From contig JALQPE010002026.1 of NCBI GenBank assembly GCA_030407315.1, positions 1-64,000 on the forward strand: DNA of 64,000 nt, written 5' to 3'. The position numbers were made by a program, and so were the translations under genes. The notes below the pieces were generated by a model, which worked only from the letters and a program-made list of their open reading frames with translations, searched no databases and was not told where the DNA came from. The first letter of the stretch is position 1. Each line of letters begins with the position of its first letter. The DNA is from Asparagopsis taxiformis (taxonomy: Eukaryota; Rhodophyta; Florideophyceae; Bonnemaisoniales; Bonnemaisoniaceae). Of this stretch, positions 1 to 64,000 are shown piece after piece.

Positions 1-578
1 AGTTATCATGATATTATTGGCTGTTTAAAAGGATTCCTCGTCCAGTTAATTTTCAGGGCGAGTCAGTGTCGGAATGCCATTGCCGTGATGACAAGGTGTC
101 ATATTTTAATCAGGTGCCCTACATAGACTTGGGTACATTCCATCACAATCATCATGTTCGTATCTGTATCATTTCCAACTGACAGGAATGATGTGTTGTT
201 TCGAGCCTGCATGCTGTTGCTGGAGCCCGTAATAAATCTAGATGTAATGAGTTGAACAATAAAATGCCGTCCGTTTCCATCCTCCATCCACAACACGCAA
301 CATGAAAAACCGATGCGTCCTCACGAGCACCATGCAAACTCGCTTTTGCATCATGCCTTGCACGTGCACACCACAGCCAGACTCGAGCAATTGAGACAAA
401 TCCATATATCTCCAAGCCGTCTACTTACGAATCGCGCCGTGACACACAATCGATTACCACCGATAACACACTGCTCTTGCACCGCCAGATGGTGCCATCC
501 TGTGCATCCCAAAACTTGTTCAATTGCACCGTGACACTCTCCAACCATCCTCCCCCTCAAACTTAAAGAATTGCCTAT
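1..578. other. No gene recognised
   Basis: AT-moderate sequence with only short overlapping open frames on both strands and no recognisable domain, repeat or RNA gene. Confidence 0.5.
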
Positions 579-2137
579 CTATTTGTCTGCATTCTTTTCA
601 ATGCAACTCAACATCACCCACCCCTTCGACGTTTTACACACTTGCATGCGCTTCACTCTTTCCCACTCTCGCATCATAATCGTCTCCACTGAAAATGCAA
701 CCACATCTAATACCTTTAGCACTTCTCCAACAACGGGAATAGACAATATCCAAACTTCACTCGACTCCATTCTGTACGCCGCTGAATAAATTGTGAATGA
801 CCCATCATCTTTACTTTGCCCTGATTCTCCATCATAACTAGTTACACCGTCCGATCCAGCCGACCTCCCCAGCTTTTTCTATTCATCATTCCGCCGAGAC
901 AACTCATCACTAGCATTGGTAATAATTTCTTCCATCCTTCTCACTGATTTGCTCTGACGAAACAATCGTTGTGCTCTCTGATTTGCGACCGTGTTAAACG
1001 CAGATTTTCGCGCCTCGCTAACTACAACCGCTGTAGCCGCCAGTGCTTAACAAGTCACAATAGTTGAAATTGATGTTCCAACTGCAGTAGATACAAGAGC
1101 ATCAGCTCCAACTAATGCTGCCCCTGTGATAATAGAACCTGCTCCTAACGGAGAAGTTGGGCTGGTGGACTTGTCTCCCGAAGAAAACGAAGATTACCTG
1201 TCCGAACTTTCGTAAATCTTCGTTTCAGCCCAAATGCCTTCTGCGTGGCGTAAGGAAACTTCATTTCTTAATTGCTCACGTTCCGTGTTATAGTCTGAAT
1301 CAACGTCATTCCCGACCGATCTTGGCGCCCTTGGCCTTTCCGTGTTGAGTAACCACGCCCAACTTTTGTAATTTTGCTTTGTCCAGAATGGCGATATTGT
1401 GCTTTGTCAGCCATAAAAGTTGTAGAACCTGTTTCGGAAACATCATTCGCACCTCTAGCGTTCAAAGCATCATCAATAGCAGCAGACTTCAACTCATGTG
1501 CCTTACCGACAAGTTTTAGCGCAGTAGCCTCCGCAATAGTAGCAAAGGCTGTGATTCCTGCAGTAGTCGCCAACCATAATTTCCCCAACAGCTAGCTGCT
1601 TGTCCCACGCAATTGCGAAGCAATGTTCAATATAGGTTGTCCGACTCGCCTCCTGCAACTGAAGAGTTTCCTTAGGCTACTTCCCTTTACAGTTTGTCAA
1701 TCAAATGCATCCAACGGAGACCATGTGTTTCTCGAGTTTAATCGCAGTGCTTCGCTGATTGCCTCCTTTGCTTTATTCAAACCAAGTTCCGAAAAGCGCT
1801 CACTGCCTGCCTTGATAGCGTTAACGGTGCCCCCCGAGACACTCACGATTAAATTCAACGCTGATTGCGCGGCTATTGACGCTGTTTCCCATGCACGCTC
1901 TACAGCACCTCGAGCAGCTACATAGTTTGCAGCAATCCGATTTCCGATGTGACTCTTCACTTTTGTCGGTGAATCGGAAGCTTTACCATCGCTTGGTTCT
2001 ACGGGATTTCTTATCGATGCCGGCCATTATGAATCATCAGTCATTTCATTTGAAGCTTGTGCGCGCTCATCGGATGACTCATTTTCGTGAGATGTGTTGG
2101 TGAGACTAGCATTTGCTGATGTACTACGTGGTTTCAT
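579..2137 (-). pseudogene. Decayed alanine-rich protein gene, unknown identity
   Basis: Reading the minus strand from an ATG at 2137 gives a Ser/Glu/Asp-rich N-terminus. It is followed by long Ala-rich amphipathic stretches (for example NRIAANYVAARGAVERAWET, then GAGSIITGAALVGADALVST) and a Lys/Arg/Glu-rich part. The frame is interrupted by several stops (one TAA shortly after the N-terminus, others near 1697 and 1060) and by at least two frame changes, so it cannot be translated as one protein. Composition suggests a helical, perhaps membrane- or lipid-associated protein, but I recognise no family. It has the same orientation as the ArgJ remnant upstream and the other minus-strand genes of the window. 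Introns could explain some breaks; decay seems more likely because the breaks lack splice consensus. Confidence 0.4.
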
Positions 2138-2739
2138 AAACTGAGAAAAAAGGAACGAATATTCGCTATATCCTCAAGCATGAGCCCAGAACCTCCACTT
2201 CTTGGATTAATCAATTGATGGCTATTGGGACTTTCTGACGGTTCAAGTTGCAACTTGGACCTTCTCATTCTGAGTCGAATGCAAATATCAACCAGCAACA
2301 GCATGCTGTTGAAAATGATGATGATAAAGATGGTGATGATGATCGCAATGCAGCTGCTTCGATGGGTTCAGGGAAGGGTATACCCTATACCATATATTTC
2401 ATATATGAAAGCTGCCCTGGCCGGCTTGGACGAACTCTGCGGTGAAGACCAATACGAAGAATAATTTAATTTCGACGACGTCAGAGCGGGAATGGGTGTA
2501 GCAGGACCCAGTCAAACTGCCTCATAAGGATTAGCAGCTGTAGGTCGTCGACGACCACTGATCAGTTGTTCAATTTTTGTTTGGATAGAGCACAAGTTGA
2601 TCCACACAGTAACTCAGTTGAATGGTTTCTAATCGTTTCCTTAGTTGTTTCGTAGCATGGGCTGTATCGTATGTGTATTTTCTCTACAACACAGCAGTAA
2701 CTGAGAACTAACTAAAAACTCATATCACATACTAGAACT

Positions 2740-3640
2740 CAGACACTGTGAACAGAGCTCTTCCAAGTCGTATACTCAGCATTAATCTTTACGTATTTGT
2801 TGGACAAATCGCATCCCCAAGCGACTCCTCGCCCCGTTCCATCTCCAACGTGGAAATCTATCACCACCGTATCACTGTCCGAAAGGTATCCATCTTTAGA
2901 TGCAGCAGCTTTCCCACCATGTACTTACTTGCCGCCTTCTCATCAAAGGGTAACGGGTTACCATCCTTCATTAACATGTAGTCACCCAATCGAATCTCCA
3001 AACGATTGACATCAAAATGAACACCAGCTCTGCCTGCAGGAACAGCAATCTGTCACCAATTCGGATCCATTCCAAAATCGCTGCCTTCGTCCGATTCGAT
3101 CCTGCAATTGTTTTCGCAGTGCTACGTGCGTCTGCATCATTCTCCGTTCCAGACACTCGCACCTCTCCGAGGACAGTTGCCTCTTCACCGTCCCGTGCGA
3201 TACTCTTCGCCAAATAAATCACAGTCTTCGTTAGCAAACCCTCCACTTCCTCAGTGTGCGGAGACAATTCTTCGTTTACAATACAATACAATACAATACA
3301 ATGGCAAGTAGTGCCGCTGGGTTGGTTAACCAATCCAGCGGTACTACTGGCCAGAGTACATATGACGTCATTCGTCGACTTATCTCCATCAACTGTGATT
3401 CAATTGAAAGACGTTTCTACGGCTCTATTCAGCATACGTTGCCAAATGTCTGTTCAAAATCAGCATCACAGGTGACAACGGCGAGCATCGTTACCATATT
3501 GGGATGAATCTTCCGGATCCCTTACACATACCACCGACAGTAATCATTGTACCATTCACGACATGCTCATATGCCACTTGTTTCATCTTGAGATCAGTGG
3601 TCATGATTGCCTATGCTGCATCTTTTCCGGCTTGTTTCGA
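2740..3640 (-). pseudogene. argJ: ArgJ (glutamate N-acetyltransferase / ornithine acetyltransferase) pseudogene
   Basis: ArgJ moves acetyl groups between N-acetylornithine and glutamate in arginine synthesis. On the minus strand the family order is visible in pieces. First comes an AIMTTD-like segment near 3600, then KGSG with an adjacent PNMVTMLA segment in another frame (the autocleavage region), then FN-stop-ITVDGDKSTND. Next are YLAKSIARDGEEATVLGEVR and DPNW followed by a TGA where the family has Gly-Arg, then GVHFDVNRLEIRLGDYMLMK and finally [18 protein letters not shown]. At least two single-base frame changes and several in-frame stops (TGA replacing Arg in FNRIT, TGA after DPNW) show that the copy is dead. 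A short AATAC microsatellite (about 3279-3300) sits inside it. The N-terminal part beyond 3640 is not recognisable and is replaced by palindromes. Confidence 0.75.
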
Positions 3641-3664
3641 ACCGCTTGCGATCTGGACAATTTT

Positions 3665-3774
3665 CAGAAGTGCGTCCCGCGGGACACACTTCTGATACGC
3701 GTATCAGTTCAATATCGAATCGCCGCCCAACGACTAGAGTGCCCGGGCACTCTAGTCTATGCTCGGCCGAGCAT
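3665..3774. repeat. Cluster of four (near-)perfect palindromes
   Basis: Four consecutive palindromes occur. 3665-3694 (30 bp, one mismatch) is centred on CCCGCGGG. 3692-3707 is CTGATACGCGTATCAG. 3732-3757 (26 bp, perfect) is centred on GCCCGGGC. 3759-3774 is ATGCTCGGCCGAGCAT. They lie just beyond the recognisable part of the ArgJ pseudogene. Each has different arms, so they are not copies of one repeat. Confidence 0.85.
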
Positions 3775-3870
3775 CGGCACATACATTGCTCTGCGGGGAA
3801 AGAGCTGCAGTAGTTGCTGGACTTCCCTCGGGTGACGGTAACACACTATGAACTGGTGCGCGAGGACGGG

Positions 3871-4075
3871 TTTTCAGGACAAGCTGTTGGAACTGTAATT
3901 ACTCTATTTTCTTACAGCAAAGTCATCGTTAAGGCGGATTTTCTTTTTCAGGACAAGCTGTCAGAACTGTAAGTACTCTGTTTTCTTACAGCAAAGTCAT
4001 CGTTAAGGCGGATTTGCTTTCTCAGGACAAGCTGTCGGAACTGCTATTCAGTTTTCTTACAGCAAAGGCAGTTTA
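3871..4075 (+). repeat. Tandem repeat, about 75-bp unit, 2.7 copies
   Basis: The unit begins with TCAGGACAAGCTGT and contains CTTACAGCAAAGTCATCGTT. Starts are near 3874, 3950 and 4023. The second half of the unit is one arm of the 39-bp palindrome that recurs over 4.1-7.2 kb. Confidence 0.75.
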
Positions 4076-4084
4076 CCCCGGTTG

Positions 4085-4123
4085 CTTACAGCAAAGTCAT
4101 CGTAACGATGACTTTGCTGTAAG
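4085..4123. repeat. 39-bp palindrome of the TTACAGCAAAGTCATCG family
   Basis: The arm CTTACAGCAAAGTCATCG is followed after a short centre by its exact reverse complement. The same hairpin recurs near 5830, 5968, 6751, 6865, 7008 and 7119, alternating with GGTAAAC/GTTTACC flanks. Confidence 0.85.
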
Positions 4124-4189
4124 AAACCATGGTAAACCAACTTCTCTGTAAGCATATGAGAGGGACTGATGTTTCTCACTCGGGAAGAA

Positions 4190-5000
4190 GAAGGAGACGA
4201 TTTCGGACCTCGCGAAAAGGCTGCAAAGTGGTCTGAAAGGGTTGGGTGGTTCTAGGGAGCACTAAAACTTGTTTAATTGCACTCAAGCTTTCTCGCTTGC
4301 GTGGAAGGGCTGGTATAATTCATCGATTTTTGGTCATCAGATTCTCACAACTGGAGATGTGATGGTCAAAATGGAACTTTGTCCGAATGATGTGCAAGGG
4401 TCTGTAAGGGTTGGAGTGGGTCTAGGGAGTACGGAAAAGTGTTCGATGAGTTCGTAAAGCTGCTTGCTTGCGCATTAGGGCTGACAGAATGCATCGAGTT
4501 TTGGTCACCAGATTCCCACAACTGGAGATGTGATGGCCAAAATTGAACTTTGTCGGAACGAAGTGCAAGTGGTCTGGGAGGGTTGGGGTGGGTCTGGGGG
4601 AGTACTGTAACGGGTTTTATTCGCCCTGAAAGCTGGTGGCTTGCGAGGTAGAGCTTCCGGAGTTCACTAATTTTTGGTCACCAGATTCTCACAACTGGAG
4701 ATGTGATGGCCAAAATTGAACTTTGTCGGAACAAAGTGTAAGTGATCCGTAAGGGCTGGAGTGGCTCTAGGGAGTACGGAAAAGTGTTTTATGTGTCCGT
4801 AAAGCTGCTGAATTGCGTGGTAGGGATTCCAGAATGAATCGACTTTTGGTCACCAGACTCCCACAACTGGAGATGTGATAGCCAAATTGAACTTTGTAAG
4901 AACGAAGTGCAAGTGTTCTGGATGCCTTCAAGTGGCCTGGAAGCGTACTCTGGACAAGTTTTCGGACCTTGAAGAGGCTCAACTGCACAATGCTGATATT
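4190..5000. repeat. Satellite array, about 172-bp unit
   Basis: The landmark CAACTGGAGATGTGAT recurs near 4349, 4520, 4693 and 4865, a period of 171-173 bp. Diverged half units lie on both sides. No coding potential is seen. Confidence 0.85.
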
Positions 5001-5114
5001 GAAATGAAACATTCATATATATAGTCCATTTTTAACTAGAACTGCTGGAATGGATTGCGTAGCCTATAGAGGAGCAATGTAGTTATATAATAGAGCTAGA
5101 AGCATGCCTCAACA

Positions 5115-5789
5115 ACCTATCTCTCATGTCTCTAGTTCTCCTTCATCATTCCAGTCTCCCTTCCTGTGACGCACCGCGCCTCTGGTGTCACTTCACACGC
5201 CCCTCCTGTGCATTAAATACCTGTCTACCACTTCCGTATTCTACTCATACCACCACCTTCATTTTACCCCATGCCTACCATCCTATCCTTTACCTTCTGT
5301 CCTTCAGTCCTAGGCTAACCTACTTCATAACCATCGATGTAAGGTGAATATCTAGATTCCTACCTACTTGAGAGTATAGTTTATTATAACGGGAAACGGA
5401 CGGTTTTGTATAGTCAATGTGCTACACAGCACCAGGAGTAGATTTTGCGCACCGATAATCTATGCTTGATATTGGAGAGACCGGCTTCTTGTAGCCTCGT
5501 AAAATGTGCAGGTAGTACCTTTCCAGAGGTCCTGGAGGTGTTCACACCAACTCTAGTCCATTTTAACGAGTTTGAATTTCGACCGCCAGAATCTCTGTCG
5601 TGAGAAAATGGTGGTCGAAATTTACCGTGCTGCTCTCCCAATACTGAACTTTTTAGGTAGTTCAGACCGGGTGAACAAGACACAGATTGCTCTTCAAAGC
5701 CGCCCGAAGCCGTCGAAACCATCCTTCCACAATGTTCCCGACTTCAAAATTCCTATCTCACCCTTCCCAAAGTGAGAGAGGGACCAAGG
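5115..5789. repeat. Direct repeat, copy 1 (about 670 bp)
   Basis: Matches 6052-6715 in order and orientation, with diverged stretches. Landmarks are CTCTCATGTCTCT at the start, CAGCACCAGGA-TAGA in the middle and TCACCCTTCCCAA at the end. A MITE-like inverted-repeat element lies between the two copies. Confidence 0.7.
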
Positions 5790-6052
5790 TACCAGACGCT
5801 TACAGCTGAGGCAGTTTACCAGGGATGCTTACAGCAAAGTCATCGTTACGATGACTTTGCTGTAAGAAAAAAAACATTACAGTGGGCGAAGGATTTTACC
5901 AGGTGAAAAAATCACCAAGAATTTTTTTACGGGTAAAAAACCGTGGCTACTGTAATGAAACGTTTTCTTACAGCAAAGTCATCGTAACGATGACTTTGCT
6001 GTCAGCACCCGCGGTAAACTGCCTCAGCTGTAAGCGGTCTGGCTTCACCCTC
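5790..6052. mobile_element. MITE-like inverted-repeat element, about 260 bp
   Basis: The ends are inverted repeats: CTTACAGCTGAGGCAGTTTA at the left and the complementary TAAACTGCCTCAGCTGTAAG at the right, extending to CCAGAC/GTCTGG at the very ends. Inside each end is the 39-bp TTACAGCAAAGTCATCG hairpin. The centre holds a second inverted repeat built on TTACCxGGTAAAAA. There is no ORF. It looks like a foldback MITE with nested stems. Confidence 0.7.
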
Positions 6053-6717
6053 TCTCTCATGTCTCTTGTCTTCCTTCATCCCAGCCTATCCCAACCTCCC
6101 TTCTATGTCGACTCCGGTGTCACTCCAGCCAACCCTTCAGTGAGTGCAATCCTTCTCTACCACCGCCATAATCTACTCATACTATCCCCTTCATGTTGCT
6201 GCATACCTACCCTCCCATCCTTCCTGATTTTCCTACAATCCTAGGCTAGCCTACTTACCAACTATGTTGGTATTGAAGGCAGCTAGATTCCTAGTAACTC
6301 AAATCTATAGTCTGCTAAAAAGGGCGATTTGGTGTGGTCACTGTGCCACACGGCACCAGGAATAGAATCTGGCCACGGATACTCTATGCTTGATCTCAGA
6401 GAGAACAGCTGCGCCAATGCTCCGAAAACGTGCTGTCAGTACCTTTCCAGACGTCGTGGAGGTGCTCATGCCAGCTCTAGTTCATTTTAGGGAGGTTGAG
6501 TTTCGACAATCAGAATTTCACTCTTGAGGAAATTGTGTTTGAAATTTTGTGCACTCCTCCCGCCGTACCAGGCAGGGCACCCAGCCCAGACTGGGTTAGC
6601 ACGACGCAGAGTGCTCCCCAACACCGCTAACAACCGTCTAAACCATCCCTCTGCCATGTTTTACGGCTTCACAATTCCTTGCTCACCCTTCCCAAGGTGA
6701 GGGAGGGACCAAGCTCC
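6052..6717. repeat. Direct repeat, copy 2 (about 670 bp)
   Basis: Diverged second copy of the segment at 5115-5789, with the same order of landmarks. No gene is seen. Confidence 0.7.
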
Positions 6718-7190
6718 CAGCCGCTTACAGCTGAGGCAGTTTACCAGGGATGCTTACAGAAAAGTCATCGTTACGATGACTTTGCTGTAAGAAAATAAAT
6801 CATTACAGCAGCCATGATTTTTTACCCGGTAAAAAAATTCTTGGCCACTGTAATTGAAACGCTTTCTTACAGCAAAGTCATCGTAACGATGACTTTGCTG
6901 TAAGAAAAATAAATCATTACAGCAGCCACGATTTTTCACCCGGTAAAAATTCTTGCTGATTTTTTACCCGGTAAAATTTTTTGGCCACTGCAATGGAAAC
7001 GTTTCCTTACAGCAAAGTCATCGTTACGATGACTTTGCTGTAATAAAATAAATCATTACAGCTGCCATGATTTTTTTACCCGGTAAAAAATTCCTGGCCA
7101 CTGTAATGGAAACGCTTTCTTACAGCAAAGTCATCGTAACGATGACTTTGCTGTAAGAATCCCCGGTAAACGGCTTCCGCTGTAAGGGGC
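6718..7190. mobile_element. Compound palindromic MITE-like element
   Basis: It begins with CCGCTTACAGCTGAGGCAGT, as at 5790, and ends with the inverted counterpart near 7165-7190 (GGTAAACGGC-TCCGCTGTAA). In between are four TTACAGCAAAGTCATCG hairpins alternating with ACCCGGTAAAAA stems. It looks like the element at 5790 amplified internally. The sequence just right of it (7200-7250) is an inverted copy of the segment near 5755 and 6680. Confidence 0.65.
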
Positions 7191-7605
7191 TGAGAGTTCC
7201 GTCCCCCTCCCACCTAGGGAAGGGTGAGCAAGGAATTGGGAAGTCAGGAACATGGCTCAGCAGAACGTTTGTACGGCTGTGAGTGGCTTCCAGGAGCATT
7301 CTGTGTCATGTGTTATCTCAGCAACGTCTCTTATAGTCGAACCTCACCGGTTGTCAAGGTCTAAAACTAGTCCCCCCTACGGTCTAGCTAGTGAAATCAT
7401 GTAAATTTGTAGACTAATACAAAAAAGTAGCAATCAATAGGCTTAGTAGCACTAAACTATGACATGAAGGTCAGATGTATAGATGAAAATAGAAAGGTGG
7501 GCTAAGCGAATAATGTTGAGATGAGAAAGACAGAACTTCATAGCAGGGAACAATAGCATAGGTTTTAATACTTCTCGTATGCTATCTATTGCTCCTGTCA
7601 TACTT
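7191..7605. other. Gene-free spacer, 3' flank of the dioxygenase relic
   Basis: No ORF. TATGCTATCTATT near 7578 matches the 3' flank of the related 1216-aa gene (near 56208), which supports homology of the two genes beyond their coding ends. Confidence 0.5.
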
Positions 7606-9711
7606 TTAATATTCGACGGTGTGGATGTGGTCCGTGAGGACGTCCTTCTCCGTCTTCAAGTAGATGTGGCCGCGCGTGGGCAGACCATAGACTAAATTCT
7701 GCTCCCACAGGAAGATCTCCTCACCTGAAGCCGACCCCGTAATGGTAAAGGTCACCGCGATCAACTAAGACGGAATAGGGTGGCACATAAAAGTGGTTAA
7801 CGGGAACCTTCCACATGTCGGCGTCCGTATGGACCAGGCATACATGACTATAAGGTGCAGCTACTATAAAGAACCCATCGGCTCCGCTCGACATCATGAA
7901 ATAGGATGGGGATTGGGTAGGTCCGACTCCTCAAAATTGGGATACTCAGAAGTCCGTGTGCCCATCCTGGTCCGCAGCCCCATCTGTTTTAAGAAGCAGC
8001 CGTAATCCTGTCTTCGGGAAAAAGACAGGATCCTCACCCTCCATTCCCAACTTCAAGAAATCCGCACAAACACCAAGAGCAAGCTCTGCCACCAACTTGT
8101 TCCTGTACATATCCAAATTCCCCTCCTCCAGCTTGTCGCACAATTCACACCGCGGCAGGGGGAGTCGCCCACGACCACCATCTATGCGGTCCTTCGCAGC
8201 ACCCACGTTGTGGATGAAATGCCACGGCGAAGGATCAAAACCGGGCTTGGCGAAATCTGGGGGCTCGTCCTGTGGTTTCCTGTCTTCATAATCAGAATCA
8301 GACTGCTGGGAGGGTTTCTGTGGCTTTTCAACCTCCTCAACCAGCGGGAACTGCCGAGAAAAGTGACTGAAGAGGTCATGCGTCGCACTACCAGCCGTGG
8401 ACGACTGCAAGAGGCCTTCCACAACAACCACCCCCATGTTGTCCACCAACGCCGCTTCACCGCAAAGTACTATTCCACCACCGAGTCCTCAGCACCTGGC
8501 GATGCAGCTGCCAGGAATGCTGCCGCCTTTATTTCCGCCCGCACCGTCTCTACCGTTGTAATTTCCATGTAGTACTTCATCGGGCTACCAGACGCAATTG
8601 CGCTGGGGAGAACGGCGGCCACATTCTCATCGACGACACTGTCGGGAATAGGATTTTCATGGGCGTCGTCGAACTGGAGAATCGGCTCCCGAGAACGTCC
8701 TCTGGAAGCCGACTTGGATTTCTTTGACGACGACTTTGATGAAGTCTCACTGAGCTTCCTCTTTTTGGTAGAGGGCTCGGGCGTCGCAGAAGCGGTTTCC
8801 CAGTTGCGCTTCCCGAGGATGGAGCTTTTACCCGCATCCTTGGGTGCGCTCTCCAGCTCGACGACCTGAACAGGGCTCGCACCACCCGCCGTCGCTGTTC
8901 CACCACGACCGGAACGACTCTCTTTCAGGCAGGTACTCCTTTTGGGCATCACTTTCCCAGAAGTTTCCACTCTGGACGATGCAGACACGACAGGGGTAGT
9001 GGCAGAAACAGAGGCAGCCTCGGAATAGCTGGAAGAATCTAATTGAGGTGGTACTACCTCAATTGGATTCTTCAAAGGCAAAGGAATGGAGGATGAAGGG
9101 ATGGTCAGGGAAATGGAAATGGAAGGGGAAGGGTTGGCGGAATCATGACCACATGTGACTGGGAGCGCAGCATGTGGGATGTGTGGGTCCACCACGTAAA
9201 ATTGTTTCCGCATTTACATGTCGCGGTAGCCAGTTACGCGCAGGAGCATTTTCCTGGCGTCCTTTCAAAACACAGACTTCCGTTTGGGAAAGATGTTCTC
9301 AAACTTGGAGCCATTGAGAGGGCCTTCCTTGGGATGTAAGTCCGCTCAGAACCCCTTCTTGGGCACCATCAGCGCAAAAACTTCGACAACGCGTGAGTGA
9401 ATGTCGAAGCTCTTGCTCGGGTCACCCACGCTGGGAATGGAGCCATCCAGCATCCTCAACACATCCGAAACGTTCCAATACTCGGCCACCTCCTTCACGT
9501 ACCCGAAGATTTCCAACAAACCAGCAATCCATTCCTGCCCAATGGTACCAACCGAGTTCGGTTTCAGCCCGGCCCACCAACGGCTACAAGTGTAGTACGC
9601 CGTCATCTCGAGGTTGACACAATTTTGGACGTCCGGAGCACCCCTAAACGATCCGTTGAACAACAATTTCACCGTACACCCAGCCAGATTCTCCGTCGAA
9701 GAGAACTGCAC
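7606..9711 (-). pseudogene. Decayed paralog of the ParB/zinc-finger/dioxygenase gene
   Basis: The C-terminal half is a 2-oxoglutarate/Fe(II) dioxygenase core like the one in the gene at 56216-59866. The minus strand encodes VDNMGVVVVEGLL, then FPKTGLRLLLK...GHTDF (the HxD metal pair), then VPPYSVLVDRGDLYHYGVGF (distal His). In a shifted frame there follows GLPTRGHIYLKT and a stop at 7606-7608. The corresponding intact motifs are RTGLRMLL...PHLDF, IPPFSVFVSRGDLEHAGPGW and GMPYGHHIRVHT. Upstream are a Ser/Lys/Arg-rich linker with a KKRK nuclear-localisation-like cluster (8470-9213) and a helical region (9346-9711) aligning loosely with residues 270-345 of the intact protein. Two in-frame TGA codons follow HTDF, and a one-base shift follows GVGF, so it is broken. 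No ParB motif or zinc finger is recognisable. Confidence 0.7.
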
Positions 9712-10834
9712 GAACTCTGGCCTGTTCGGAATAGTTTTCTGCAGCCAAATCCGTTTTCAAGAATTGCTCCATCGTTGCAGACTTCTTCAACCACTAGCCA
9801 ACGACCTCTGATATTCACTTTGCGAGGTTCAACTTGCACTTCAGACGAACTATACTGGGCAATATTGATGCATGTCTCGCTTGCTGAAGGAGATTTACTC
9901 TTTTCCGCTACTTCTCCGCTATAGTGCAGAATTATATTTCTCCGCCACTAAATTCGACCATTACGAAACCTTTCCTGGCTTTCATTCGATCCAATGAACT
10001 GTTTCACCACAATGATTTGTCCTATGCTCATTACTTTATGCACAATGATTGCTATTTCATCCGGGCTCGACCTACTCAATATCGTTTTGCTATCTTGTAT
10101 CGCATTCCCTAAACACCAGCCTGGCCAAGACGTATCCACTTCCGTTTGTTACGCAGTGATGCTCTAAGCACTAATACTGAATCTGATTTTCTCATGCACG
10201 TAGTTCCTACTCGTATACTCTACCATATTCTCGGCCCTATTCACAAGGTGAAAACACGATGTCTCGTTGAATCGTACTCGGTGTGATATCTTAAATTAGG
10301 ATACATTTATATATTGCAATGCAGACTCACTGCTCGCTTGCAACATGAAAATTATAAAAATTCTTCGACACTGCTGTTTCCTAACCGCCACCATCCACGT
10401 GGCCCGCTTTGACTGCCTGCCAAGTGTACTCGGAGCATACAATGACGTTATCGATATATACCATCCACATCATCACTGGAAGCGCGGACTCCTCGTCCAG
10501 GAAAGTGCGCCATTTTTCTTACTCTTCACCTCCGCCTGTCCTGTAGGCCCCATATGCTAGTGTTTTTCCTATATTTCTGTAGTGATGACGTCATTCTAGA
10601 CAATAAAAGACGGTAGAAGATACGATAATGTGCGCCTCCTCTGCCAGATCATGTGCTTCCAAGCGTAATTCGCAGCCTAGGTATCGTTTTTCTGGGCCTC
10701 CCATCGCACCGCTCCGTTTCAAATTCATCCCTCTATTGTTCTCCTACACGTCTTTTCCGCCCGCAGAGTGCTACTGAAACGACAGATTCTGGAAATCCCT
10801 CTTTCCATCTCCATATCCGTCGGAAAAAAAGCAT
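9712..10834. other. No gene recognised; possible extension of the relic
   Basis: The minus strand between about 9712 and 10139 reads in long blocks (for example SIGQIIVVKQFIGSNESQER), which may be the eroded N-terminal part of the dioxygenase relic. I cannot align it. The rest is featureless. Confidence 0.3.
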
Positions 10835-10882
10835 CAGTAATTATAATTACTGCTCCGGAAGCGTATACGCTTCCGGAGCAGT
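10835..10882. repeat. Two overlapping perfect palindromes (18 bp and 34 bp)
   Basis: 10835-10852 is CAGTAATTATAATTACTG. 10849-10882 is a perfect 34-bp palindrome centred on GCGTATACGC with outer arms ACTGCTCCGGAA/TTCCGGAGCAGT. They share the four bases ACTG. Confidence 0.9.
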
Positions 10883-11509
10883 GTACATGGTACGTCACCA
10901 CATTTCACGCCACTAACCCATTATTCTATTCGTTTTCTCAAGTTTCCAGTCGGTGAGTTTTCCAATTCTCCTTTCGTTCACCTTTCTCTCTCACTCCTCC
11001 ATTTTTGTTGCTCTGCCTGTGAGTACAGATTTCGATTTGGGATGCAATGGTATTCGTTAAGGTACGTTAGTCTCCTGGTAACCATCAGTTTCCCACTCCA
11101 ATTCAACGTCACTAACTTGTTTCCTTTCACTACATCTGTTTTTTTCTCTTTCTCTTCATTTCCTAGCTTATTCATGCAGCGCAATCAGTTGATAGATTTG
11201 TAGACTTTCTGGTACTTTTAGTTTTACTCTTCATAATAGTGTTGGTTGTAGTAGCAGTTCTAGCATAGGGATATTTTACTCTCAATGTATCCTGCGCAAA
11301 TAAACAAATCCAGAGTGAAGCTTCCCATATTGCACCCTCTTAGATTGCTACCTATCCTACCGCTTGCACTTCTCTCTAGCTCATAGTCACTACGAAATAA
11401 AAATTCCTAGCCGTACAATTGTGACCATTCTCACGTAGATACCATCCATCACCCATCCTCGTAGCACTAGAACTGCCTCCCTCTACCCCAAAAAGATGCC
11501 CACAACAGC
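10883..11509. other. No gene recognised
   Basis: AT-rich sequence without long frames, repeats or RNA signals that I can name. Confidence 0.4.
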
Positions 11510-11577
11510 ATGACGCTCCATCTCATCCACCACTCCCAGACACTGAATTTTACTATATCAGGACACTACTTTTACTG

Positions 11578-12250
11578 TCTCCAGGTGCTGCCCAGGGCAG
11601 CTCAAAATACTGTCTACAGGTGCTGCCCAGGGCAGCACAAAATACTGTCTACAGGTGCTGCCCAGGGCAGTACAAAGTACTGTCTACATGTGCTGCCCAG
11701 GGCAGCACAAAATACTGTCTACAGGTGCTGCCCAGGACAGTGAAAATCACTGTCTCCAGGTACTACCCAGGACAGTGAAAATCACTGTCTCCAGGTACTG
11801 GCCAGGACAGTGAAAATCACTGTCTCCAGGTACTGGCCAGGACAGTGAAAATCACTGTCTCCAGGTACTACCCAGGACAGTGAAAATCACTGTCTCCAGG
11901 TACTACCCAGGACAGTGCACCGTTTTGGTTCCATCTATTGTCCCAGGCAGCGTATTTCACTATCCGGCCATGTTGCCTTGGCCAATACAAAACACTATCC
12001 GCCAACACTGCCCAGTACAGTAAATTACATCATATCCAACTATTGAAGAAATCATTAATTTTTACTGTCTCCATTCATTGCCTCAGACAGTACGGTGAGA
12101 CAGTGTTTTTTACTGTCTGCAGACAGTGTTCCGTACTGTCTGCCAGACAGTGCAAATCACTGTCTCCAAGTGTGGCATTAATTTTCATTTGCCGCATAGT
12201 GATTTTTACTGTCTCAGACAGTAAAAATCACTGTCTCACCGTACTGTATG
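11578..12250. repeat. Minisatellite with ACTGTCT/AGACAGT motifs
   Basis: About ten tandem units of 34-36 bp run from 11578 to 11920. The early units read CAGGTGCTGCCCAGGGCAG-(CACAAAATACTGTCTA), and the later ones CAGGTACTACCCAGGACAGT-(GAAAATCACTGTCTC). Each unit is partly self-complementary (CTGCCC/GGGCAG and ACTGTC/GACAGT). From 11920 to 12250 the array is degenerate, but CTGTCT/AGACAG pairs continue, including an inverted pair at 12208-12235. The open frame through the array is a by-product of the period. Confidence 0.85.
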
Positions 12251-12272
12251 AGGCCCCCTTTTCAACACCGTA

Positions 12273-12941
12273 GTGCATCAAAACGAAGCGCCGCGTGCGC
12301 CGGATCCTCGAGAGATCGTGCCACGCGAGGCTACGGGAGGGGGCAACGTTGCCCGCGTCGGTCGTCCGGATGTGGCCACGCCGGCCGGGCGCGCGTCACG
12401 GTTCGTGAGCCTGGACGACCGCGTCTCCGATGAGGATGCCCGTCGGCTTCTCGGTACGTCGATGGCCGCTCCGCCTCGTGCGTACGGCTGGGTTATTCGT
12501 TCCCTCATCTCGTCCGTGGCTCGCGCAGCCGAAGAGTTCAGGGCCCAGACGTTGGACCTGACTGCCCGCTTGGCAACGGAGCGCGCGATTTCCGAGCGTC
12601 TCGCCGCGGCGACTCGTAGTTACGCGCCGCCCGTTAGCGTTCGTAATGAACCTTACGGTTATGCGAGTGGCGGCGGCTTCGGGGACCCCGTCGGGTATGG
12701 TCACGCAGCGGCGTACCTGCCACGCGACCCCGCTTCGGCGCGCCCTTCGGATACGCGCAGTCACGGGACTGCGGATCCTTACGCTAGGGATCCCGCGTCG
12801 CGTCGCGAGCGAGCCCCCGTCGTCACGCAGACCGTCGATCCGTACGCGCCGGGTTTCGTTCAGCCCAGTCGCAGCCACGATAGCCGCGGCGAAGGCCCTG
12901 GTCCGTATGACCCTGCGGGCAAGCGTTCTCGTCGCTACTAG
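12273..12941 (+). CDS. Hypothetical 222-aa protein, antisense to a gypsy relic
   Basis: The open frame starts MHQNEAPRAPDPREIVPREA and ends KRSRRY. Third codon positions are strongly G/C, unlike the AT-richer flank on the left. Residues about 85-115 (EEFRAQTLDLTARLATERAI and neighbours) look like a coiled coil. The C-terminal half is rich in Tyr/Pro/Arg/Ser/Gly (DPYAPGF, DPYARDP) and ends in basic residues, so it looks nucleic-acid binding and gag-like in style. The stop lies directly at the junction with sequence homologous to the 3' non-coding region of the gypsy element (12942 onward), in the opposite orientation. The intact gypsy copy lacks this segment next to its 3' LTR. It could be a captured host gene piece, an antisense ORF of a related gypsy family, or a fragment of another retroelement. 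No known family is recognised. Confidence 0.45.
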   Translation: MHQNEAPRAPDPREIVPREATGGGNVARVGRPDVATPAGRASRFVSLDDRVSDEDARRLLGTSMAAPPRAYGWVIRSLISSVARAAEEFRAQTLDLTARLATERAISERLAAATRSYAPPVSVRNEPYGYASGGGFGDPVGYGHAAAYLPRDPASARPSDTRSHGTADPYARDPASRRERAPVVTQTVDPYAPGFVQPSRSHDSRGEGPGPYDPAGKRSRRY

Positions 12942-15900
12942 GTCGTTCCTAGGTTAGTTCGTAGGCCACGTCGGCTCTAGCATCGTGCTACTTCGTAAAC
13001 TTCGTTTGTTTCTTTGCGTAATCGCATGGCTCCGTTGAGCTTCGTAATTCGCGTTTGGCAGGTCGTCTGCAGCGGAGGAGGGGTTAGCGTTAAGCCCCTC
13101 CCCACAATTTTTTGTTGTGGCGTCTACCCCGTCAGGTGTCGTATGGCTTACGTAGCCCGTGCTTCGAGTTCGCGGCGGCGCGTGCCCGTTGGCAGGTTCG
13201 TAACACACGTAACTATTCGGCAAAGCGGCGGCGCGTAGCGGCGGCTTTTCACTGCGAGTGGTACGTTAACCTCGATCGTAGAGCCAGTTGGCGTGCGTAT
13301 CATTTAGTAACTAACTCGAAAATTGTTTCCGCCGTCGTTTCTCGTTCGGATAACCCCGTCGGGTGTCTAATTCCGTTGAGCATTCGAGCTCTTTAGCGCG
13401 TAGCACGTCGGTGCTAATTTTAATTTGCTCCGATGAGCTGGGCGAAAAATTCGTCGAACGTCAGACCGGCTCGCGCGTGAGTTGGTTTGACGTTCTACGC
13501 CGTGGCGTGTACTCAGCAATTCGTCGCAGTACGTTGCGGTTCCGTTTACGACGTGGTTGCCGGCGGGCTTGGCATTTCGTATAGCCGTTGACGTCATTAG
13601 CGCCGTCGCGCTTCACGTTGGCCAGTGGCGTTATCATTTTGTAACTAACTCGGAATTCGTTTCCGCCGTCGTTTCTCGTGCGGATAACCCCGTCGGGTGT
13701 CGAATTTCGTTGAGCGTTCGAGCTCTTTGGCACGTAGCACGTCGGTGCCAATTTTAATTTGCTCCGATGAGCTTGACGGAAAATTCGTTAAACGTCAGGC
13801 CGACTCGCGCGTGAGTTGGCTTGACGTTTCACGCCGTTGCGTGTACGCGGCAGTGCGTCGTGGTGCGTCGCGGTTCCGTTGACAACGTCTTTGCCGGCGG
13901 GCTTGGCTTTTTCGTATAGCCGTCAACACCGTTAGCGCCGTCGCGTTTCACGTTCCCGCGGCTTCACGTTAGCCGGTGGCGTAATCGTTGCGCTAGTCCG
14001 CTTCGCGTGGCGGCGTCGTTCGCCGCGGCGTCCGAGGAGCGTTTGGTTAGCTCATCCGTTATGTGGTGCGACGTGCACCTGGGCATACGTAATGCTCGCC
14101 CTCTACGCCGTTGCGTGATTTCGTTTATTCGACTTGCGAACCCGACGGGGACGCGATTGACGAAGTCGTTTCGCATGCCCGCGGGCGTTTGAGGCTGTTA
14201 CGTGAGCCAGTTTTTCGTCGGCTCGTTGCCTTTAGCTGTGCCGTTTACGTTGGCTACCAGCTTGTACGCCGTCGCGTATTCGTATTTTTGTTTCGCGGGG
14301 TCGACCCGTTGAGGTACGTCGTTATCGTTACGACGTCCGCGTACGCGCTCGTATCCTGGCCGACGTGGCCGGTGGCGCGTGCGCCTTCGAATTCGAACGG
14401 AGTCTAAGCTTCGTTAGCTTACTCGTTTTGCGACGCGGACGTGCGCGTGTTCCTCTACGTGACTGTACGTGGTCAACCCCTTTCGGGTTTGCTCGTGCGT
14501 TTCGACTAGCCGGCGGGCTTTTCGCTTTCGCGCGTTATTCGTTATGCCCGCGTGGCAGGACACCGTTGTGTCGTTCCGTGGTTGCCGTACGTGGCTACCG
14601 TGTTCGGCGTCGTGCCCTACGATGGCGATAACGGTTCGGCGTCCGTTGTTGCGGCCTCGTTGGCTCGACGTTTCGCACGCTTTTCCCGCGCGCTTCGTGC
14701 GCTGAGACCCGTTGGTCTTGTTCGTCGGCTAGCGTATAGCTTCGTTCCGCTTCGTGCGTGAAGTTTCGTAATGAGGCCGTTGCCATCTTCGTTGGGGACG
14801 CGTCCGTCCTACGTCGTTTCTCCGCCTTCCGGCGTTACGTTGCCGTTAGCTCGCGAGCTGTTGGCGTTGACCTCGTTGGTCGATGCGACTCGTTGTCAGC
14901 GGCTGTCCACGGGGACGTACGATGGCTTCACGTGGCATGCCAAAATTACGAAATTTTCGGGGCACGCGTGTCCCGAGATTTCGCCGGATTAGCGCACTGT
15001 AATCGGCCCGATTTTTCGTACCGTGCGTCCATGGCCCGCTGGCCCAAGCATAATTTTTCGCGCGAAAAATCTGACGTGTTGTCCGTCCGTGGCCCGTGGT
15101 GTCGTCACCTTTGCCCGTGGGACGGTCAACACTGTCGAGCCAGTCGTGGCTCTTCATATCGTGTGAATCGTCCTCGCGTGGGCTCATCGTCCAATCTTTC
15201 GTTGGCGCTCGTGCCTCCACCAACGTATGGTGTCGAAAACGAAAAGAGCGACGGCTCTAGCACGCATCGCGCCCCCCCCCCAACGCAAGGGTGGACGTCC
15301 CGGCCACTCGTTGTGCCTTCGCTTCTCGTTCGTGCGGCTCGTCGCCTTCGGTGGTTGCATCGTGCAACGTCGCGTACGCGTGCGCTTAACCCAATGCTCG
15401 TGTGCGTTTTCGGGGGCCGTCGTGGCCTTTCACGTTGTTGCTCGTCGCACGCGTGCGAAGTATCGAGAGACGCTCTCTTCGGATACGTTCCGGCGCGGCT
15501 CCCACGTAGGGATACGATCCCCGACCCACTTCACGAGGAAGTCTAGGGTGCCGTCATCGTTTACGCGATGTTTGAGTAGGTCGTCTACTACATACGCCGG
15601 ACCGTCGCGGTTCTTGTCGAGGTCTGTCTCGGTGGCATCGTATGGCTCCGGCGGGGGCGCGTTCGCCAGCGTTGGCGCGTACGCAACGCGGTCCGAGTTG
15701 ACACGTTCAACTACGTCTCCTCGTTGGATGACGAACGTTCGTACGTCGTTACGTAGTACGCGGAACGGTCCCAACGCGTGGTTGCCGAGCTTCGTGCCCT
15801 TCGTGGTCCCGTCCGTCGGGTCGATGAATACGTATTCTCCCGCGCGGATGTTTCGATTCGAGACACGGACTCGTTTGTCGAAATTTCGTTTATAACGTGC

Positions 15901-18446
15901 CTGCGCGGCCTTCAGCGTTCGATACGCGTTATCCATCGTTGTGGCGAGCTCACGAACGTAAGTGGCTCGCCCTCCCCCGTCGGGTAGTTCGCGGTTCGTT
16001 ACCGACGTGTGTAGCGCCAACGGTGGCGGTGGATTCGTGAGAATCAAATCGAAGGGCGTCGTGCCCGTGCTCGAATGCACATGCGTGTTGTACGCAAACG
16101 TTAACGCCGATGCGTATCGATCCCAGTCGTTCTGGTTTTCGTTCACGTAATTGCGCAGCATGGCCAGGATCGTCCTGTTGTAACGCTCCACCTGCCCGTT
16201 CGTTTGGGGGTGGTACGTCGACGTAAAGACGTTCGTCACGCCAATCTCGTTGCAAACGCGCTGGAAGAACTTAGCAGCGAACTGCTTTCCGTTATCGCTT
16301 ATGAGCGTCCGTGGGGGTCCATACGAGAAGACCCACGCGTTGACGAACGCGCTCGCCACGTTGGCGGAATCGATATTTCGTAGAGGTACGACTCTGGTTA
16401 GCCTCGTAAAGCGGTCCGTTATAACGAGGATAAATCGGTTACCACGCGTGGTCTTCGTAAGCGGACCTAGTATGTCGATACATAGGTCTCGCAACGGCTC
16501 CGTAGCCGGAAATAAACGTAACGGGTTCGTCCGTTTGCGAAGCTTCACGCGGTTCTTCGCACATCTAACGCAGTTTCGTACCGTTGCGTGGATGTCGGCG
16601 GCCATCGCGGGCCAGTAGTACGTCATCCGTAGGGTGTAGTACATACGTGTTTGTCCGGGATGTCCAGCGAGGACGTGGTGGTGCGTTAACTCCAGCAGCC
16701 GCGGCCGTAACGAAGCCGACACAACGATTTGTGTACGTTCCTCGTCGTGAGGGTTCCGGCGTCGGAGTAAGCCATCGTGGCCTTCGAAGAATGCAGCGTC
16801 CTGCGTCTCGGACTGTCGTGTCAGTATCGTTTGACAGAACGCGTCCTCGCGTTGAGCTTCGATAAGCTCGTCCCTCGTAACGGGAAGCTGAACGTCAGCT
16901 GGTGGCACGCATGCCGAATCGTCTTCAGCAGCGCGCTGCTCGTCGAGGAAATCCGGTTCCTCGTCAAGAACGTCATCGAGCGACACATCGTGATTGAACT
17001 CGAGTTCATCGTTGCCAGCCGTCGCGGATGGTGTTCGTTCGCCACGAGTCTCGTTGGACGGTTCGTCGTGACCCCTGGCATTCGTTGCCTTTTTACGTGC
17101 GGACGTCGATCGTCCTTGCCCATTTCGTGTGGGTTGTCGCCGACTGCGAGTCGTCACGAGGACCGCGTCCCCGTACGATGGTACGTCATCGTCAACGGGT
17201 CGACCGTCGTCATACGTAGATATCACGCGTGATAATGCGTCGGGCACCTGGTGCACGCGCCCAGGCCTGTACGTAACTTCGAAATCGAATTCGGCAACGC
17301 GTAGCCTCCATCGTAGTAGTCGTCCGGACGCGTCCGTCAACGTCATCAGCCAACGTAAGGCTTCGTGGTCCGTAAGTACGGTAAATCGTTGACCCTCTAC
17401 GTAGGGTCGGAGCGACGTTATCACCCAAACGACGGAGTAGCACTCGCGCTCGGTCACCGAGTAACCGCGTTCGGTTTCGTTAAGGGTCTTCGACCAGTAC
17501 CCAATCGGCACCCATTCGTTGGGCTTATCTTCGTTCTCCTGCTGGAGCAACGTACCTCCCAGCTGATATGCCGACGCGTCGGTATCGATCATGAACGGAC
17601 GTCCCGCCTTCGGAAGGTGCAATACTGGTGGCGACACCAGTATTGTCTTCAACGTTTCGAACGCATTCGTTTGCGCGTCAGTTGGATTCGTCCAATCGGA
17701 GGAAGCGTCCTTCTTCAACATCGTGTTGAGTGGCCGAGCGATCTCGGCATACGCTTTTACGAAACGGCGGTAAACGTTGGCCGCGCCCAAAAACGATCGG
17801 GACTGCGTCTTATCCCGCGGGAACGTAGCCGTACGAAAGGCTTCCTTGTTCCGTGCTGCGACGTGCAGCTTCCCTGGGGTAATCACGTGCCCCAGGTAGT
17901 CAACTCGTGGTTGAAAGAACGAGCACTTCGTGAGCTTTAACGTTACTCTTGCTGCGCGTAGCAGGGAAAGCACCTGGTCAACGTGGCCCAGGTGAGACTC
18001 GAGGTCTTTCGAAAAGACGATTACGTCGTCTAAGTAAACAAGGCACGATTGCCAACGTACTCCGGAGAGGATTATGTCCAACGTCCGCTGAAACGTAGCG
18101 GGGGCATTTCGTAGCCCGAATGGCATTCGCACGTAGCGATACGTTCCCATGAAAGACGTAAACGTTGTCTTATCACGGTCCTCGGCGGAGACGGGCACTT
18201 GCCAGTAACCGGCGTTACAGTCGAGTGTCGTGAAGATGGCGGCGTCGCCCAACGAATCAAGGCAGTCTTCCATACGAGGAAGCGGGTACGAATCGGCGAT
18301 CGTTTTCGCGTTCAAACGCCTGTAGTCGACACAGAAACGTAAGGATCCGTCCTTCTTCGGCACCAACACGATTGGTGACGCCCATTCGCTGGACGCGGGT
18401 TCGATAACCCTTCGTTGAGCATCTTCGTGATCTGCTCCTCGGCTAC
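12942..18446 (-). mobile_element. 5'-truncated Ty3/gypsy copy (pol plus 3' non-coding region)
   Basis: The reverse complement matches the intact gypsy from about 35,560 (within pol, at AGCCGAGGAGCAGATCACGA) to about 40,865. Homology stops at 12942 without any LTR, and at 18446 the sequence changes abruptly to unrelated DNA. The 2.5-kb 3' non-coding region (12942-15429) is kept, including two diverged copies of a repeat of about 340 bp (13310-13920). The gag, 5' LTR and 3' LTR are missing. Orientation is opposite to the intact copy. The few differences seen by eye suggest a recent truncated insertion or rearrangement. Confidence 0.85.
15430..18446 (-). pseudogene. Gypsy pol fragment: RT, RNase H, integrase, chromodomain
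   Basis: Open from the truncation point to the natural stop. Domains in order: reverse transcriptase (LVYLDDVIVFSKD), RNase H (FMIDTDASAYQLGGTLLQQE), integrase zinc-binding HH-CC region (HHHVLAGHPGQTRMYYTLRM...CVRCAKN), integrase core (LCIDILGP...LISDNGKQF...NGQVERYNR) and a C-terminal chromodomain-like tail (LDFLVKWVGDRIPTWEPRRN). One G is missing at the very start relative to the intact copy (GAAGGGTTATC for GAAGGGGTTATC), so the first residues are out of frame. The chromodomain has DRI where the intact copy has YRN, losing an aromatic-cage-like Tyr. It lacks protease and the RT N-terminus, so it is not functional alone. Confidence 0.9.
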
Positions 18447-19170
18447 ACAGGATAAGCAAAAATAGAGAATATTCCATGGAAAATGCCGTATTGTACAGTA
18501 GAACTAGTCACCATATTTTAGCGGAACGCCCATCCCCAAGGTTTGGATAAGGCCCATCGAAAAAAATGTAAAAAATCATGGGCTGAGACCAGCACGGCGA
18601 TTTTGTTTTACAGTAGGCAGGAACCAGGCAGAACTATGGTGTGGCCGTGAGGTGATGGCTGAACCATGTACGGAAGGACACGTAGGGATGGAAATGAACC
18701 ACGTCCATATATGAGCAGGACGGCGGGTTGACTAGAACGGGCCAAGTCACGCAGGCACGGACTGTTGGAATGGAACCAGTACTGTATATGGGTATAGTTA
18801 GATATGGGGTGCACCGTGACTGCGATATGTGGTGGAAGGTGCAGAGCGATTCGTAGAAATAAACTATAAAATATAATGGGCACACCGTGACGGTCCGGTA
18901 TCTGAAACCAGGCGTAAGCAGCACTCGCTGAATGGACGGTGACCAAACTATAATTATTTTATTCATTGGAACAATTCCAGAGTAGGTGACTTTTTGCTTA
19001 TGGGACGTGACCAAGCTGACTTGTGGAACTGGCCAAACGATAATCTGGAAAGGGACCATTGACTGGGCATGTACGGCCCAAGGCAAAGCGCGGTTAGTTT
19101 CCAAACTACAGTACTGTGTAAAGCCCGGATATATTCTATTATAACACCTGCTCGTGACACTGGTATTATT
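18447..19170. other. No gene recognised
   Basis: Short unconvincing frames only. A minus-strand frame of about 257 codons (18634-19407) owes its length partly to the minisatellite at its start and has no domain. Confidence 0.4.
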
Positions 19171-19199
19171 CCACCGTGGAGCACTGTAATGGGTACGGT

Positions 19200-19375
19200 T
19201 CACTTCCACTGGATGTAGTGGTTGTACCGTCGGGTTGGCGTGGACCATGTTCACTGGGTAGAGTAGTTGTACCGTCGGGTGGGCGTGGACCATGTCCACT
19301 GGGTAGAGTGGTTGTACCGTCGAGTGGGCGTGGACCATGTCCACTGGGTAGAGTGGTTGCACCGGTGGGCGCTCT
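19200..19375 (-). repeat. 45-bp minisatellite, about 4 units
   Basis: The unit contains GTTGTACCGTCGGGTGGGCG and GGACCATGTCCACTGGGTAG. Starts are near 19216, 19261, 19306 and 19351. A multiple-of-three period keeps a minus-strand frame open (VQPLYPVDMVHAHPT repeats); I do not take it as a gene. Confidence 0.85.
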
Positions 19376-19699
19376 GGGTAGAAACTGAAAGGTAGAATGG
19401 GCGGCACATCGCACTTTTGCGGAGAAACTGCAGGACGGATAGGTCTGACTGAAACGATATCTAGGTAGAATGGAAATCGGCATAGGGACGATGAATTAGA
19501 CTAGGTTGCAGCCAGTGCCGAGTACGCAAGATTTACGATATGGTGTAGTGGATATGGAATAGGTAAATGGGCAGCTAACGCCAAAAGTTTAACGACATGA
19601 AGATCATCTGTACACTGCACTACGGAACTATGAACTATGCCACCATGGCAGATACTAAACGGCAAAACACCAGCTCTACATAAAGTAACTACAAATACA

Positions 19700-20010
19700 T
19701 ATAGGCATGAAAAGAGAGGTGAGGGGAAGCCAGAAATTTCTGTTGGCACCTGGAAGGAAAAGAATAGATGAATCAATGGTTAGTGCTAGGAATGTAATTT
19801 CATCAACGCTAGAAGCATGACTAGAAGCGAGAGAACATACCGTTGATAGTGGAGCCAGAGCTTGAGTAAGCGGATTGTAGAGAACCCAGAAACTTCTGCT
19901 GGCACAGAGATGGAAAGAAGTGGATGACACAGTGGTTAGTGCTGGAAACGGTATGCCAAAAGCTCGATTAGAAGTGAGAAAACGTAGTAATGACAGTAGC
20001 CCTGGAGAAA
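19700..20010. repeat. Diverged tandem duplication, about 165-bp unit
   Basis: CCAGAAATTTCTGTTGGCAC near 19730 and CCAGAAACTTCTGCTGGCAC near 19885 head two similar segments, each containing GGTTAGTGCT. No gene is seen. Confidence 0.6.
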
Positions 20011-20129
20011 GACGAAACAGAAAGTAGGAAAGGCAGAAAAGTATGTTAGCAGAAGAACAACGAAGAACCGCAGAAAAAGACAATGGGAGGAATGGCTAAA
20101 AGACTAAATGAGCTGGAAAACCTTATCGT

Positions 20130-20203
20130 AGGATGGAGGCGGCGGGGCACAATCACATCCGCAGGGATGTGGTTGCACTCCGCCGCCCCATCCTGCGTAG
20201 GTG
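20130..20203. repeat. Imperfect hairpin, GC-rich stem
   Basis: GGATGGAGGCGGCGGGGC pairs with GCCGCCCCATCC-type sequence across an inner ACATCC/GGATGT stem. The whole folds as one hairpin of about 74 nt. Confidence 0.7.
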
Positions 20204-20401
20204 GTGTGCTCCATGCGACAGGCGATGACGATGGCGCTTAGCGTGACGCAAGCCTTAAATACTGCTGCAGAGTGAGCCCAGAGGTCGCGTATTTCACTTG
20301 CGTAGTGAGAAAGCGCGCGCTTTTCGTACTGACAAATCAGAAACAAATCATCGATGATCTATGAACACGTCATGGACTCGAGATGGACTCGTCATGAAAA
20401 C

Positions 20402-20441
20402 GTAATGAAATAGAACACTGGGTAGTGTTCTATTTCATTAC
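20402..20441. repeat. Perfect 18-bp stem, 4-nt loop hairpin
   Basis: GTAATGAAATAGAACACT, loop GGGT, then the exact reverse complement. It lies 90 bases left of a member of the CTGCAGTAAAAAG hairpin family, on the 3' side of the transposase gene. Confidence 0.9.
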
Positions 20442-20529
20442 AGCTGGCGTGGAGCCGCACGCGTGTGAGCGGAAACGTGTATTGCAGGCTGAGGAGCCAA
20501 TGATGAAAAATTAGAAAAAAAATGACTAG

Positions 20530-20591
20530 TTACTGCAGTAAAAAGTGATCTAGGAAGATGCATTTGGTAGATCAGTTTTTACTGCAGTAAA
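20530..20591. repeat. Hairpin H1 of the CTGCAGTAAAAAG family
   Basis: TTACTGCAGTAAAAAGTGAT-CTA pairs with TAGATCA-TTTTTACTGCAGTAA. This is the shortest and most diverged of the long family members. It lies about 290 bases beyond the 3' end of the transposase gene. Confidence 0.8.
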
Positions 20592-20883
20592 AGAAACCTA
20601 ATTTTACTTTAATTTTATTGTGGTACGTTCCGCCCTGAGGATGCTGGTTCATGCTTGAGGCAGTTCAAGGAAAGGATAAGCTCTGGAAGAAGCATGAAAG
20701 GTATAGACGAGGAATTAGAGATGGTTACATAGAATAGAACATAGTGTCTCACAGGTTTTGGACAAGGGACATAAGTATGGCCAATGTCAAGGTGGATGTA
20801 TGTGACGGAAACGCTACAATATGAGGAAGTTTGTTTACGGGAAGTAATATGGTAGAAAAGCTTATGTACTAGACCCTAGAGTA

Positions 20884-23800
20884 TCATGCAGTCCTTGGCG
20901 GATATCCATCTGCTCTTGCAAAAATAGAGAAGGAACCACCATCCATAAACGAAGGACCTCCATGCGTAATTCCTCCATTCGAAGTGCCTTGCTCCACAGA
21001 ACATAATGAAGGGCTACAATTGTGGAGGAGACCAACCTTACGAACCCCTGAAGTGAGAGGGAGAAACCAGGAGCCGGAATCGGTGTTCGGAGCAAACGTA
21101 GTGGGGGAGGACTTCTGCTTGATAACTGGAAGAACAGTAGCGTGTGGTGGAGACAGGTTTTCCTGGTGAGATTCGTCTATGCAAACGTTTCCAGGTGAAG
21201 CAATGTTTCCATCAATAGTCAGGTCAAATACAGTGGTAACAGCCCGAAAAGAAGGTGAACAGGTCTTCTGTAGAATTCTAGAAGACGGGGAAGCTGAGTA
21301 GCAAGCTTGTACTACACAGCCAGAAGCTATTTCTTGTGGCTTTGAAAAGTCCCGAGACGCAGCAGAGGGCGAAGCTGCAAAGGCAGGGTGGGCAGAACTG
21401 AGACGTGCTCCCTTGCAAGGTTTTCCACGAAGCATGACTGCATCCGAATTCTGCCCACAGGAAAAATCCTGCTGTGGTAATGAAGAGGGAACTCCTGTCC
21501 ACGAGTAATATGAATATGGAGAAGAGAAGAATGGTAAAGAAGACCTATTCAAATGTTCGAGAAGGGGTTCTTGACAGAGGTCATGCAGCGTACTAGCCGG
21601 GAGGTTCTCCATCGATTTACAGTGCTCCCGTCCGAATAGAACACGAAGGAGAAACCGTTTAGAACGTTGTCTCTTCACAGATGCTGGAGTAGAATTGGAG
21701 AAACTTTTCAAAGCAAGATGGAGGCTTCCTTTCCAATAGTTTCCGAGTGCCGCTAACATAGCATCCAACTGTCTGTCAGCACCTCCGGAATGCTCTAGAC
21801 CTCGTTTCATTTGTTGATGTGTTGCTTCGAATGATAGCTCAGCTACCTGGCGAGCGTGTCCGAGCAGAGGAACAGTGTGTTCAAATGCCTCAATGAGACA
21901 GTGCAAGTTTGGCTTATTGTCAAGAATCTTCCTTGCCCGGAATCCAGCAGTCTTGTTTTCCATCTCAATGTGGTCATTATCATTCGTTACTATACCTTCT
22001 GTCTGCATCTTCCGTTTCTTCGAGACCGCTGTGCTCCGCTGTCTGGTAGGAACAGTCTTGAGCAGGTCATCCACTAGAGTAGCGTATTCTTTCGATAGCT
22101 GCTGCAGACGACGGAGACTGTTGTGCGCAGAATTCCCTGTAGCTCTCTGTACTGCCTCAGAACCGTCGATATTTTTTCGTGGTAGGAAGTATGTAGCTGC
22201 AGATATAGAGGACAGGAGACGAACAAGTTCTAGAGACAGATGGCGTTGCTCTTCAGAAGCCTGGAGTGACCTTGAACCGCTACCTTCGGATGACCTTGTA
22301 GTCTGCGACTGGAATTTCAGAGAAGACCTGAAGCAGTGTTCGGCGACGAGGAGAACTGCAAATCTGTCCGAGATTCCCATTGTATGAGTTTCACCTGCGT
22401 TGAAGTTATATATCTTGTTCTGATTTGCGAGACCCAATACACGGAGGGCATCCACCATGAACCTGTCGGCCAGCCTTCTCACACCATCATTAGGCAAGCT
22501 TGAAAAAGCATTGTCCAGAGCATCCTTTGCCAGTCCGTGGAGGAGATGGTCAATTCCAACAAACGTCGAACGGTATGGGTCCAGAATAGCAGGTACGACA
22601 GGGATTCGTAGACCATCGTTTCCGAGTGGTGTCCCGGTTGGAACCAGCCCTTTGGACCTAGCTTCATGAAGTAGTCTTTCAATGAGATGCAATGGAGTGT
22701 CTGTGATATTTTGCACTGTTCTCAAACCCAGATACTTCAAGATGTTTGCAGAACTTTCCGATGACTGAACAGCAGCTGTTCGCTCGGATGTGCGAAAGTG
22801 TGTATCAGAGCTCGAATGTAAACGGGTGTCGTAGCCAAACTGCGAGTTATTCCCATATTTCCCCCCTCTTACAAAGAAACACAAATGGCATGGGCAGTCT
22901 GCGTTGTGCCCCATGACATCCAGCACATGAGAACAGGCAGGACAATCCGACACGAAACCAATAAAGTCCAGGAAAATTAGACATTCATTGCCGTCTGGAT
23001 CGACATCACGAAACCCCGACGTACATCCTTGAATAATGTCTCTAGAGATATGTCGAAGGATATGGTTTGTACTAACACCAGGACCTGTGACACCGATAAC
23101 GCGCACAGCAGAACTGTTCCGGCAACAGTCCAGCGGAAGACCCATTGGGAGCATATAGCATCCTCCAGCACTCCCTTTCTTACCAGAGGCTTCATTGAAG
23201 TCATCGCAGTATAAAAGAAATGGATAGACGTAGTATATGGTACCGCAGCTGAGAACCCCACGGAGATGTGTAGGATGAAAGGGGCTGGGGCTCGTGCCTG
23301 GTTTCAATAACTTGACATTATTGATTGCACGAGTTCCGCCGACAACTTTGTAATGCCCTTCAGAGTTGACGAGAAAGAGCAGTTTTTGTGATGGGCCTGG
23401 CGGTCCGGGAGAGCTGACGACAAGCCCAATGAAGAAATGTATACCACAATTTTGAGTAGGGTTGCACTCAGGACTGGGTGATAAAACTGTCAGGTGATCA
23501 CCCGGCCGAGCATATTCCCGGAACGACTCTTTCTGAAGGATGAAGGCGGACCCATATGAATGCGGGGAGACCGAAAGCCTGCTATGAAATGCGGCACCAG
23601 AGTTAATCCACGAAGAAGATGTGAGAGCTTTGAACGACTCATGGCTGGAAGATAGTGATTCCTGTTGGAAAAGGGAACTGAGAGTAGGATCTAGAGGAGA
23701 GGCGTGCCGCCCTGATATCACTCGAAGCTCCACAATACTACCCCCGAAAGCAGGAACCGGAGAGCCATCCTTATCCTCCTCTGCCCTCAGAGTATAGTTT

Positions 23801-24930
23801 TGTCCTTTCAAAGAGTACTCTCTGAATTTTCCTATCCTGGATGTACACACATTACCATGGAAACTTAGTAACTCATCCGAGTCGGAAGCATCCAATTGTG
23901 TGTTATCACGCCACGCAAGGTCGAATATTTGTGGCGTAGTAATGTCTGCTCGTGCATATTCGCTTGGTGGAACGATAAGTACAGGTGCTGATTGGCCTGT
24001 TGTTGCTCGTTCGACCCGGCTTCTTCGTAGAATTGCGGAGGAAGCTACACGGGCTGCACTGCGCTCTACGTTTACAGGAAAATAAACGGTTTCTGAACGC
24101 AACCATGCATTGTAGAATAGCCACGGTCTCACCTTACGCACTATTGTCGAATAATGAGGCAGACCTTGCTGAACATGTTTATTCGTTGAGCCTTTTCTCG
24201 CGAAATCGAACAAAACACGATCTTCCTGCAAGCTAGCGGCAGTACTTTTTGTGGAGCCTGTCAGCTTTGCGACAGTATACAGCGTAGTCCATTGTGTCAT
24301 GTAATTGCGAGCTTTGTCTGGATTGGACGTGTTCATGATAAAGGGAGAAGAGATTAGGAGCTTCGCTTCTGCCTCCTCCTGTAGTAGCAGGTCTTTATCA
24401 TTCGACACGGTATCATGTTCTGAGAATACATCATCGGGTTCGTCAGAACTATCGTGATGGAATTCAGTAGGAACTGTCGCAACAGCAGAAGCAGGTTCAC
24501 TCCTAGAAGGAAGTATCATATCACAATGGTCGGGAATGGTGGATAGGTTTTCAACTGCTGGAGGTGGCAGGGTGTTTCCCTCTTCGCTTTTGGCGTACTC
24601 CATAGAGACAGTGGTATCCATGGGTACCAGAGCAATAGAATGCAAGCTATTGTTCCCAGTTGTAGCCGTATCCAGGACAGGGGAGGAAGGGGGTGTTGCA
24701 TCTGGGAGCCGGTGGTTGATAGCATTTGGACTCTGGGGAATGTTCAAAGTGCTGTCATGGTCTATTTGTGGGGGAGGAAGAGGGTTTTGCATTGGTCTCC
24801 AGCCCATGTGATGGACGGAGAAAGGGTCAGAAACTGTTCTGGTAGTCGAACGCCGAGCCCGATTACGACCAGGGTATACATTGTTGTATCGTAGTCGTAG
24901 GCCAGTCCTAGACTTTCTCGGTCTTGCCAT
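20884..24930 (-). CDS. Large transposase-like protein, TNP2/Plavaka/KDZ type
   Basis: Open for 1378 codons from 25020. The better start is the ATG at 24930 (MARPRKSRTG, ATGG context), giving about 1348 aa. Positions below count from the 25020 frame start. A low-complexity basic/Ser-Pro N-terminus (to about 230) precedes the recognisable core. YVYPFLLYCDDFNEASGKK (about 597-615) resembles the first catalytic Asp block of TNP2-like transposases. LDFIGFVSDCPACSHVLDVM and NADCPCHLC (about 684-714) match the family's Cys cluster. FVGIDHLLHGLAKD (about 820-833) matches the second Asp/His block, and AELSFEATHQQMKRG (about 1060-1074) the terminal Glu helix. The C-terminal 250 residues are Ser-rich. 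No frame breaks are visible. Assignment is by motif order from memory; overall similarity is modest. Hairpins of one family lie on both sides (20530 and 25146). Confidence 0.65.
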   Translation of the reverse strand: MARPRKSRTGLRLRYNNVYPGRNRARRSTTRTVSDPFSVHHMGWRPMQNPLPPPQIDHDSTLNIPQSPNAINHRLPDATPPSSPVLDTATTGNNSLHSIALVPMDTTVSMEYAKSEEGNTLPPPAVENLSTIPDHCDMILPSRSEPASAVATVPTEFHHDSSDEPDDVFSEHDTVSNDKDLLLQEEAEAKLLISSPFIMNTSNPDKARNYMTQWTTLYTVAKLTGSTKSTAASLQEDRVLFDFARKGSTNKHVQQGLPHYSTIVRKVRPWLFYNAWLRSETVYFPVNVERSAARVASSAILRRSRVERATTGQSAPVLIVPPSEYARADITTPQIFDLAWRDNTQLDASDSDELLSFHGNVCTSRIGKFREYSLKGQNYTLRAEEDKDGSPVPAFGGSIVELRVISGRHASPLDPTLSSLFQQESLSSSHESFKALTSSSWINSGAAFHSRLSVSPHSYGSAFILQKESFREYARPGDHLTVLSPSPECNPTQNCGIHFFIGLVVSSPGPPGPSQKLLFLVNSEGHYKVVGGTRAINNVKLLKPGTSPSPFHPTHLRGVLSCGTIYYVYPFLLYCDDFNEASGKKGSAGGCYMLPMGLPLDCCRNSSAVRVIGVTGPGVSTNHILRHISRDIIQGCTSGFRDVDPDGNECLIFLDFIGFVSDCPACSHVLDVMGHNADCPCHLCFFVRGGKYGNNSQFGYDTRLHSSSDTHFRTSERTAAVQSSESSANILKYLGLRTVQNITDTPLHLIERLLHEARSKGLVPTGTPLGNDGLRIPVVPAILDPYRSTFVGIDHLLHGLAKDALDNAFSSLPNDGVRRLADRFMVDALRVLGLANQNKIYNFNAGETHTMGISDRFAVLLVAEHCFRSSLKFQSQTTRSSEGSGSRSLQASEEQRHLSLELVRLLSSISAATYFLPRKNIDGSEAVQRATGNSAHNSLRRLQQLSKEYATLVDDLLKTVPTRQRSTAVSKKRKMQTEGIVTNDNDHIEMENKTAGFRARKILDNKPNLHCLIEAFEHTVPLLGHARQVAELSFEATHQQMKRGLEHSGGADRQLDAMLAALGNYWKGSLHLALKSFSNSTPASVKRQRSKRFLLRVLFGREHCKSMENLPASTLHDLCQEPLLEHLNRSSLPFFSSPYSYYSWTGVPSSLPQQDFSCGQNSDAVMLRGKPCKGARLSSAHPAFAASPSAASRDFSKPQEIASGCVVQACYSASPSSRILQKTCSPSFRAVTTVFDLTIDGNIASPGNVCIDESHQENLSPPHATVLPVIKQKSSPTTFAPNTDSGSWFLPLTSGVRKVGLLHNCSPSLCSVEQGTSNGGITHGGPSFMDGGSFSIFARADGYPPRTA

Positions 24931-25145
24931 GTCTCGATGACAGACAATATGCAGGCTCTGATATGTGTGTGAGGGACCGCGTGTAGGCCTTGCTGTAGTG
25001 AGCATAGAAACGAAACACACAGATGTAAAGCTGTAGAAAGGGAGAACATGAATAAGTCGACCGTTACAGTCTAATAGTTTAACTATGACCTTGCTCAGTT
25101 GAACATACGACTATACTACCCATAAACAGAAATCATTCATGGAAC

Positions 25146-25285
25146 GGGAGATGTTGAAATTTGATAATTTTTTTCGCTACGAAATTACTGCAGTAAAAAG
25201 TGATCTAGGTTGGTGCACTTTGCTAGATCACTTTTTACTGCAGAAATTTCGGAGTGAAAACAATTACCAAATTTCAACATCTCCC
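25146..25285. repeat. Hairpin H2 of the CTGCAGTAAAAAG family
   Basis: A foldback of about 140 bp. The outer arms GGGAGATGTTGAAATTT/AAATTTCAACATCTCCC enclose AATTTTTTTCGC and ATTACTGCAGTAAAAAGTGA, mirrored on the right. The left flank CATGGAACGGG is shared with H3 at 55857. It lies 215 bases upstream of the transposase start and 20 bases left of the copia insertion. Confidence 0.9.
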
Positions 25286-25306
25286 TGAGCTTCCGGGCGC
25301 CGAACT

Positions 25307-25794
25307 TGTTGAAGCACTGGAATTGGCCCTGAGGGGCTCAATTACGTGAGAAAACTTTGACCCTCGATTTCTCTATGAAGGAGTGGTCTGAGCGCTCTGA
25401 AACCTATCTCATCGTGTTCAGCGTGCCCGAATTAGTCGGGTAGCAACTTCTCCGAAGCTTCTACGACCTTTCTTCATGGAGATATTAGCGTCTGAAGTTT
25501 CAATTTGTTTGTCATAGTTTCAATTAGTAATTAGAAATGCCAAGATGGGTTGCCATCATGGCAGAGGGAAAATGTTATGATAAGTGTACACGTGTGGATG
25601 ATATGATAGAGAAGCCCACGTGTACCAGATTGGCAGCGGGTGCTTGCTAGGACAGACTGTCAGTGACAGTCTGTCTGGAGCAGCCTTGAACAGGCTGTCC
25701 TTAGCACCGCCGGCGCACCTCGGCGAGAATACAAATTATGTAGTGAGCTCGCAGATTCAGTAAACGCTCGGTAAGCGACCAATTCGTTTCAACA
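25307..25794 (+). repeat. Copia 5' LTR
   Basis: 488 bp, TG...CA ends. It contains the near-perfect inverted repeat ACAGACTGTCA-GTGACAGTCTGT (about 25653-25677). It has an 11-bp inverted pair ACACGTG-GA/CCCACGTGT around 25590-25622. Confidence 0.95.
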
Positions 25795-25814
25795 GGTTAT
25801 GGGCCCAGCGCGCT
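25795..25814 (+). promoter_or_regulatory. Primer binding site for an internal fragment of initiator tRNA-Met
   Basis: GGTTATGGGCCCAGCGCGCT lies directly after the 5' LTR. Its first 15 bases are complementary to the anticodon-arm segment GCTGGGCCCATAACC of eukaryotic initiator tRNA-Met. Drosophila copia is known to use a tRNA-iMet half cut in the anticodon arm in this way. Confidence 0.85.
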
Positions 25815-25999
25815 CGCTCGGGTCGTTTCTTATTCTCTAGCGCTTTGGTAAGTGCGTCGTTTGCGTCGGCGTTCTCTTACATATTTCGTCTCGTTTCTCG
25901 CCTCGTTCTCTCTTCTCTTCGTCTACTCGCTTTTCTTCCGTTCTGCGCCTTCCCGCGCTTCCGCGGTCTTCCTGGGCGTCTCCTCCACGCTCCCCCGAC

Positions 26000-26085
26000 G
26001 ATCGCCGCGCACCTCTGTCGCCGCCGCGCACCTCTGTCGCCGCCGCGCACCTCTGTCGCCGCGCCGCACCTCTGTCGCCGCTCCG
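26000..26085 (+). repeat. 21-bp minisatellite in the copia leader
   Basis: About four units of CGCACCTCTGTCGCCGC-type sequence. They keep upstream frames open by period and are not evidence of a gene. Confidence 0.75.
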
Positions 26086-26235
26086 CGCCGACACTGTGTC
26101 ATCCTGTCACTGACACTGACATCCTGGCATCCACACTGTGTCACACTGACACTCTGTCATCTTGCCATCCGTTTCCGGGTCATCGTCATCAGGTGACATC
26201 ATTCTTTTATCTGGGGTTCGCGTAAGAAAAAAGTT

Positions 26236-26315
26236 TGGCCAGCGGCGTTGCTGGGGTTTGAACCAAGGATCTATACATCGCCGTGGACCGTCCAACCGAC
26301 TCGGCTACCGGGCCA
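26236..26315 (-). other. tRNA-like sequence with A-box and B-box
   Basis: On the minus strand, TAGCCGAGTCGGTTGG resembles an A box plus D-loop and GGTTCAAACCCC a B box/T-loop, about 28 bases apart. The outermost bases TGGCC/GGCCA pair like an acceptor end. The anticodon arm does not fold, and extra bases separate the T-arm from the 3' end, so it is not a normal tRNA. It may be a tRNA-derived (SINE-like) remnant within the copia leader, antisense to it. Confidence 0.35.
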
Positions 26316-26495
26316 TTCAAGGCCCAATTACTGGAATCGACCTTTGCTTTTATATTGGCTAGTCTATACCTTTCTCAACTCGGTCCTGCTCTTGTAAGAC
26401 AGTGACCTTGTCCTGATCGGTATAGCGTTATAGCCTTTACATATCACCGAATAAACTCATCAAACGTTTGGTTTTATTGTCAACTGTTTCCACAA

Positions 26496-26592
26496 GTAAG
26501 TTTATACCTTTCACCTTTCGGTCTATTTCAAGGTTTAGACCTTAGTATTGATCGGTATAACTTCTAACTCTCTTGTTCTCTTCTCTCTGCAG
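26496..26592 (+). other. Spliceosomal intron that builds a start codon
   Basis: Donor A|GTAAGT at 26496, branch-like CTAAC near 26564, pyrimidine tract and acceptor CTCTGCAG|TG at 26592 (97 bp). Removing it joins A to TG, creating ATG in frame with the zinc-finger ORF. Another GTAAGT donor-like site lies at 25848, just after the primer site; joining from there would give GTG instead. Confidence 0.75.
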
Positions 26593-27011
26593 TGTCTAGC
26601 AGTGACGAAGACCGCGTGGAACCGCGCACCGACGAGCAGCCTCCCAGGCTTCGTCGAGAGGGGGAGTCTCTTCAAGACCGGGTCTTCCGCAAAGCCTACA
26701 GCATCGCCGAAAGGAGGGATAACAAGAAGAAGTACGCCGCTCACAAGAAGGCAAACCGCTCGAGGTGCCATCACTGCAACGTCTTTCTCAACTCCGCCGA
26801 GTCTAGAGTCGCACACTTCAGCGGCTCTAGACATAAGAAGACTATCGAACGCCTCAAGGAAGGTGGTCTCAAGGTCTGCAAGCCCTGCGGTGTCATCGTT
26901 CGCACCCAGAGCGAGTTCGACAACCACCTCCGCGGTAGTCGCCACCGTGGCATCGAGAAGACTCTCAAAGCCGCTAAAGCCTCTAAGGCTTCTTCCTCCT
27001 CCGATAAGTAG
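26593..27011 (+). CDS. U1-type double C2H2 zinc-finger protein encoded in the copia leader
   Basis: 139 aa, beginning MSSSDEDRVEP once the intron at 26496-26592 is removed. The A of the start codon is base 26495. The frame holds no other Met, so splicing appears obligatory. Two fingers are present: CHHCNVFLNSAESRVAHFSG-SRH and CKPCGVIVRTQSEFDNHLRG-SRH. Both have CX2CX12HX5H spacing, typical of the U1/matrin/JAZ type that binds dsRNA or structured RNA. A basic helix (RRDNKKKYAAHKK) precedes finger 1, and a Lys/Ala/Ser tail follows finger 2. It lies between the 5' LTR and gag, where standard copia elements have no gene. It may have been captured from a host gene. Possible roles are RNA packaging, genomic RNA protection or silencing suppression; function is inferred only from the fold. 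Confidence 0.75.
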
Positions 27012-27195
27012 TACTCCTCTTCTCTAGACACAATAGAAATCTAGCTGATTTCTCTTTGATAAACCTTGTTTTCTTGTTCTCCACTCATCTTGCTCTTAGC
27101 TAAAAGTCTTTATCCTATAGATCCCAGCTTGGTCCTAGACGACTATCGGTTGTCCACTTGGGAAGGGTCGAACAGATAAGACATAATACAGAGCC

Positions 27196-29862
27196 ATGGA
27201 GAGCAATTCATCCGGCATTCGCATTGAAAAGCTGGACTACTCCAACTTCCACTCATGGAAGCAAAAGATGGAGCTCATCCTCGGACACCGCGAGGTGGAC
27301 GAAATGATCGATCCTGACCTACGTCCTCCACGCCCGGCAGAACAGGAAGCACTGTCCAAGTGGCTTCGCAAAGACAAAACTGCTCGGATGACCATCGGGA
27401 TCACGTTGTCTGATGAGATGCTCAAGAACGTCTCACACACCACTACTGCTCTGGAAATGTGGCAGGAGATCTGTAACGTGCACCAAAGGCACACTCTCCT
27501 AAACAAACTAGCTGCAAGGCGTGATTTCTATACTGCCACTATGAAGCCCGGTGAACAGATGCTCGTCTACATTAATCGTGTTCGACAGATGGCCTCGGTC
27601 CTCAGCTCTATGGGCGTGATCATCGACGACAAGGAAATGGCTATGGCTGTCCTCAATGGCCTTCCTTCTTCCTTCCAGACACTCATTACTGCTCTTGATG
27701 CTATAGGTGATGAGGATCCTACATTCACCTTCGACAAAGTCCGAAGTCTCCTTCTTCAGGAGGAACGTAGAGCTTCTATTTTGAAACCTGGAAGCTCTTC
27801 TTCTGACTCAGCTGCATTATTATCCAGGTCTGGGAAACAGCCCGGCAGTAACCGAAAGAAATGCACTCATTGCGGTCGTACCAACCACACTGAACCGTAT
27901 TGTTGGCAAAAGTATGGCCGTCCATCCCGCTCTCGGCCTGCACGGTCTAAACCTTCTGCCATGGTTACTCTCACCGATTCAGAAGGCAATCCTCCATCAA
28001 ACTCTGTTTCCGCGTCTACTTTCCATAATGATGAAGAGAAAGAGTATGTTTGCCTCATGTCAACTACTCCTGGATCTCTTCATACATCAACTTGGTACAT
28101 AGACTCTGCTGCCACCTCTCACATGACCTTCGATCGCTCCATGTTTGTTTCCTATAAGGAAATAACACCGTTCTCCGTAACTCTGGGAGATAAGTCTACC
28201 TCAATGGCAGTCGGCCGTGGTGATGTTCGTTTAATGATCTCTCTATATGGGGAAATAAAACAGTGCATACTTCGTGACGTCCTCCACGTTCCCTCTTTTG
28301 TATTTTCTCTCATCTCCGTCAGCACCCTCACTACTCGAGGCATATCGGTGCAGTTCAATAACAATACAGTCATCCTGACTCAGAACAACAAACCGATAGC
28401 CACTGGACGGAGAAGCAAGGGACTCTATGCCATTGATCTCTTCTCGTCAGAGGCCCCAAAAGATCATGTGCAGCAAACAGCCTGTGTGGCCTCGCTACAG
28501 CTCTGGCACGAGCGGCTCGGGCATGTCAACAAATCCGGTATCTCACGCATGGAACAGCTATCTGCCGTGAAGGGCCTCCGAATCAAATCTCAGAAATCAG
28601 ATGCAGGTGCCCCATGTGAAGGATGCATAACCGGCAAAATGCCCCGAGCAGCTATTCCAAAGCTCTCTGAAACGAGAGCATCTGAGCTACTCCAGTTGGT
28701 TCACACAGATCTGGCAGGGCCGATGGAAGTACTCTCGAAAGGGGGAGCTCGATACTTTGTGACATTCATCGATGACAAGTCCCGATGGCTAACGGTATAC
28801 CCGCTCCACCGTAAGTCCGATTGCTTCGACTCCTTCCAGAGATTCCTGCGCATTGCTGAAACGCAAACTGGTTGTAAACTCCGCCAACTACGCTCGGATG
28901 GAGGGGGAGAGTTCTTCTCAAACGACTTTACCTCCTTCCTCGACAGCCAAGGAATCAAACGTCAGACCACCTGCGCATACACTCCGCAACAGAATGGTGT
29001 GGCAGAGAGAATGAACAGAACCCTCAAAGATCAAATTCGTGCCATGCTCCATCACAGCAACACCCCATTCGAGTTCTGGGCAGAAGCACTCTCCTGTGCT
29101 GCCTACATTCGTAACCGTGTCACCAGCCGCTCCCTGCCAACAGGAAATACTCCGTATGAGATCTGGTATGGTAGGAAACCGAGTATTGCTCATATGCGAA
29201 CGTTCGGAAGTAGATGCTGGTACAAAACGCCTGATAAACTTCTTCAGACCCTTGATTTGCGGGCAAAGGAAGCAATTATGCTTGGATACGCAAGCTCCCA
29301 GAAAGCCTACAAACTATGGGACACAGCAAATGAAAAGGTCGTTGTGTCGCGAGACGTAGTGTTCGACGAGCTGCAGAAGAAGCGTTTACCATCTTCTGAT
29401 ACAGACTACAACAGCGTTGATGCTGCTCCTGAGTCCAATACTGAGCCATGGGATGGAGACAGCAAGTCTGGTCTCTCTACCAAACAGGATACTCCTCCTT
29501 CATCCCATTCGGACTCTGACTCTGACACCAACGCTCCACAACCTCAATCTCCTCCACCAACTCCCTCAGCATCTACTGATGAGTCTCTCCTTAACGCTCC
29601 GCGTAAATCTTCTCGATCTCGTAAACCTCCGGGTGAGTGGTGGAAAACAACTGCCCTTGTCTCCACTACTGCTGATACCACTCCGGAACATCTTCTTACC
29701 TTCACTGAGGTGACCAAGGGGGAGGAAAAAGATCTCTGGATTGAGGCCATTCAGTCCGAGATGGATTCCCTCGAAGCAAATAGCACCTGGATTCTGGTCC
29801 CCGCAGTGAAGCTCTCAACCTCCTCACTTCGAAGTGGGTCTTCAAACGCAAAGATGTTGTGA
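27196..29862 (+). CDS. Copia gag-protease-integrase polyprotein part
   Basis: 888 codons from ATG in a GCCATGG context. Domains in order: gag (DYSNFHSWKQKMELILG; UBN2-like), CCHC zinc knuckle CTHCGRTNHTEPYC (27861-27902), aspartic protease WYIDSAATSHMT (28095-28130), integrase zinc-binding region LWHERLGHVN...CEGCITGK, and integrase core (HTDLAGPMEV...FIDDKSRW...RSDGGGEFFS...YTPQQNGVAERMNR). These are followed by a Ser/Pro-rich spacer and the start of the RT region (ESTWILVP-type). The frame ends at 29862, while RT continues in the -1 frame from about 29820. The shift lies in or near a run of four C (about 29801-29804) and looks like a one-base loss, not a programmed signal. Confidence 0.9.
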   Translation: MESNSSGIRIEKLDYSNFHSWKQKMELILGHREVDEMIDPDLRPPRPAEQEALSKWLRKDKTARMTIGITLSDEMLKNVSHTTTALEMWQEICNVHQRHTLLNKLAARRDFYTATMKPGEQMLVYINRVRQMASVLSSMGVIIDDKEMAMAVLNGLPSSFQTLITALDAIGDEDPTFTFDKVRSLLLQEERRASILKPGSSSSDSAALLSRSGKQPGSNRKKCTHCGRTNHTEPYCWQKYGRPSRSRPARSKPSAMVTLTDSEGNPPSNSVSASTFHNDEEKEYVCLMSTTPGSLHTSTWYIDSAATSHMTFDRSMFVSYKEITPFSVTLGDKSTSMAVGRGDVRLMISLYGEIKQCILRDVLHVPSFVFSLISVSTLTTRGISVQFNNNTVILTQNNKPIATGRRSKGLYAIDLFSSEAPKDHVQQTACVASLQLWHERLGHVNKSGISRMEQLSAVKGLRIKSQKSDAGAPCEGCITGKMPRAAIPKLSETRASELLQLVHTDLAGPMEVLSKGGARYFVTFIDDKSRWLTVYPLHRKSDCFDSFQRFLRIAETQTGCKLRQLRSDGGGEFFSNDFTSFLDSQGIKRQTTCAYTPQQNGVAERMNRTLKDQIRAMLHHSNTPFEFWAEALSCAAYIRNRVTSRSLPTGNTPYEIWYGRKPSIAHMRTFGSRCWYKTPDKLLQTLDLRAKEAIMLGYASSQKAYKLWDTANEKVVVSRDVVFDELQKKRLPSSDTDYNSVDAAPESNTEPWDGDSKSGLSTKQDTPPSSHSDSDSDTNAPQPQSPPPTPSASTDESLLNAPRKSSRSRKPPGEWWKTTALVSTTADTTPEHLLTFTEVTKGEEKDLWIEAIQSEMDSLEANSTWILVPAVKLSTSSLRSGSSNAKML

Positions 29863-30884
29863 GTGAAACTGGTGAGCACTCGATCAAACACAAAGCTCGA
29901 CTCGTAACTCGAGGATTCCAGCAGAAGTACGGCATCGACTACTCCGAGACTTATGCCCCCGTTGTCCAGTTCTGTACCCTTCGCATGTTCTTTGCGCTCA
30001 CTGTCCACCACGATTTGCACTGCGACCAAATGGACGTCAAAACAGCCTTTCTCTACGGAGATCTCGAGCAGGACATCTTCATGGAGCAGCCGGAGGGATT
30101 CATCGACTCGAAGCATCCAGACCATGTCTGCAAACTGCAAAAGGCTCTATACGGACTCAAACAAGCTCCGAGGCAGTGGCATGCTAAGATCGATGACTTT
30201 CTCATTTCACAGCTCGACTTCCAGAGCTCTCCGTACGATCCATGTTTCTATGTCAGGTATCGTGACGACTCTATGATCATCATTGCACTATACGTCGACG
30301 ATATTCTTCTTGCTTCAAGCAGTAGAGATATGTTGGATGAGCTGAAAGCAGAGTTCAGCAAGCGTTTCGAGATGAAGGATTGTGGTAGAGCTCGGGTATG
30401 TCTTGGACTAGAGATTGCGCGCAACACCTCGAAAGGACTGCTACACTTGAACCAGTCTCGCTACGCTGAGAAGGTATTGGAACGGTTTGGAATGGAAAAT
30501 GCAAGTCCGGTTGTTACGCCAATGCAAGCTCAGATCTCCGTCGCGGATACAGAAACTGAGCCCATCGACTCTACGCTCTATCGCAGAGCAATTGGCAGCC
30601 TGATGTACCTAGCGGTGGGAACTCGCCCTGACATCGCATTTGCCGTTGGGAGACTTGCACAGTTCGTTGAGGCCCCGACAAAAGCTCTCTGGGTAGCCGT
30701 TAAACGTGTCCTACGCTACATCGCTGGTACACGGGACTTTGGCGTGATGTATAAAGCTACAGCAACACTTGCACCAGTCGGGTACAGCGACTCGGACTGG
30801 GGCGGTTGTACTATCAACCGGAAGTCGACCAGTGGCTATGTCTTCAAGATGGCTGGAGGAGCGGTGAGCTGGAAGTCTCGTAAG
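29820..30884 (+). pseudogene. Copia reverse transcriptase and RNase H N-part (frameshifted, interrupted)
   Basis: The frame reads SKWVFKRKDVVSETGEHS..., then KARLVTRGFQQKYGIDYSET, QMDVKTAFLYGDLEQDIFMEQ, YGLKQAPRQWH and the RT catalytic LYVDDILLAS. The connection and RNase H start follow (IGSLMYLAVGTRPDIAFAVG, SDSDWGGC, STSGYVF). At WKSRK the gene is cut by the gypsy insertion (30885). Coding resumes at 54247. It is out of frame with the upstream gag-integrase ORF by one base. Confidence 0.9.
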
Positions 30885-31544
30885 TGTAGTATACGTGGCA
30901 ATTCCGAAATTGCAAATATTTACGTTTTTCCGCGGAATTCGAATCTCGGCGGACACGACCGGCGACAGCAATGCACGAACATTGCTGGCGCATGCGCGCG
31001 CGCAACCGGCACACGTGTGCAACGAACGTACTGGCAACGGCCAACGGACCAACGGGTCCCTACGTGTGACCCACAAGGTCCTTTCCCATTCGGGGACGTT
31101 ACGAACAGTGTTTACACTGTAAAGCGATGCCATCGTGGCCATATAGGTATTGGCATCGTGCCGGGAGGGAAAGGGGACAAGACAACGATCGAGCAACGGC
31201 TCTAGTCTACGACTGACTTCTACGTTTACGTTTACGTTTTGCCTAACGAGGCTTCGTCTCCGTCGAGCTGCGTACTCCCTACCCATCGCCGCACGTAAGG
31301 CTGATTGCGTGTAGTGCCTCCGGGCTTGGTCGAGAGCGCCTCCGGTGACGTACCACCTCGTGTGCTAACGTAATCCTCGCGTGGATTGTTGCGTCGTGAC
31401 GCTCGTGTCTACTCGCTAACCACTCTACCTTCCTACCTAACAATACAGTCAAAACACCAGCGGGTGGACTGCTCGTTTCGTTTCGTTAAGGACAGCGTGT
31501 CCGTGGCTCGTACCAGCTACTTCTAGAACTAACGTGGTTCCACA
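30885..31544 (+). repeat. Gypsy 5' LTR
   Basis: 660 bp, TG...CA ends. The sequence after it (CTGGTCTCTCGACCTAG) is where a primer site should lie; TGG fits the CCA end of a tRNA, but I cannot name the tRNA. Confidence 0.93.
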
Positions 31545-31643
31545 CTGGTCTCTCGACCTAGAAGTTGCTACGAGCATAACGACAACCAACGAGGTTGAGC
31601 TCTTTTACGTTAACGAAAAGCTACGTGCTACAGACGACGGTCT

Positions 31644-34046
31644 ATGAATTACGCTGTGTCGAATTCCAGCGCGTCGCCCAGGCAACCGTTGCCAACGTCA
31701 GCGGACGCCGAAGCCGACGTGGCCTTGTCAGCAGAAGCGATCTTCGCGACTGATCGATCTATCCCGCCGGATATCGAGGCGATCGGCCAGCTACCACGTA
31801 CGGTAAGCCCGTTTGAGTCCGTGAGTATGGACCCCGCAACGCGCGGTCAGCTCAACGAAGGGAACGTGACTCCCACGGCACTACGTGTAGTGTACGAAGA
31901 CCTTCGAGGTCACATCGAAAGGGCGAGCGACGCGGCCGTCGACGAAGCCGTAAGGCAGAGACTCGGAGTCTCGGAGCGCGAAGCTCGTGCGTTACGTGAA
32001 CGCTCAGCGACCCTCGAACGGGAAAACGAAGGTTTACGAAACCGCCTCTCCGCCGTGGAGGGAAGACTCGACTCGTTTGTCGTAGTATTCAACGAAATCG
32101 TCGCCGGACGTTCCGCTCCGCCGAGCGGAAGCGATCCGAATTACGAAGGCTCGCGCGCCTATAACTCGCAATCCTCCCCGGCCGTTCCGGGAGGATACCC
32201 ACCAACACCCGGTCCGACGACCCCGACAACGTACGGAAGGGGGGCGACAGTGCACCGAGCCATCGCCCACCCCGACGAGACGCCACGAAGGCAATTACGT
32301 TTTAACGACACGCCAGACCACGCGCGGTCGGCAGACGCAGCACGTGCTGCGCAATTCGATACGAGAGCTCCCCCGCCACGTGAAACGTACATTCCGTGGC
32401 TGGGTACGTTCGGCACGACGGACACGCGAGTCCACGAAAACGAACGTGCCGACGCGGTACGCTTACCAGGGAACGCCCTCGGACCCGTTTGCCACGCGTT
32501 GGCAGAGCACACGACAATGCTCGACGCATTTGCGAACGTGGTATCGTACCGCATGTACCGACTTAACGATGTACGTGAACATCTCTACGTGAACGAGAGT
32601 CAAAGCGTACACAAGCTCAAACGTGAGCTGGAGGGACTTTTCCCTACGTTGAAGCCGTTCTCCGGCCGGAATCCGATTACGTTACTCGGATTCCTCGCCC
32701 AAATACGTGATGGGTTCAGCACACTCGGAGTGTGCGAGGGAGTGGCAGTACGTGCGCTGCACTTCTTCCTCGAAGGGGACGCCCGACGGTTCTACGATTC
32801 CCAGTGTACGACTGGTGTGATCACGACTGATCCGACGAAGAGGTTCTCGTGGCCTCACGTAATCAACGCGTTGATCAAACGATACCTGCAAGACGACGTG
32901 CTGCAGGAGGCCTACGAAAAGGTCACGATGATCACGCAGAGTCCTAACGAGGACGAGAATCAGTACGCTGATAGACTCGACACCGCCACGCGGGCGTGTA
33001 ACTACGTGTTTACGGATCGACTCCTCGTTCACCACTACGTACGTGGGTTGCTGCCCTCGACGCGGGCAGCAGTGACGGAACGACTCCGGTCACTCCCCGA
33101 ACGAGAGAGGAACGACCTCACCGTTGTGAGACGATTGGCGACGGCCGAAGGAACGACCTTCCGTGCACGTACGGCAGCTGTCGCGTCAGCCGCGAAACCG
33201 AAAGTGCGGTTTCCGGTGAAGCCTACGTTGGCTATTCCCGACCACGAGTCGAGGAAGTTCGCGGACTACGATGAGTCCGCGTACTTACGTAATGAACGGG
33301 CTAACGAGCCCAGTTACCACGATGGTAACCCGAACATCCCCGCGAGGGACGACGACGACGTGTCGCTCGCTGCGGTTCACGTTGCCGAGAATTTGGAGGC
33401 GATCCTCTTCACGAACGGGCCGCCGCCCAACGATACGAAAACGGCAAACGAAAAGCCGGACGAGCTCGAAGCTCGATTGAACCGTCCATGCGAGGACGTG
33501 CCGAAGCTCACGAGCGAGCAGACGCAATTGGCGCACTCCGTAATCCCGAATGATTACTGGACGCTGTCGTGTTGGTCATGCCGCGAAGATGGCCACTCGA
33601 CGTTTACGTGTCCGCGTCTGACGCCAGATCAACGGATCTTTTTCGCGTACAAGTACTACCTCTTCCACGTGAAGAGCAACCCACGTCAGGCTGAGTACTT
33701 CCGCCAACGAATGGCCAAGCGTCACCAGGAACGACCTGATGAGCGAGGGAACGTGACCCCGCGGAGGTACGGCACGCCGCCTACGATACTCCGAAACCCC
33801 AATCGTGACGGGGGAAGGCCCTTCGACAGGCGCCGCGGCGACTTTCGTAATGACCGACGTGACCCCCGCCCGTGGGCGAACGAACGAAATGGCCAGCGTA
33901 ATGGCCGCAGCGGAGTCTACGTGACGACCTCCGCTGACGAAACACCACTCGAGGTGGAAACGAGTCACGATGACGAACGAGCTTCGTGGGCTCACGACGA
34001 CAACGTGTCGAACGGCCCCGCGCCGGGAAACGACCAGGCGATGTAG
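31644..34046 (+). CDS. gag: Gypsy gag polyprotein
   Basis: 800 aa from ATG 100 bases after the LTR. Residues about 85-155 form a clear coiled coil (SEREARALRERSATLERENE and neighbours). A Pro/Arg-rich segment follows, then a retrotransposon gag domain (LKPFSGRNPITLLGFLAQIR...HFFLEGDARRFYDSQ), ending with a CCHC knuckle CWSCREDGHSTFTC at about residues 642-655. The tail is Arg/Asn-rich (RNDRRDPRPWANERNGQRNG). The last codons contain the slippery heptamer used to reach pol, and the stop at 34044 lies inside the downstream hairpin. The product should form the virus-like particle and bind genomic RNA. Confidence 0.93.
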   Translation: MNYAVSNSSASPRQPLPTSADAEADVALSAEAIFATDRSIPPDIEAIGQLPRTVSPFESVSMDPATRGQLNEGNVTPTALRVVYEDLRGHIERASDAAVDEAVRQRLGVSEREARALRERSATLERENEGLRNRLSAVEGRLDSFVVVFNEIVAGRSAPPSGSDPNYEGSRAYNSQSSPAVPGGYPPTPGPTTPTTYGRGATVHRAIAHPDETPRRQLRFNDTPDHARSADAARAAQFDTRAPPPRETYIPWLGTFGTTDTRVHENERADAVRLPGNALGPVCHALAEHTTMLDAFANVVSYRMYRLNDVREHLYVNESQSVHKLKRELEGLFPTLKPFSGRNPITLLGFLAQIRDGFSTLGVCEGVAVRALHFFLEGDARRFYDSQCTTGVITTDPTKRFSWPHVINALIKRYLQDDVLQEAYEKVTMITQSPNEDENQYADRLDTATRACNYVFTDRLLVHHYVRGLLPSTRAAVTERLRSLPERERNDLTVVRRLATAEGTTFRARTAAVASAAKPKVRFPVKPTLAIPDHESRKFADYDESAYLRNERANEPSYHDGNPNIPARDDDDVSLAAVHVAENLEAILFTNGPPPNDTKTANEKPDELEARLNRPCEDVPKLTSEQTQLAHSVIPNDYWTLSCWSCREDGHSTFTCPRLTPDQRIFFAYKYYLFHVKSNPRQAEYFRQRMAKRHQERPDERGNVTPRRYGTPPTILRNPNRDGGRPFDRRRGDFRNDRRDPRPWANERNGQRNGRSGVYVTTSADETPLEVETSHDDERASWAHDDNVSNGPAPGNDQAM

Positions 34047-34070
34047 GTCACGAGCCACCCACATCGCCTG
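34025..34070 (+). promoter_or_regulatory. Programmed -1 frameshift signal
   Basis: GGGAAAC at 34025-34031 is in the correct phase for gag (G GGA AAC). Three bases later a perfect 10-bp stem follows: CAGGCGATGT (34035-34044) with ACATCGCCTG (34061-34070), and a 16-nt loop. The gag stop sits at the top of the 5' arm. Pol is open in the -1 frame through the site. The spacer is short (3 nt) for such signals. Confidence 0.8.
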
Positions 34071-37000
34071 AACCCTTACGTAAAAGGGGGACGACCGACG
34101 TCGATGATTGGTCCTCCGCAGGCTCACCGATGAACGAGAGTTACGTAAAGCTCACGGCCGCGAAGGCCAACTCGAGTCACATGACACCCGACGTGGGGGA
34201 AGAAACGAAGTCCGACGGGACGAACGAACCTCACACGAAGAGGAAGCCTCGCAGACGAGCGAGACGCGCTACCCGGAAGCACGACGCTTCCGAGCGCGAG
34301 AAAGCCAAGCACGCGGCTTATACGAAGCGTGTCGACGCAAAAGAAGCCATACGGGCTCACACGATGAAGCGACGAACCGCTAGCGAAGACGTAGACCGCG
34401 CGCCGGTCAGGACCGAACCGTTGGTCCTCGACGGGCATACGTGCCTACTTGCGTCGAAGCATTATATCGTGTCCGGAACGATTGGACTAGACCTCAACGT
34501 GATGAGGGCGATTACCATCGCGATGGATACGTGCAGCGGCCACAACTTGATACGAACAAGTTTACTACCCTACGACTGGGTCGACCGCTGTCTACGTGAC
34601 GAAGAGCTACCGAAGCTCGGAGACGCCAACGGGCGACGTTTGCCTATCGAAGGCGCCATCCTGCTTCGTGTCAGGTTAGGGAACTCGCTGTTCCGCGTAA
34701 AATTCTTCGTAGCCAACACGCTGGCTGTTCCCGTTATAATGGGCACGTCGTTCATGTCGAAGCATGTCGATGCTATACGCTGTCGAGCGCAGACAATCGA
34801 CCTCCATCGGGGGGATACGATACCCATTATCGCGGAGGGTGATACGACGACTCCGTACGAGGAGGGGGAAGAGACGAATCCAAACGTGGAACACCCGAGA
34901 CGCCGCGAGCGTAACGCGGCCTCGAATAGGCCGAGCCGAACGTTCTCGGTTCGCCTGACGAAGTACACGCGTGTACCGGCGATGTCGCAACGGACCGTCA
35001 ACGTGACGACGGATGCGACCGGACTCGTGTTCCTCGAACCGAAAGCGTCGGTGCAATTTCGGCATGGGCTGCGCATAGCCAACGGAGTGGTCGACGTAGG
35101 ACCGAGAGAGACGTTCTCTATCATCGTGTCGAACTTCACGAAGAAGGACCGCGAATTGCCGAAAGGCGCAACGATTGCGTACGCGGTACGCTCCCCGTTG
35201 GGAATCGTCCCACTCAAGCGTGAGGGCGGCGAAGCCCTCGCGAAGGTTTTGAACCTACCGCTAGTCGACGCGACGACGCGGACAACTACGAACGGGTTGG
35301 GCGACGAAACGCCAGACCCGTTGGTCAACGAAAAGGGGAACGACCCCGCCACGGATTGGCAGTCGACAATCGATTTGTCGCACCTCGACGACGAGGATTT
35401 ACGAAAGCGCATCAACGAGATGCTAGCTACACATTCGTCAATGTGGACGAGCGGACGCCTCGGCGAAATCAATGCTACGGAGCATCGAATCGAACTCGAA
35501 CCGGGCACGCGGCCCATACGTTCAATGCCCTATCGTCAGGGTCCGGCTCTACGTACGATAGCCGAGGAGCAGATCACGAAGATGCTCAACGAAGGGGTTA
35601 TCGAAACCGCGTCCAGCGAATGGGCGTCACCAATCGTGTTGGTGCCGAAGAAGGACGGATCCTTACGTTTCTGTGTCGATTACAGGCGTTTGAACGCGAA
35701 AACGATCGCTGATTCGTACCCGCTTCCTCGTATGGAAGACTGCCTTGATTCGTTGGGCGACGCCGCCATCTTCACGACACTCGATTGTAACGCCGGTTAC
35801 TGGCAAGTGCCCGTCTCCGCCGAGGACCGTGATAAGACAACGTTTACGTCTTTCATGGGAACGTATCGCTACGTGCGAATGCCATTCGGGCTACGAAATG
35901 CCCCCGCTACGTTTCAGCGGACGTTGGACATCATCCTCTCCGGAGTACGCTGGCAATCGTGCCTGGTCTACTTAGACGACGTAATCGTCTTTTCGAAAGA
36001 CCTCGAGTCTCACCTGGGTCACGTTGACCAGGTGCTTTCCCTGCTACGCGCAGCGGGAGTAACGTTAAAGCTCACGAAGTGCTCGTTCTTTCAACCACGA
36101 GTTGACTACCTGGGGCACGTGATTACCCCAGGGAAGCTGCACGTCGCAGCTCGGAACAAGGAAGCCTTTCGTACGGCTACGTTCCCACGCGACAAGACGC
36201 AATGTCGATCGTTTTTGGGCGCGGCCAACGTTTACCGCCGTTTCGTAAAGGCGTATGCCGAGATCGCTCGGCCACTCAACACGATGTTGAAGAAGGACGC
36301 TTCCCCCGATTGGACGAACCCAACGGACACGCAAACGAATGCGTTCGAAACGTTGAAGACAATACTGGTGTCGCCACCAGTATTGCACCTTCCGAAGGCG
36401 GGACGTCCGTTCATGATCGATACCGACGCGTCGGCGTATCAGCTGGGAGCTACGTTGCTCCAGCAGCAGAACGAAGATAAGCCCAACGAATGGGTGCCGA
36501 TTGGGTACTGGTCGAAGACCCTCAACGAAACCGAACGCGGTTACTCGGCAACGGAGCGCGAGTGCTACTCCGTCGTCTGGGCGATAACGTCGCTCCGACC
36601 CTACGTAGAGGGTCAGCGATTTACCGTACGTACGGATCACGAAGCCTTACGTTGGCTGATGACGTTAACGGACGCGTCCGGACGACTACTACGATGGAGG
36701 CTACGCGTTGCCGAATTCGATTTCGAAGTCACGTACAGGCCTGGGCGCGTGCACCAGGTACCTGACGCTTTATCACGTGTGATATCTACGTATGACGACG
36801 GTCGACCCGTCGACGATGACGTACCATCGTACGGGGACACGGTCCTCGTGACGACTCGCAGTCGGCGACAACCCACACGAAATGGGCAAGGACGAACGAC
36901 GTCCGTACGTAAAAAGGCAACGAATGCCAGGGGTCACGACGACCCGTCGAACGAGACTCGTGATGAACGAACATCGGCCACGACGGCTGGCCACGATGGC

Positions 37001-38575
37001 CTCGAGTTCAACCGCGACGCGACGCTCGATGACGTTCTCGACGAGGAACCGGATTTCCTCGACGAACAGCGCGCTGCCGAAGACGATTCGGCACGCGTGC
37101 CACCAGCTGACGTTCAGCTTCCCATTACGAGGGACGAGCTTATCGAAGCTCAACGCGAGGACGCGTTCTGTCAAACGATACTGACACGACAGTCCGAGAC
37201 GCAGGACGCTGCATTCTTCGAAGGCCACGATGGCTTACTCCGACGCCGGAACCCTCACGGTGAGGAACGTACACAAATCGTTGTGCCGGCTTCGTTACGG
37301 CCGCGGCTGCTGGAGTTAACGCACCACCACGTCCTCGCTGGACATCCCGGGCAAACGCGTATGTACTATACCCTACGGAGGACGTACTACTGGCCCGCGA
37401 TGGCCGCCGACATCCACGCAACGGTACGAAACTGCGTTGGATGTGCGAAGAACCGCGTGAAGCTTCGCAAACGGACGAACCCGTTACGTTTATTTCCGGC
37501 TACGGAGCCGCTGCGAGACCTATGTATCGACATACTAGGTCCGCTTACGAAGACCACGCGTGGTAACCGATTTATCCTCGTGATAACGGACCGCTTCACG
37601 AAGCTGACTAGAGTCGTACCTCTACGAAATATCGATTCCGCCAACGTGGCGAGCGCGTTCGTCAACGCGTGGGTCTTCTCGTATGGACCCCCACGGACGC
37701 TCATAAGCGATAACGGAAAGCAGTTCGCTGCTAAGTTTTTCCAGCGCGTCTGCAACGAAATCGGCGTGACGAACGTCTTTACGTCGACGTACCACCCCCA
37801 AACGAACGGGCAGGTGGAGCGCTACAACAGGACGATCCTGGCGATGCTGCGCAATTACGTGAACGAAAACCAGAACGACTGGGATCGATACGCATCGGCG
37901 TTAACGTTTGCGTACAACACGCATGTGCATTCGAGCACGGGCACGACGCCCTTCGATTTGATTCTCACGAATCCACCGCCACCGTTGGCGCTACACACGT
38001 CGGTAACGAACCGCGAACTACCCGACGGGGGAGGGCGAGCCACTTACGTTCGTGAGCTCGCCACAACGATGGACAATGCGTATCGAACGCTGAAGGCCGC
38101 GCAGGCACGTTATAAACGAAATTTCGACAAACGAGTCCGTGTCTCGAATCGAAACATCCGCGCGGGAGAATACGTATTCATCGACCCGACGGACGGGACC
38201 ACGAAGGGCACGAAGCTCGGCAACCACGCGTTGGGACCGTTCCGCGTACTACGTAACGACGTACGAACGTTCGTCATCCAACGAGGAGACGTAGTTGAAC
38301 GTGTCAACTCGGACCGCGTTGCGTACGCGCCAACGCCGGCGAACGCGCCCCCGCCGGAGCCATACGATGCCACCGAGGCAGACCTCGACAAGAACCGCGA
38401 CGGTCCAGCGTATGTAGTAGACGACCTACTCAACCACCGCGTGAACGAGGACGGAACGTTAGACTTCCTCGTGAAGTGGGTCGGGTATCGTAACCCTACG
38501 TGGGAACCCCGCCGGAACGTATCTGAAGAGAGCGTCTCTCGATACTTCGCACGCGTGCGACGAGCAACAACGTGA
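34032..38575 (+). CDS. pol: Gypsy pol polyprotein (chromovirus)
   Basis: Reached by -1 slippage at 34025-34031; about 1515 codons downstream of the slip. Domains in order: basic linker, aspartic protease (AITIAMDTCSGHNLIR, near 34520), reverse transcriptase (FCVDYRRLNAKTIADSYPLP...LVYLDDVIVFSKD, 35660-36000), RNase H (FMIDTDASAYQLGATLLQQQ; DHEALRW), integrase HHCC region (HHVLAGHPGQTRMYY...CVGCAKN), and integrase core with D, D, E (LCIDILGP; LISDNGKQF; NGQVERYNRT). A chromodomain-like C-terminus follows (AYVVDDLLNHRV...LDFLVKWVGYRNPTWEPRRN). The chromodomain implies targeting of integration to marked chromatin. No frame break is seen. An ATG exists at 33986 in this frame, but frameshift expression is better supported. 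Confidence 0.93.
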
Positions 38576-41101
38576 AAGGCCACGACGGCCCCCGAAAACG
38601 CACACGAGCGTCGGGTTAAGCGCACGCGTGCGCGACGTTGCACGATGCAACAAACGAAGGCGACGAGCCGCACGAACGAGAAGCGAAGGCACAACGAGTG
38701 GCCGGGACGTCCACCCTTGCGTTGGGGGGGGCGCGATGCGTGCTAGAGCCGTCGCTCTTTTCGTTTTCGACACCATACGTTGGTGGAGGCACGAGCGCCA
38801 ACGAAAGATTGGACGACGAGTCCACGCGCGGACGATTCACACGATGTGAAGAGCCACGACTGGCTCGACAGTGCTGACCGTCCCACGGGCAAAGGTGACG
38901 ACACCACGGGCCACGGACGGACAACACGTCAGATTTTTCGCGCGAAAAATTATACTTGGGCCAGCGGGCCATGGACGCACGGTACGAAAAATCGGGCCGA
39001 TTACAGTGCGCTAATCCGGCCAAATCTCGGGACACGCGTGCCCCGAAAATTTCGTAATTTTGGCATGTCACGTGAGCCATCGTACGTCCCCGTGGACAGC
39101 CGCTGACAACGAGTCGCATCGACCAACGAGGTCAACGCCAAACAGCTCGCGAGCTAACGGCAACGTGACGCCGGTAGGCGGAGAAACGACGTAGGACGGA
39201 CGCGTCCCCAGCGAAGATGGCAACGGCCTCATTACGAAACTCCCCGCACGAAGCGGAACGAAGCTATACGTTAGCCGACGAATTAGACCAACGGGTCTCA
39301 GCGCACGAAGCGCGCGAGTAAAGCGTGCGAAAGACGAGCCAACGAGGCCGCGACGACGGACGGCGAACCGTATCGCCATCGTGAGGCACGACGCCGAACG
39401 CGGTAGCCACGTACGGCAACCACGGAACGACACAACGGTGTCCTGCCACGCGGGCATAACGAACGACGCGCGAAAGCGAAAAGCCCGCCGGCCAGTCGAA
39501 CGCACGTAACGAAACACGAATACGCAACGGCGTACAAGCTGGTAGCCAACGTAAACGGCACAGCTGAAGGCAACAAGCCGACGAAAAGTTGGCTCACGTA
39601 ACAGCCTCAAACGCCCGCGGGCATGCGAAGCGACTGCGTCAATCGCGTCCCCGTCGGGTTCGCAAGTCGAATAAACGGAATTACGCAACGGCGTAGAGGG
39701 CGAGCATTACGTATGCCCAGGTGCACGTCGCACCACATAACGAATGAGCTAACGAAACGCTCCTCGGACGCCGCGGCGAACGACGCCACCACACGAAGCG
39801 GACTAGCGCAACGATTGCGCCACCGGCTAACGTGAAGCCGCGGGAACGTGAAGCGCGACGGCGCTAACGGTGTTAACGGCTATACGAAAAGCCAAGCCCG
39901 CCGGCAAAAACGTTGTCTACGGAACCGCGACGCACCACGACGCACTACCGCGTACACGCAACGGCGTGAAGCGTCAAGCCAACTCACGCGCGAGTCGGCC
40001 TGACGCTTAGCGAATTTTCCGTCCAGCTCACCGGAGCGAATTAAAATTGGCACCGACGTGCTACGTGCCAGAGAGCTCGAATGCTCAACGGAATTCGACA
40101 CCCGACGGGGTTATCCGCACGAGGAACGACGGCGGAAACGAATTCCGAGATAGTTACAAAATGATAACGCCACTGGCCAACGTGAAGCCGCGGCAACGCG
40201 AAGCGCGACGGCGCTAATGACGTCAACGGCTATACGAAAAGCCAAGCCCGCCGGCCACCACGTCGTCAACGAAACCGCAACGTACTGCGACGAATTACTG
40301 CGTACACGCCACGGCGTAGAACGTCAAACCGACTCACACGCCCGTCGGTCTGACGTTCGACGAAATTTTCGCCCAGCTCATCGGAGCAAATTAAAATGGG
40401 CACCGATGTGCTACGCGCTAAGGAGCTCGAATGCTCAACGAAATCCGACACCCGACGGGGTTATCCGAACGAGAAACGACGGCGGAAACGATTTGCGAGT
40501 TAGTTACTAAATGATACGCACGCCAACGGGCTCTAAGATCGAGGTTAACGTACCACTCGCAGTGAAAAGCCGCCGCTACGCGCCGCCGCTTTGCCGAATA
40601 ATCGCGTGTGTTACGAACCTGCCAACGGGCACGCGCCGCCGCGAACTCGAAGCACGGGCTACGTAAGCCTTACGACACCCGACGGGGTAGACGCCACAAC
40701 AAAAAAAAAATTGTGGGGAGGGGCTTAACGCTAACCCCTCCCCCGCTGCAGACGACCTGCCAACACGTATTACGAAGCTCAACGGAGCCATGCGATTACG
40801 CAAAGAAACAAACGAAGGTTTACGAAGCAGCTCGATGCTAAAAGCCTACGAGGCCTACGACTAACCACGGAACGATGCCAACGGGCGGGCCGCGATGATT
40901 ACGAAAGAGCCGGAGCGCACGCGCGCGCTCCGGCGCCGTGGCGATTCGATCAGCCAACCGGGCCGCGTACGTTTAAACGAGATTTTTCGGGACAACTGCC
41001 ACGTCCGCAGTTGTACCCGAAAAGGCGCCACGGCCCCGTGTCTCAGGCGCGTCCTGAAGGGCCTCGCGTGGCCGGGACGTCCACGTGTGGGGGTGGGGCT
41101 G
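38576..41101 (+). other. Gypsy 3' non-coding region with internal duplication
   Basis: 2.5 kb without a convincing gene. CpG-rich frames on the minus strand (for example 39068-39688) are not conserved in style with any protein. It contains two copies of a segment of about 350 bp (39835-40190 and 40190-40520; landmark AAGCGCGACGGCGCTAA) and a GC-rich hairpin near 40911-40935 (GCCGGAGCGC/GCGCTCCGGC). It ends with GTGGGGGTGGGGCTG, the likely polypurine tract, directly before the 3' LTR. Confidence 0.75.
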
Positions 41102-41189
41102 TGTAGTATACGTGGCAATTCCGAAATTGCAAATATTTACGTTTTTCCGCGGAATTCGAATCTCGGCGGACACGACCGGCGACAGCAAT
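41102..41189 (+). repeat. Gypsy 3' LTR, first 88 bp
   Basis: Begins TGTAGTATACGTGGCAATTC like the 5' LTR and is cut at GACAGCAAT by the DNA element. Confidence 0.95.
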
Positions 41190-41299
41190 CGTCTGTGTTT
41201 TCGGAAGTGGACGCGGACGTCCAGTCTCTCTAGTACGGGTCCTAGTCGGCCCCGAGATTTACTAGAACAAATGAACGTCCGCGTCCGAAAAAAAATAAA

Positions 41300-41630
41300 A
41301 ATTTTTTGGATGCGGACGTCCACTTTCTCTAGTACGTTCGGCGGAATACTAGGACCCGACATCCACTTTCTCTAGTACGTTCGGCGGAATACTAGGACCC
41401 GACATCCAATTTCTCTAGTACATTCAGCGGAATACTAGGACCCGACATCCAATTTCTCTAGTACATTCAGCGGGATCCTAGGACCCGACATCCACTTTCT
41501 CTAGTACGTTCGGCGGAATACTAGGACCCGACATCCACTTTCTCTAGTACGTTTGGCGGAGTACTAGGACCCGACATCCAGTTTTTCTAGTACGTTTGGC
41601 CGGATACTAGGACCCGACATCCAGTATACA
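41300..41630 (+). repeat. Subterminal tandem array, about 51-bp unit
   Basis: About six to seven units containing CTTTCTCTAGTACGTTCGGC and GGAATACTAGGACCCGACAT. The inner motif CTAGTA...TACTAG is self-complementary. The right end (53510-53640) carries related CTAGTAATACTAG motifs, so these are likely subterminal binding sites. Confidence 0.85.
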
Positions 41631-42089
41631 ATATATCAGCAAAAACCCGGAGGGAAGAAATTACAGCGGATGGTAAATTAAGGGCCCATATCGGACCGTA
41701 TTTTATTCTCTCATTTACGAAACTGCTCGTATACAATACGTCTCTCTAGAATAGGAAATACATATCTGGTCAGAATAGGAAATAAATACCCGGTTAGAAT
41801 AGGAAATACGTATCAAGCCAGGATACGGAATATGTATCCAGCTAGAATATGGAATACGTATCCAGCCAGAATACAAAATACCTGTCAGCATACCGTCGAT
41901 CACCCATCTCCCTCACTATCGCGTTCTCCCTACCATCCGAACGCCATGCACCACCATCCGCACATACTTCAAGAACCCTCACGACCTAGATTACAAAAAA
42001 TCTGCTCCTTCCCAATACCATCCCCGCTTTCCTCGACACCACCCCAGCCCATTAAATCATCAAGACATGAAACACGAACATGGTCAGCA

Positions 42090-43660
42090 AAATCTTACAC
42101 GACTTGAAACCCACTCTTACTTCTATCGTATGCCTGAAAATATACACATACCAGAAACACCTCACAGCTTCATTCCCCATCTTCCTAGATCCCTTCTTCA
42201 CTCTCCCTGAGTCCTGCCATTCCTGCTTCACCACTCCTGCATCACATACACAACATCAACCCCAACAGTCAGATTCAAAAGCAACGCTTACCACGCCAGA
42301 TATCTTAGAAAATCCCTTACTTACCTCTCATCGATCCTACACACAATACAAACCATGATCCAAAAACCTTGCAATGAATAATCAAAGTCAGCAGTCCATA
42401 TCTTCGCAAAACAAGTCTTGGCGCTCAATGAAACTTACCTTCTGTCATCACCATTCCAGCATCACCTGCATAAAATCGAAATCAACCACAACAGTCGGAC
42501 TCAAAACCCACATGTCCCTCTCAGCATACTCTCAAAACTTCCGCACTTTCCTTCGCTCGACACAATACGCACCATGACTGGATAAGCTTCCAATGAATAA
42601 ATATCGCATTAACTGCAATAGTCAGATTCGAAACAAACACTTCTCTCGATGCATACCCTCAGAACTCACTTACTCTCGTTTCATTCTACACACAATACAT
42701 ACCAAAAGTCGAAAATCTCACAACCAACAAATGAAGTCAACATTCCGCATCTTCGCACCACCGGACTGCGCGCTAAATGCAACTTACCTTCCGTCATCAC
42801 CATTCCTGCATCACCTACAAAAAATCGAAATCAACAACAACAGTCGGACTGAAAACCCATGCTTCCCTCGCTGCATACCCTCAGAACTCACTTACCCTCG
42901 TTGTATCCTGCACACAATAGAAACCATAAGTCAAAAATTGTACAAAAAAATGTAGTCAGCATTCCATATCTTCGCGCAACTTAACTAGGCGCTCAATGTA
43001 ACTTACCTTCCGTCATCACCATTCCAGAATCACCTACACAAAATCAACATCAACCACAGCAGTCAGACTCAAAACCCACATTCCACTCACTGCACCCCTC
43101 AAATGCTCACCTACCTCCTTTCCACCCTTCAGCAAATATGCACCATGACTCACTAAGCTCCCAATAAATAAATATTGCATAAAAGACGACAGTCACATTT
43201 AAAACAAACACTTCCCTCGCTTCATACCCTCAGGACGCACTTAACCTCTTCATCTCGTTGCATCATACAAACAATACAACCAATAATTCACAAATCGTGC
43301 AACGAAAAAATGTAGTCAGCATTCCATTTCATCGCGAAACCCGTCTTTCAGCTCAATGAAACTTACCTTACTTCATCACTATTCCTGCACCACCTATACA
43401 ACATCAAAATGAACCAGAACAGTCAGACTAAAAACCCATGCATCCCTTATTGCACACCCGCGAGACTCACTTACTTACCTGCCTCCCATGGTTCACAACA
43501 TGCAAACCATGACTCACGAAGCTTCTAATGAATCAATATCGCATCAACGACAACAGTACGACTCAAAACACACGCTTCCCTCGCTGCATACTCTCCAAAC
43601 TGGCATACTCACCGTCGTTCTATCCTCTACACCAAACAAAGGAAACACGACCAAAGAACC
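42090..43660. repeat. Degenerate satellite with alternating periods
   Basis: The landmark CTTACCTTCCGTCATCACCA recurs near 42433, 42783, 43000 and 43361 (partly diverged). ATACCCTCAGAACTCACTTA and AATGAATAAATATCGCAT recur between them. No gene is seen. Confidence 0.7.
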
Positions 43661-44175
43661 TCAGCCAGTGACGGCGGAGAAGTGGAATTCCACAGGTTAA
43701 CCTGCGGCGTCGACTGGACAGCTTTCAACGTCAGCTTAAGTCCTGCTGTGCATACTCCATATCATCGCCGGTATTGAGATTAATAATGGCCCAAGCCATG
43801 GTCTCTGAACTCCCGAATGATGAGATCCGGATCGAGAACATCGGAATGGTATAATCATATATATCACAATCCATTTGCTTCCCTTAAATGATCCCTGTAA
43901 TATCCACTGTAAAGCACAAACTTATTCCATGAAGTTCGCAATTAATATAATTTTATTATTTCAAATGAATTAATTGAAAATCCATCTCCCACGGCGGTCA
44001 TTCATCCTTCCAAGCGCACGTTGCCAGCAAAATGTGTGACCTAGCGGTGATGATTGATCGCTCAGGCACATTCCACCATTGGGCTGCCAGAAGTGAGCAC
44101 AAAACTGATACCCACAAAACCACGAGAACATTACAAACGAGGTCTCGAACGCACATTTGGAGTACAATATAAATA

Positions 44176-46341
44176 CTATACAACAAACTCTACTCGCTAT
44201 CTCAGACGACGCGGCTCACAAGTGGCGTAGTCCCAATTTTCCGTAACGCCTTTCCTGATGCTTAAAAGTAAAAAACACGTCAAAACGTATATCAGAAATG
44301 AGTGCGAGAGTTTTCTGCACAGGAGATGCTGAGCCACCAAATTGATTTTTCGGAAATTTTAGAATTTCTGGGCTGGCCAGCAATGCAATCGAGCTGGACA
44401 TCCACCGGACGTCCATTTCAGGTTGATCGTGAGAGAGTAGGGCGGGACCATGATGAAACAAGGACCAAGACCTGTCCCTGACGTGTTGAGCCTGAAATCG
44501 ACCCTTCGTAAGACGCGATTTTGGCTTACAGTTAGTGCTTACAGAAGCCAGTGATGACCCCGGTCGGGGCAGCAGCCGGTTCCTGGGGCCGTTGTGGCCA
44601 AATTAGACACCTTGATTTGAATTGAAATTTGGGCTATTCTCAAAAACATGCACATGTGAACATGTTTTTGAGATGGGGGTCTGCCGTACGGCACAATCGA
44701 CCCGCCCAAATCGATGATTTTTCACAATTTTTTTCTGCCCGAAATTTTAGAATTTCTGGGCTGGCCAGCAGTGCAATCGAGCTGGACATCCACAGGACGT
44801 CCATTTCAGGTTGGTCGTGTGCTGCCCACATCCATGCATTGCAGCAACTAAGCAGGCGGGCTCACTACTCATACAAAGTGCACGGAATATGAGTAACGTG
44901 ATGTGTGAGTGTTGTTTGTCGTGAGGATGTAAGGTGGGACCATGATGAAACAGGGAAAAAGATGTCTCCCTAGCATAACTTGGGCTTGAAGCCTGGAATC
45001 GACCCTTCGTGAGATGTGGCTTTGCTTACAGTTGGTGCTTACAGAAGCCAGTGACGGCCCCGGCCGGGGCAGCAGCCGGTTCCTGGGGCCGTTGTGGCCA
45101 AATTAGACACCTTGATTTGAATTGAAATTTGGGCTATTCTCAAAAACATGCACATGTGAACATGTTTTTGAGATGGGGGTGTGCCGTACGGCACTTTCGA
45201 CCGCCCAAATCGATATAATTTTGCAATTTTTTTCTGACTGAAATTTTAGAATTTCTGGGCTCGCCAGCAATGCAATTGAGCTGGACATTCACCGGACGTC
45301 CATTTCAGGTTGGTCGAGTATTGCACATGGATACAGTTTTGCAGCTATTTCTCAGCCCAACATTTTAGAATTTCAGGGCTGACCAGCAATGTAACCGAGC
45401 CGGACTTCCACTGGACGTCCATTTCAAGTTAGGCTAGTGCTGCACATTTGCTCGCATCGCAGCAACTAAGCAAGTGTTGACAGCACCGAGATGCCATGCA
45501 GACAAGGGGGAATCGGCTGCAAACGGCTTCCCTGGTCGGCGGCTGGATGTCTGGATGTGAATGGCTGCAAGCATGGAAATCTTGCTACCGCACAGCGCAT
45601 ACACACTGCAGCAGCACATCACTGACGCATGCGAAAGTTGGGTGCTGCAGTGCGTGGTTGTTTGTGTGTTTGTGTGTTTGTGTGTGTATGACGAACCTTG
45701 TGGTATCCCTAGGCGTGCACTGGTTCAAAAAGTTTGGACTGCCCCATCGGTCGTACTTTGGCGCATTTACATGCATCGGAGAACGACCAAGGAGGTAGAG
45801 CAGCAATCGCTGTTGGCTGAGCGTCCAAACTGGAGGGCTTGGGGCAATGGTTCTATAGCAGTCATTTATAGGACGCCCACCGTTGATGACTGAGATCCAC
45901 GGTGGGTTTAGTATTCATGGTGTTGTCCTGCATTGGCGGACGTCGAAGACGAGTACTTCCAGTGAGCGTCCAAGGTGAACAGCTCAGCAGAGGATTATGA
46001 TGTGGATGTGAAGGCATGGATGAGGCCAGCAGGAACGTTTCTGCAAGATGGGCGTGAGTGGGTAAGTGAGCGGGGAGGGGCCGCTCGGGGCGCTTGGTAG
46101 CTTCTGGGGCCGTTGTGGCCAAATTAGAATCAAGCCTATGTCCGGCGGACGTCCTGAATTGCTTTATTTTTTGGGCTATTCTCAAAAACATGCACATGTG
46201 AACATGTTTTTGAGATGGGGGTGTGCCGTACGGCACTTTCGACCGCCCAAATCGATGTATTTTTGCATTTTTTTTCTGACTGAAATTTTAGAATTTCTGG
46301 GCTCGCCAGCAATGCAATTGCGCTGGTCATTCACCGGACGT
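44176..46341 (+). repeat. Left arm of a long inverted repeat
   Basis: Complementary to 48968-52228 from CTATACAACAAAC at the outer end to GGTCATTCACCGGACGTCC at the inner end. It contains one unit of about 495 bp in 1.x copies (CAGCCGGTTCCTGGGGCC at about 44575 and 45070). It also has three copies of a hairpin CTCAAAAACATG...CATGTTTTTGAG (44639, 45139, 46180). Diverged outer ends and near-identical inner parts suggest inner conversion or more recent duplication. Confidence 0.9.
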
Positions 46342-48967
46342 CCATTTCCATTTCAGATCTACTGGTTGCACTAGGCCTGAAAGTGTTTCTGGATAGGGCC
46401 GAATAACGACCTGGGCAGCACGCACTGCGTAAGATGATCTGTGTGATGCAGACTGCAAGGATTTCTATGGTGATTCTGGCTGGGGAATGTGGTAAGCTTG
46501 ATTGTTGCGTGGCTTTGTATCTCCTTGCCTGCCATTTTGCTTGGATATTTACACGAGCGATCAAACCGAAGACGCCGACTCGGCACAACTACCAACTCTC
46601 CTAGCTTCGAGTCAGCGCCATCTAATTGCAACTTGTGACACTCAAGACGAATACGTTGTGCTGATCTCTGCAATGAAAATTGAGTTAGTGCTGCAGTTCT
46701 TTTGGTCGATGCCAATATGCAGGGATACTGTTTACACCTTTTGGGAGTCAAGAAGTTCTCAGATTGCAAATCAAATCAGATCATGGTAGAATATCTGACT
46801 TTTCTCTCTTCCCTTCACCACATCTGCATCCGGAGCTGAGCCAAGCTGAGCTGGAGGGAACCCGGCCGCTGACCCCTGTCATTCTCATAAAAATCTTTAA
46901 TGCAATACTATTCGTGTATGGTAATGTAAGTGCTAATGAAAATGTATACAAGTCTAGAATAAACGTTGCAGTGGTTCTTTGTAGCTATCGATACTTGCTA
47001 AAAATCTGTAGCTTTTGCTTCTCGCATGGACGAGTTGCAGTCTTTGTGTTTGTTTCATTTCTGCCACAAACGAGAGGCAATCAGGGTCTGTGTGCACATA
47101 GAGAATGATTTAATATATGCGCTCATTGCCGTCGTAGATACTTTTAACAATGGCCAGTACGTTTCTCTCGGCCGCCGCCGGGTACGGTCGGACTGAAAGA
47201 TCGGGGAGATGTGTGGAGAGTAGTGTTTGGATAGAGACGAACGTTGTGATGGATGGAATGGTGATGATTTCATGCTGAAGCGATGGGAGATGGATGGATA
47301 TGGTTGAATGAAATCTAGTATTCCGAAGGAGGCCTTTTCTCGAGGAAGAGGCATTATATTCTCACAAAGCATGTAGATACTGGTTTCCAGTTTGGTATGC
47401 TATTGTAGCTCAATTCACATCTTATCTACACGTACGTATGGAGAGAGATCCAAGTGTGCGTGGCACAAGTCCAACGGTGAAACAACGCAGTATGAAACTA
47501 CCACAGATAAGGCGGCGTACAAAATCCTCGACTCAAGGCAGCTCTCAGGCTTTCGTGAGCACCGACTTCGTTCCACCAAGATGTTGCGGAAATATGTGCT
47601 GGTCTAACTTGATACGACCATTGGACAGTTTTGCTCTCTAAGCAATGAGCGAAAAATCAATGATTGCGCGTGTCGTCGGTACGGTCTTGTAATGTTGGCT
47701 CAACCAATAACATCTAACGTTGAGTTATCCACCCTCCGCCGTGTCGTGTCGTAAATTTGCACAGAAAATTTGTTTCAAATCTTTGCTCCAATTATCAGCT
47801 CAAATACGGCATTGATCTCCAGCTTCATCTGGACAGAAACACCGATCGCTCGATGTCTGTCTCAGATAAACCGCAGTCAAACGCCATGCGGAAAGTTTCA
47901 TCGCTTCCCGTTGCGACTGAATCTGCAAACGCCACACAAAAATTTGCCCTTTCCGCGTCCGGAACGAACGCCGACTACATGTCGTCAGGTTCCTGATCGA
48001 CTGGATCGATGGAGCTTGCTCTGCAGGAGAGCAGGACAGGCGGTTTGTTATGCCTGGACAATTTCCATACCGATCTCCCTTCTTGAGTGCAAAATTACGA
48101 GTCTAGAAATTGACCTGCATCGGCTGCTGTATCACATCTGTGCTAAGGATTGATGATACCCGTACCGCTGAGAAATTGCAGCTCTGGTAACGTGGGGATG
48201 ATGTGCTGAACACGCAGAACGCTGATCCATAACGGGACTGCTTCATAGGCATAGTACGGAATGTATTGAGACAGCCCAAGCGAATTCAGGAGGGAGCACC
48301 AGGGCAGTGCGCGGTGACTCAGCAGATACCAGTGGTGAGTGGTCTAAATGGGGCTACACACGAGTTTGTCAATGAACAGTCTAGTTTAGTTTGGAAATGT
48401 GTCGGATGGATGGTATGTTGTAAATGTCGACAGATTTGAGGAAGCGATAGAAGCAATCAGCACCGTGTAGTTGCATCAAGGCTTTAGTGGCCATTGCTAG
48501 AGAACTTTCTCCAATGCCCTTATTGCAGGATGGGCAGAAAACCCGGCCGGTTTCGAGATTGAAGAATTCATTGCGCAGATTGAATGAATGCAATTGACGG
48601 AGAATGCAGAAGTATACAATGGTATCGTTTTGCAGGGTGACGTAGGGGAAACATGTTGGGCTTGTTGGAAATGCTGAGAGCGATGATGAGATCCAGTCGT
48701 TTCCGTCGTAGATGGCAGTGCTTATTTTCTGCACGGCTAGCTTGTCTGCTGGGCGACTGGGCGGTATTGGCGTACGATGAAGCGGGACTGGTGGTGTTTA
48801 AATGACATTTTTTGTTTGAAGATGGATGTATGTGTGCGACTAGAATGTAGTAAGAGCATGAAAATGTTTATGTTTGATGGGCGTCGCATGTTGGGGGACT
48901 TTATGTCGTGTGGGGCAATAATGTATCAGGTATTTGAAGCAGACAGCAATCGCTTGAGCGCATATAG
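46342..48967. other. Unique centre between the inverted arms
   Basis: 2.6 kb of single-copy-looking DNA. Apart from the minus-strand frame at 48381-48734 and weaker minus-strand coding-like blocks between 47700 and 48380, nothing is recognised. This would be the natural place for a transposase. Confidence 0.5.
48381..48734 (-). pseudogene. Hypothetical protein fragment with a Cys pair
   Basis: 117 codons with protein-like composition, including FPYVTLQNDTIVYFCILRQL and VFCPSCNKGIGESSLAMATK. The CPSC pair could be half of a zinc site. Continuation downstream on the minus strand (about 48380-47700) is broken by stops. It may be the relic of a transposase or captured gene; no family is recognised. 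Confidence 0.35.
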
Positions 48968-51900
48968 ACGTCCGGTGAATGACCAGCGCAATTGCATTGC
49001 TGGCGAGCCCAGAAATTCTAAAATTTCAGTCAGAAAAAAAATGCAAAAATACATCGATTTGGGCGGTCGAAAGTGCCGTACGGCACACCCCCATCTCAAA
49101 AACATGTTCACATGTGCATGTTTTTGAGAATAGCCCAAAAAATAAAGCAATTCAGGACGTCTGCCGGACATAGGCTTGATTCTAATTTGGCCACAACGGC
49201 CCCAGAAGCTACCAAGCGCCCCGAGCGGCCCCTCCCCGCTCACTTACCCACTCACGCCCATCTTGCAGAAACGTTCCTGCTGGCCTCATCCATGCCTTCA
49301 CATCCACATCATAATCCTCTGCTGAGCTGTTCACCTTGGACGCTCACTGGAAGTACTCGTCTTCGACGTCCGCCAATGCAGGACAACACCATGAATACTA
49401 AACCCACCGTGGATCTCAGTCATCAACGGTGGGCGTCCTATAAATGACTGCTATAGAACCATTGCCCCAAGCCCTCCAGTTTGGACGCTCAGCCAACAGT
49501 GATTGCTGCTCTACCTCCTTGGTCGTTCTCCGATGCATGTAAATGCGCCAAAGTACGACCGATGGGGCAGTCCAAACTTTTTGTACCAGTGCACGCCTAG
49601 GGATACCACAAGGTTCGTCATACACACACAAAGACACAAACACACAAACACACAAACACACAAACACACAAACACACAAACACACAAACACACAAACACA
49701 CAAACACACAAACACACAAACACACAAACACATAAACACACAAACAACCACGCACTGCAGCACCCAACTTTCGCATGCGTCAGTGATGTGCTGCTGCAGT
49801 GTGTATGCGCTGTGCGGTAGCAAGATTTCCATGCTTGCAGCCATTCACATCCAGACATCCAGCCGCCGACCAGGGAAGCCGTTTGCAGCCGATTCTCCCT
49901 TGTCTGCATGGCATCTCGGTGCTGTCAACACTTGCTTAGTTGCTGCGATGCGAGCAAATGTGCAGCACTAGCCTAACTTGAAATGGACGTCCAGTAGAAG
50001 TCCGGCTCGGTTACATTGCTGGTCAGCCCTGAAATTCTAAAATGTTGGGCTGAGAAATAGCTGCAAAACTGTATCCATGTGCAATACTCGACCAACCTGA
50101 AATGGACGTCCGGTGAATGTCCAGCTCAATTGCATTGCTGGCGAGCCCAGAAATTCTAAAATTTCAGTCAGAAAAAAATTGCAAAATTATATCGATTTGG
50201 GCGGTCGAAAGTGCCGTACGGCACACCCCCATCTCAAAAACATGTTCACATGTGCATGTTTTTGAGAATAGCCCAAATTTCAATTCAAATCAAGGTGTCT
50301 AATTTGGCCACAACGGCCCCAGGAACCGGCTGCTGCCCCGGCCGGGGCCGTCACTGGCTTCTGTAAGCACCAACTATAAGCAAAGCCACATCTCACGAAG
50401 GGTCGATTCCAGGCTCAGGCTCAATACGCCAGGGCGAAGTTTTGGTCCTTGTTTCGACATGCTCCCACCCCACTTTCTCACGACAAACAACACTCACACA
50501 TCACGTTACTCATATTCCGTGCACTTTGTATGAGCAGTGGGCCCGCCTGCGTGGTTGCTGTAATGCGTAGATGTGAGCAGCATACGAACAACCCAGAATG
50601 GACGTCTGGTGGATGTCCGGCTCAATTGCATTGCTGGCGAGCCCAGAAATTCTAAAATTTCGGGCAGAAAAAAATTGTGAAAAATCATCGATTTGGGCGG
50701 GTCGATTGTGCCGTACGGCAGACCCCCATCTCAAAAACATGTTCACATGTGCATGTTTTTGAGAATAGCCCAAATTTCAATTCAAATCAAGGTGTCTAAT
50801 TTGGCCACAACGGCCCCAGGAACCGGCTGCCGCCCCGACCGGGGCCGTCACTGGCTTCGGTAAGCACTAACTGTAAGCCAAAATCGCGTCTTACGAAGGG
50901 TCGATTCCAGGCTTCAAGCCCAAGTTATGCTAGGGAGACATCTTTTTCCCTGTTTCATCATGGTCCCACCTTACATCCTCACGACAAACAACACTCACAC
51001 ATCACGTTACTCATATTCCGTGCACTTTGTATGAGTAGTGAGCCCGCCTGCTTAGTTGCTGCAATGCATGGATGTGGGCAGCACACGACCAACCTGAAAT
51101 GGACGTCCGGTGGATGTCCGGCTCAATTGCATTGCTGGCGAGCCCAGAAATTCTAAAATTTCGGGCAGAAAAAAATTGTGAAAAATCATCGATTTGGGCG
51201 GGTCGATTGTGCCGTACGGCAGACCCCCATCTCAAAAACATGTTCACATGTGCATGTTTTTGAGAATAGCCCAAATTTCAATTCAAATCAAGGTGTCTAA
51301 TTTGGCCACAACGGCCCCAGGAACCGGCTGCCGCCCCGACCGGGGCCGTCACTGGCTTCGGTAAGCACTAACTGTAAGCCAAAATCGCGTCTTACGAAGG
51401 GTCGATTCCAGGCTTCAAGCCCAAGTTATGCTAGGGAGACATCTTTTTCCCTGTTTCATCATGGTCCCACCTTACATCCTCACGACAAACAACACTCACA
51501 CATCACGTTACTCATATTCCGTGCACTTTGTATGAGTAGTGAGCCCGCCTGCTTAGTTGCTGCAATGCATGGATGTGGGCAGCACACGACCAACCTGAAA
51601 TGGACGTCCGGTGGATGTCCGGCTCAATGCATTGCTGGCGAGCCCAGAAATTCTAAAATTTCGGGCAGAAAAAAATTGTGAAAAATCATCGATTTGGGCG
51701 GGTCGATTGTGCCGTACGGCAGACCCCCATCTCAAAAACATGTTCACATGTGCATGTTTTTGAGAATAGCCCAAATTTCAATTCAAATCAAGGTGTCTAA
51801 TTTGGCCACAACGGCCCCAGGAACCGGCTGCCGCCCCGACCGGGGTCATCACTGGCTTCTGTAAGCACCAACTGTAAGCCAAAATCGCGTCTTACGAAGG

Positions 51901-52228
51901 GTCGATTTCAGGCTCAACACGTCAGGGACAGGTCTTGGTCCTTGTTTCATCATGGTCCCGCCCTACTCTCTCACGATCAACCTGAAATGGACGTCCGGTG
52001 GATGTCCAGCTCGATTGCATTGCTGGCCAGCCCAGAAATTCTAAAATTTCCGAAAAATCAATTTGGTGGCCCAGCATCTCCTGTGCCGAAAATTCCCGCG
52101 CTCACTTGTGATATACGTCTAGACGTGTTTCGCACTTGTACGCATCAGGGAAGGCGTCACGGAAGGTTGAGACTACGCTACTTGTGTACCGCGTCGTCTG
52201 AAATAGCGAGTAGTGTTTGTTGTATAGT
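48968..52228 (-). repeat. Right arm of the long inverted repeat, with unit expansion
   Basis: Inverted copy of the left arm, longer by about 1.1 kb. The ~500-bp unit is present in three tandem copies (GAACCGGCTGC at about 50322, 50819, 51320, 51820), against one in the left arm. The CTCAAAAACATG hairpin occurs five times (49096, 50234, 50733, 51234, 51737). Confidence 0.9.
49622..49745 (-). repeat. (ACACACAA)n microsatellite, expanded relative to the left arm
   Basis: About 14 eight-base units. The mirror position in the left arm (about 45660-45690) has only about three. It opens several frames that are not genes. Confidence 0.9.
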
Positions 52229-52359
52229 TGTGGAGTATGCGTCTGGTGGTTTGTAAAGCTTGCAGAACGGGATAGGGATGTGGGTGGCTCCATTTTATGA
52301 ATACATGAATACAAATATTCAGGGTTGACGAAGCGGAAAGGCATACGCTCATACATGTA

Positions 52360-53100
52360 TGAGTTTGCATAGTGGAGAAAATATTTACATCGAAATTTAC
52401 ATGGAAGAGATGGAGGTTTTAAGGATGAGGTATGAGAGGAAGAAAATTCTTCTGTGGTATGAGGATGTGTTCTGTGGGGGGTGGATGGAATCTTGGGATG
52501 GGATGGTACAGGGGGAAGTGGAAATGTACGGAGTGCGGGTTTAGATTGGAGTGTGATTCGGAGAGGAGTGCCGACAAGCATATTATGGGGATTGGGGAGA
52601 CGCTGCGGGGTGTTGGGGTAGTGAGGGCGGAGGAGGTGTTTAGGTGGGACCGTAGGAGGGTGCGGTTGAAGGCCCCGAGAGGAGGGGGTTTTAGGAAAGT
52701 GAGGAGAAAGAGGTGGGAAGGGGGGTGGCGTCTGTTCTGGCTGTGGTGAGTGGGGATGTGATGGGGAAGAAGAGGGTTATTGTATTTGGGGAGGGAGGGG
52801 AGTGGGAGGATGGGTGCGAAGTGGGGGGTTGATATGTGTTTCAGAGCGGGGAGGTTTCTGGGGAGACGGCGGGGGAGCGGGAGCGTGGGCCGGTGGTGGT
52901 GGTGGTGGTGTATACGGTATCGAAGATGCGGATGGCGTGGGGGCATGGAGCAGGTGAGGGAGGGAGGGGTGGAGCAGGTCGAAGAGTAAGCTGCAGGGGA
53001 AGTTTGTGGAGAGGGCGAAGGAGAGGGGTTGAAGGTAGAGGAGAGAGGGTATTGAAGAACAATACGTTGCAAAGGTGATGGGGGAGAGCATGGTCGAGGG
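52360..53100. other. Purine-rich stretch (GGGA-rich on +)
   Basis: Strong strand asymmetry with G/A on the plus strand. Long minus-strand frames here are Pro/Ser/His-rich products of that bias. No gene is supported. Confidence 0.5.
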
Positions 53101-53674
53101 GATAGGGGATGTTTTTCCCTATTCTGAGGTAGTATGAGGACTGGTTATAAGAAATCTGTACGGTAGAGCAGAAAAGTAGGTATGGAATGGAGGTGTGCAC
53201 CGTGGAAGCGGGGATAGGTAGCTGAAAATGCGTTCTAGAGTGGTATTGGGGGTGTTTGAGGTACAGTACGGGGGAGGTGAGCACCAAATGGAAGGGGGTG
53301 TGAGCGAGAGGATGAAAAAATTAAAGACAAAATTGGAGTCGACCGACAAGGAAAAATAGAGTGGTCGCCGTGATGGATGCGGACATCCATGTCGAGCAAG
53401 GCGGCAGAAATTTCTGGGGTCGAAATTTTTGAATTTCTGAACCGGCGCCCGTCCTAGGTTGACATAGACATGGCGGAAGTCCATCCCGAGGGGGACATCC
53501 GTGGTACTAGAAACAATGAATGTCGTCCTAGTAATACTAGACGTACTAGACCGCATGGACGTCCGGATCTAGGCGGACATCCAAAAATACTGGAGAACAT
53601 GGACGTCCGCCTAGTAATACTAGGTGTACTAGAGGTTGTGGACGTCCGCGTCCATTTCCGAGAACACAGACGAT

Positions 53675-54246
53675 GCACGAACATTGCTGGCGCATGCGCG
53701 CGCGCAACCGGCACACGTGTGCAACGAACGTACTGGCAACGGCCAACGGACCAACGGGTCCCTACGTGTGACCCACAAGGTCCTTTCCCATTCGGGGACG
53801 TTACGAACAGTGTTTACACTGTAAAGCGATGCCATCGTGGCCATATAGGTATTGGCATCGTGCCGGGAGGGAAAGGGGACAAGACAACGATCGAGCAACG
53901 GCTCTAGTCTACGACTGACTTCTACGTTTACGTTTACGTTTTGCCTAACGAGGCTTCGTCTCCGTCGAGCTGCGTACTCCCTACCCATCGCCGCACGTAA
54001 GGCTGATTGCGTGTAGTGCCTCCGGGCTTGGTCGAGAGCGCCTCCGGTGACGTACCACCTCGTGTGCTAACGTAATCCTCGCGTGGATTGTTGCGTCGTG
54101 ACGCTCGTGTCTACTCGCTAACCACTCTACCTTCCTACCTAACAATACAGTCAAAACACCAGCGGGTGGACTGCTCGTTTCGTTTCGTTAAGGACAGCGT
54201 GTCCGTGGCTCGTACCAGCTACTTCTAGAACTAACGTGGTTCCACA
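53675..54246 (+). repeat. Gypsy 3' LTR, remaining 572 bp
   Basis: Continues the LTR from GCACGAACATTGCTGG to the terminal CCACA; matches the 5' LTR. Confidence 0.95.
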
Positions 54247-54644
54247 GTAAGCAAGGCTGTGTAGCCCAGTCTTCCTCAGAAGCCGAATACATGGCTCTCA
54301 GTGCAGCAGTGAAGGAGGCAATCTGGCTGAGAAACATCGTTGGTTTCAGCAGCAGTACAAATCCTGCAGATCCTATCCTCATCAATGTGGATAATCAAGG
54401 ATCTATCAAAATGGCTAGGAACGATGCTTCTGGAACCCGCACAAAGCATATCGACATTCGGTATCACTTTGTCCGGGATTGCCTCCTCGAAGGAATGTTC
54501 GATATCGACTACTGTCCAACATCTGATATGGTAGCGGATGTCCTCACTAAGCCTCTGCAAAGGATTCAGTTCGTCAAGCTTCGTGAACTTATGGGGGTAA
54601 CTACCAAATCATTAATCGAGAAGGTCAAAGAGGGGGAGTGTTGA
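54247..54644 (+). pseudogene. Copia RNase H C-terminal part (displaced 3' fragment)
   Basis: Resumes the copia frame after the gypsy insertion: KQGCVAQSSSEAEYMALSAA, then LINVDNQGSIKMARND, TKHIDIRYHFVRD and MVADVLTKPL, the normal copia RNase H end. It stops a few bases inside the 3' LTR. It is separated from its N-part by 23.4 kb. Confidence 0.93.
54626..54638 (+). promoter_or_regulatory. Copia polypurine tract
   Basis: AAAGAGGGGGAG lies directly before the 3' LTR, the usual plus-strand primer position. Confidence 0.85.
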
Positions 54645-55126
54645 AGCACTGGAATTGGCCCTGAGGGGCTCAATTACGTGAGAAAACTTTGACCCTCGAT
54701 TTCTCTATGAAGGAGTGGTCTGAGCGCTCTGAAACCTATCTCATCGTGTTCAGCGTGCCCGAATTAGTCGGGTAGCAACTTCTCCGAAGCTTCTACGACC
54801 TTTCTTCATGGAGATATTAGCGTCTGAAGTTTCAATTTGTTTGTCATAGTTTCAATTAGTAATTAGAAATGCCAAGATGGGTTGCCATCATGGCAGAGGG
54901 AAAATGTTATGATAAGTGTACACGTGTGGATGATATGATAGAGAAGCCCACGTGTACCAGATTGGCAGCGGGTGCTTGCTAGGACAGACTGTCAGTGACA
55001 GTCTGTCTGGAGCAGCCTTGAACAGGCTGTCCTCAGCACCGCCGGCGCACCTCGGCGAGAATACAAATTATGTAGTGAGCTCGCAGATTCAGTAAACGCT
55101 CGGTAAGCGACCAATTCGTTTCAACA
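54639..55126 (+). repeat. Copia 3' LTR
   Basis: 488 bp, essentially identical to 25307-25794, followed by the duplicated GAACT. Confidence 0.95.
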
Positions 55127-55131
55127 GAACT

Positions 55132-55320
55132 TGGGCTTTTCCAACAACCTGCACCTGAATTAGCCCCATATGCAGCGCTTGAGTTCCCTGGGGCGCTCGG
55201 GACATCACCTCCTCGGAGGCTGTTATACACGCACGTTCACTTCCCAACCTTGGAGAGGAAGTTATGCGAGCACATTGAACGCGTTAACATCAAGGTGTAT
55301 GCTGTACTTTGTACTCAGTG
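55132..55320 (+). other. Possible plus-strand coding remnant split by the copia insertion
   Basis: Joining the sequence before the copia 5' LTR (25282-25306) to 55132 gives a plus-strand frame LPELPGAELGLFQQPAPELA continuing YAALEFPGALGTSPP and YTHVHFPTLERKLCEHIERV. Its composition is protein-like, with no homolog I recognise. No ATG or defined ends. Low confidence. Confidence 0.25.
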
Positions 55321-55869
55321 GGCATCATTTATCCTTTTCTGTAATCATAGTTGTAGGTTTAGTCGTATACGACTCTAATGTGTTATATCGAGAGGGGAAG
55401 GTACGTACAGGATAATCTCAATAGGTCATTAGGAGTATTATTGTCATAGGACCCATTCCGCGGTATACTACATGTCTATATATAGATGATCTAGGAAGTG
55501 AAGTCGACGAGACAAACTACCAGGTAAAATAGACCAAACTTCTTTAAAGCTTCACTTCATGTACCCTACGTATGGGATAGCCCCTATTTGGAAAGACTTG
55601 GATAGTGCATATTGCATTCCAGCCGCAGCAGGAATTCAAAAGTCTTACACGTATGTTTAGTGGCTGCTATGTCTAGTCAGAATTCGGAATGGGTCGTTTA
55701 CCTATGGGAATGTTGTACAAACTAGTGATTTCAAAATAATGTTGTGCTCTGTGAAGTGCTGCAACATGACTAACTCTGTTGAAACAGTGATAGCTCAACC
55801 GTGCTTACGTGGCCAGGTTCCCTGGTTTGTGCACCTCTGTCAACGCGGTGTCCATGGAACGGGGGATGT
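55321..55869. other. No gene recognised
   Basis: Short open blocks on the plus strand (for example IAPIWKDLDSAYCIPAAAGI near 55590) without ends or a family. Confidence 0.35.
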
Positions 55870-55990
55870 AAAAAATTGGTAATTTTTTTCGCTCCGAAAT
55901 TACTGCAGTAAAAAGTGATCTAGGTTGGTGCACTTTGCTAGATCGCTTTTTACTGCAGTAATTTCGGAGCGAAAAAAACTACCAAATTTT
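55870..55990. repeat. Hairpin H3 of the CTGCAGTAAAAAG family
   Basis: A foldback of 121 bp. The left arm carries GGTAATTTTTTTCGCTCCGA and ATTACTGCAGTAAAAAGTGA; the right arm is complementary with a few mismatches. The left flank CCATGGAACGGG matches H2. It lies about 225 bases beyond the 3' end of the dioxygenase gene. Confidence 0.9.
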
Positions 55991-56215
55991 AGGACCTCAA
56001 CGCCAGGGGTCCAGCGCCCTTCGCGACTTGCGAAGGCACACTGGTTGCAACTAGTATACTACCATTCTTTACCTTGCCATGCACGAGAAGGGGAGAGGGC
56101 AGAGGACTATCAAAGGAAGGAGATTCTGACAAACTACAAGTAGACTATAGGAATGTGGGAGAACATGGAAACAAGAGAAATATCAGTTTAGAGCATGTTA
56201 TAGTTAATATGCTAT

Positions 56216-59200
56216 CTATTCAACTGTAATATACTCTTCGCTGCTACTACTTTCCTCTTCCTTATCACTATCCGACACGTAGTCGTGATCGAAATCGTAG
56301 GGCTCCGGCAGAGCATTGGGGTCGTCACTCAGCCCTGGCGCATGAACTAGGTCGTTGACGAGCTCGGAGGAGACACGCGCAGCCATTGTGTGGACCCGAA
56401 TATGGTGACCATACGGCATTCCAGTGTTGGAAAGCCTGGTCTGCACGAAATCGTGGTCCTGCCATCCTGGACCTGCATGTTCCAAGTCTCCACGAGAGAC
56501 AAAAACAGAGAAGGGAGGTATCCAGACCAACTTGGGAACGAGGTGGGGCCAGACGTCCAGGAAGGCCTTGCGTGGGGAGTTGAGGAAGGTATGGCTGCGA
56601 GGTCGTACCAGAATCGGGGAACCCACTGCACCAGTTGCAATGAATGCATAGTCAGGATCTGGTGCAGGTTTACCGTAGTATCGGTTGGGTTCCCCTGGCG
56701 GTGGACCGGGGTATGTGAAGTCCAGATGAGGTATCTGACGATCACAGCCCGACCCTGTGAGCAGCATCCGAAGACCTGTTCTACCGAACCTGAGCTTGGA
56801 GCCTTCCTTGAATCCCTTCAATGACGAAACGGAATCTTCTAAGTGGAGCTTTTCTGCTATAATAGCGAGCAGAACATCCACAGAGACCTTATCGTGAGCT
56901 ATTGGACCAGACGCAAGCGTGTCCAGGTCTTCGACAACGGCCTTGCAGGGGGTCATGTACCGCTGCCGAGACGGCCCCCCTTCTGCATCCTTACCTCGAG
57001 AACCGGAATTCAGAATCGAAATCCACGCACCTTCCTCGTCTTCCGAGAACTTCTTCGCAAAGGCTGCCAGAAGGTCGTGGATACTAGACCGCACTTCCTT
57101 AGCTCCTAGTATGTTCTCCAGGACAACATATCCATCAGAATCAATACTAGCCCTTGCCCGCTCGAAATACACAGCCCTCTCGATGGACGAAGAACCAGCC
57201 ATGGAGTCAATATCCTCCCTCAGTTCCTCCACCTCCCCTTCCGTCAAGTAGAACCCAGAGCGGTGTTCAGGATGAAGTAGGCTCGAAACTGAACGGACGA
57301 ACGATTCAGCTTCGGCCACGGAAGTATTCTCGAGGAGGTGGGGAGGTGGACTCGGCTGTTCGTCCTCGTACCGGTGGACCAGAAACCCCTTCGAAGTCAC
57401 CTTCGATTTCGTGGGGGTTTCTTCCTCCTCCTCACTCTCACCTTCATTGTCACGCTCCTTCTCACCCGAAGGCGGGGGTTGACCAGGAAGCGGAAGGGAG
57501 GGAGGAGGGGAAGAAGTGCTGCCAAGAGCGATGAGCTGCTCTGCAACGGCAGCACTTCTGGTCTCCGACCGAGTAACCCGGGCCGGAAGCGGACTAAAGG
57601 TATCGTCCCTTTTCCTCTTTTCCCCTCGGCGGGTACTCTTGGAGGGCTTCTTGACCTTGCCCAGAGATATGGGAGTCTTCTCTCCTACGGTGCTCCTCTT
57701 GTCCTTGACACCCGCTTCACCCTTGTCCTGTTCCACCGACTCGGTCTTTGAGCCTCCTTTGCGAAAAGGATTGAACTCATCCCCATCCCACGCTTCTTGT
57801 AACGTGACCCCTGCAGGAGGGGTCCAAGAAGAGGCGTCATTGGGTTGACGACCATCATAGCACCGACGGGAGCAGACGAAGACCATGTCTCGCTCACCTT
57901 GATTCAGGTACTTGATGGGGATGAGATGGTGGATGCGGGGATAGTCGCACAAGTTGTGCACAGGCTTAGAGTTGCACGCTGTGCATTTGTGCACAGCGGC
58001 AGAGCCGGGAAAGCGACAGTGCGGTCCAAGAGAGCAAGGGAAGGGGCGTGGAGTAGTTTCGTCGGCCGGAATGCGAATGGCACGCGAAACGGGATACTCC
58101 GCACCACCCCCCAGCGGTTCAGAGACTTCCGCAGTTTCGGGGTTCTGCTGTTCCCCCTTAGGAGTGGGGGGAACTGGAGCAGGGGAGGGTAGTGACACAG
58201 CCATAGGAGACTTGGGGGGAGAAGATGGAGCCCGGGCAGCGGAGGGTGTTGAGACAGCCATGGGAGACTGAGCAGGAGAGGGATGAGGAGAAGGGGTGGT
58301 GGGATTGGGAGGAGAGGGGGAGGGATGAGGAGAAGGGGTGGTGGGATTGGCAGGAGGGGTGGTAGGATTGGCAGGAGGGGTGGTAGGATTGGCAGGAGGG
58401 GTGGTGGGTTTGGCAGGAGGGGTGGTGGGATTGCCTGAGGACCCGGGAGCATTCTGCTGCGTTTGTTCAGGTGGAACAGCAGCAGAAATGTCCAAGGGAC
58501 CAGTTTCATCCTCTGGGAGGGGCTCAGAGGGAAGGGGGACAGGGAGAGGCTCGATGATAGTTTCTCCGAACTGTGTCGGAGAACGATCCTTGCCAGGCAC
58601 TTGCGATGGTGATCCTGGCGGAGGGACAGGTGCAGGAGGAGCACTCGTTGAAGCCCTCGCACCCTCCTCCATTACCACGTCATTGGCGGGAGTGGTATTC
58701 GCAGCAGAGTCCAACGGCTCAGTACGAGGAGGAGTCTGTTGCTTCGGTGCAACATTGAAACGATGCTGGATGACCGAACGGAAATCTTCGATACGAAGAT
58801 CTTGGTTCTCCGTTCTCTTCGGCACCGGCTCCTCCTCGTACTGAACCATACGCTTGAACACGGATTTCCAGGTCGGGATCATTTCCTTTCCATCCGGTTC
58901 AAGGTCTTCCAGGTCTGCCAATTGCTCCGTACTGAGGTCAACCATGGGTGCTAGTTCACGGATGACCTCGTAGAAATCTCTAACGTAATTGAGATATGTA
59001 CGGAGCTGGAGACCTGGGATACGTCCAAACGAATGCATCAGCAGCACAGACCGGTAGTGAAGGCATTTGACCATCAATTCACTAGCACGGTCTTCAGCCT
59101 TCGTGAATGCTGTGTCTTTTAGGACCAGAAGGCTGATGCCGACCTCGTTCTCCTTCCTCCCGGAAGCCATCTTGTAGGCTGCGTACGTGCGAGGCGAACG

Positions 59201-59866
59201 TCGCATATTCATAGCTACATTGACGATGGACGTCACGGTACTCTTCCGGAGGATGCCAGAAAAATGACGTTGGAAGAACCAATTAGACAGCTGCGAAGCC
59301 GTCATGTTGGCCAGATTCCTATCCCCAGGTTGAGCGTACTTGAGGTTGCAATTGTATATGCTAATGATAGCATGTATACGATCCCGGATGGTGGTTGGCA
59401 AAACAGTGTGAACAAGCTCATTCAACCGCTGACTGAGGTAAAGGACATCCTCCATAGTCATTGGCGCACCATCCGGCCTCAAGGCTTCCTGGACAGGAAC
59501 GTTGTCCACAACGGAAGCTAAACGCTCAACCTGTTCCTCCTTCGCCCGCACCAGAGCTCCACGACGATGAAGACCGTCCGCTATGTAGTAGCGTGTTCCA
59601 TCGGGCCCAAATGGTAGATTTACCACAGTCATGGAGCCCACAGAAGAGGTCTGAAAGCCTTCGAGAACCATCTTCTGGAACAGCACTTCAACATGAGAGA
59701 CATCAACCTCGCGGGATGTTTCTTCCGTGACATGAATGTCAGCGATCGGAAGTTTCGTTTCCCTGAACAGGTAGTTCGAAAGCGAGGTGCCAGTGCGGGA
59801 CATGGCAGGGATGGTGAGCTCTCGAGCTGCACTGGTGGTCGACAGAGGGATAGTACGCGGAGGCAT
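56216..59866 (-). CDS. ParB-like / zinc finger / 2OG-Fe(II) dioxygenase fusion protein
   Basis: 1216 aa from ATG at 59866 in an AACATGCC context. Residues 40-110 resemble a ParB/sulfiredoxin-like domain, with RYYIADGLHRRGALVRA (about 92-108) carrying the DGxHRR signature. A helical region continues to about 370. A Pro/Thr-rich linker (380-570; NPTTPPA repeats) follows. A Cys/His cluster (C611, C617, C628, C631, H637, C640, C665, C669) looks like a PHD-like or treble-clef zinc finger. After a basic segment (KRKRDD) comes a dioxygenase domain (about 900-1170) with HxD at about 1047/1049 (PHLDF), distal His about 1130 (GDLEHAGPGW) and a C-terminal Arg about 1157 (HHIRVHT). The acidic tail is DSDKEEESSSSEE. 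No breaks. The domains fit a chromatin or DNA base-oxidising enzyme (TET/JBP-like by analogy), but the substrate is unknown. CT-rich DNA lies upstream (60080-60140). Confidence 0.7.
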   Translation of the reverse strand: MPPRTIPLSTTSAARELTIPAMSRTGTSLSNYLFRETKLPIADIHVTEETSREVDVSHVEVLFQKMVLEGFQTSSVGSMTVVNLPFGPDGTRYYIADGLHRRGALVRAKEEQVERLASVVDNVPVQEALRPDGAPMTMEDVLYLSQRLNELVHTVLPTTIRDRIHAIISIYNCNLKYAQPGDRNLANMTASQLSNWFFQRHFSGILRKSTVTSIVNVAMNMRRSPRTYAAYKMASGRKENEVGISLLVLKDTAFTKAEDRASELMVKCLHYRSVLLMHSFGRIPGLQLRTYLNYVRDFYEVIRELAPMVDLSTEQLADLEDLEPDGKEMIPTWKSVFKRMVQYEEEPVPKRTENQDLRIEDFRSVIQHRFNVAPKQQTPPRTEPLDSAANTTPANDVVMEEGARASTSAPPAPVPPPGSPSQVPGKDRSPTQFGETIIEPLPVPLPSEPLPEDETGPLDISAAVPPEQTQQNAPGSSGNPTTPPAKPTTPPANPTTPPANPTTPPANPTTPSPHPSPSPPNPTTPSPHPSPAQSPMAVSTPSAARAPSSPPKSPMAVSLPSPAPVPPTPKGEQQNPETAEVSEPLGGGAEYPVSRAIRIPADETTPRPFPCSLGPHCRFPGSAAVHKCTACNSKPVHNLCDYPRIHHLIPIKYLNQGERDMVFVCSRRCYDGRQPNDASSWTPPAGVTLQEAWDGDEFNPFRKGGSKTESVEQDKGEAGVKDKRSTVGEKTPISLGKVKKPSKSTRRGEKRKRDDTFSPLPARVTRSETRSAAVAEQLIALGSTSSPPPSLPLPGQPPPSGEKERDNEGESEEEEETPTKSKVTSKGFLVHRYEDEQPSPPPHLLENTSVAEAESFVRSVSSLLHPEHRSGFYLTEGEVEELREDIDSMAGSSSIERAVYFERARASIDSDGYVVLENILGAKEVRSSIHDLLAAFAKKFSEDEEGAWISILNSGSRGKDAEGGPSRQRYMTPCKAVVEDLDTLASGPIAHDKVSVDVLLAIIAEKLHLEDSVSSLKGFKEGSKLRFGRTGLRMLLTGSGCDRQIPHLDFTYPGPPPGEPNRYYGKPAPDPDYAFIATGAVGSPILVRPRSHTFLNSPRKAFLDVWPHLVPKLVWIPPFSVFVSRGDLEHAGPGWQDHDFVQTRLSNTGMPYGHHIRVHTMAARVSSELVNDLVHAPGLSDDPNALPEPYDFDHDYVSDSDKEEESSSSEEYITVE

Positions 59867-60384
59867 GTTGTTTTTGCCGAGTGGGTAGCGCGGAAGTGTA
59901 GTGAGAAAGAGAGGGGGATAGGAGAATAGAGATGGTTGAGGAGAGATAGACTGCCAGTCTACAGTGTCGCTTTAGAGAGACAGTGGGAGGGAGAGTGTGG
60001 TGGATAGTGCCAGAGAGATTGGCAATGAAGTGGTAGAGAGGATCCCTGAAAGGTTGGCAGAGAGAGGTAGGTAGAGGTGGAGAGATTGGTGTAGGGAGTG
60101 AAAGAGAGAAAGAGAGAGAGAGAGAGAGCGGAACAGTGCGTCTCGTAGGGGGAAGTCCTCGATCGGGATTGCTTTTCAGGTGCAGAAGAAGCAGAGAGAG
60201 TAGCAGATGAGTAGGAGCCGAGAAAGAAGAAGTGGATGGTCGTGTAAGGTATGCACTTGAAGGTTGTCCAAACCGGACCGTGGGACAGCGCAATATAACA
60301 ACTAATGCGCATAATATCCGCCGGTTGCGTCCTAATCAATCAGAACTCATATTGAACGGTCATGGAGAGAATGGAGGATGGGCA
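59867..60384 (-). promoter_or_regulatory. Upstream region of the dioxygenase gene, polypyrimidine-rich
   Basis: The coding strand is CT-rich, with a (CT)n run near 60106-60127. No TATA box is clear. Frames here are low-complexity Ser/Leu/Pro and are not taken as genes. Confidence 0.35.
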
Positions 60385-60506
60385 TTAAATTTGGTAATTT
60401 TTTTCGCTCTGAAATTACTGCAGTAAAAAGTGATCTAGCTTTGTGCACTTAGGTAGATCACTTTTTACTGCAGTAATTTCAGAGCGAAAAAAATTTCCAA
60501 ATTTTA
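60385..60506. repeat. Hairpin H4 of the CTGCAGTAAAAAG family
   Basis: 122 bp. TAAATTTGGTAATTTTTTTC and ATTACTGCAGTAAAAAGTGA on the left are mirrored on the right, with a short GCTTTGTGCACTTAGG-type loop. It lies 520 bases upstream of the dioxygenase start. The tail to about 60650 is repeated, inverted, at 61325-61465. Confidence 0.9.
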
Positions 60507-60656
60507 AGCGCATCTTGAGCTGACCCGTGGCGCCTTTTCGGCGACTGCTCTAGCCTGCACTAAACGCGACCGTTGCTTCGATGATTTTATTGAGCAAAAC
60601 AGAATGGCTTACGTTTACTTTCTACAATAAACGGTCTTTGACGCAGCTTGACTGTG

Positions 60657-60835
60657 TCTATCAAGTTGTATGCGTCACTGCCAATGTGCCCATTTCAGCT
60701 GGCTCAGAGTAATTCATCGAGTACGGACACGAAATACTGTTCTGTGTAACCAGCACCCTGTCAGGAGAAATGTTGAGAAGTAAATGTTTTCCCATCTTCC
60801 TTTACACCCTGTTCATAGAATTCAAATAAGTGTAT
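60657..60835 (+). pseudogene. Inverted duplicate of the SET-domain 3' end
   Basis: The plus strand reads QVVCVTANVPISAGSE-stop-FIEYGHE, the same as the C-terminus of the methyltransferase-SET gene (minus strand, 61674-61760) with TAG replacing the Leu codon. It is followed by a copy of that gene's 3' flank and by hairpin H5. Confidence 0.85.
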
Positions 60836-60890
60836 GCGAGACAGGATGTAAATCCTTGCACAGGTCCCCTAAACGACGTAAAATACGAGC

Positions 60891-61013
60891 GTAAAATTTG
60901 GTAATTTTTTTGGCTGTGAAATTACTGCAGTAAAAAGCGATCTAGCTTGTGCACTTGGGTAGATCGCTTTTTACTGCAGTAATTTCACAGCCAAAAAAAT
61001 TACCAAATTTTAC
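60891..61013. repeat. Hairpin H5: perfect 54-bp stem, 15-nt loop
   Basis: The left arm 60891-60944 starts GTAAAATTTGGTAATTTTTT. The right arm 60960-61013 is its exact reverse complement over 54 bases. The loop is GCTTGTGCACTTGGG. This is the best preserved member of the family. Confidence 0.95.
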
Positions 61014-61324
61014 AGTCTAGCTTGTGGCGCCTGTGGCACTTGCCTTGCACATCTCCCCTCATACCGCGGACCAATACCCTCTGTTTCGGGCATCTCAACC
61101 ATCGGAACGGAAGCCAGCGAGCAATGCAATGTAGTTGTTCCTCTACTTTTCCATCGCTATATTCACCCGGATGTACATGAACTAATCTAAATGCACCGTA
61201 TGGTAATGCACGAAGCATGACCACGAATACATGTTCTGGTCTGTCCCTTCCTTAGTGGAGCTACTTGCGCTTGCGAGCAAACAATCGTGACACCCACAAG
61301 GTGTGGTACAGAACCATCATACAC

Positions 61325-61470
61325 AGTCGAGCTGCGTCAAAGACCGTTTATTGTAGAAAGTAAACGTAAGCCATACCATTTTGCTTAATGACATCATTGA
61401 AGCAACGGTCGTGTTGAGTGCAGACTAGAGCTCAGACTAGAGCAGTGGCCGAAAAGGCACCACAGGCGCC
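61325..61470 (-). repeat. Inverted copy of the tail that follows H4
   Basis: The reverse complement matches 60525-60655 (GGCGCC, TTTTCGGC, CTACAATAAACGGTCTTTGA, CAGCTTGACTGTG). Together with the SET-end duplicate it forms a rearranged inverted duplication around H5. Confidence 0.8.
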
Positions 61471-61482
61471 ACAAGCTATACT

Positions 61483-61527
61483 GTAAAATTTGGTAATTTT
61501 TTTGGCTCTGAAATTACCAAATTTTAC
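61483..61527. repeat. Hairpin H6: deleted member of the family
   Basis: GTAAAATTTGGTAATTT and AAATTACCAAATTTTAC pair around TTTTGGCTCTG. It keeps the outer stem of H5 but lacks the inner CTGCAGTAAAAAG part. Its flanks are the inverted flanks of H5, so it is the same locus duplicated. It lies about 150 bases beyond the methyltransferase-SET gene. Confidence 0.85.
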
Positions 61528-61673
61528 GCTCGTATTTTACGTCGTTTAGGGGACCTGTGCAAGGATTTCCCTCCTGGCTCACATACACGTACTTGAACTA
61601 CAATTCTATGAACAGAGTTTAAAGGAAGATGGGAAAAATTTACTTCTCAACATTTCTCCAGACAGGGTACTGG

Positions 61674-64000
61674 TTATACGGAAAAGTATTCGTGTCCGTA
61701 CTCGATGAATAACTCTGAGCCAGCTGAAATGGGCACATTGGCAGTGACGCATACAACTTGATAGGTTGATACAGAGGTCTCATCAAGAACTTCTTGTATG
61801 GGGGAAGAGAAACTAACATTAGCAGAACGCGACGGACGCTCAGTTCCCTCCGCTGGGTCCACAAACGTTGGGTCGTTGATTTTCGATGCCGCACAATACT
61901 CGAATGGAACAATGAAGATTGGACTTGCAGACGTGGATGGCATCAGACATTTCACATTTGCATCCTTAATTTGAACAGCGTACTTCTGGAAACGCTCAAT
62001 CGAGAAGGAAGTAGGTCCAGTACCGAAAGTCTTCAACTTCGCCTTGTACAAATCCTTGTAAACCACAGACCCGAAATAGTACCCTACGATATCTCCAGGA
62101 TCAATATCCACTCTTGCAAACAGACCGTCACCAGCCGAAGGAATCGTTGACGCTGCGACGTATACATTGTGTGCCATCGCGTCTATTGACAGCAGGGTTT
62201 TAATATCCACGGTAGACAACAAACCCAGCAGCGATTGTGGCCACTTATCAATGGGTTGGTCTGTCAACTCCTTGTGCTGGTCCGGAATGCACCAGATGCC
62301 AGTAAGAAAGCTGATGAGGTGGGGCGGAAGTTTGGTTGAAATGGGCACTTTTGAGGTTGTCTTCAATGATGAACTCTCTTCCGAAGTTCCCAGACGAGCA
62401 GAAGCCAGCTGCTGTAGGGCAGTCGTGGACTGCTGGGCAAAGTTCCCAATAGAGACCTGGTGGAGAAATGCGACGTTGACTCTAGGAAGAGACAGTTCGT
62501 AGCAATCCTTGAACTTCTCACACCCGACAAACCTCCTGTACTGACCATGGTGCATTGTCAGGCATGCAACAGCAGTGGAGAAAGTTCCAGCAAACATGTC
62601 AACAACCAGGTCGCCCTGGTTTGAGAAACGCCCAATGAGCTCTTGCATGAGAGCGACGGTCTTCTGCTCGGGGCGCAACGTAACCTTCTTCTTGTCCTTG
62701 TCCATATATTTCACCGTCTCCGACGCAGTGATCCGCGGGATGTTGTCGATGACATTTGTCCAAGCCTTGAATCTAGAAGGTATGTATCCGGCATTTCGGT
62801 AATTAACCATCCCCCAGCCTTCTCTCCCCTTGCCGAGCTTGGTGGCATGTACGACCAACTCCACCATATTCAACAAACTTGTCGTGATACGATACGGGGG
62901 GATGTGAAATGTGTCGGACTCCGAGTACACACAATAGGCTGCGAATCAACGGCAAACATAGGATAGCCGGCAGAGTACTTCACTTTGCGGAGCTCGTAAA
63001 CCCAATTGTAGAACAGAGCAGCAGATGTGAATATGAGAACATGACCACCCTTGCGCGTCACCTTGGAAATTTCAGCTACCGTGTCTTCGATTTCTTCCTG
63101 ACGGAGGACATCGTAACCAGAGTTTCCTCTGCCGGACATACGCCTAGTATTGTACGGCGGGTCAGTGAGGACCAACTGAGCACCTTCCCGGATTTGCGGC
63201 TTACCAGGATTGTCAACGGCGTCGTAGTTTTTCAGAAGGTCTCGGAAACTACAGTTGAATGTATGTAGGAAACATCCTTTCATGTCCTCCAGTTCCGCAG
63301 GAATTAACACTTCCTCTTCGACCCGCATGGAGTTCACATCAGCTTCGTTTGGACCGGTGCTGCTGCTAGCCGGGTTAGCCCCTGAGCTTGCTGCACCGAT
63401 CGTACTGACCTCTAGACGCCTACGCTTATTCGGGTTCGCGGCCACGGCTTCCGACACCTGTCGGGTTACCGAAGATTCCCGCACTGGAGAAGCTGTCGTC
63501 TCCATTTCTCTGAACAGCTCCTCATTTGGGTCGGGCGTTGATTGCGGCTCTTCTGTGAGGCTGAACGCTGTGAGCTGCCTTTCCACCATCGCCAGTGCCG
63601 GAATAGTCGTGAACCTCCCGGAAACCGGGGAACCGGGGGACGGCTGGAAGCTCTGTATGAACGGTATATCTTGCGGAGCCGAGACAGATAGGTCGAACAA
63701 TTTGTCATTGCGACATATTGCCATTAAGTGTTCCCAGAATGACTTTGCACAGAGGCGCATCTGAGCGTCTTGCAGCAGCGTACGATGGACAGCAGCACTT
63801 GAAATGCTTGCCGAGTGTTGCACTCTTCGAACAGCTCCTCTGCCATGCAACAAGGTCTTCAGCTCTCGAAGCGGTGAAAAGCCCCTATTTTCCGAGTCCA
63901 GGACGTGGTACGTAAACAGTCTCTGGTCGTAAAGAAGGTAAGGTTGTAGGAGCTCTTCTGCACCGCCTGACCCCAAGGATTTTGCCAACTCATCCCATGC
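61674..64000 (-). CDS. Beta-class DNA amino-methyltransferase fused to a SET domain (partial, one frameshift)
   Basis: The gene runs in from the right edge (no start inside). The first frame (64000-62870) has a Ser/Pro-rich N-part, then LVLTDPPYNTRRMSG (motif IV, DPPY about 63161-63150) and VTRKGGHVLIFTSAALFYNW. The second frame (62930-61674) continues with DTFHIPPYR and GMVNYRNAGYIPSRF, then RPEQKTVALMQELIGRF and GDLVVDMFAGTFSTAVACL (motif I). Motif IV before motif I is the beta-class order. After a linker come SET-like motifs: PSAGDGLFARVDIDPGDIVG, then a FVDPAEG-RPSRSANVSF segment where SET proteins have NHxxxPN, and ITxGSELFIEYGHE-like PISAGSELFIEYGHE at the end. The frames join in a GTGTGT run at 62927-62932, consistent with dinucleotide slippage; an intron or real pseudogene cannot be excluded. 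Likely substrates are adenine or cytosine N-methylation of DNA plus lysine methylation. Confidence 0.75.

Follow-up and report, generated by a model that had tools for sequence, protein, structure and literature searches.

Gene content and boundaries of the locus

The window, the whole 64,000-nucleotide stretch of the Asparagopsis taxiformis contig that we analyzed, contains three large minus-strand genes that lie in a row once a Copia insertion is removed. A sequence-only reading had noted this arrangement, and the reading frames were confirmed on the contig. The genes lie inside a single DNA transposon of ~22 kb with shared outer ends. Its features are listed below, with contig coordinates identical to window coordinates.

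18444..18445: left copy of the target-site duplication (TSD), TA, from comparison with an uninterrupted Gypsy paralogue at 35520-35600
18446..18459, plus strand: left terminal inverted repeat (TIR), CACAGGATAAGCAA, from end comparison among copies
20530..20590: palindromic hairpin of 61 bp, 3' of gene 1
20887..25110, minus strand: gene 1, transposase-like frame of 1408 aa stop to stop, with conserved blocks
25146..25285: hairpin between gene 1 and gene 2
25307..55127, plus strand: Copia insertion, foreign to the element (LTRs 25307-25795 and 54639-55127)
55871..55990: hairpin downstream of gene 2
56219..59971, minus strand: gene 2, frame of 1251 aa, described from motifs and weak matches
60377..60514: hairpin 5' of gene 2
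60891..61013: hairpin 3' of gene 3
61483..61527: short hairpin downstream of gene 3
61677..62945, minus strand: gene 3, 3' frame of 423 aa, with SET and the remaining part of the amino-methyltransferase domain (FAGT motif)
62873..65440 (window part 62873..64000), minus strand: gene 3, 5' frame of 856 aa, with the DPPY motif
65515-65636: hairpin, past the window on the contig
66445-68130, plus strand: gene 4, past the window on the contig
68274-69992, minus strand: gene 5, past the window on the contig
70943-70956: right TIR, past the window on the contig
70957-70958: right copy of the TSD, TA, past the window on the contig

The earlier reading had drawn the element around its three genes; the window copy begins earlier, at 18446, and finishes at 70956, 6,956 bases past the window, and holds two genes more. 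The interrupting Copia insertion is 29.8 kb long, has LTRs that are 99.8% alike and is itself split by a Gypsy element and satellite-like DNA. In two other copies, C1824 and C1956, the sequence passes directly from 25308 to 55127 without Copia.

The element ends consist of 14-bp TIRs, and the termini CACAGGATAAGCAA...TTGCTTATCCTGTG were found in 13 fetched end pairs (one difference in C644), in the window copy and in C2525 (one difference). The uninterrupted Gypsy paralogue represents the empty site of the window copy and demonstrates the TSD TA. An exact 2-bp TSD was present in 8 of the 13 fetched pairs and, with the window copy and C2525, in 10 of 15 (chance ~2e-9); it was absent in 5 of the 15, and a TSD longer than 2 bp was never seen among them. 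Eight copies measured 21.5–22.8 kb from end to end. Allowing up to three mismatches, we counted 193 left and 155 right ends in the genome, against zero matches for the reversed patterns. The window copy shares its right end with 9 of the 10 loci compared and its left end with C1956 and C2525. Of the copies compared, several were truncated or broken, and C1956 was broken at an inner junction, the hairpin 65515-65636.

That the three genes belong to one element had been offered as a conjecture; it is borne out by several copies in which the set lies between one shared pair of termini, in most cases with 2-bp TSDs. The two observations named beforehand as contrary to it, single-copy host genes and separate ends for each gene, were not seen among the compared copies. 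Copy number rules out single-copy host genes. No compared copy had ends enclosing one gene, and inverted repeats with TSDs were found at the outer ends only.

A single hairpin family flanks genes 1–3, as had been claimed. Most of its members are 120–140 bp long and their stems are fixed and contain GATC; the genome contains 662 occurrences of the core and none of the reversed pattern. Palindromes are also present in other repeats of the window and are thus not unique to the element.

Coding capacity and family placement

The frame of gene 1 shows the conserved blocks D...D-x-PA...PCHxC...FE..HQ..K, of which D, PCHxC and FE..HQ..K were invariant across eight sequences. Eight family members gave no Pfam match even at E 10 and none to the Plavaka family PF18759, which matched 123 scored places in the same genome and none in 14 control genomes. 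Compared with a Plavaka protein from this genome, gene 1 scored 24.3, within the range of 20 shuffled controls (up to 25.9). Sequence searches of genes 1 and 2 against solved structures gave nothing useful, and the predicted structures of gene 1 and of the gene 2 oxygenase domain (pLDDT 54 and 41) were too poor for stand-alone use.

CACTA/EnSpm transposases are characterized by DDE residues and C(2)C / H(3-4)H motifs, and the group has TSDs of 2–4 bp, a range that includes the 2 bp of the element. The element has the CAC...GTG ends with inverted repeats that mark the termini of CACTA/EnSpm (CMC) transposons, and its ends look CACTA-like. We infer that gene 1 encodes the protein that mobilizes the element, a DDE transposase belonging broadly to CACTA/EnSpm/Plavaka. 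Taken as printed in the available part of PMC12730594, EnSpm has a 3-bp TSD, PlavakaA a 2-bp TSD and ends TGT...ACA, and PlavakaB a 2–3-bp TSD and CATCA ends, and the combination of a 2-bp TSD with CAC...GTG fits none of the three exactly.

Gene 1 had earlier been called KDZ-like. Oxygenase genes are known on Kyakuja-Dileera-Zisupton transposons, but the TSDs given in the same portion of PMC12730594 are 7 bp long in Kyakuja and 8 bp long in Zisupton, and we rejected the assignment because the duplication length differs. The CAC...GTG ends with true inverted repeats and the lack of any Pfam match to gene 1 also speak against a KDZ transposon, which we regard as extremely unlikely.

Gene 2 had been described as a fusion of ParB, zinc-finger and 2OG dioxygenase domains. 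Its N-terminus is ParB-like, its middle part appears by eye to contain Cys/His zinc-binding-like motifs and its C-terminus resembles a 2OG-Fe(II) oxygenase (HxD...H...R). Both histidines and the arginine were invariant, and the aspartate of HxD was present in six of seven sequences. A Foldseek search with the oxygenase region returned oxygenases of that fold, by title, in 41 of the 50 matches listed, many repeating one protein; all matches were weaker than E 0.001. VIA gave the domain a Z of at most 5.5, under the tool's trust level. The 2OG-Fe(II) oxygenase profiles gave no match to gene 2, and neither gene 2 nor its relatives matched Tet_JBP (PF12851), distant TET-like types being hard to detect by sequence according to the accessible text of PMC12730594. 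The ParB profile phrog_1033 matched gene 2 weakly (E 0.065) and a relative of gene 3, P0004, at E 0.014; gene 3 itself did not match it, the Pfam ParB profile matched neither gene, and comparing the two genes by profile revealed no domain in common. Motifs, together with weak matches to profiles or folds, are the basis of the 2OG and ParB assignments; gene 2 is a probable oxygenase of the 2OG-Fe(II) type, and gene 3 appears to begin with a degenerate ParB-like N-terminus.

The fusion claimed for gene 3 was upheld. In the window copy, the gene is split into two overlapping frames of 856 and 423 aa; in some other copies it is a single frame of 1203–1255 aa. An open copy matched N6_N4_Mtase (PF01555) at 7e-14 and 52.7 bits (cut-off 26.7; residues 755-982), SET (PF00856) at 3.5e-5 and 24.6 bits (cut-off 22.4) and the phage DNA methyltransferase family phrog_67 at 1e-24. 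Among 14 aligned sequences, considering matches up to E 1, SET was found in all and N6_N4_Mtase in 13, the exception presumably being an included C-terminal fragment. DPPY (motif IV; DPPF in one relative) precedes FAGT/FSGT (motif I, FxGT), an order that we take to indicate a beta class amino-methyltransferase. In the SET domain, which has AN in place of NHS, N1208 was invariant and Y1248 nearly invariant in the 14 sequences; we take these to be the catalytic positions.

Genes 4 and 5 gave nothing above the cut-off in Pfam and NCBIfam, though we find the N-terminus of gene 5 reminiscent of Tudor/Agenet domains. Across all five frames, nothing in Pfam other than the methyltransferase and SET was better than E 0.01. 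Starship giant elements carry a tyrosine recombinase captain gene. Pfam recognized no tyrosine recombinase in the five frames, which does not fit a Starship or other tyrosine-recombinase giant element.

Large open-frame genes with hairpins between them, a phage-like methyltransferase, weak ParB-like affinities and a match of two gene 2 sequences to a baculovirus Pfam family at E 0.4 could also suggest that the locus is what remains of a Polinton, a giant virus or another large viral or virus-like element. The 14-bp inverted ends with 2-bp duplications and the Pfam result for the five frames argue against such an origin, as do 2.9 million viral contigs, in which 22 pattern matches included no relative of gene 3; we consider it very improbable.

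Copies, selection and gene orientation

At least 33 scored loci were found in the genome for gene 1, at least 37 for gene 2 and at least 76 for gene 5, together with at least 99 matches for gene 3. Other loci with the same three genes had been proposed as a check on the element, and nine besides the window have genes 1, 2 and 3 together within 20 kb of gene 1. Among the matches listed, gene 3 was not scored within 20 kb of 21 of the 33 scored gene 1 loci, the window's among them, possibly reflecting the extent of the matches listed, contig ends, insertions or deletion variants. At C86 and C1754, end pairs of normal length hold gene 1 and no scored gene 3.

All five genes are under purifying selection between subfamilies. 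The dN/dS estimates were 0.17–0.19 for gene 1, 0.20 for gene 2, 0.12–0.17 for gene 3, 0.12–0.15 for gene 4 and 0.25–0.28 for gene 5, and for each gene, two or three subfamilies include one copy or more with an open frame. These values and open frames count against genes 2–5 being passengers, captured genes no longer relevant to an ordinary transposon, to which the several truncated or broken copies would otherwise point. Also in favor of passengers is the largest group of identical gene 3 proteins, 20 loci with the window included: the gene is split in two frames there, and the fusion protein may therefore not be made from those loci. We judge the passenger explanation quite improbable.

Two of the hairpin-flanked genes are reversed in orientation between subfamilies with the gene order unchanged, and the cassettes have therefore flipped in place. 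The hairpins probably delimit these cassettes, and recombination between hairpins has probably inverted them over the course of evolution.

Proposed function and relation to known systems

We think it probable that genes 2 and 3 of the ~22-kb transposon act on its own DNA and nucleosomes. Gene 3 would methylate the exocyclic amino group of DNA bases, most likely N6 of adenine and possibly N4 of cytosine, and its SET domain would methylate a histone nearby. One protein would thus write two marks. The product of gene 2 would be an iron/2-oxoglutarate oxygenase that oxidizes or removes a methyl group of DNA or histones, and the ParB-like N-termini may keep the proteins of genes 2 and 3 on the element DNA. 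The likeliest purpose would be that the transposase can still read the element, or that the element escapes silencing by the host, and we infer a self-marking, anti-silencing function. The same purpose has been proposed for transposons with TET/JBP genes.

The ends, genes and selection are shared with a rival explanation in which the enzymes of the same transposon act outward, to mark or silence competing elements or host genes, or control transposition through the hairpins and ends, with a methylation-gated transposase. Bacterial relatives of such methyltransferases often act at GATC-type sites, and the fixed GATC in the hairpin stems favors this explanation. Against it, a genome search for C5 methyltransferases (PF00145) was negative, though being intron-blind it may miss genes. 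Searches of the genome with PF12851 and PF05063 were also negative, but their controls were equally silent and the result is uninformative. One fragment of a chitin synthase in the genome was distant from the six chitin synthases, fungal or oomycete, to which it matched. We regard outward action or gating as possible but doubtful.

A more elaborate version of self-marking, which we consider unlikely, is a self-addressed epigenetic system. The hairpins would provide an address and an insulator, the ParB-like N-termini of genes 2 and 3 would be loaded on the DNA of the element or spread along it, gene 3 would write both marks and gene 2 would oxidize the mark, switching the element between hidden and movable, while cassettes would flip or be exchanged from hairpin to hairpin, somewhat like bacterial integron cassettes.

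To the extent covered by the available text of PMC12730594, fungal TET/JBP-carrying DNA transposons include Kyakuja, Zisupton, EnSpm and PlavakaB. Like the element, they are DNA transposons with an open oxygenase gene whose presumed target is modified bases, and EnSpm among them shares the CAC...GTG ends. Compared with these, the oxygenase-like gene of the element has no Tet_JBP match but has ParB-like and zinc-like parts, and the element adds the methyltransferase-SET gene and two further genes. The same source cites Repbase Reports for SET-carrying transposons, namely HarbingerS and the MuDR families of Phytophthora; these too carry a histone-methyltransferase-type domain, whereas in the element a single protein carries SET together with a DNA amino-methyltransferase of bacterial type.

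In the part of PMC11244446 considered, Amoebidium Plavaka giant repeats are likewise intron-poor repeated genes with a Plavaka-type transposase, in clusters of up to 50 kb, but contain many tyrosine recombinase genes; that part mentions neither their ends and duplications nor methyltransferase-SET genes. The enlarged En/Spm families of Chondrus crispus, 16–20 kb long with 4–5 frames, match the element in size and gene number and perhaps belong to the same superfamily; unlike for the element, epigenetic enzymes are not mentioned for them in the accessible part of PMC6431247.

Transposons with an oxygenase gene or with a SET gene were already known. The open-licence literature that we searched did not describe one transposon protein combining a bacterial-type DNA amino-methyltransferase with SET, beside a putative oxygenase, or any DNA-methyltransferase-SET protein carried by a transposon. 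N4CMT of bdelloid rotifers is also a eukaryotic, bacterial-type permuted N6_N4_Mtase with a chromatin domain, but it is a host gene with a chromodomain (a reader) that acts on transposons, whereas gene 3 is a transposon gene with SET (a writer type). As the rotifer N6_N4_Mtase was stated in 2022 to be without eukaryotic homologues (PMC8885841, portion available), gene 3 represents a second eukaryotic branch, located in a mobile element. Such a branch bears on how eukaryotes acquire new DNA marks and, with each end found at more than 150 places and many copies near-identical, whether transposons write their own marks becomes a testable question.

Five genes and the Copia insertion that splits them

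We examined contig C1900, which carries the window at positions 1-64,000, to its end at 82,737, and searched the 141.5-Mb genome for related loci. The three large minus-strand frames expected from the sequence-only reading were found, and two further open frames follow beyond the window.

Genes and Copia insertion on contig C1900
20887-25110, minus: gene 1, transposase-like frame
56219-59971, minus: gene 2, ParB-like/zinc-like/2OG-like frame
61677-65440, minus: gene 3, methyltransferase-SET frame
66445-68130, plus: gene 4, open frame beyond the window
68274-69992, minus: gene 5, open frame beyond the window
25307-25795 and 54639-55127: LTRs (99.8% alike) of the Copia element splitting the gene row

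The proposed amino-methyltransferase-SET fusion was borne out in gene 3, with N6_N4_Mtase (PF01555) and SET (PF00856) both above the Pfam cut-offs. Genes 1 and 2 had no Pfam match even at E 10, and three unrelated families gave weak matches among five gene-2 sequences (best E 0.053). In the window copy, a one-base difference from open copies splits gene 3 into two frames overlapping at 62873-62945; the split is common to the 20 loci with identical protein, the window's included, and intact copies also exist. A programmed shift, two working proteins and dependence on other copies are all possible.

The likeness of its LTRs suggests that the Copia insertion is recent. Further repeats are nested inside it, among them satellite-like DNA and one of the two Gypsy copies. 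The satellite-like DNA forms ~500-bp repeats in both direct and inverted orientation at 44175-52228, and similar DNA flanks the element copies on contigs C2525 and C321. More 2OG-type genes, 27-31% identical to the C-terminal part of gene 2 and partly with a ParB-like N terminus (by eye), lie in other repeats and may represent another family of elements that carry oxygenase genes; the three not in the window are at most ~1.2 kb from an end or break of an element copy.

Further 2OG-type genes
Window 7313-9729 (frame 8470-9213, minus)
C1956:2739-6368
C2525:14057-18148
C215:38094-39512

Shared ends and target duplications

Aligning ten gene-3 loci to contig C1900, we found similarity to end on the right at a single base, 70956, in nine (C1824, C134, C215, C2525, C321, C1847, C2378, C544 and C327, from side-by-side sequences); in the tenth, C1956, it breaks earlier, at a hairpin. 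The left end, 18446, is common to the window copy, C1956 and C2525, and the two ends are mutual inverted repeats, CACAGGATAAGCAA. With at most three mismatches, the genome contains 193 matches to the left-end 30-mer and 155 to the right-end 37-mer; the reversed-pattern controls have none.

Among the matches listed (100 of 193 left and 100 of 155 right) and two ends added by hand, we formed 17 end pairs and, omitting two that start at a contig end, judged duplications in 15: 13 fetched pairs, the window and C2525. The window copy is itself inserted in a Gypsy element, and comparison with the empty site given by the uninterrupted Gypsy copy at 35520-35600 revealed the duplication TA. An exact 2-bp duplication was present at C2525 (CA) and in eight of the 13 fetched pairs (GT, TC, TG, TG, TC, CA, CT and CT), in total 10 of 15 (probability ~2e-9 under random flanks); the remaining five (C1847, C384, C1754, C98 and C2026) had no exact 2-bp duplication, and no duplication exceeded 2 bp. 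The element is thus mobile as one unit, and the single element suspected around the three genes is upheld by these duplications and the ends common to several copies.

The flanks of C98 and C384 are alike on both sides except for the first base or so, which identifies a single insertion present on both contigs; allelic or duplicated contigs are consequently counted in the copy numbers. End-to-end length was 21.5-22.8 kb in eight pairs (C2078, C86, C2263, C1726, C1754, C1847, C1986 and C1844) and 16.6 kb at C2525; the remaining eight of the 17 pairs, including that of the window, span 29.7-52.5 kb and presumably contain insertions. At C2378:63018-63862 (L026/L027), a copy end directly abuts sequence from gene 1 of a subfamily further removed (74% at the DNA level), which would fit insertion of the element into its own kind, inside that gene.

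Co-location, selection and flipped cassettes

Gene 3 has at least 99 scored loci in a genome search with the SET part, 20 of them encoding the identical protein; genes 1, 2 and 5 have at least 33, 37 and 76. Among the matches listed, gene 3 lies within 20 kb of 25 of the 37 gene-2 loci and 12 of the 33 gene-1 loci (chance expectation ~3%), and within 12 kb of 44 of the 76 gene-5 loci, where the distance usually takes one of a small set of fixed values. All three genes recur together elsewhere: nine gene-1 loci have both gene 2 and gene 3, the window copy being absent from this set because of its Copia insertion. Loci with no gene 3 among the matches listed (12/37, 21/33 and 32/76 for genes 2, 1 and 5) may reflect contig ends, insertions or deletion variants; two normal-length pairs, C86 and C1754, enclose gene 1 and no scored gene 3 among those matches.

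The cargo is under purifying selection. Pairwise Nei-Gojobori dN/dS between subfamilies was 0.12-0.17 for gene 3, 0.12-0.15 for gene 4, 0.25-0.28 for gene 5, 0.20 for gene 2 (one pair) and 0.17 and 0.19 for two parts of one gene 1 copy, so all five genes were kept functional as the subfamilies diverged. Two gene-3 pairs gave no ratio, their synonymous sites being saturated, and near-identical pairs within subfamilies (ratios 0 to 2.2) had too few changes for judgement.

Hairpins of one family do flank each of genes 1, 2 and 3; their stems pair almost perfectly, and most are 120-140 bp long (one is 61 bp). Palindromes are also present in the window's other repeats. The family core occurs 662 times genome-wide (reversed control, 0). 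In an alignment of ten hairpins, 13 of 55 pairs had two-sided changes that preserve pairing, and in the two hairpins of C2525 (75% subfamily) CTCGAG replaces CTGCAG in both arms; gene conversion between arms could also explain such changes.

Measured against the outer ends, the genes follow one another as 1, 2, 3, 4, 5 in copies where the order is visible. Genes 2 and 3 are both reversed in the 87% subfamily (C134, C2263, C2078, C1726, C635 and C2077); two adjacent genes inverted with order unchanged imply two separate in-place inversions. Gene 3 alone is reversed in the 75% subfamily, where gene 2 is partial in C321 and was not found in C2525. Genes 3 and 5 share a strand at 22 loci and are opposite at 22. 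We infer from these arrangements that the flips probably arose through recombination between hairpins.

Class and possible role of the element

The blocks D...DxPA...PCHxC...FE..HQ..K are invariant across eight gene 1 sequences. When they were compared with a Plavaka protein encoded in this genome, the best local match fell on the second conserved block and another on the third, with a score within shuffled controls; Foldseek with a poor gene 1 model gave no useful match. Canonical Plavaka transposases are very abundant in the genome (123 scored matches). The KDZ-type (Kyakuja-Dileera-Zisupton) assignment suggested earlier did not hold for Kyakuja and Zisupton, which the 2-bp duplication excludes by the lengths printed in PMC12730594. 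Given the CAC...GTG ends and 2-bp duplications, our best guess is the CACTA group.

DDE chemistry, oxygenase activity, targeting and purpose of the element are all putative. An intron-blind and therefore weak search of the genome detected no C5-methyltransferase; such an absence, if real, would argue against 5mC as substrate. Our literature search found no description of a DNA amino-methyltransferase-SET fusion in a transposon. According to PMC12730594, transposons with TET genes are proposed to escape silencing via their enzyme, and the CcTET enzyme also acts on N6-methyladenine; by analogy, an element that both writes and oxidises a single N-methyl mark would be a coherent reading. Judged from its sequence, the element appears to be a large transposon of CACTA-like type that carries an epigenetic cassette centred on the DNA amino-methyltransferase-SET fusion protein.
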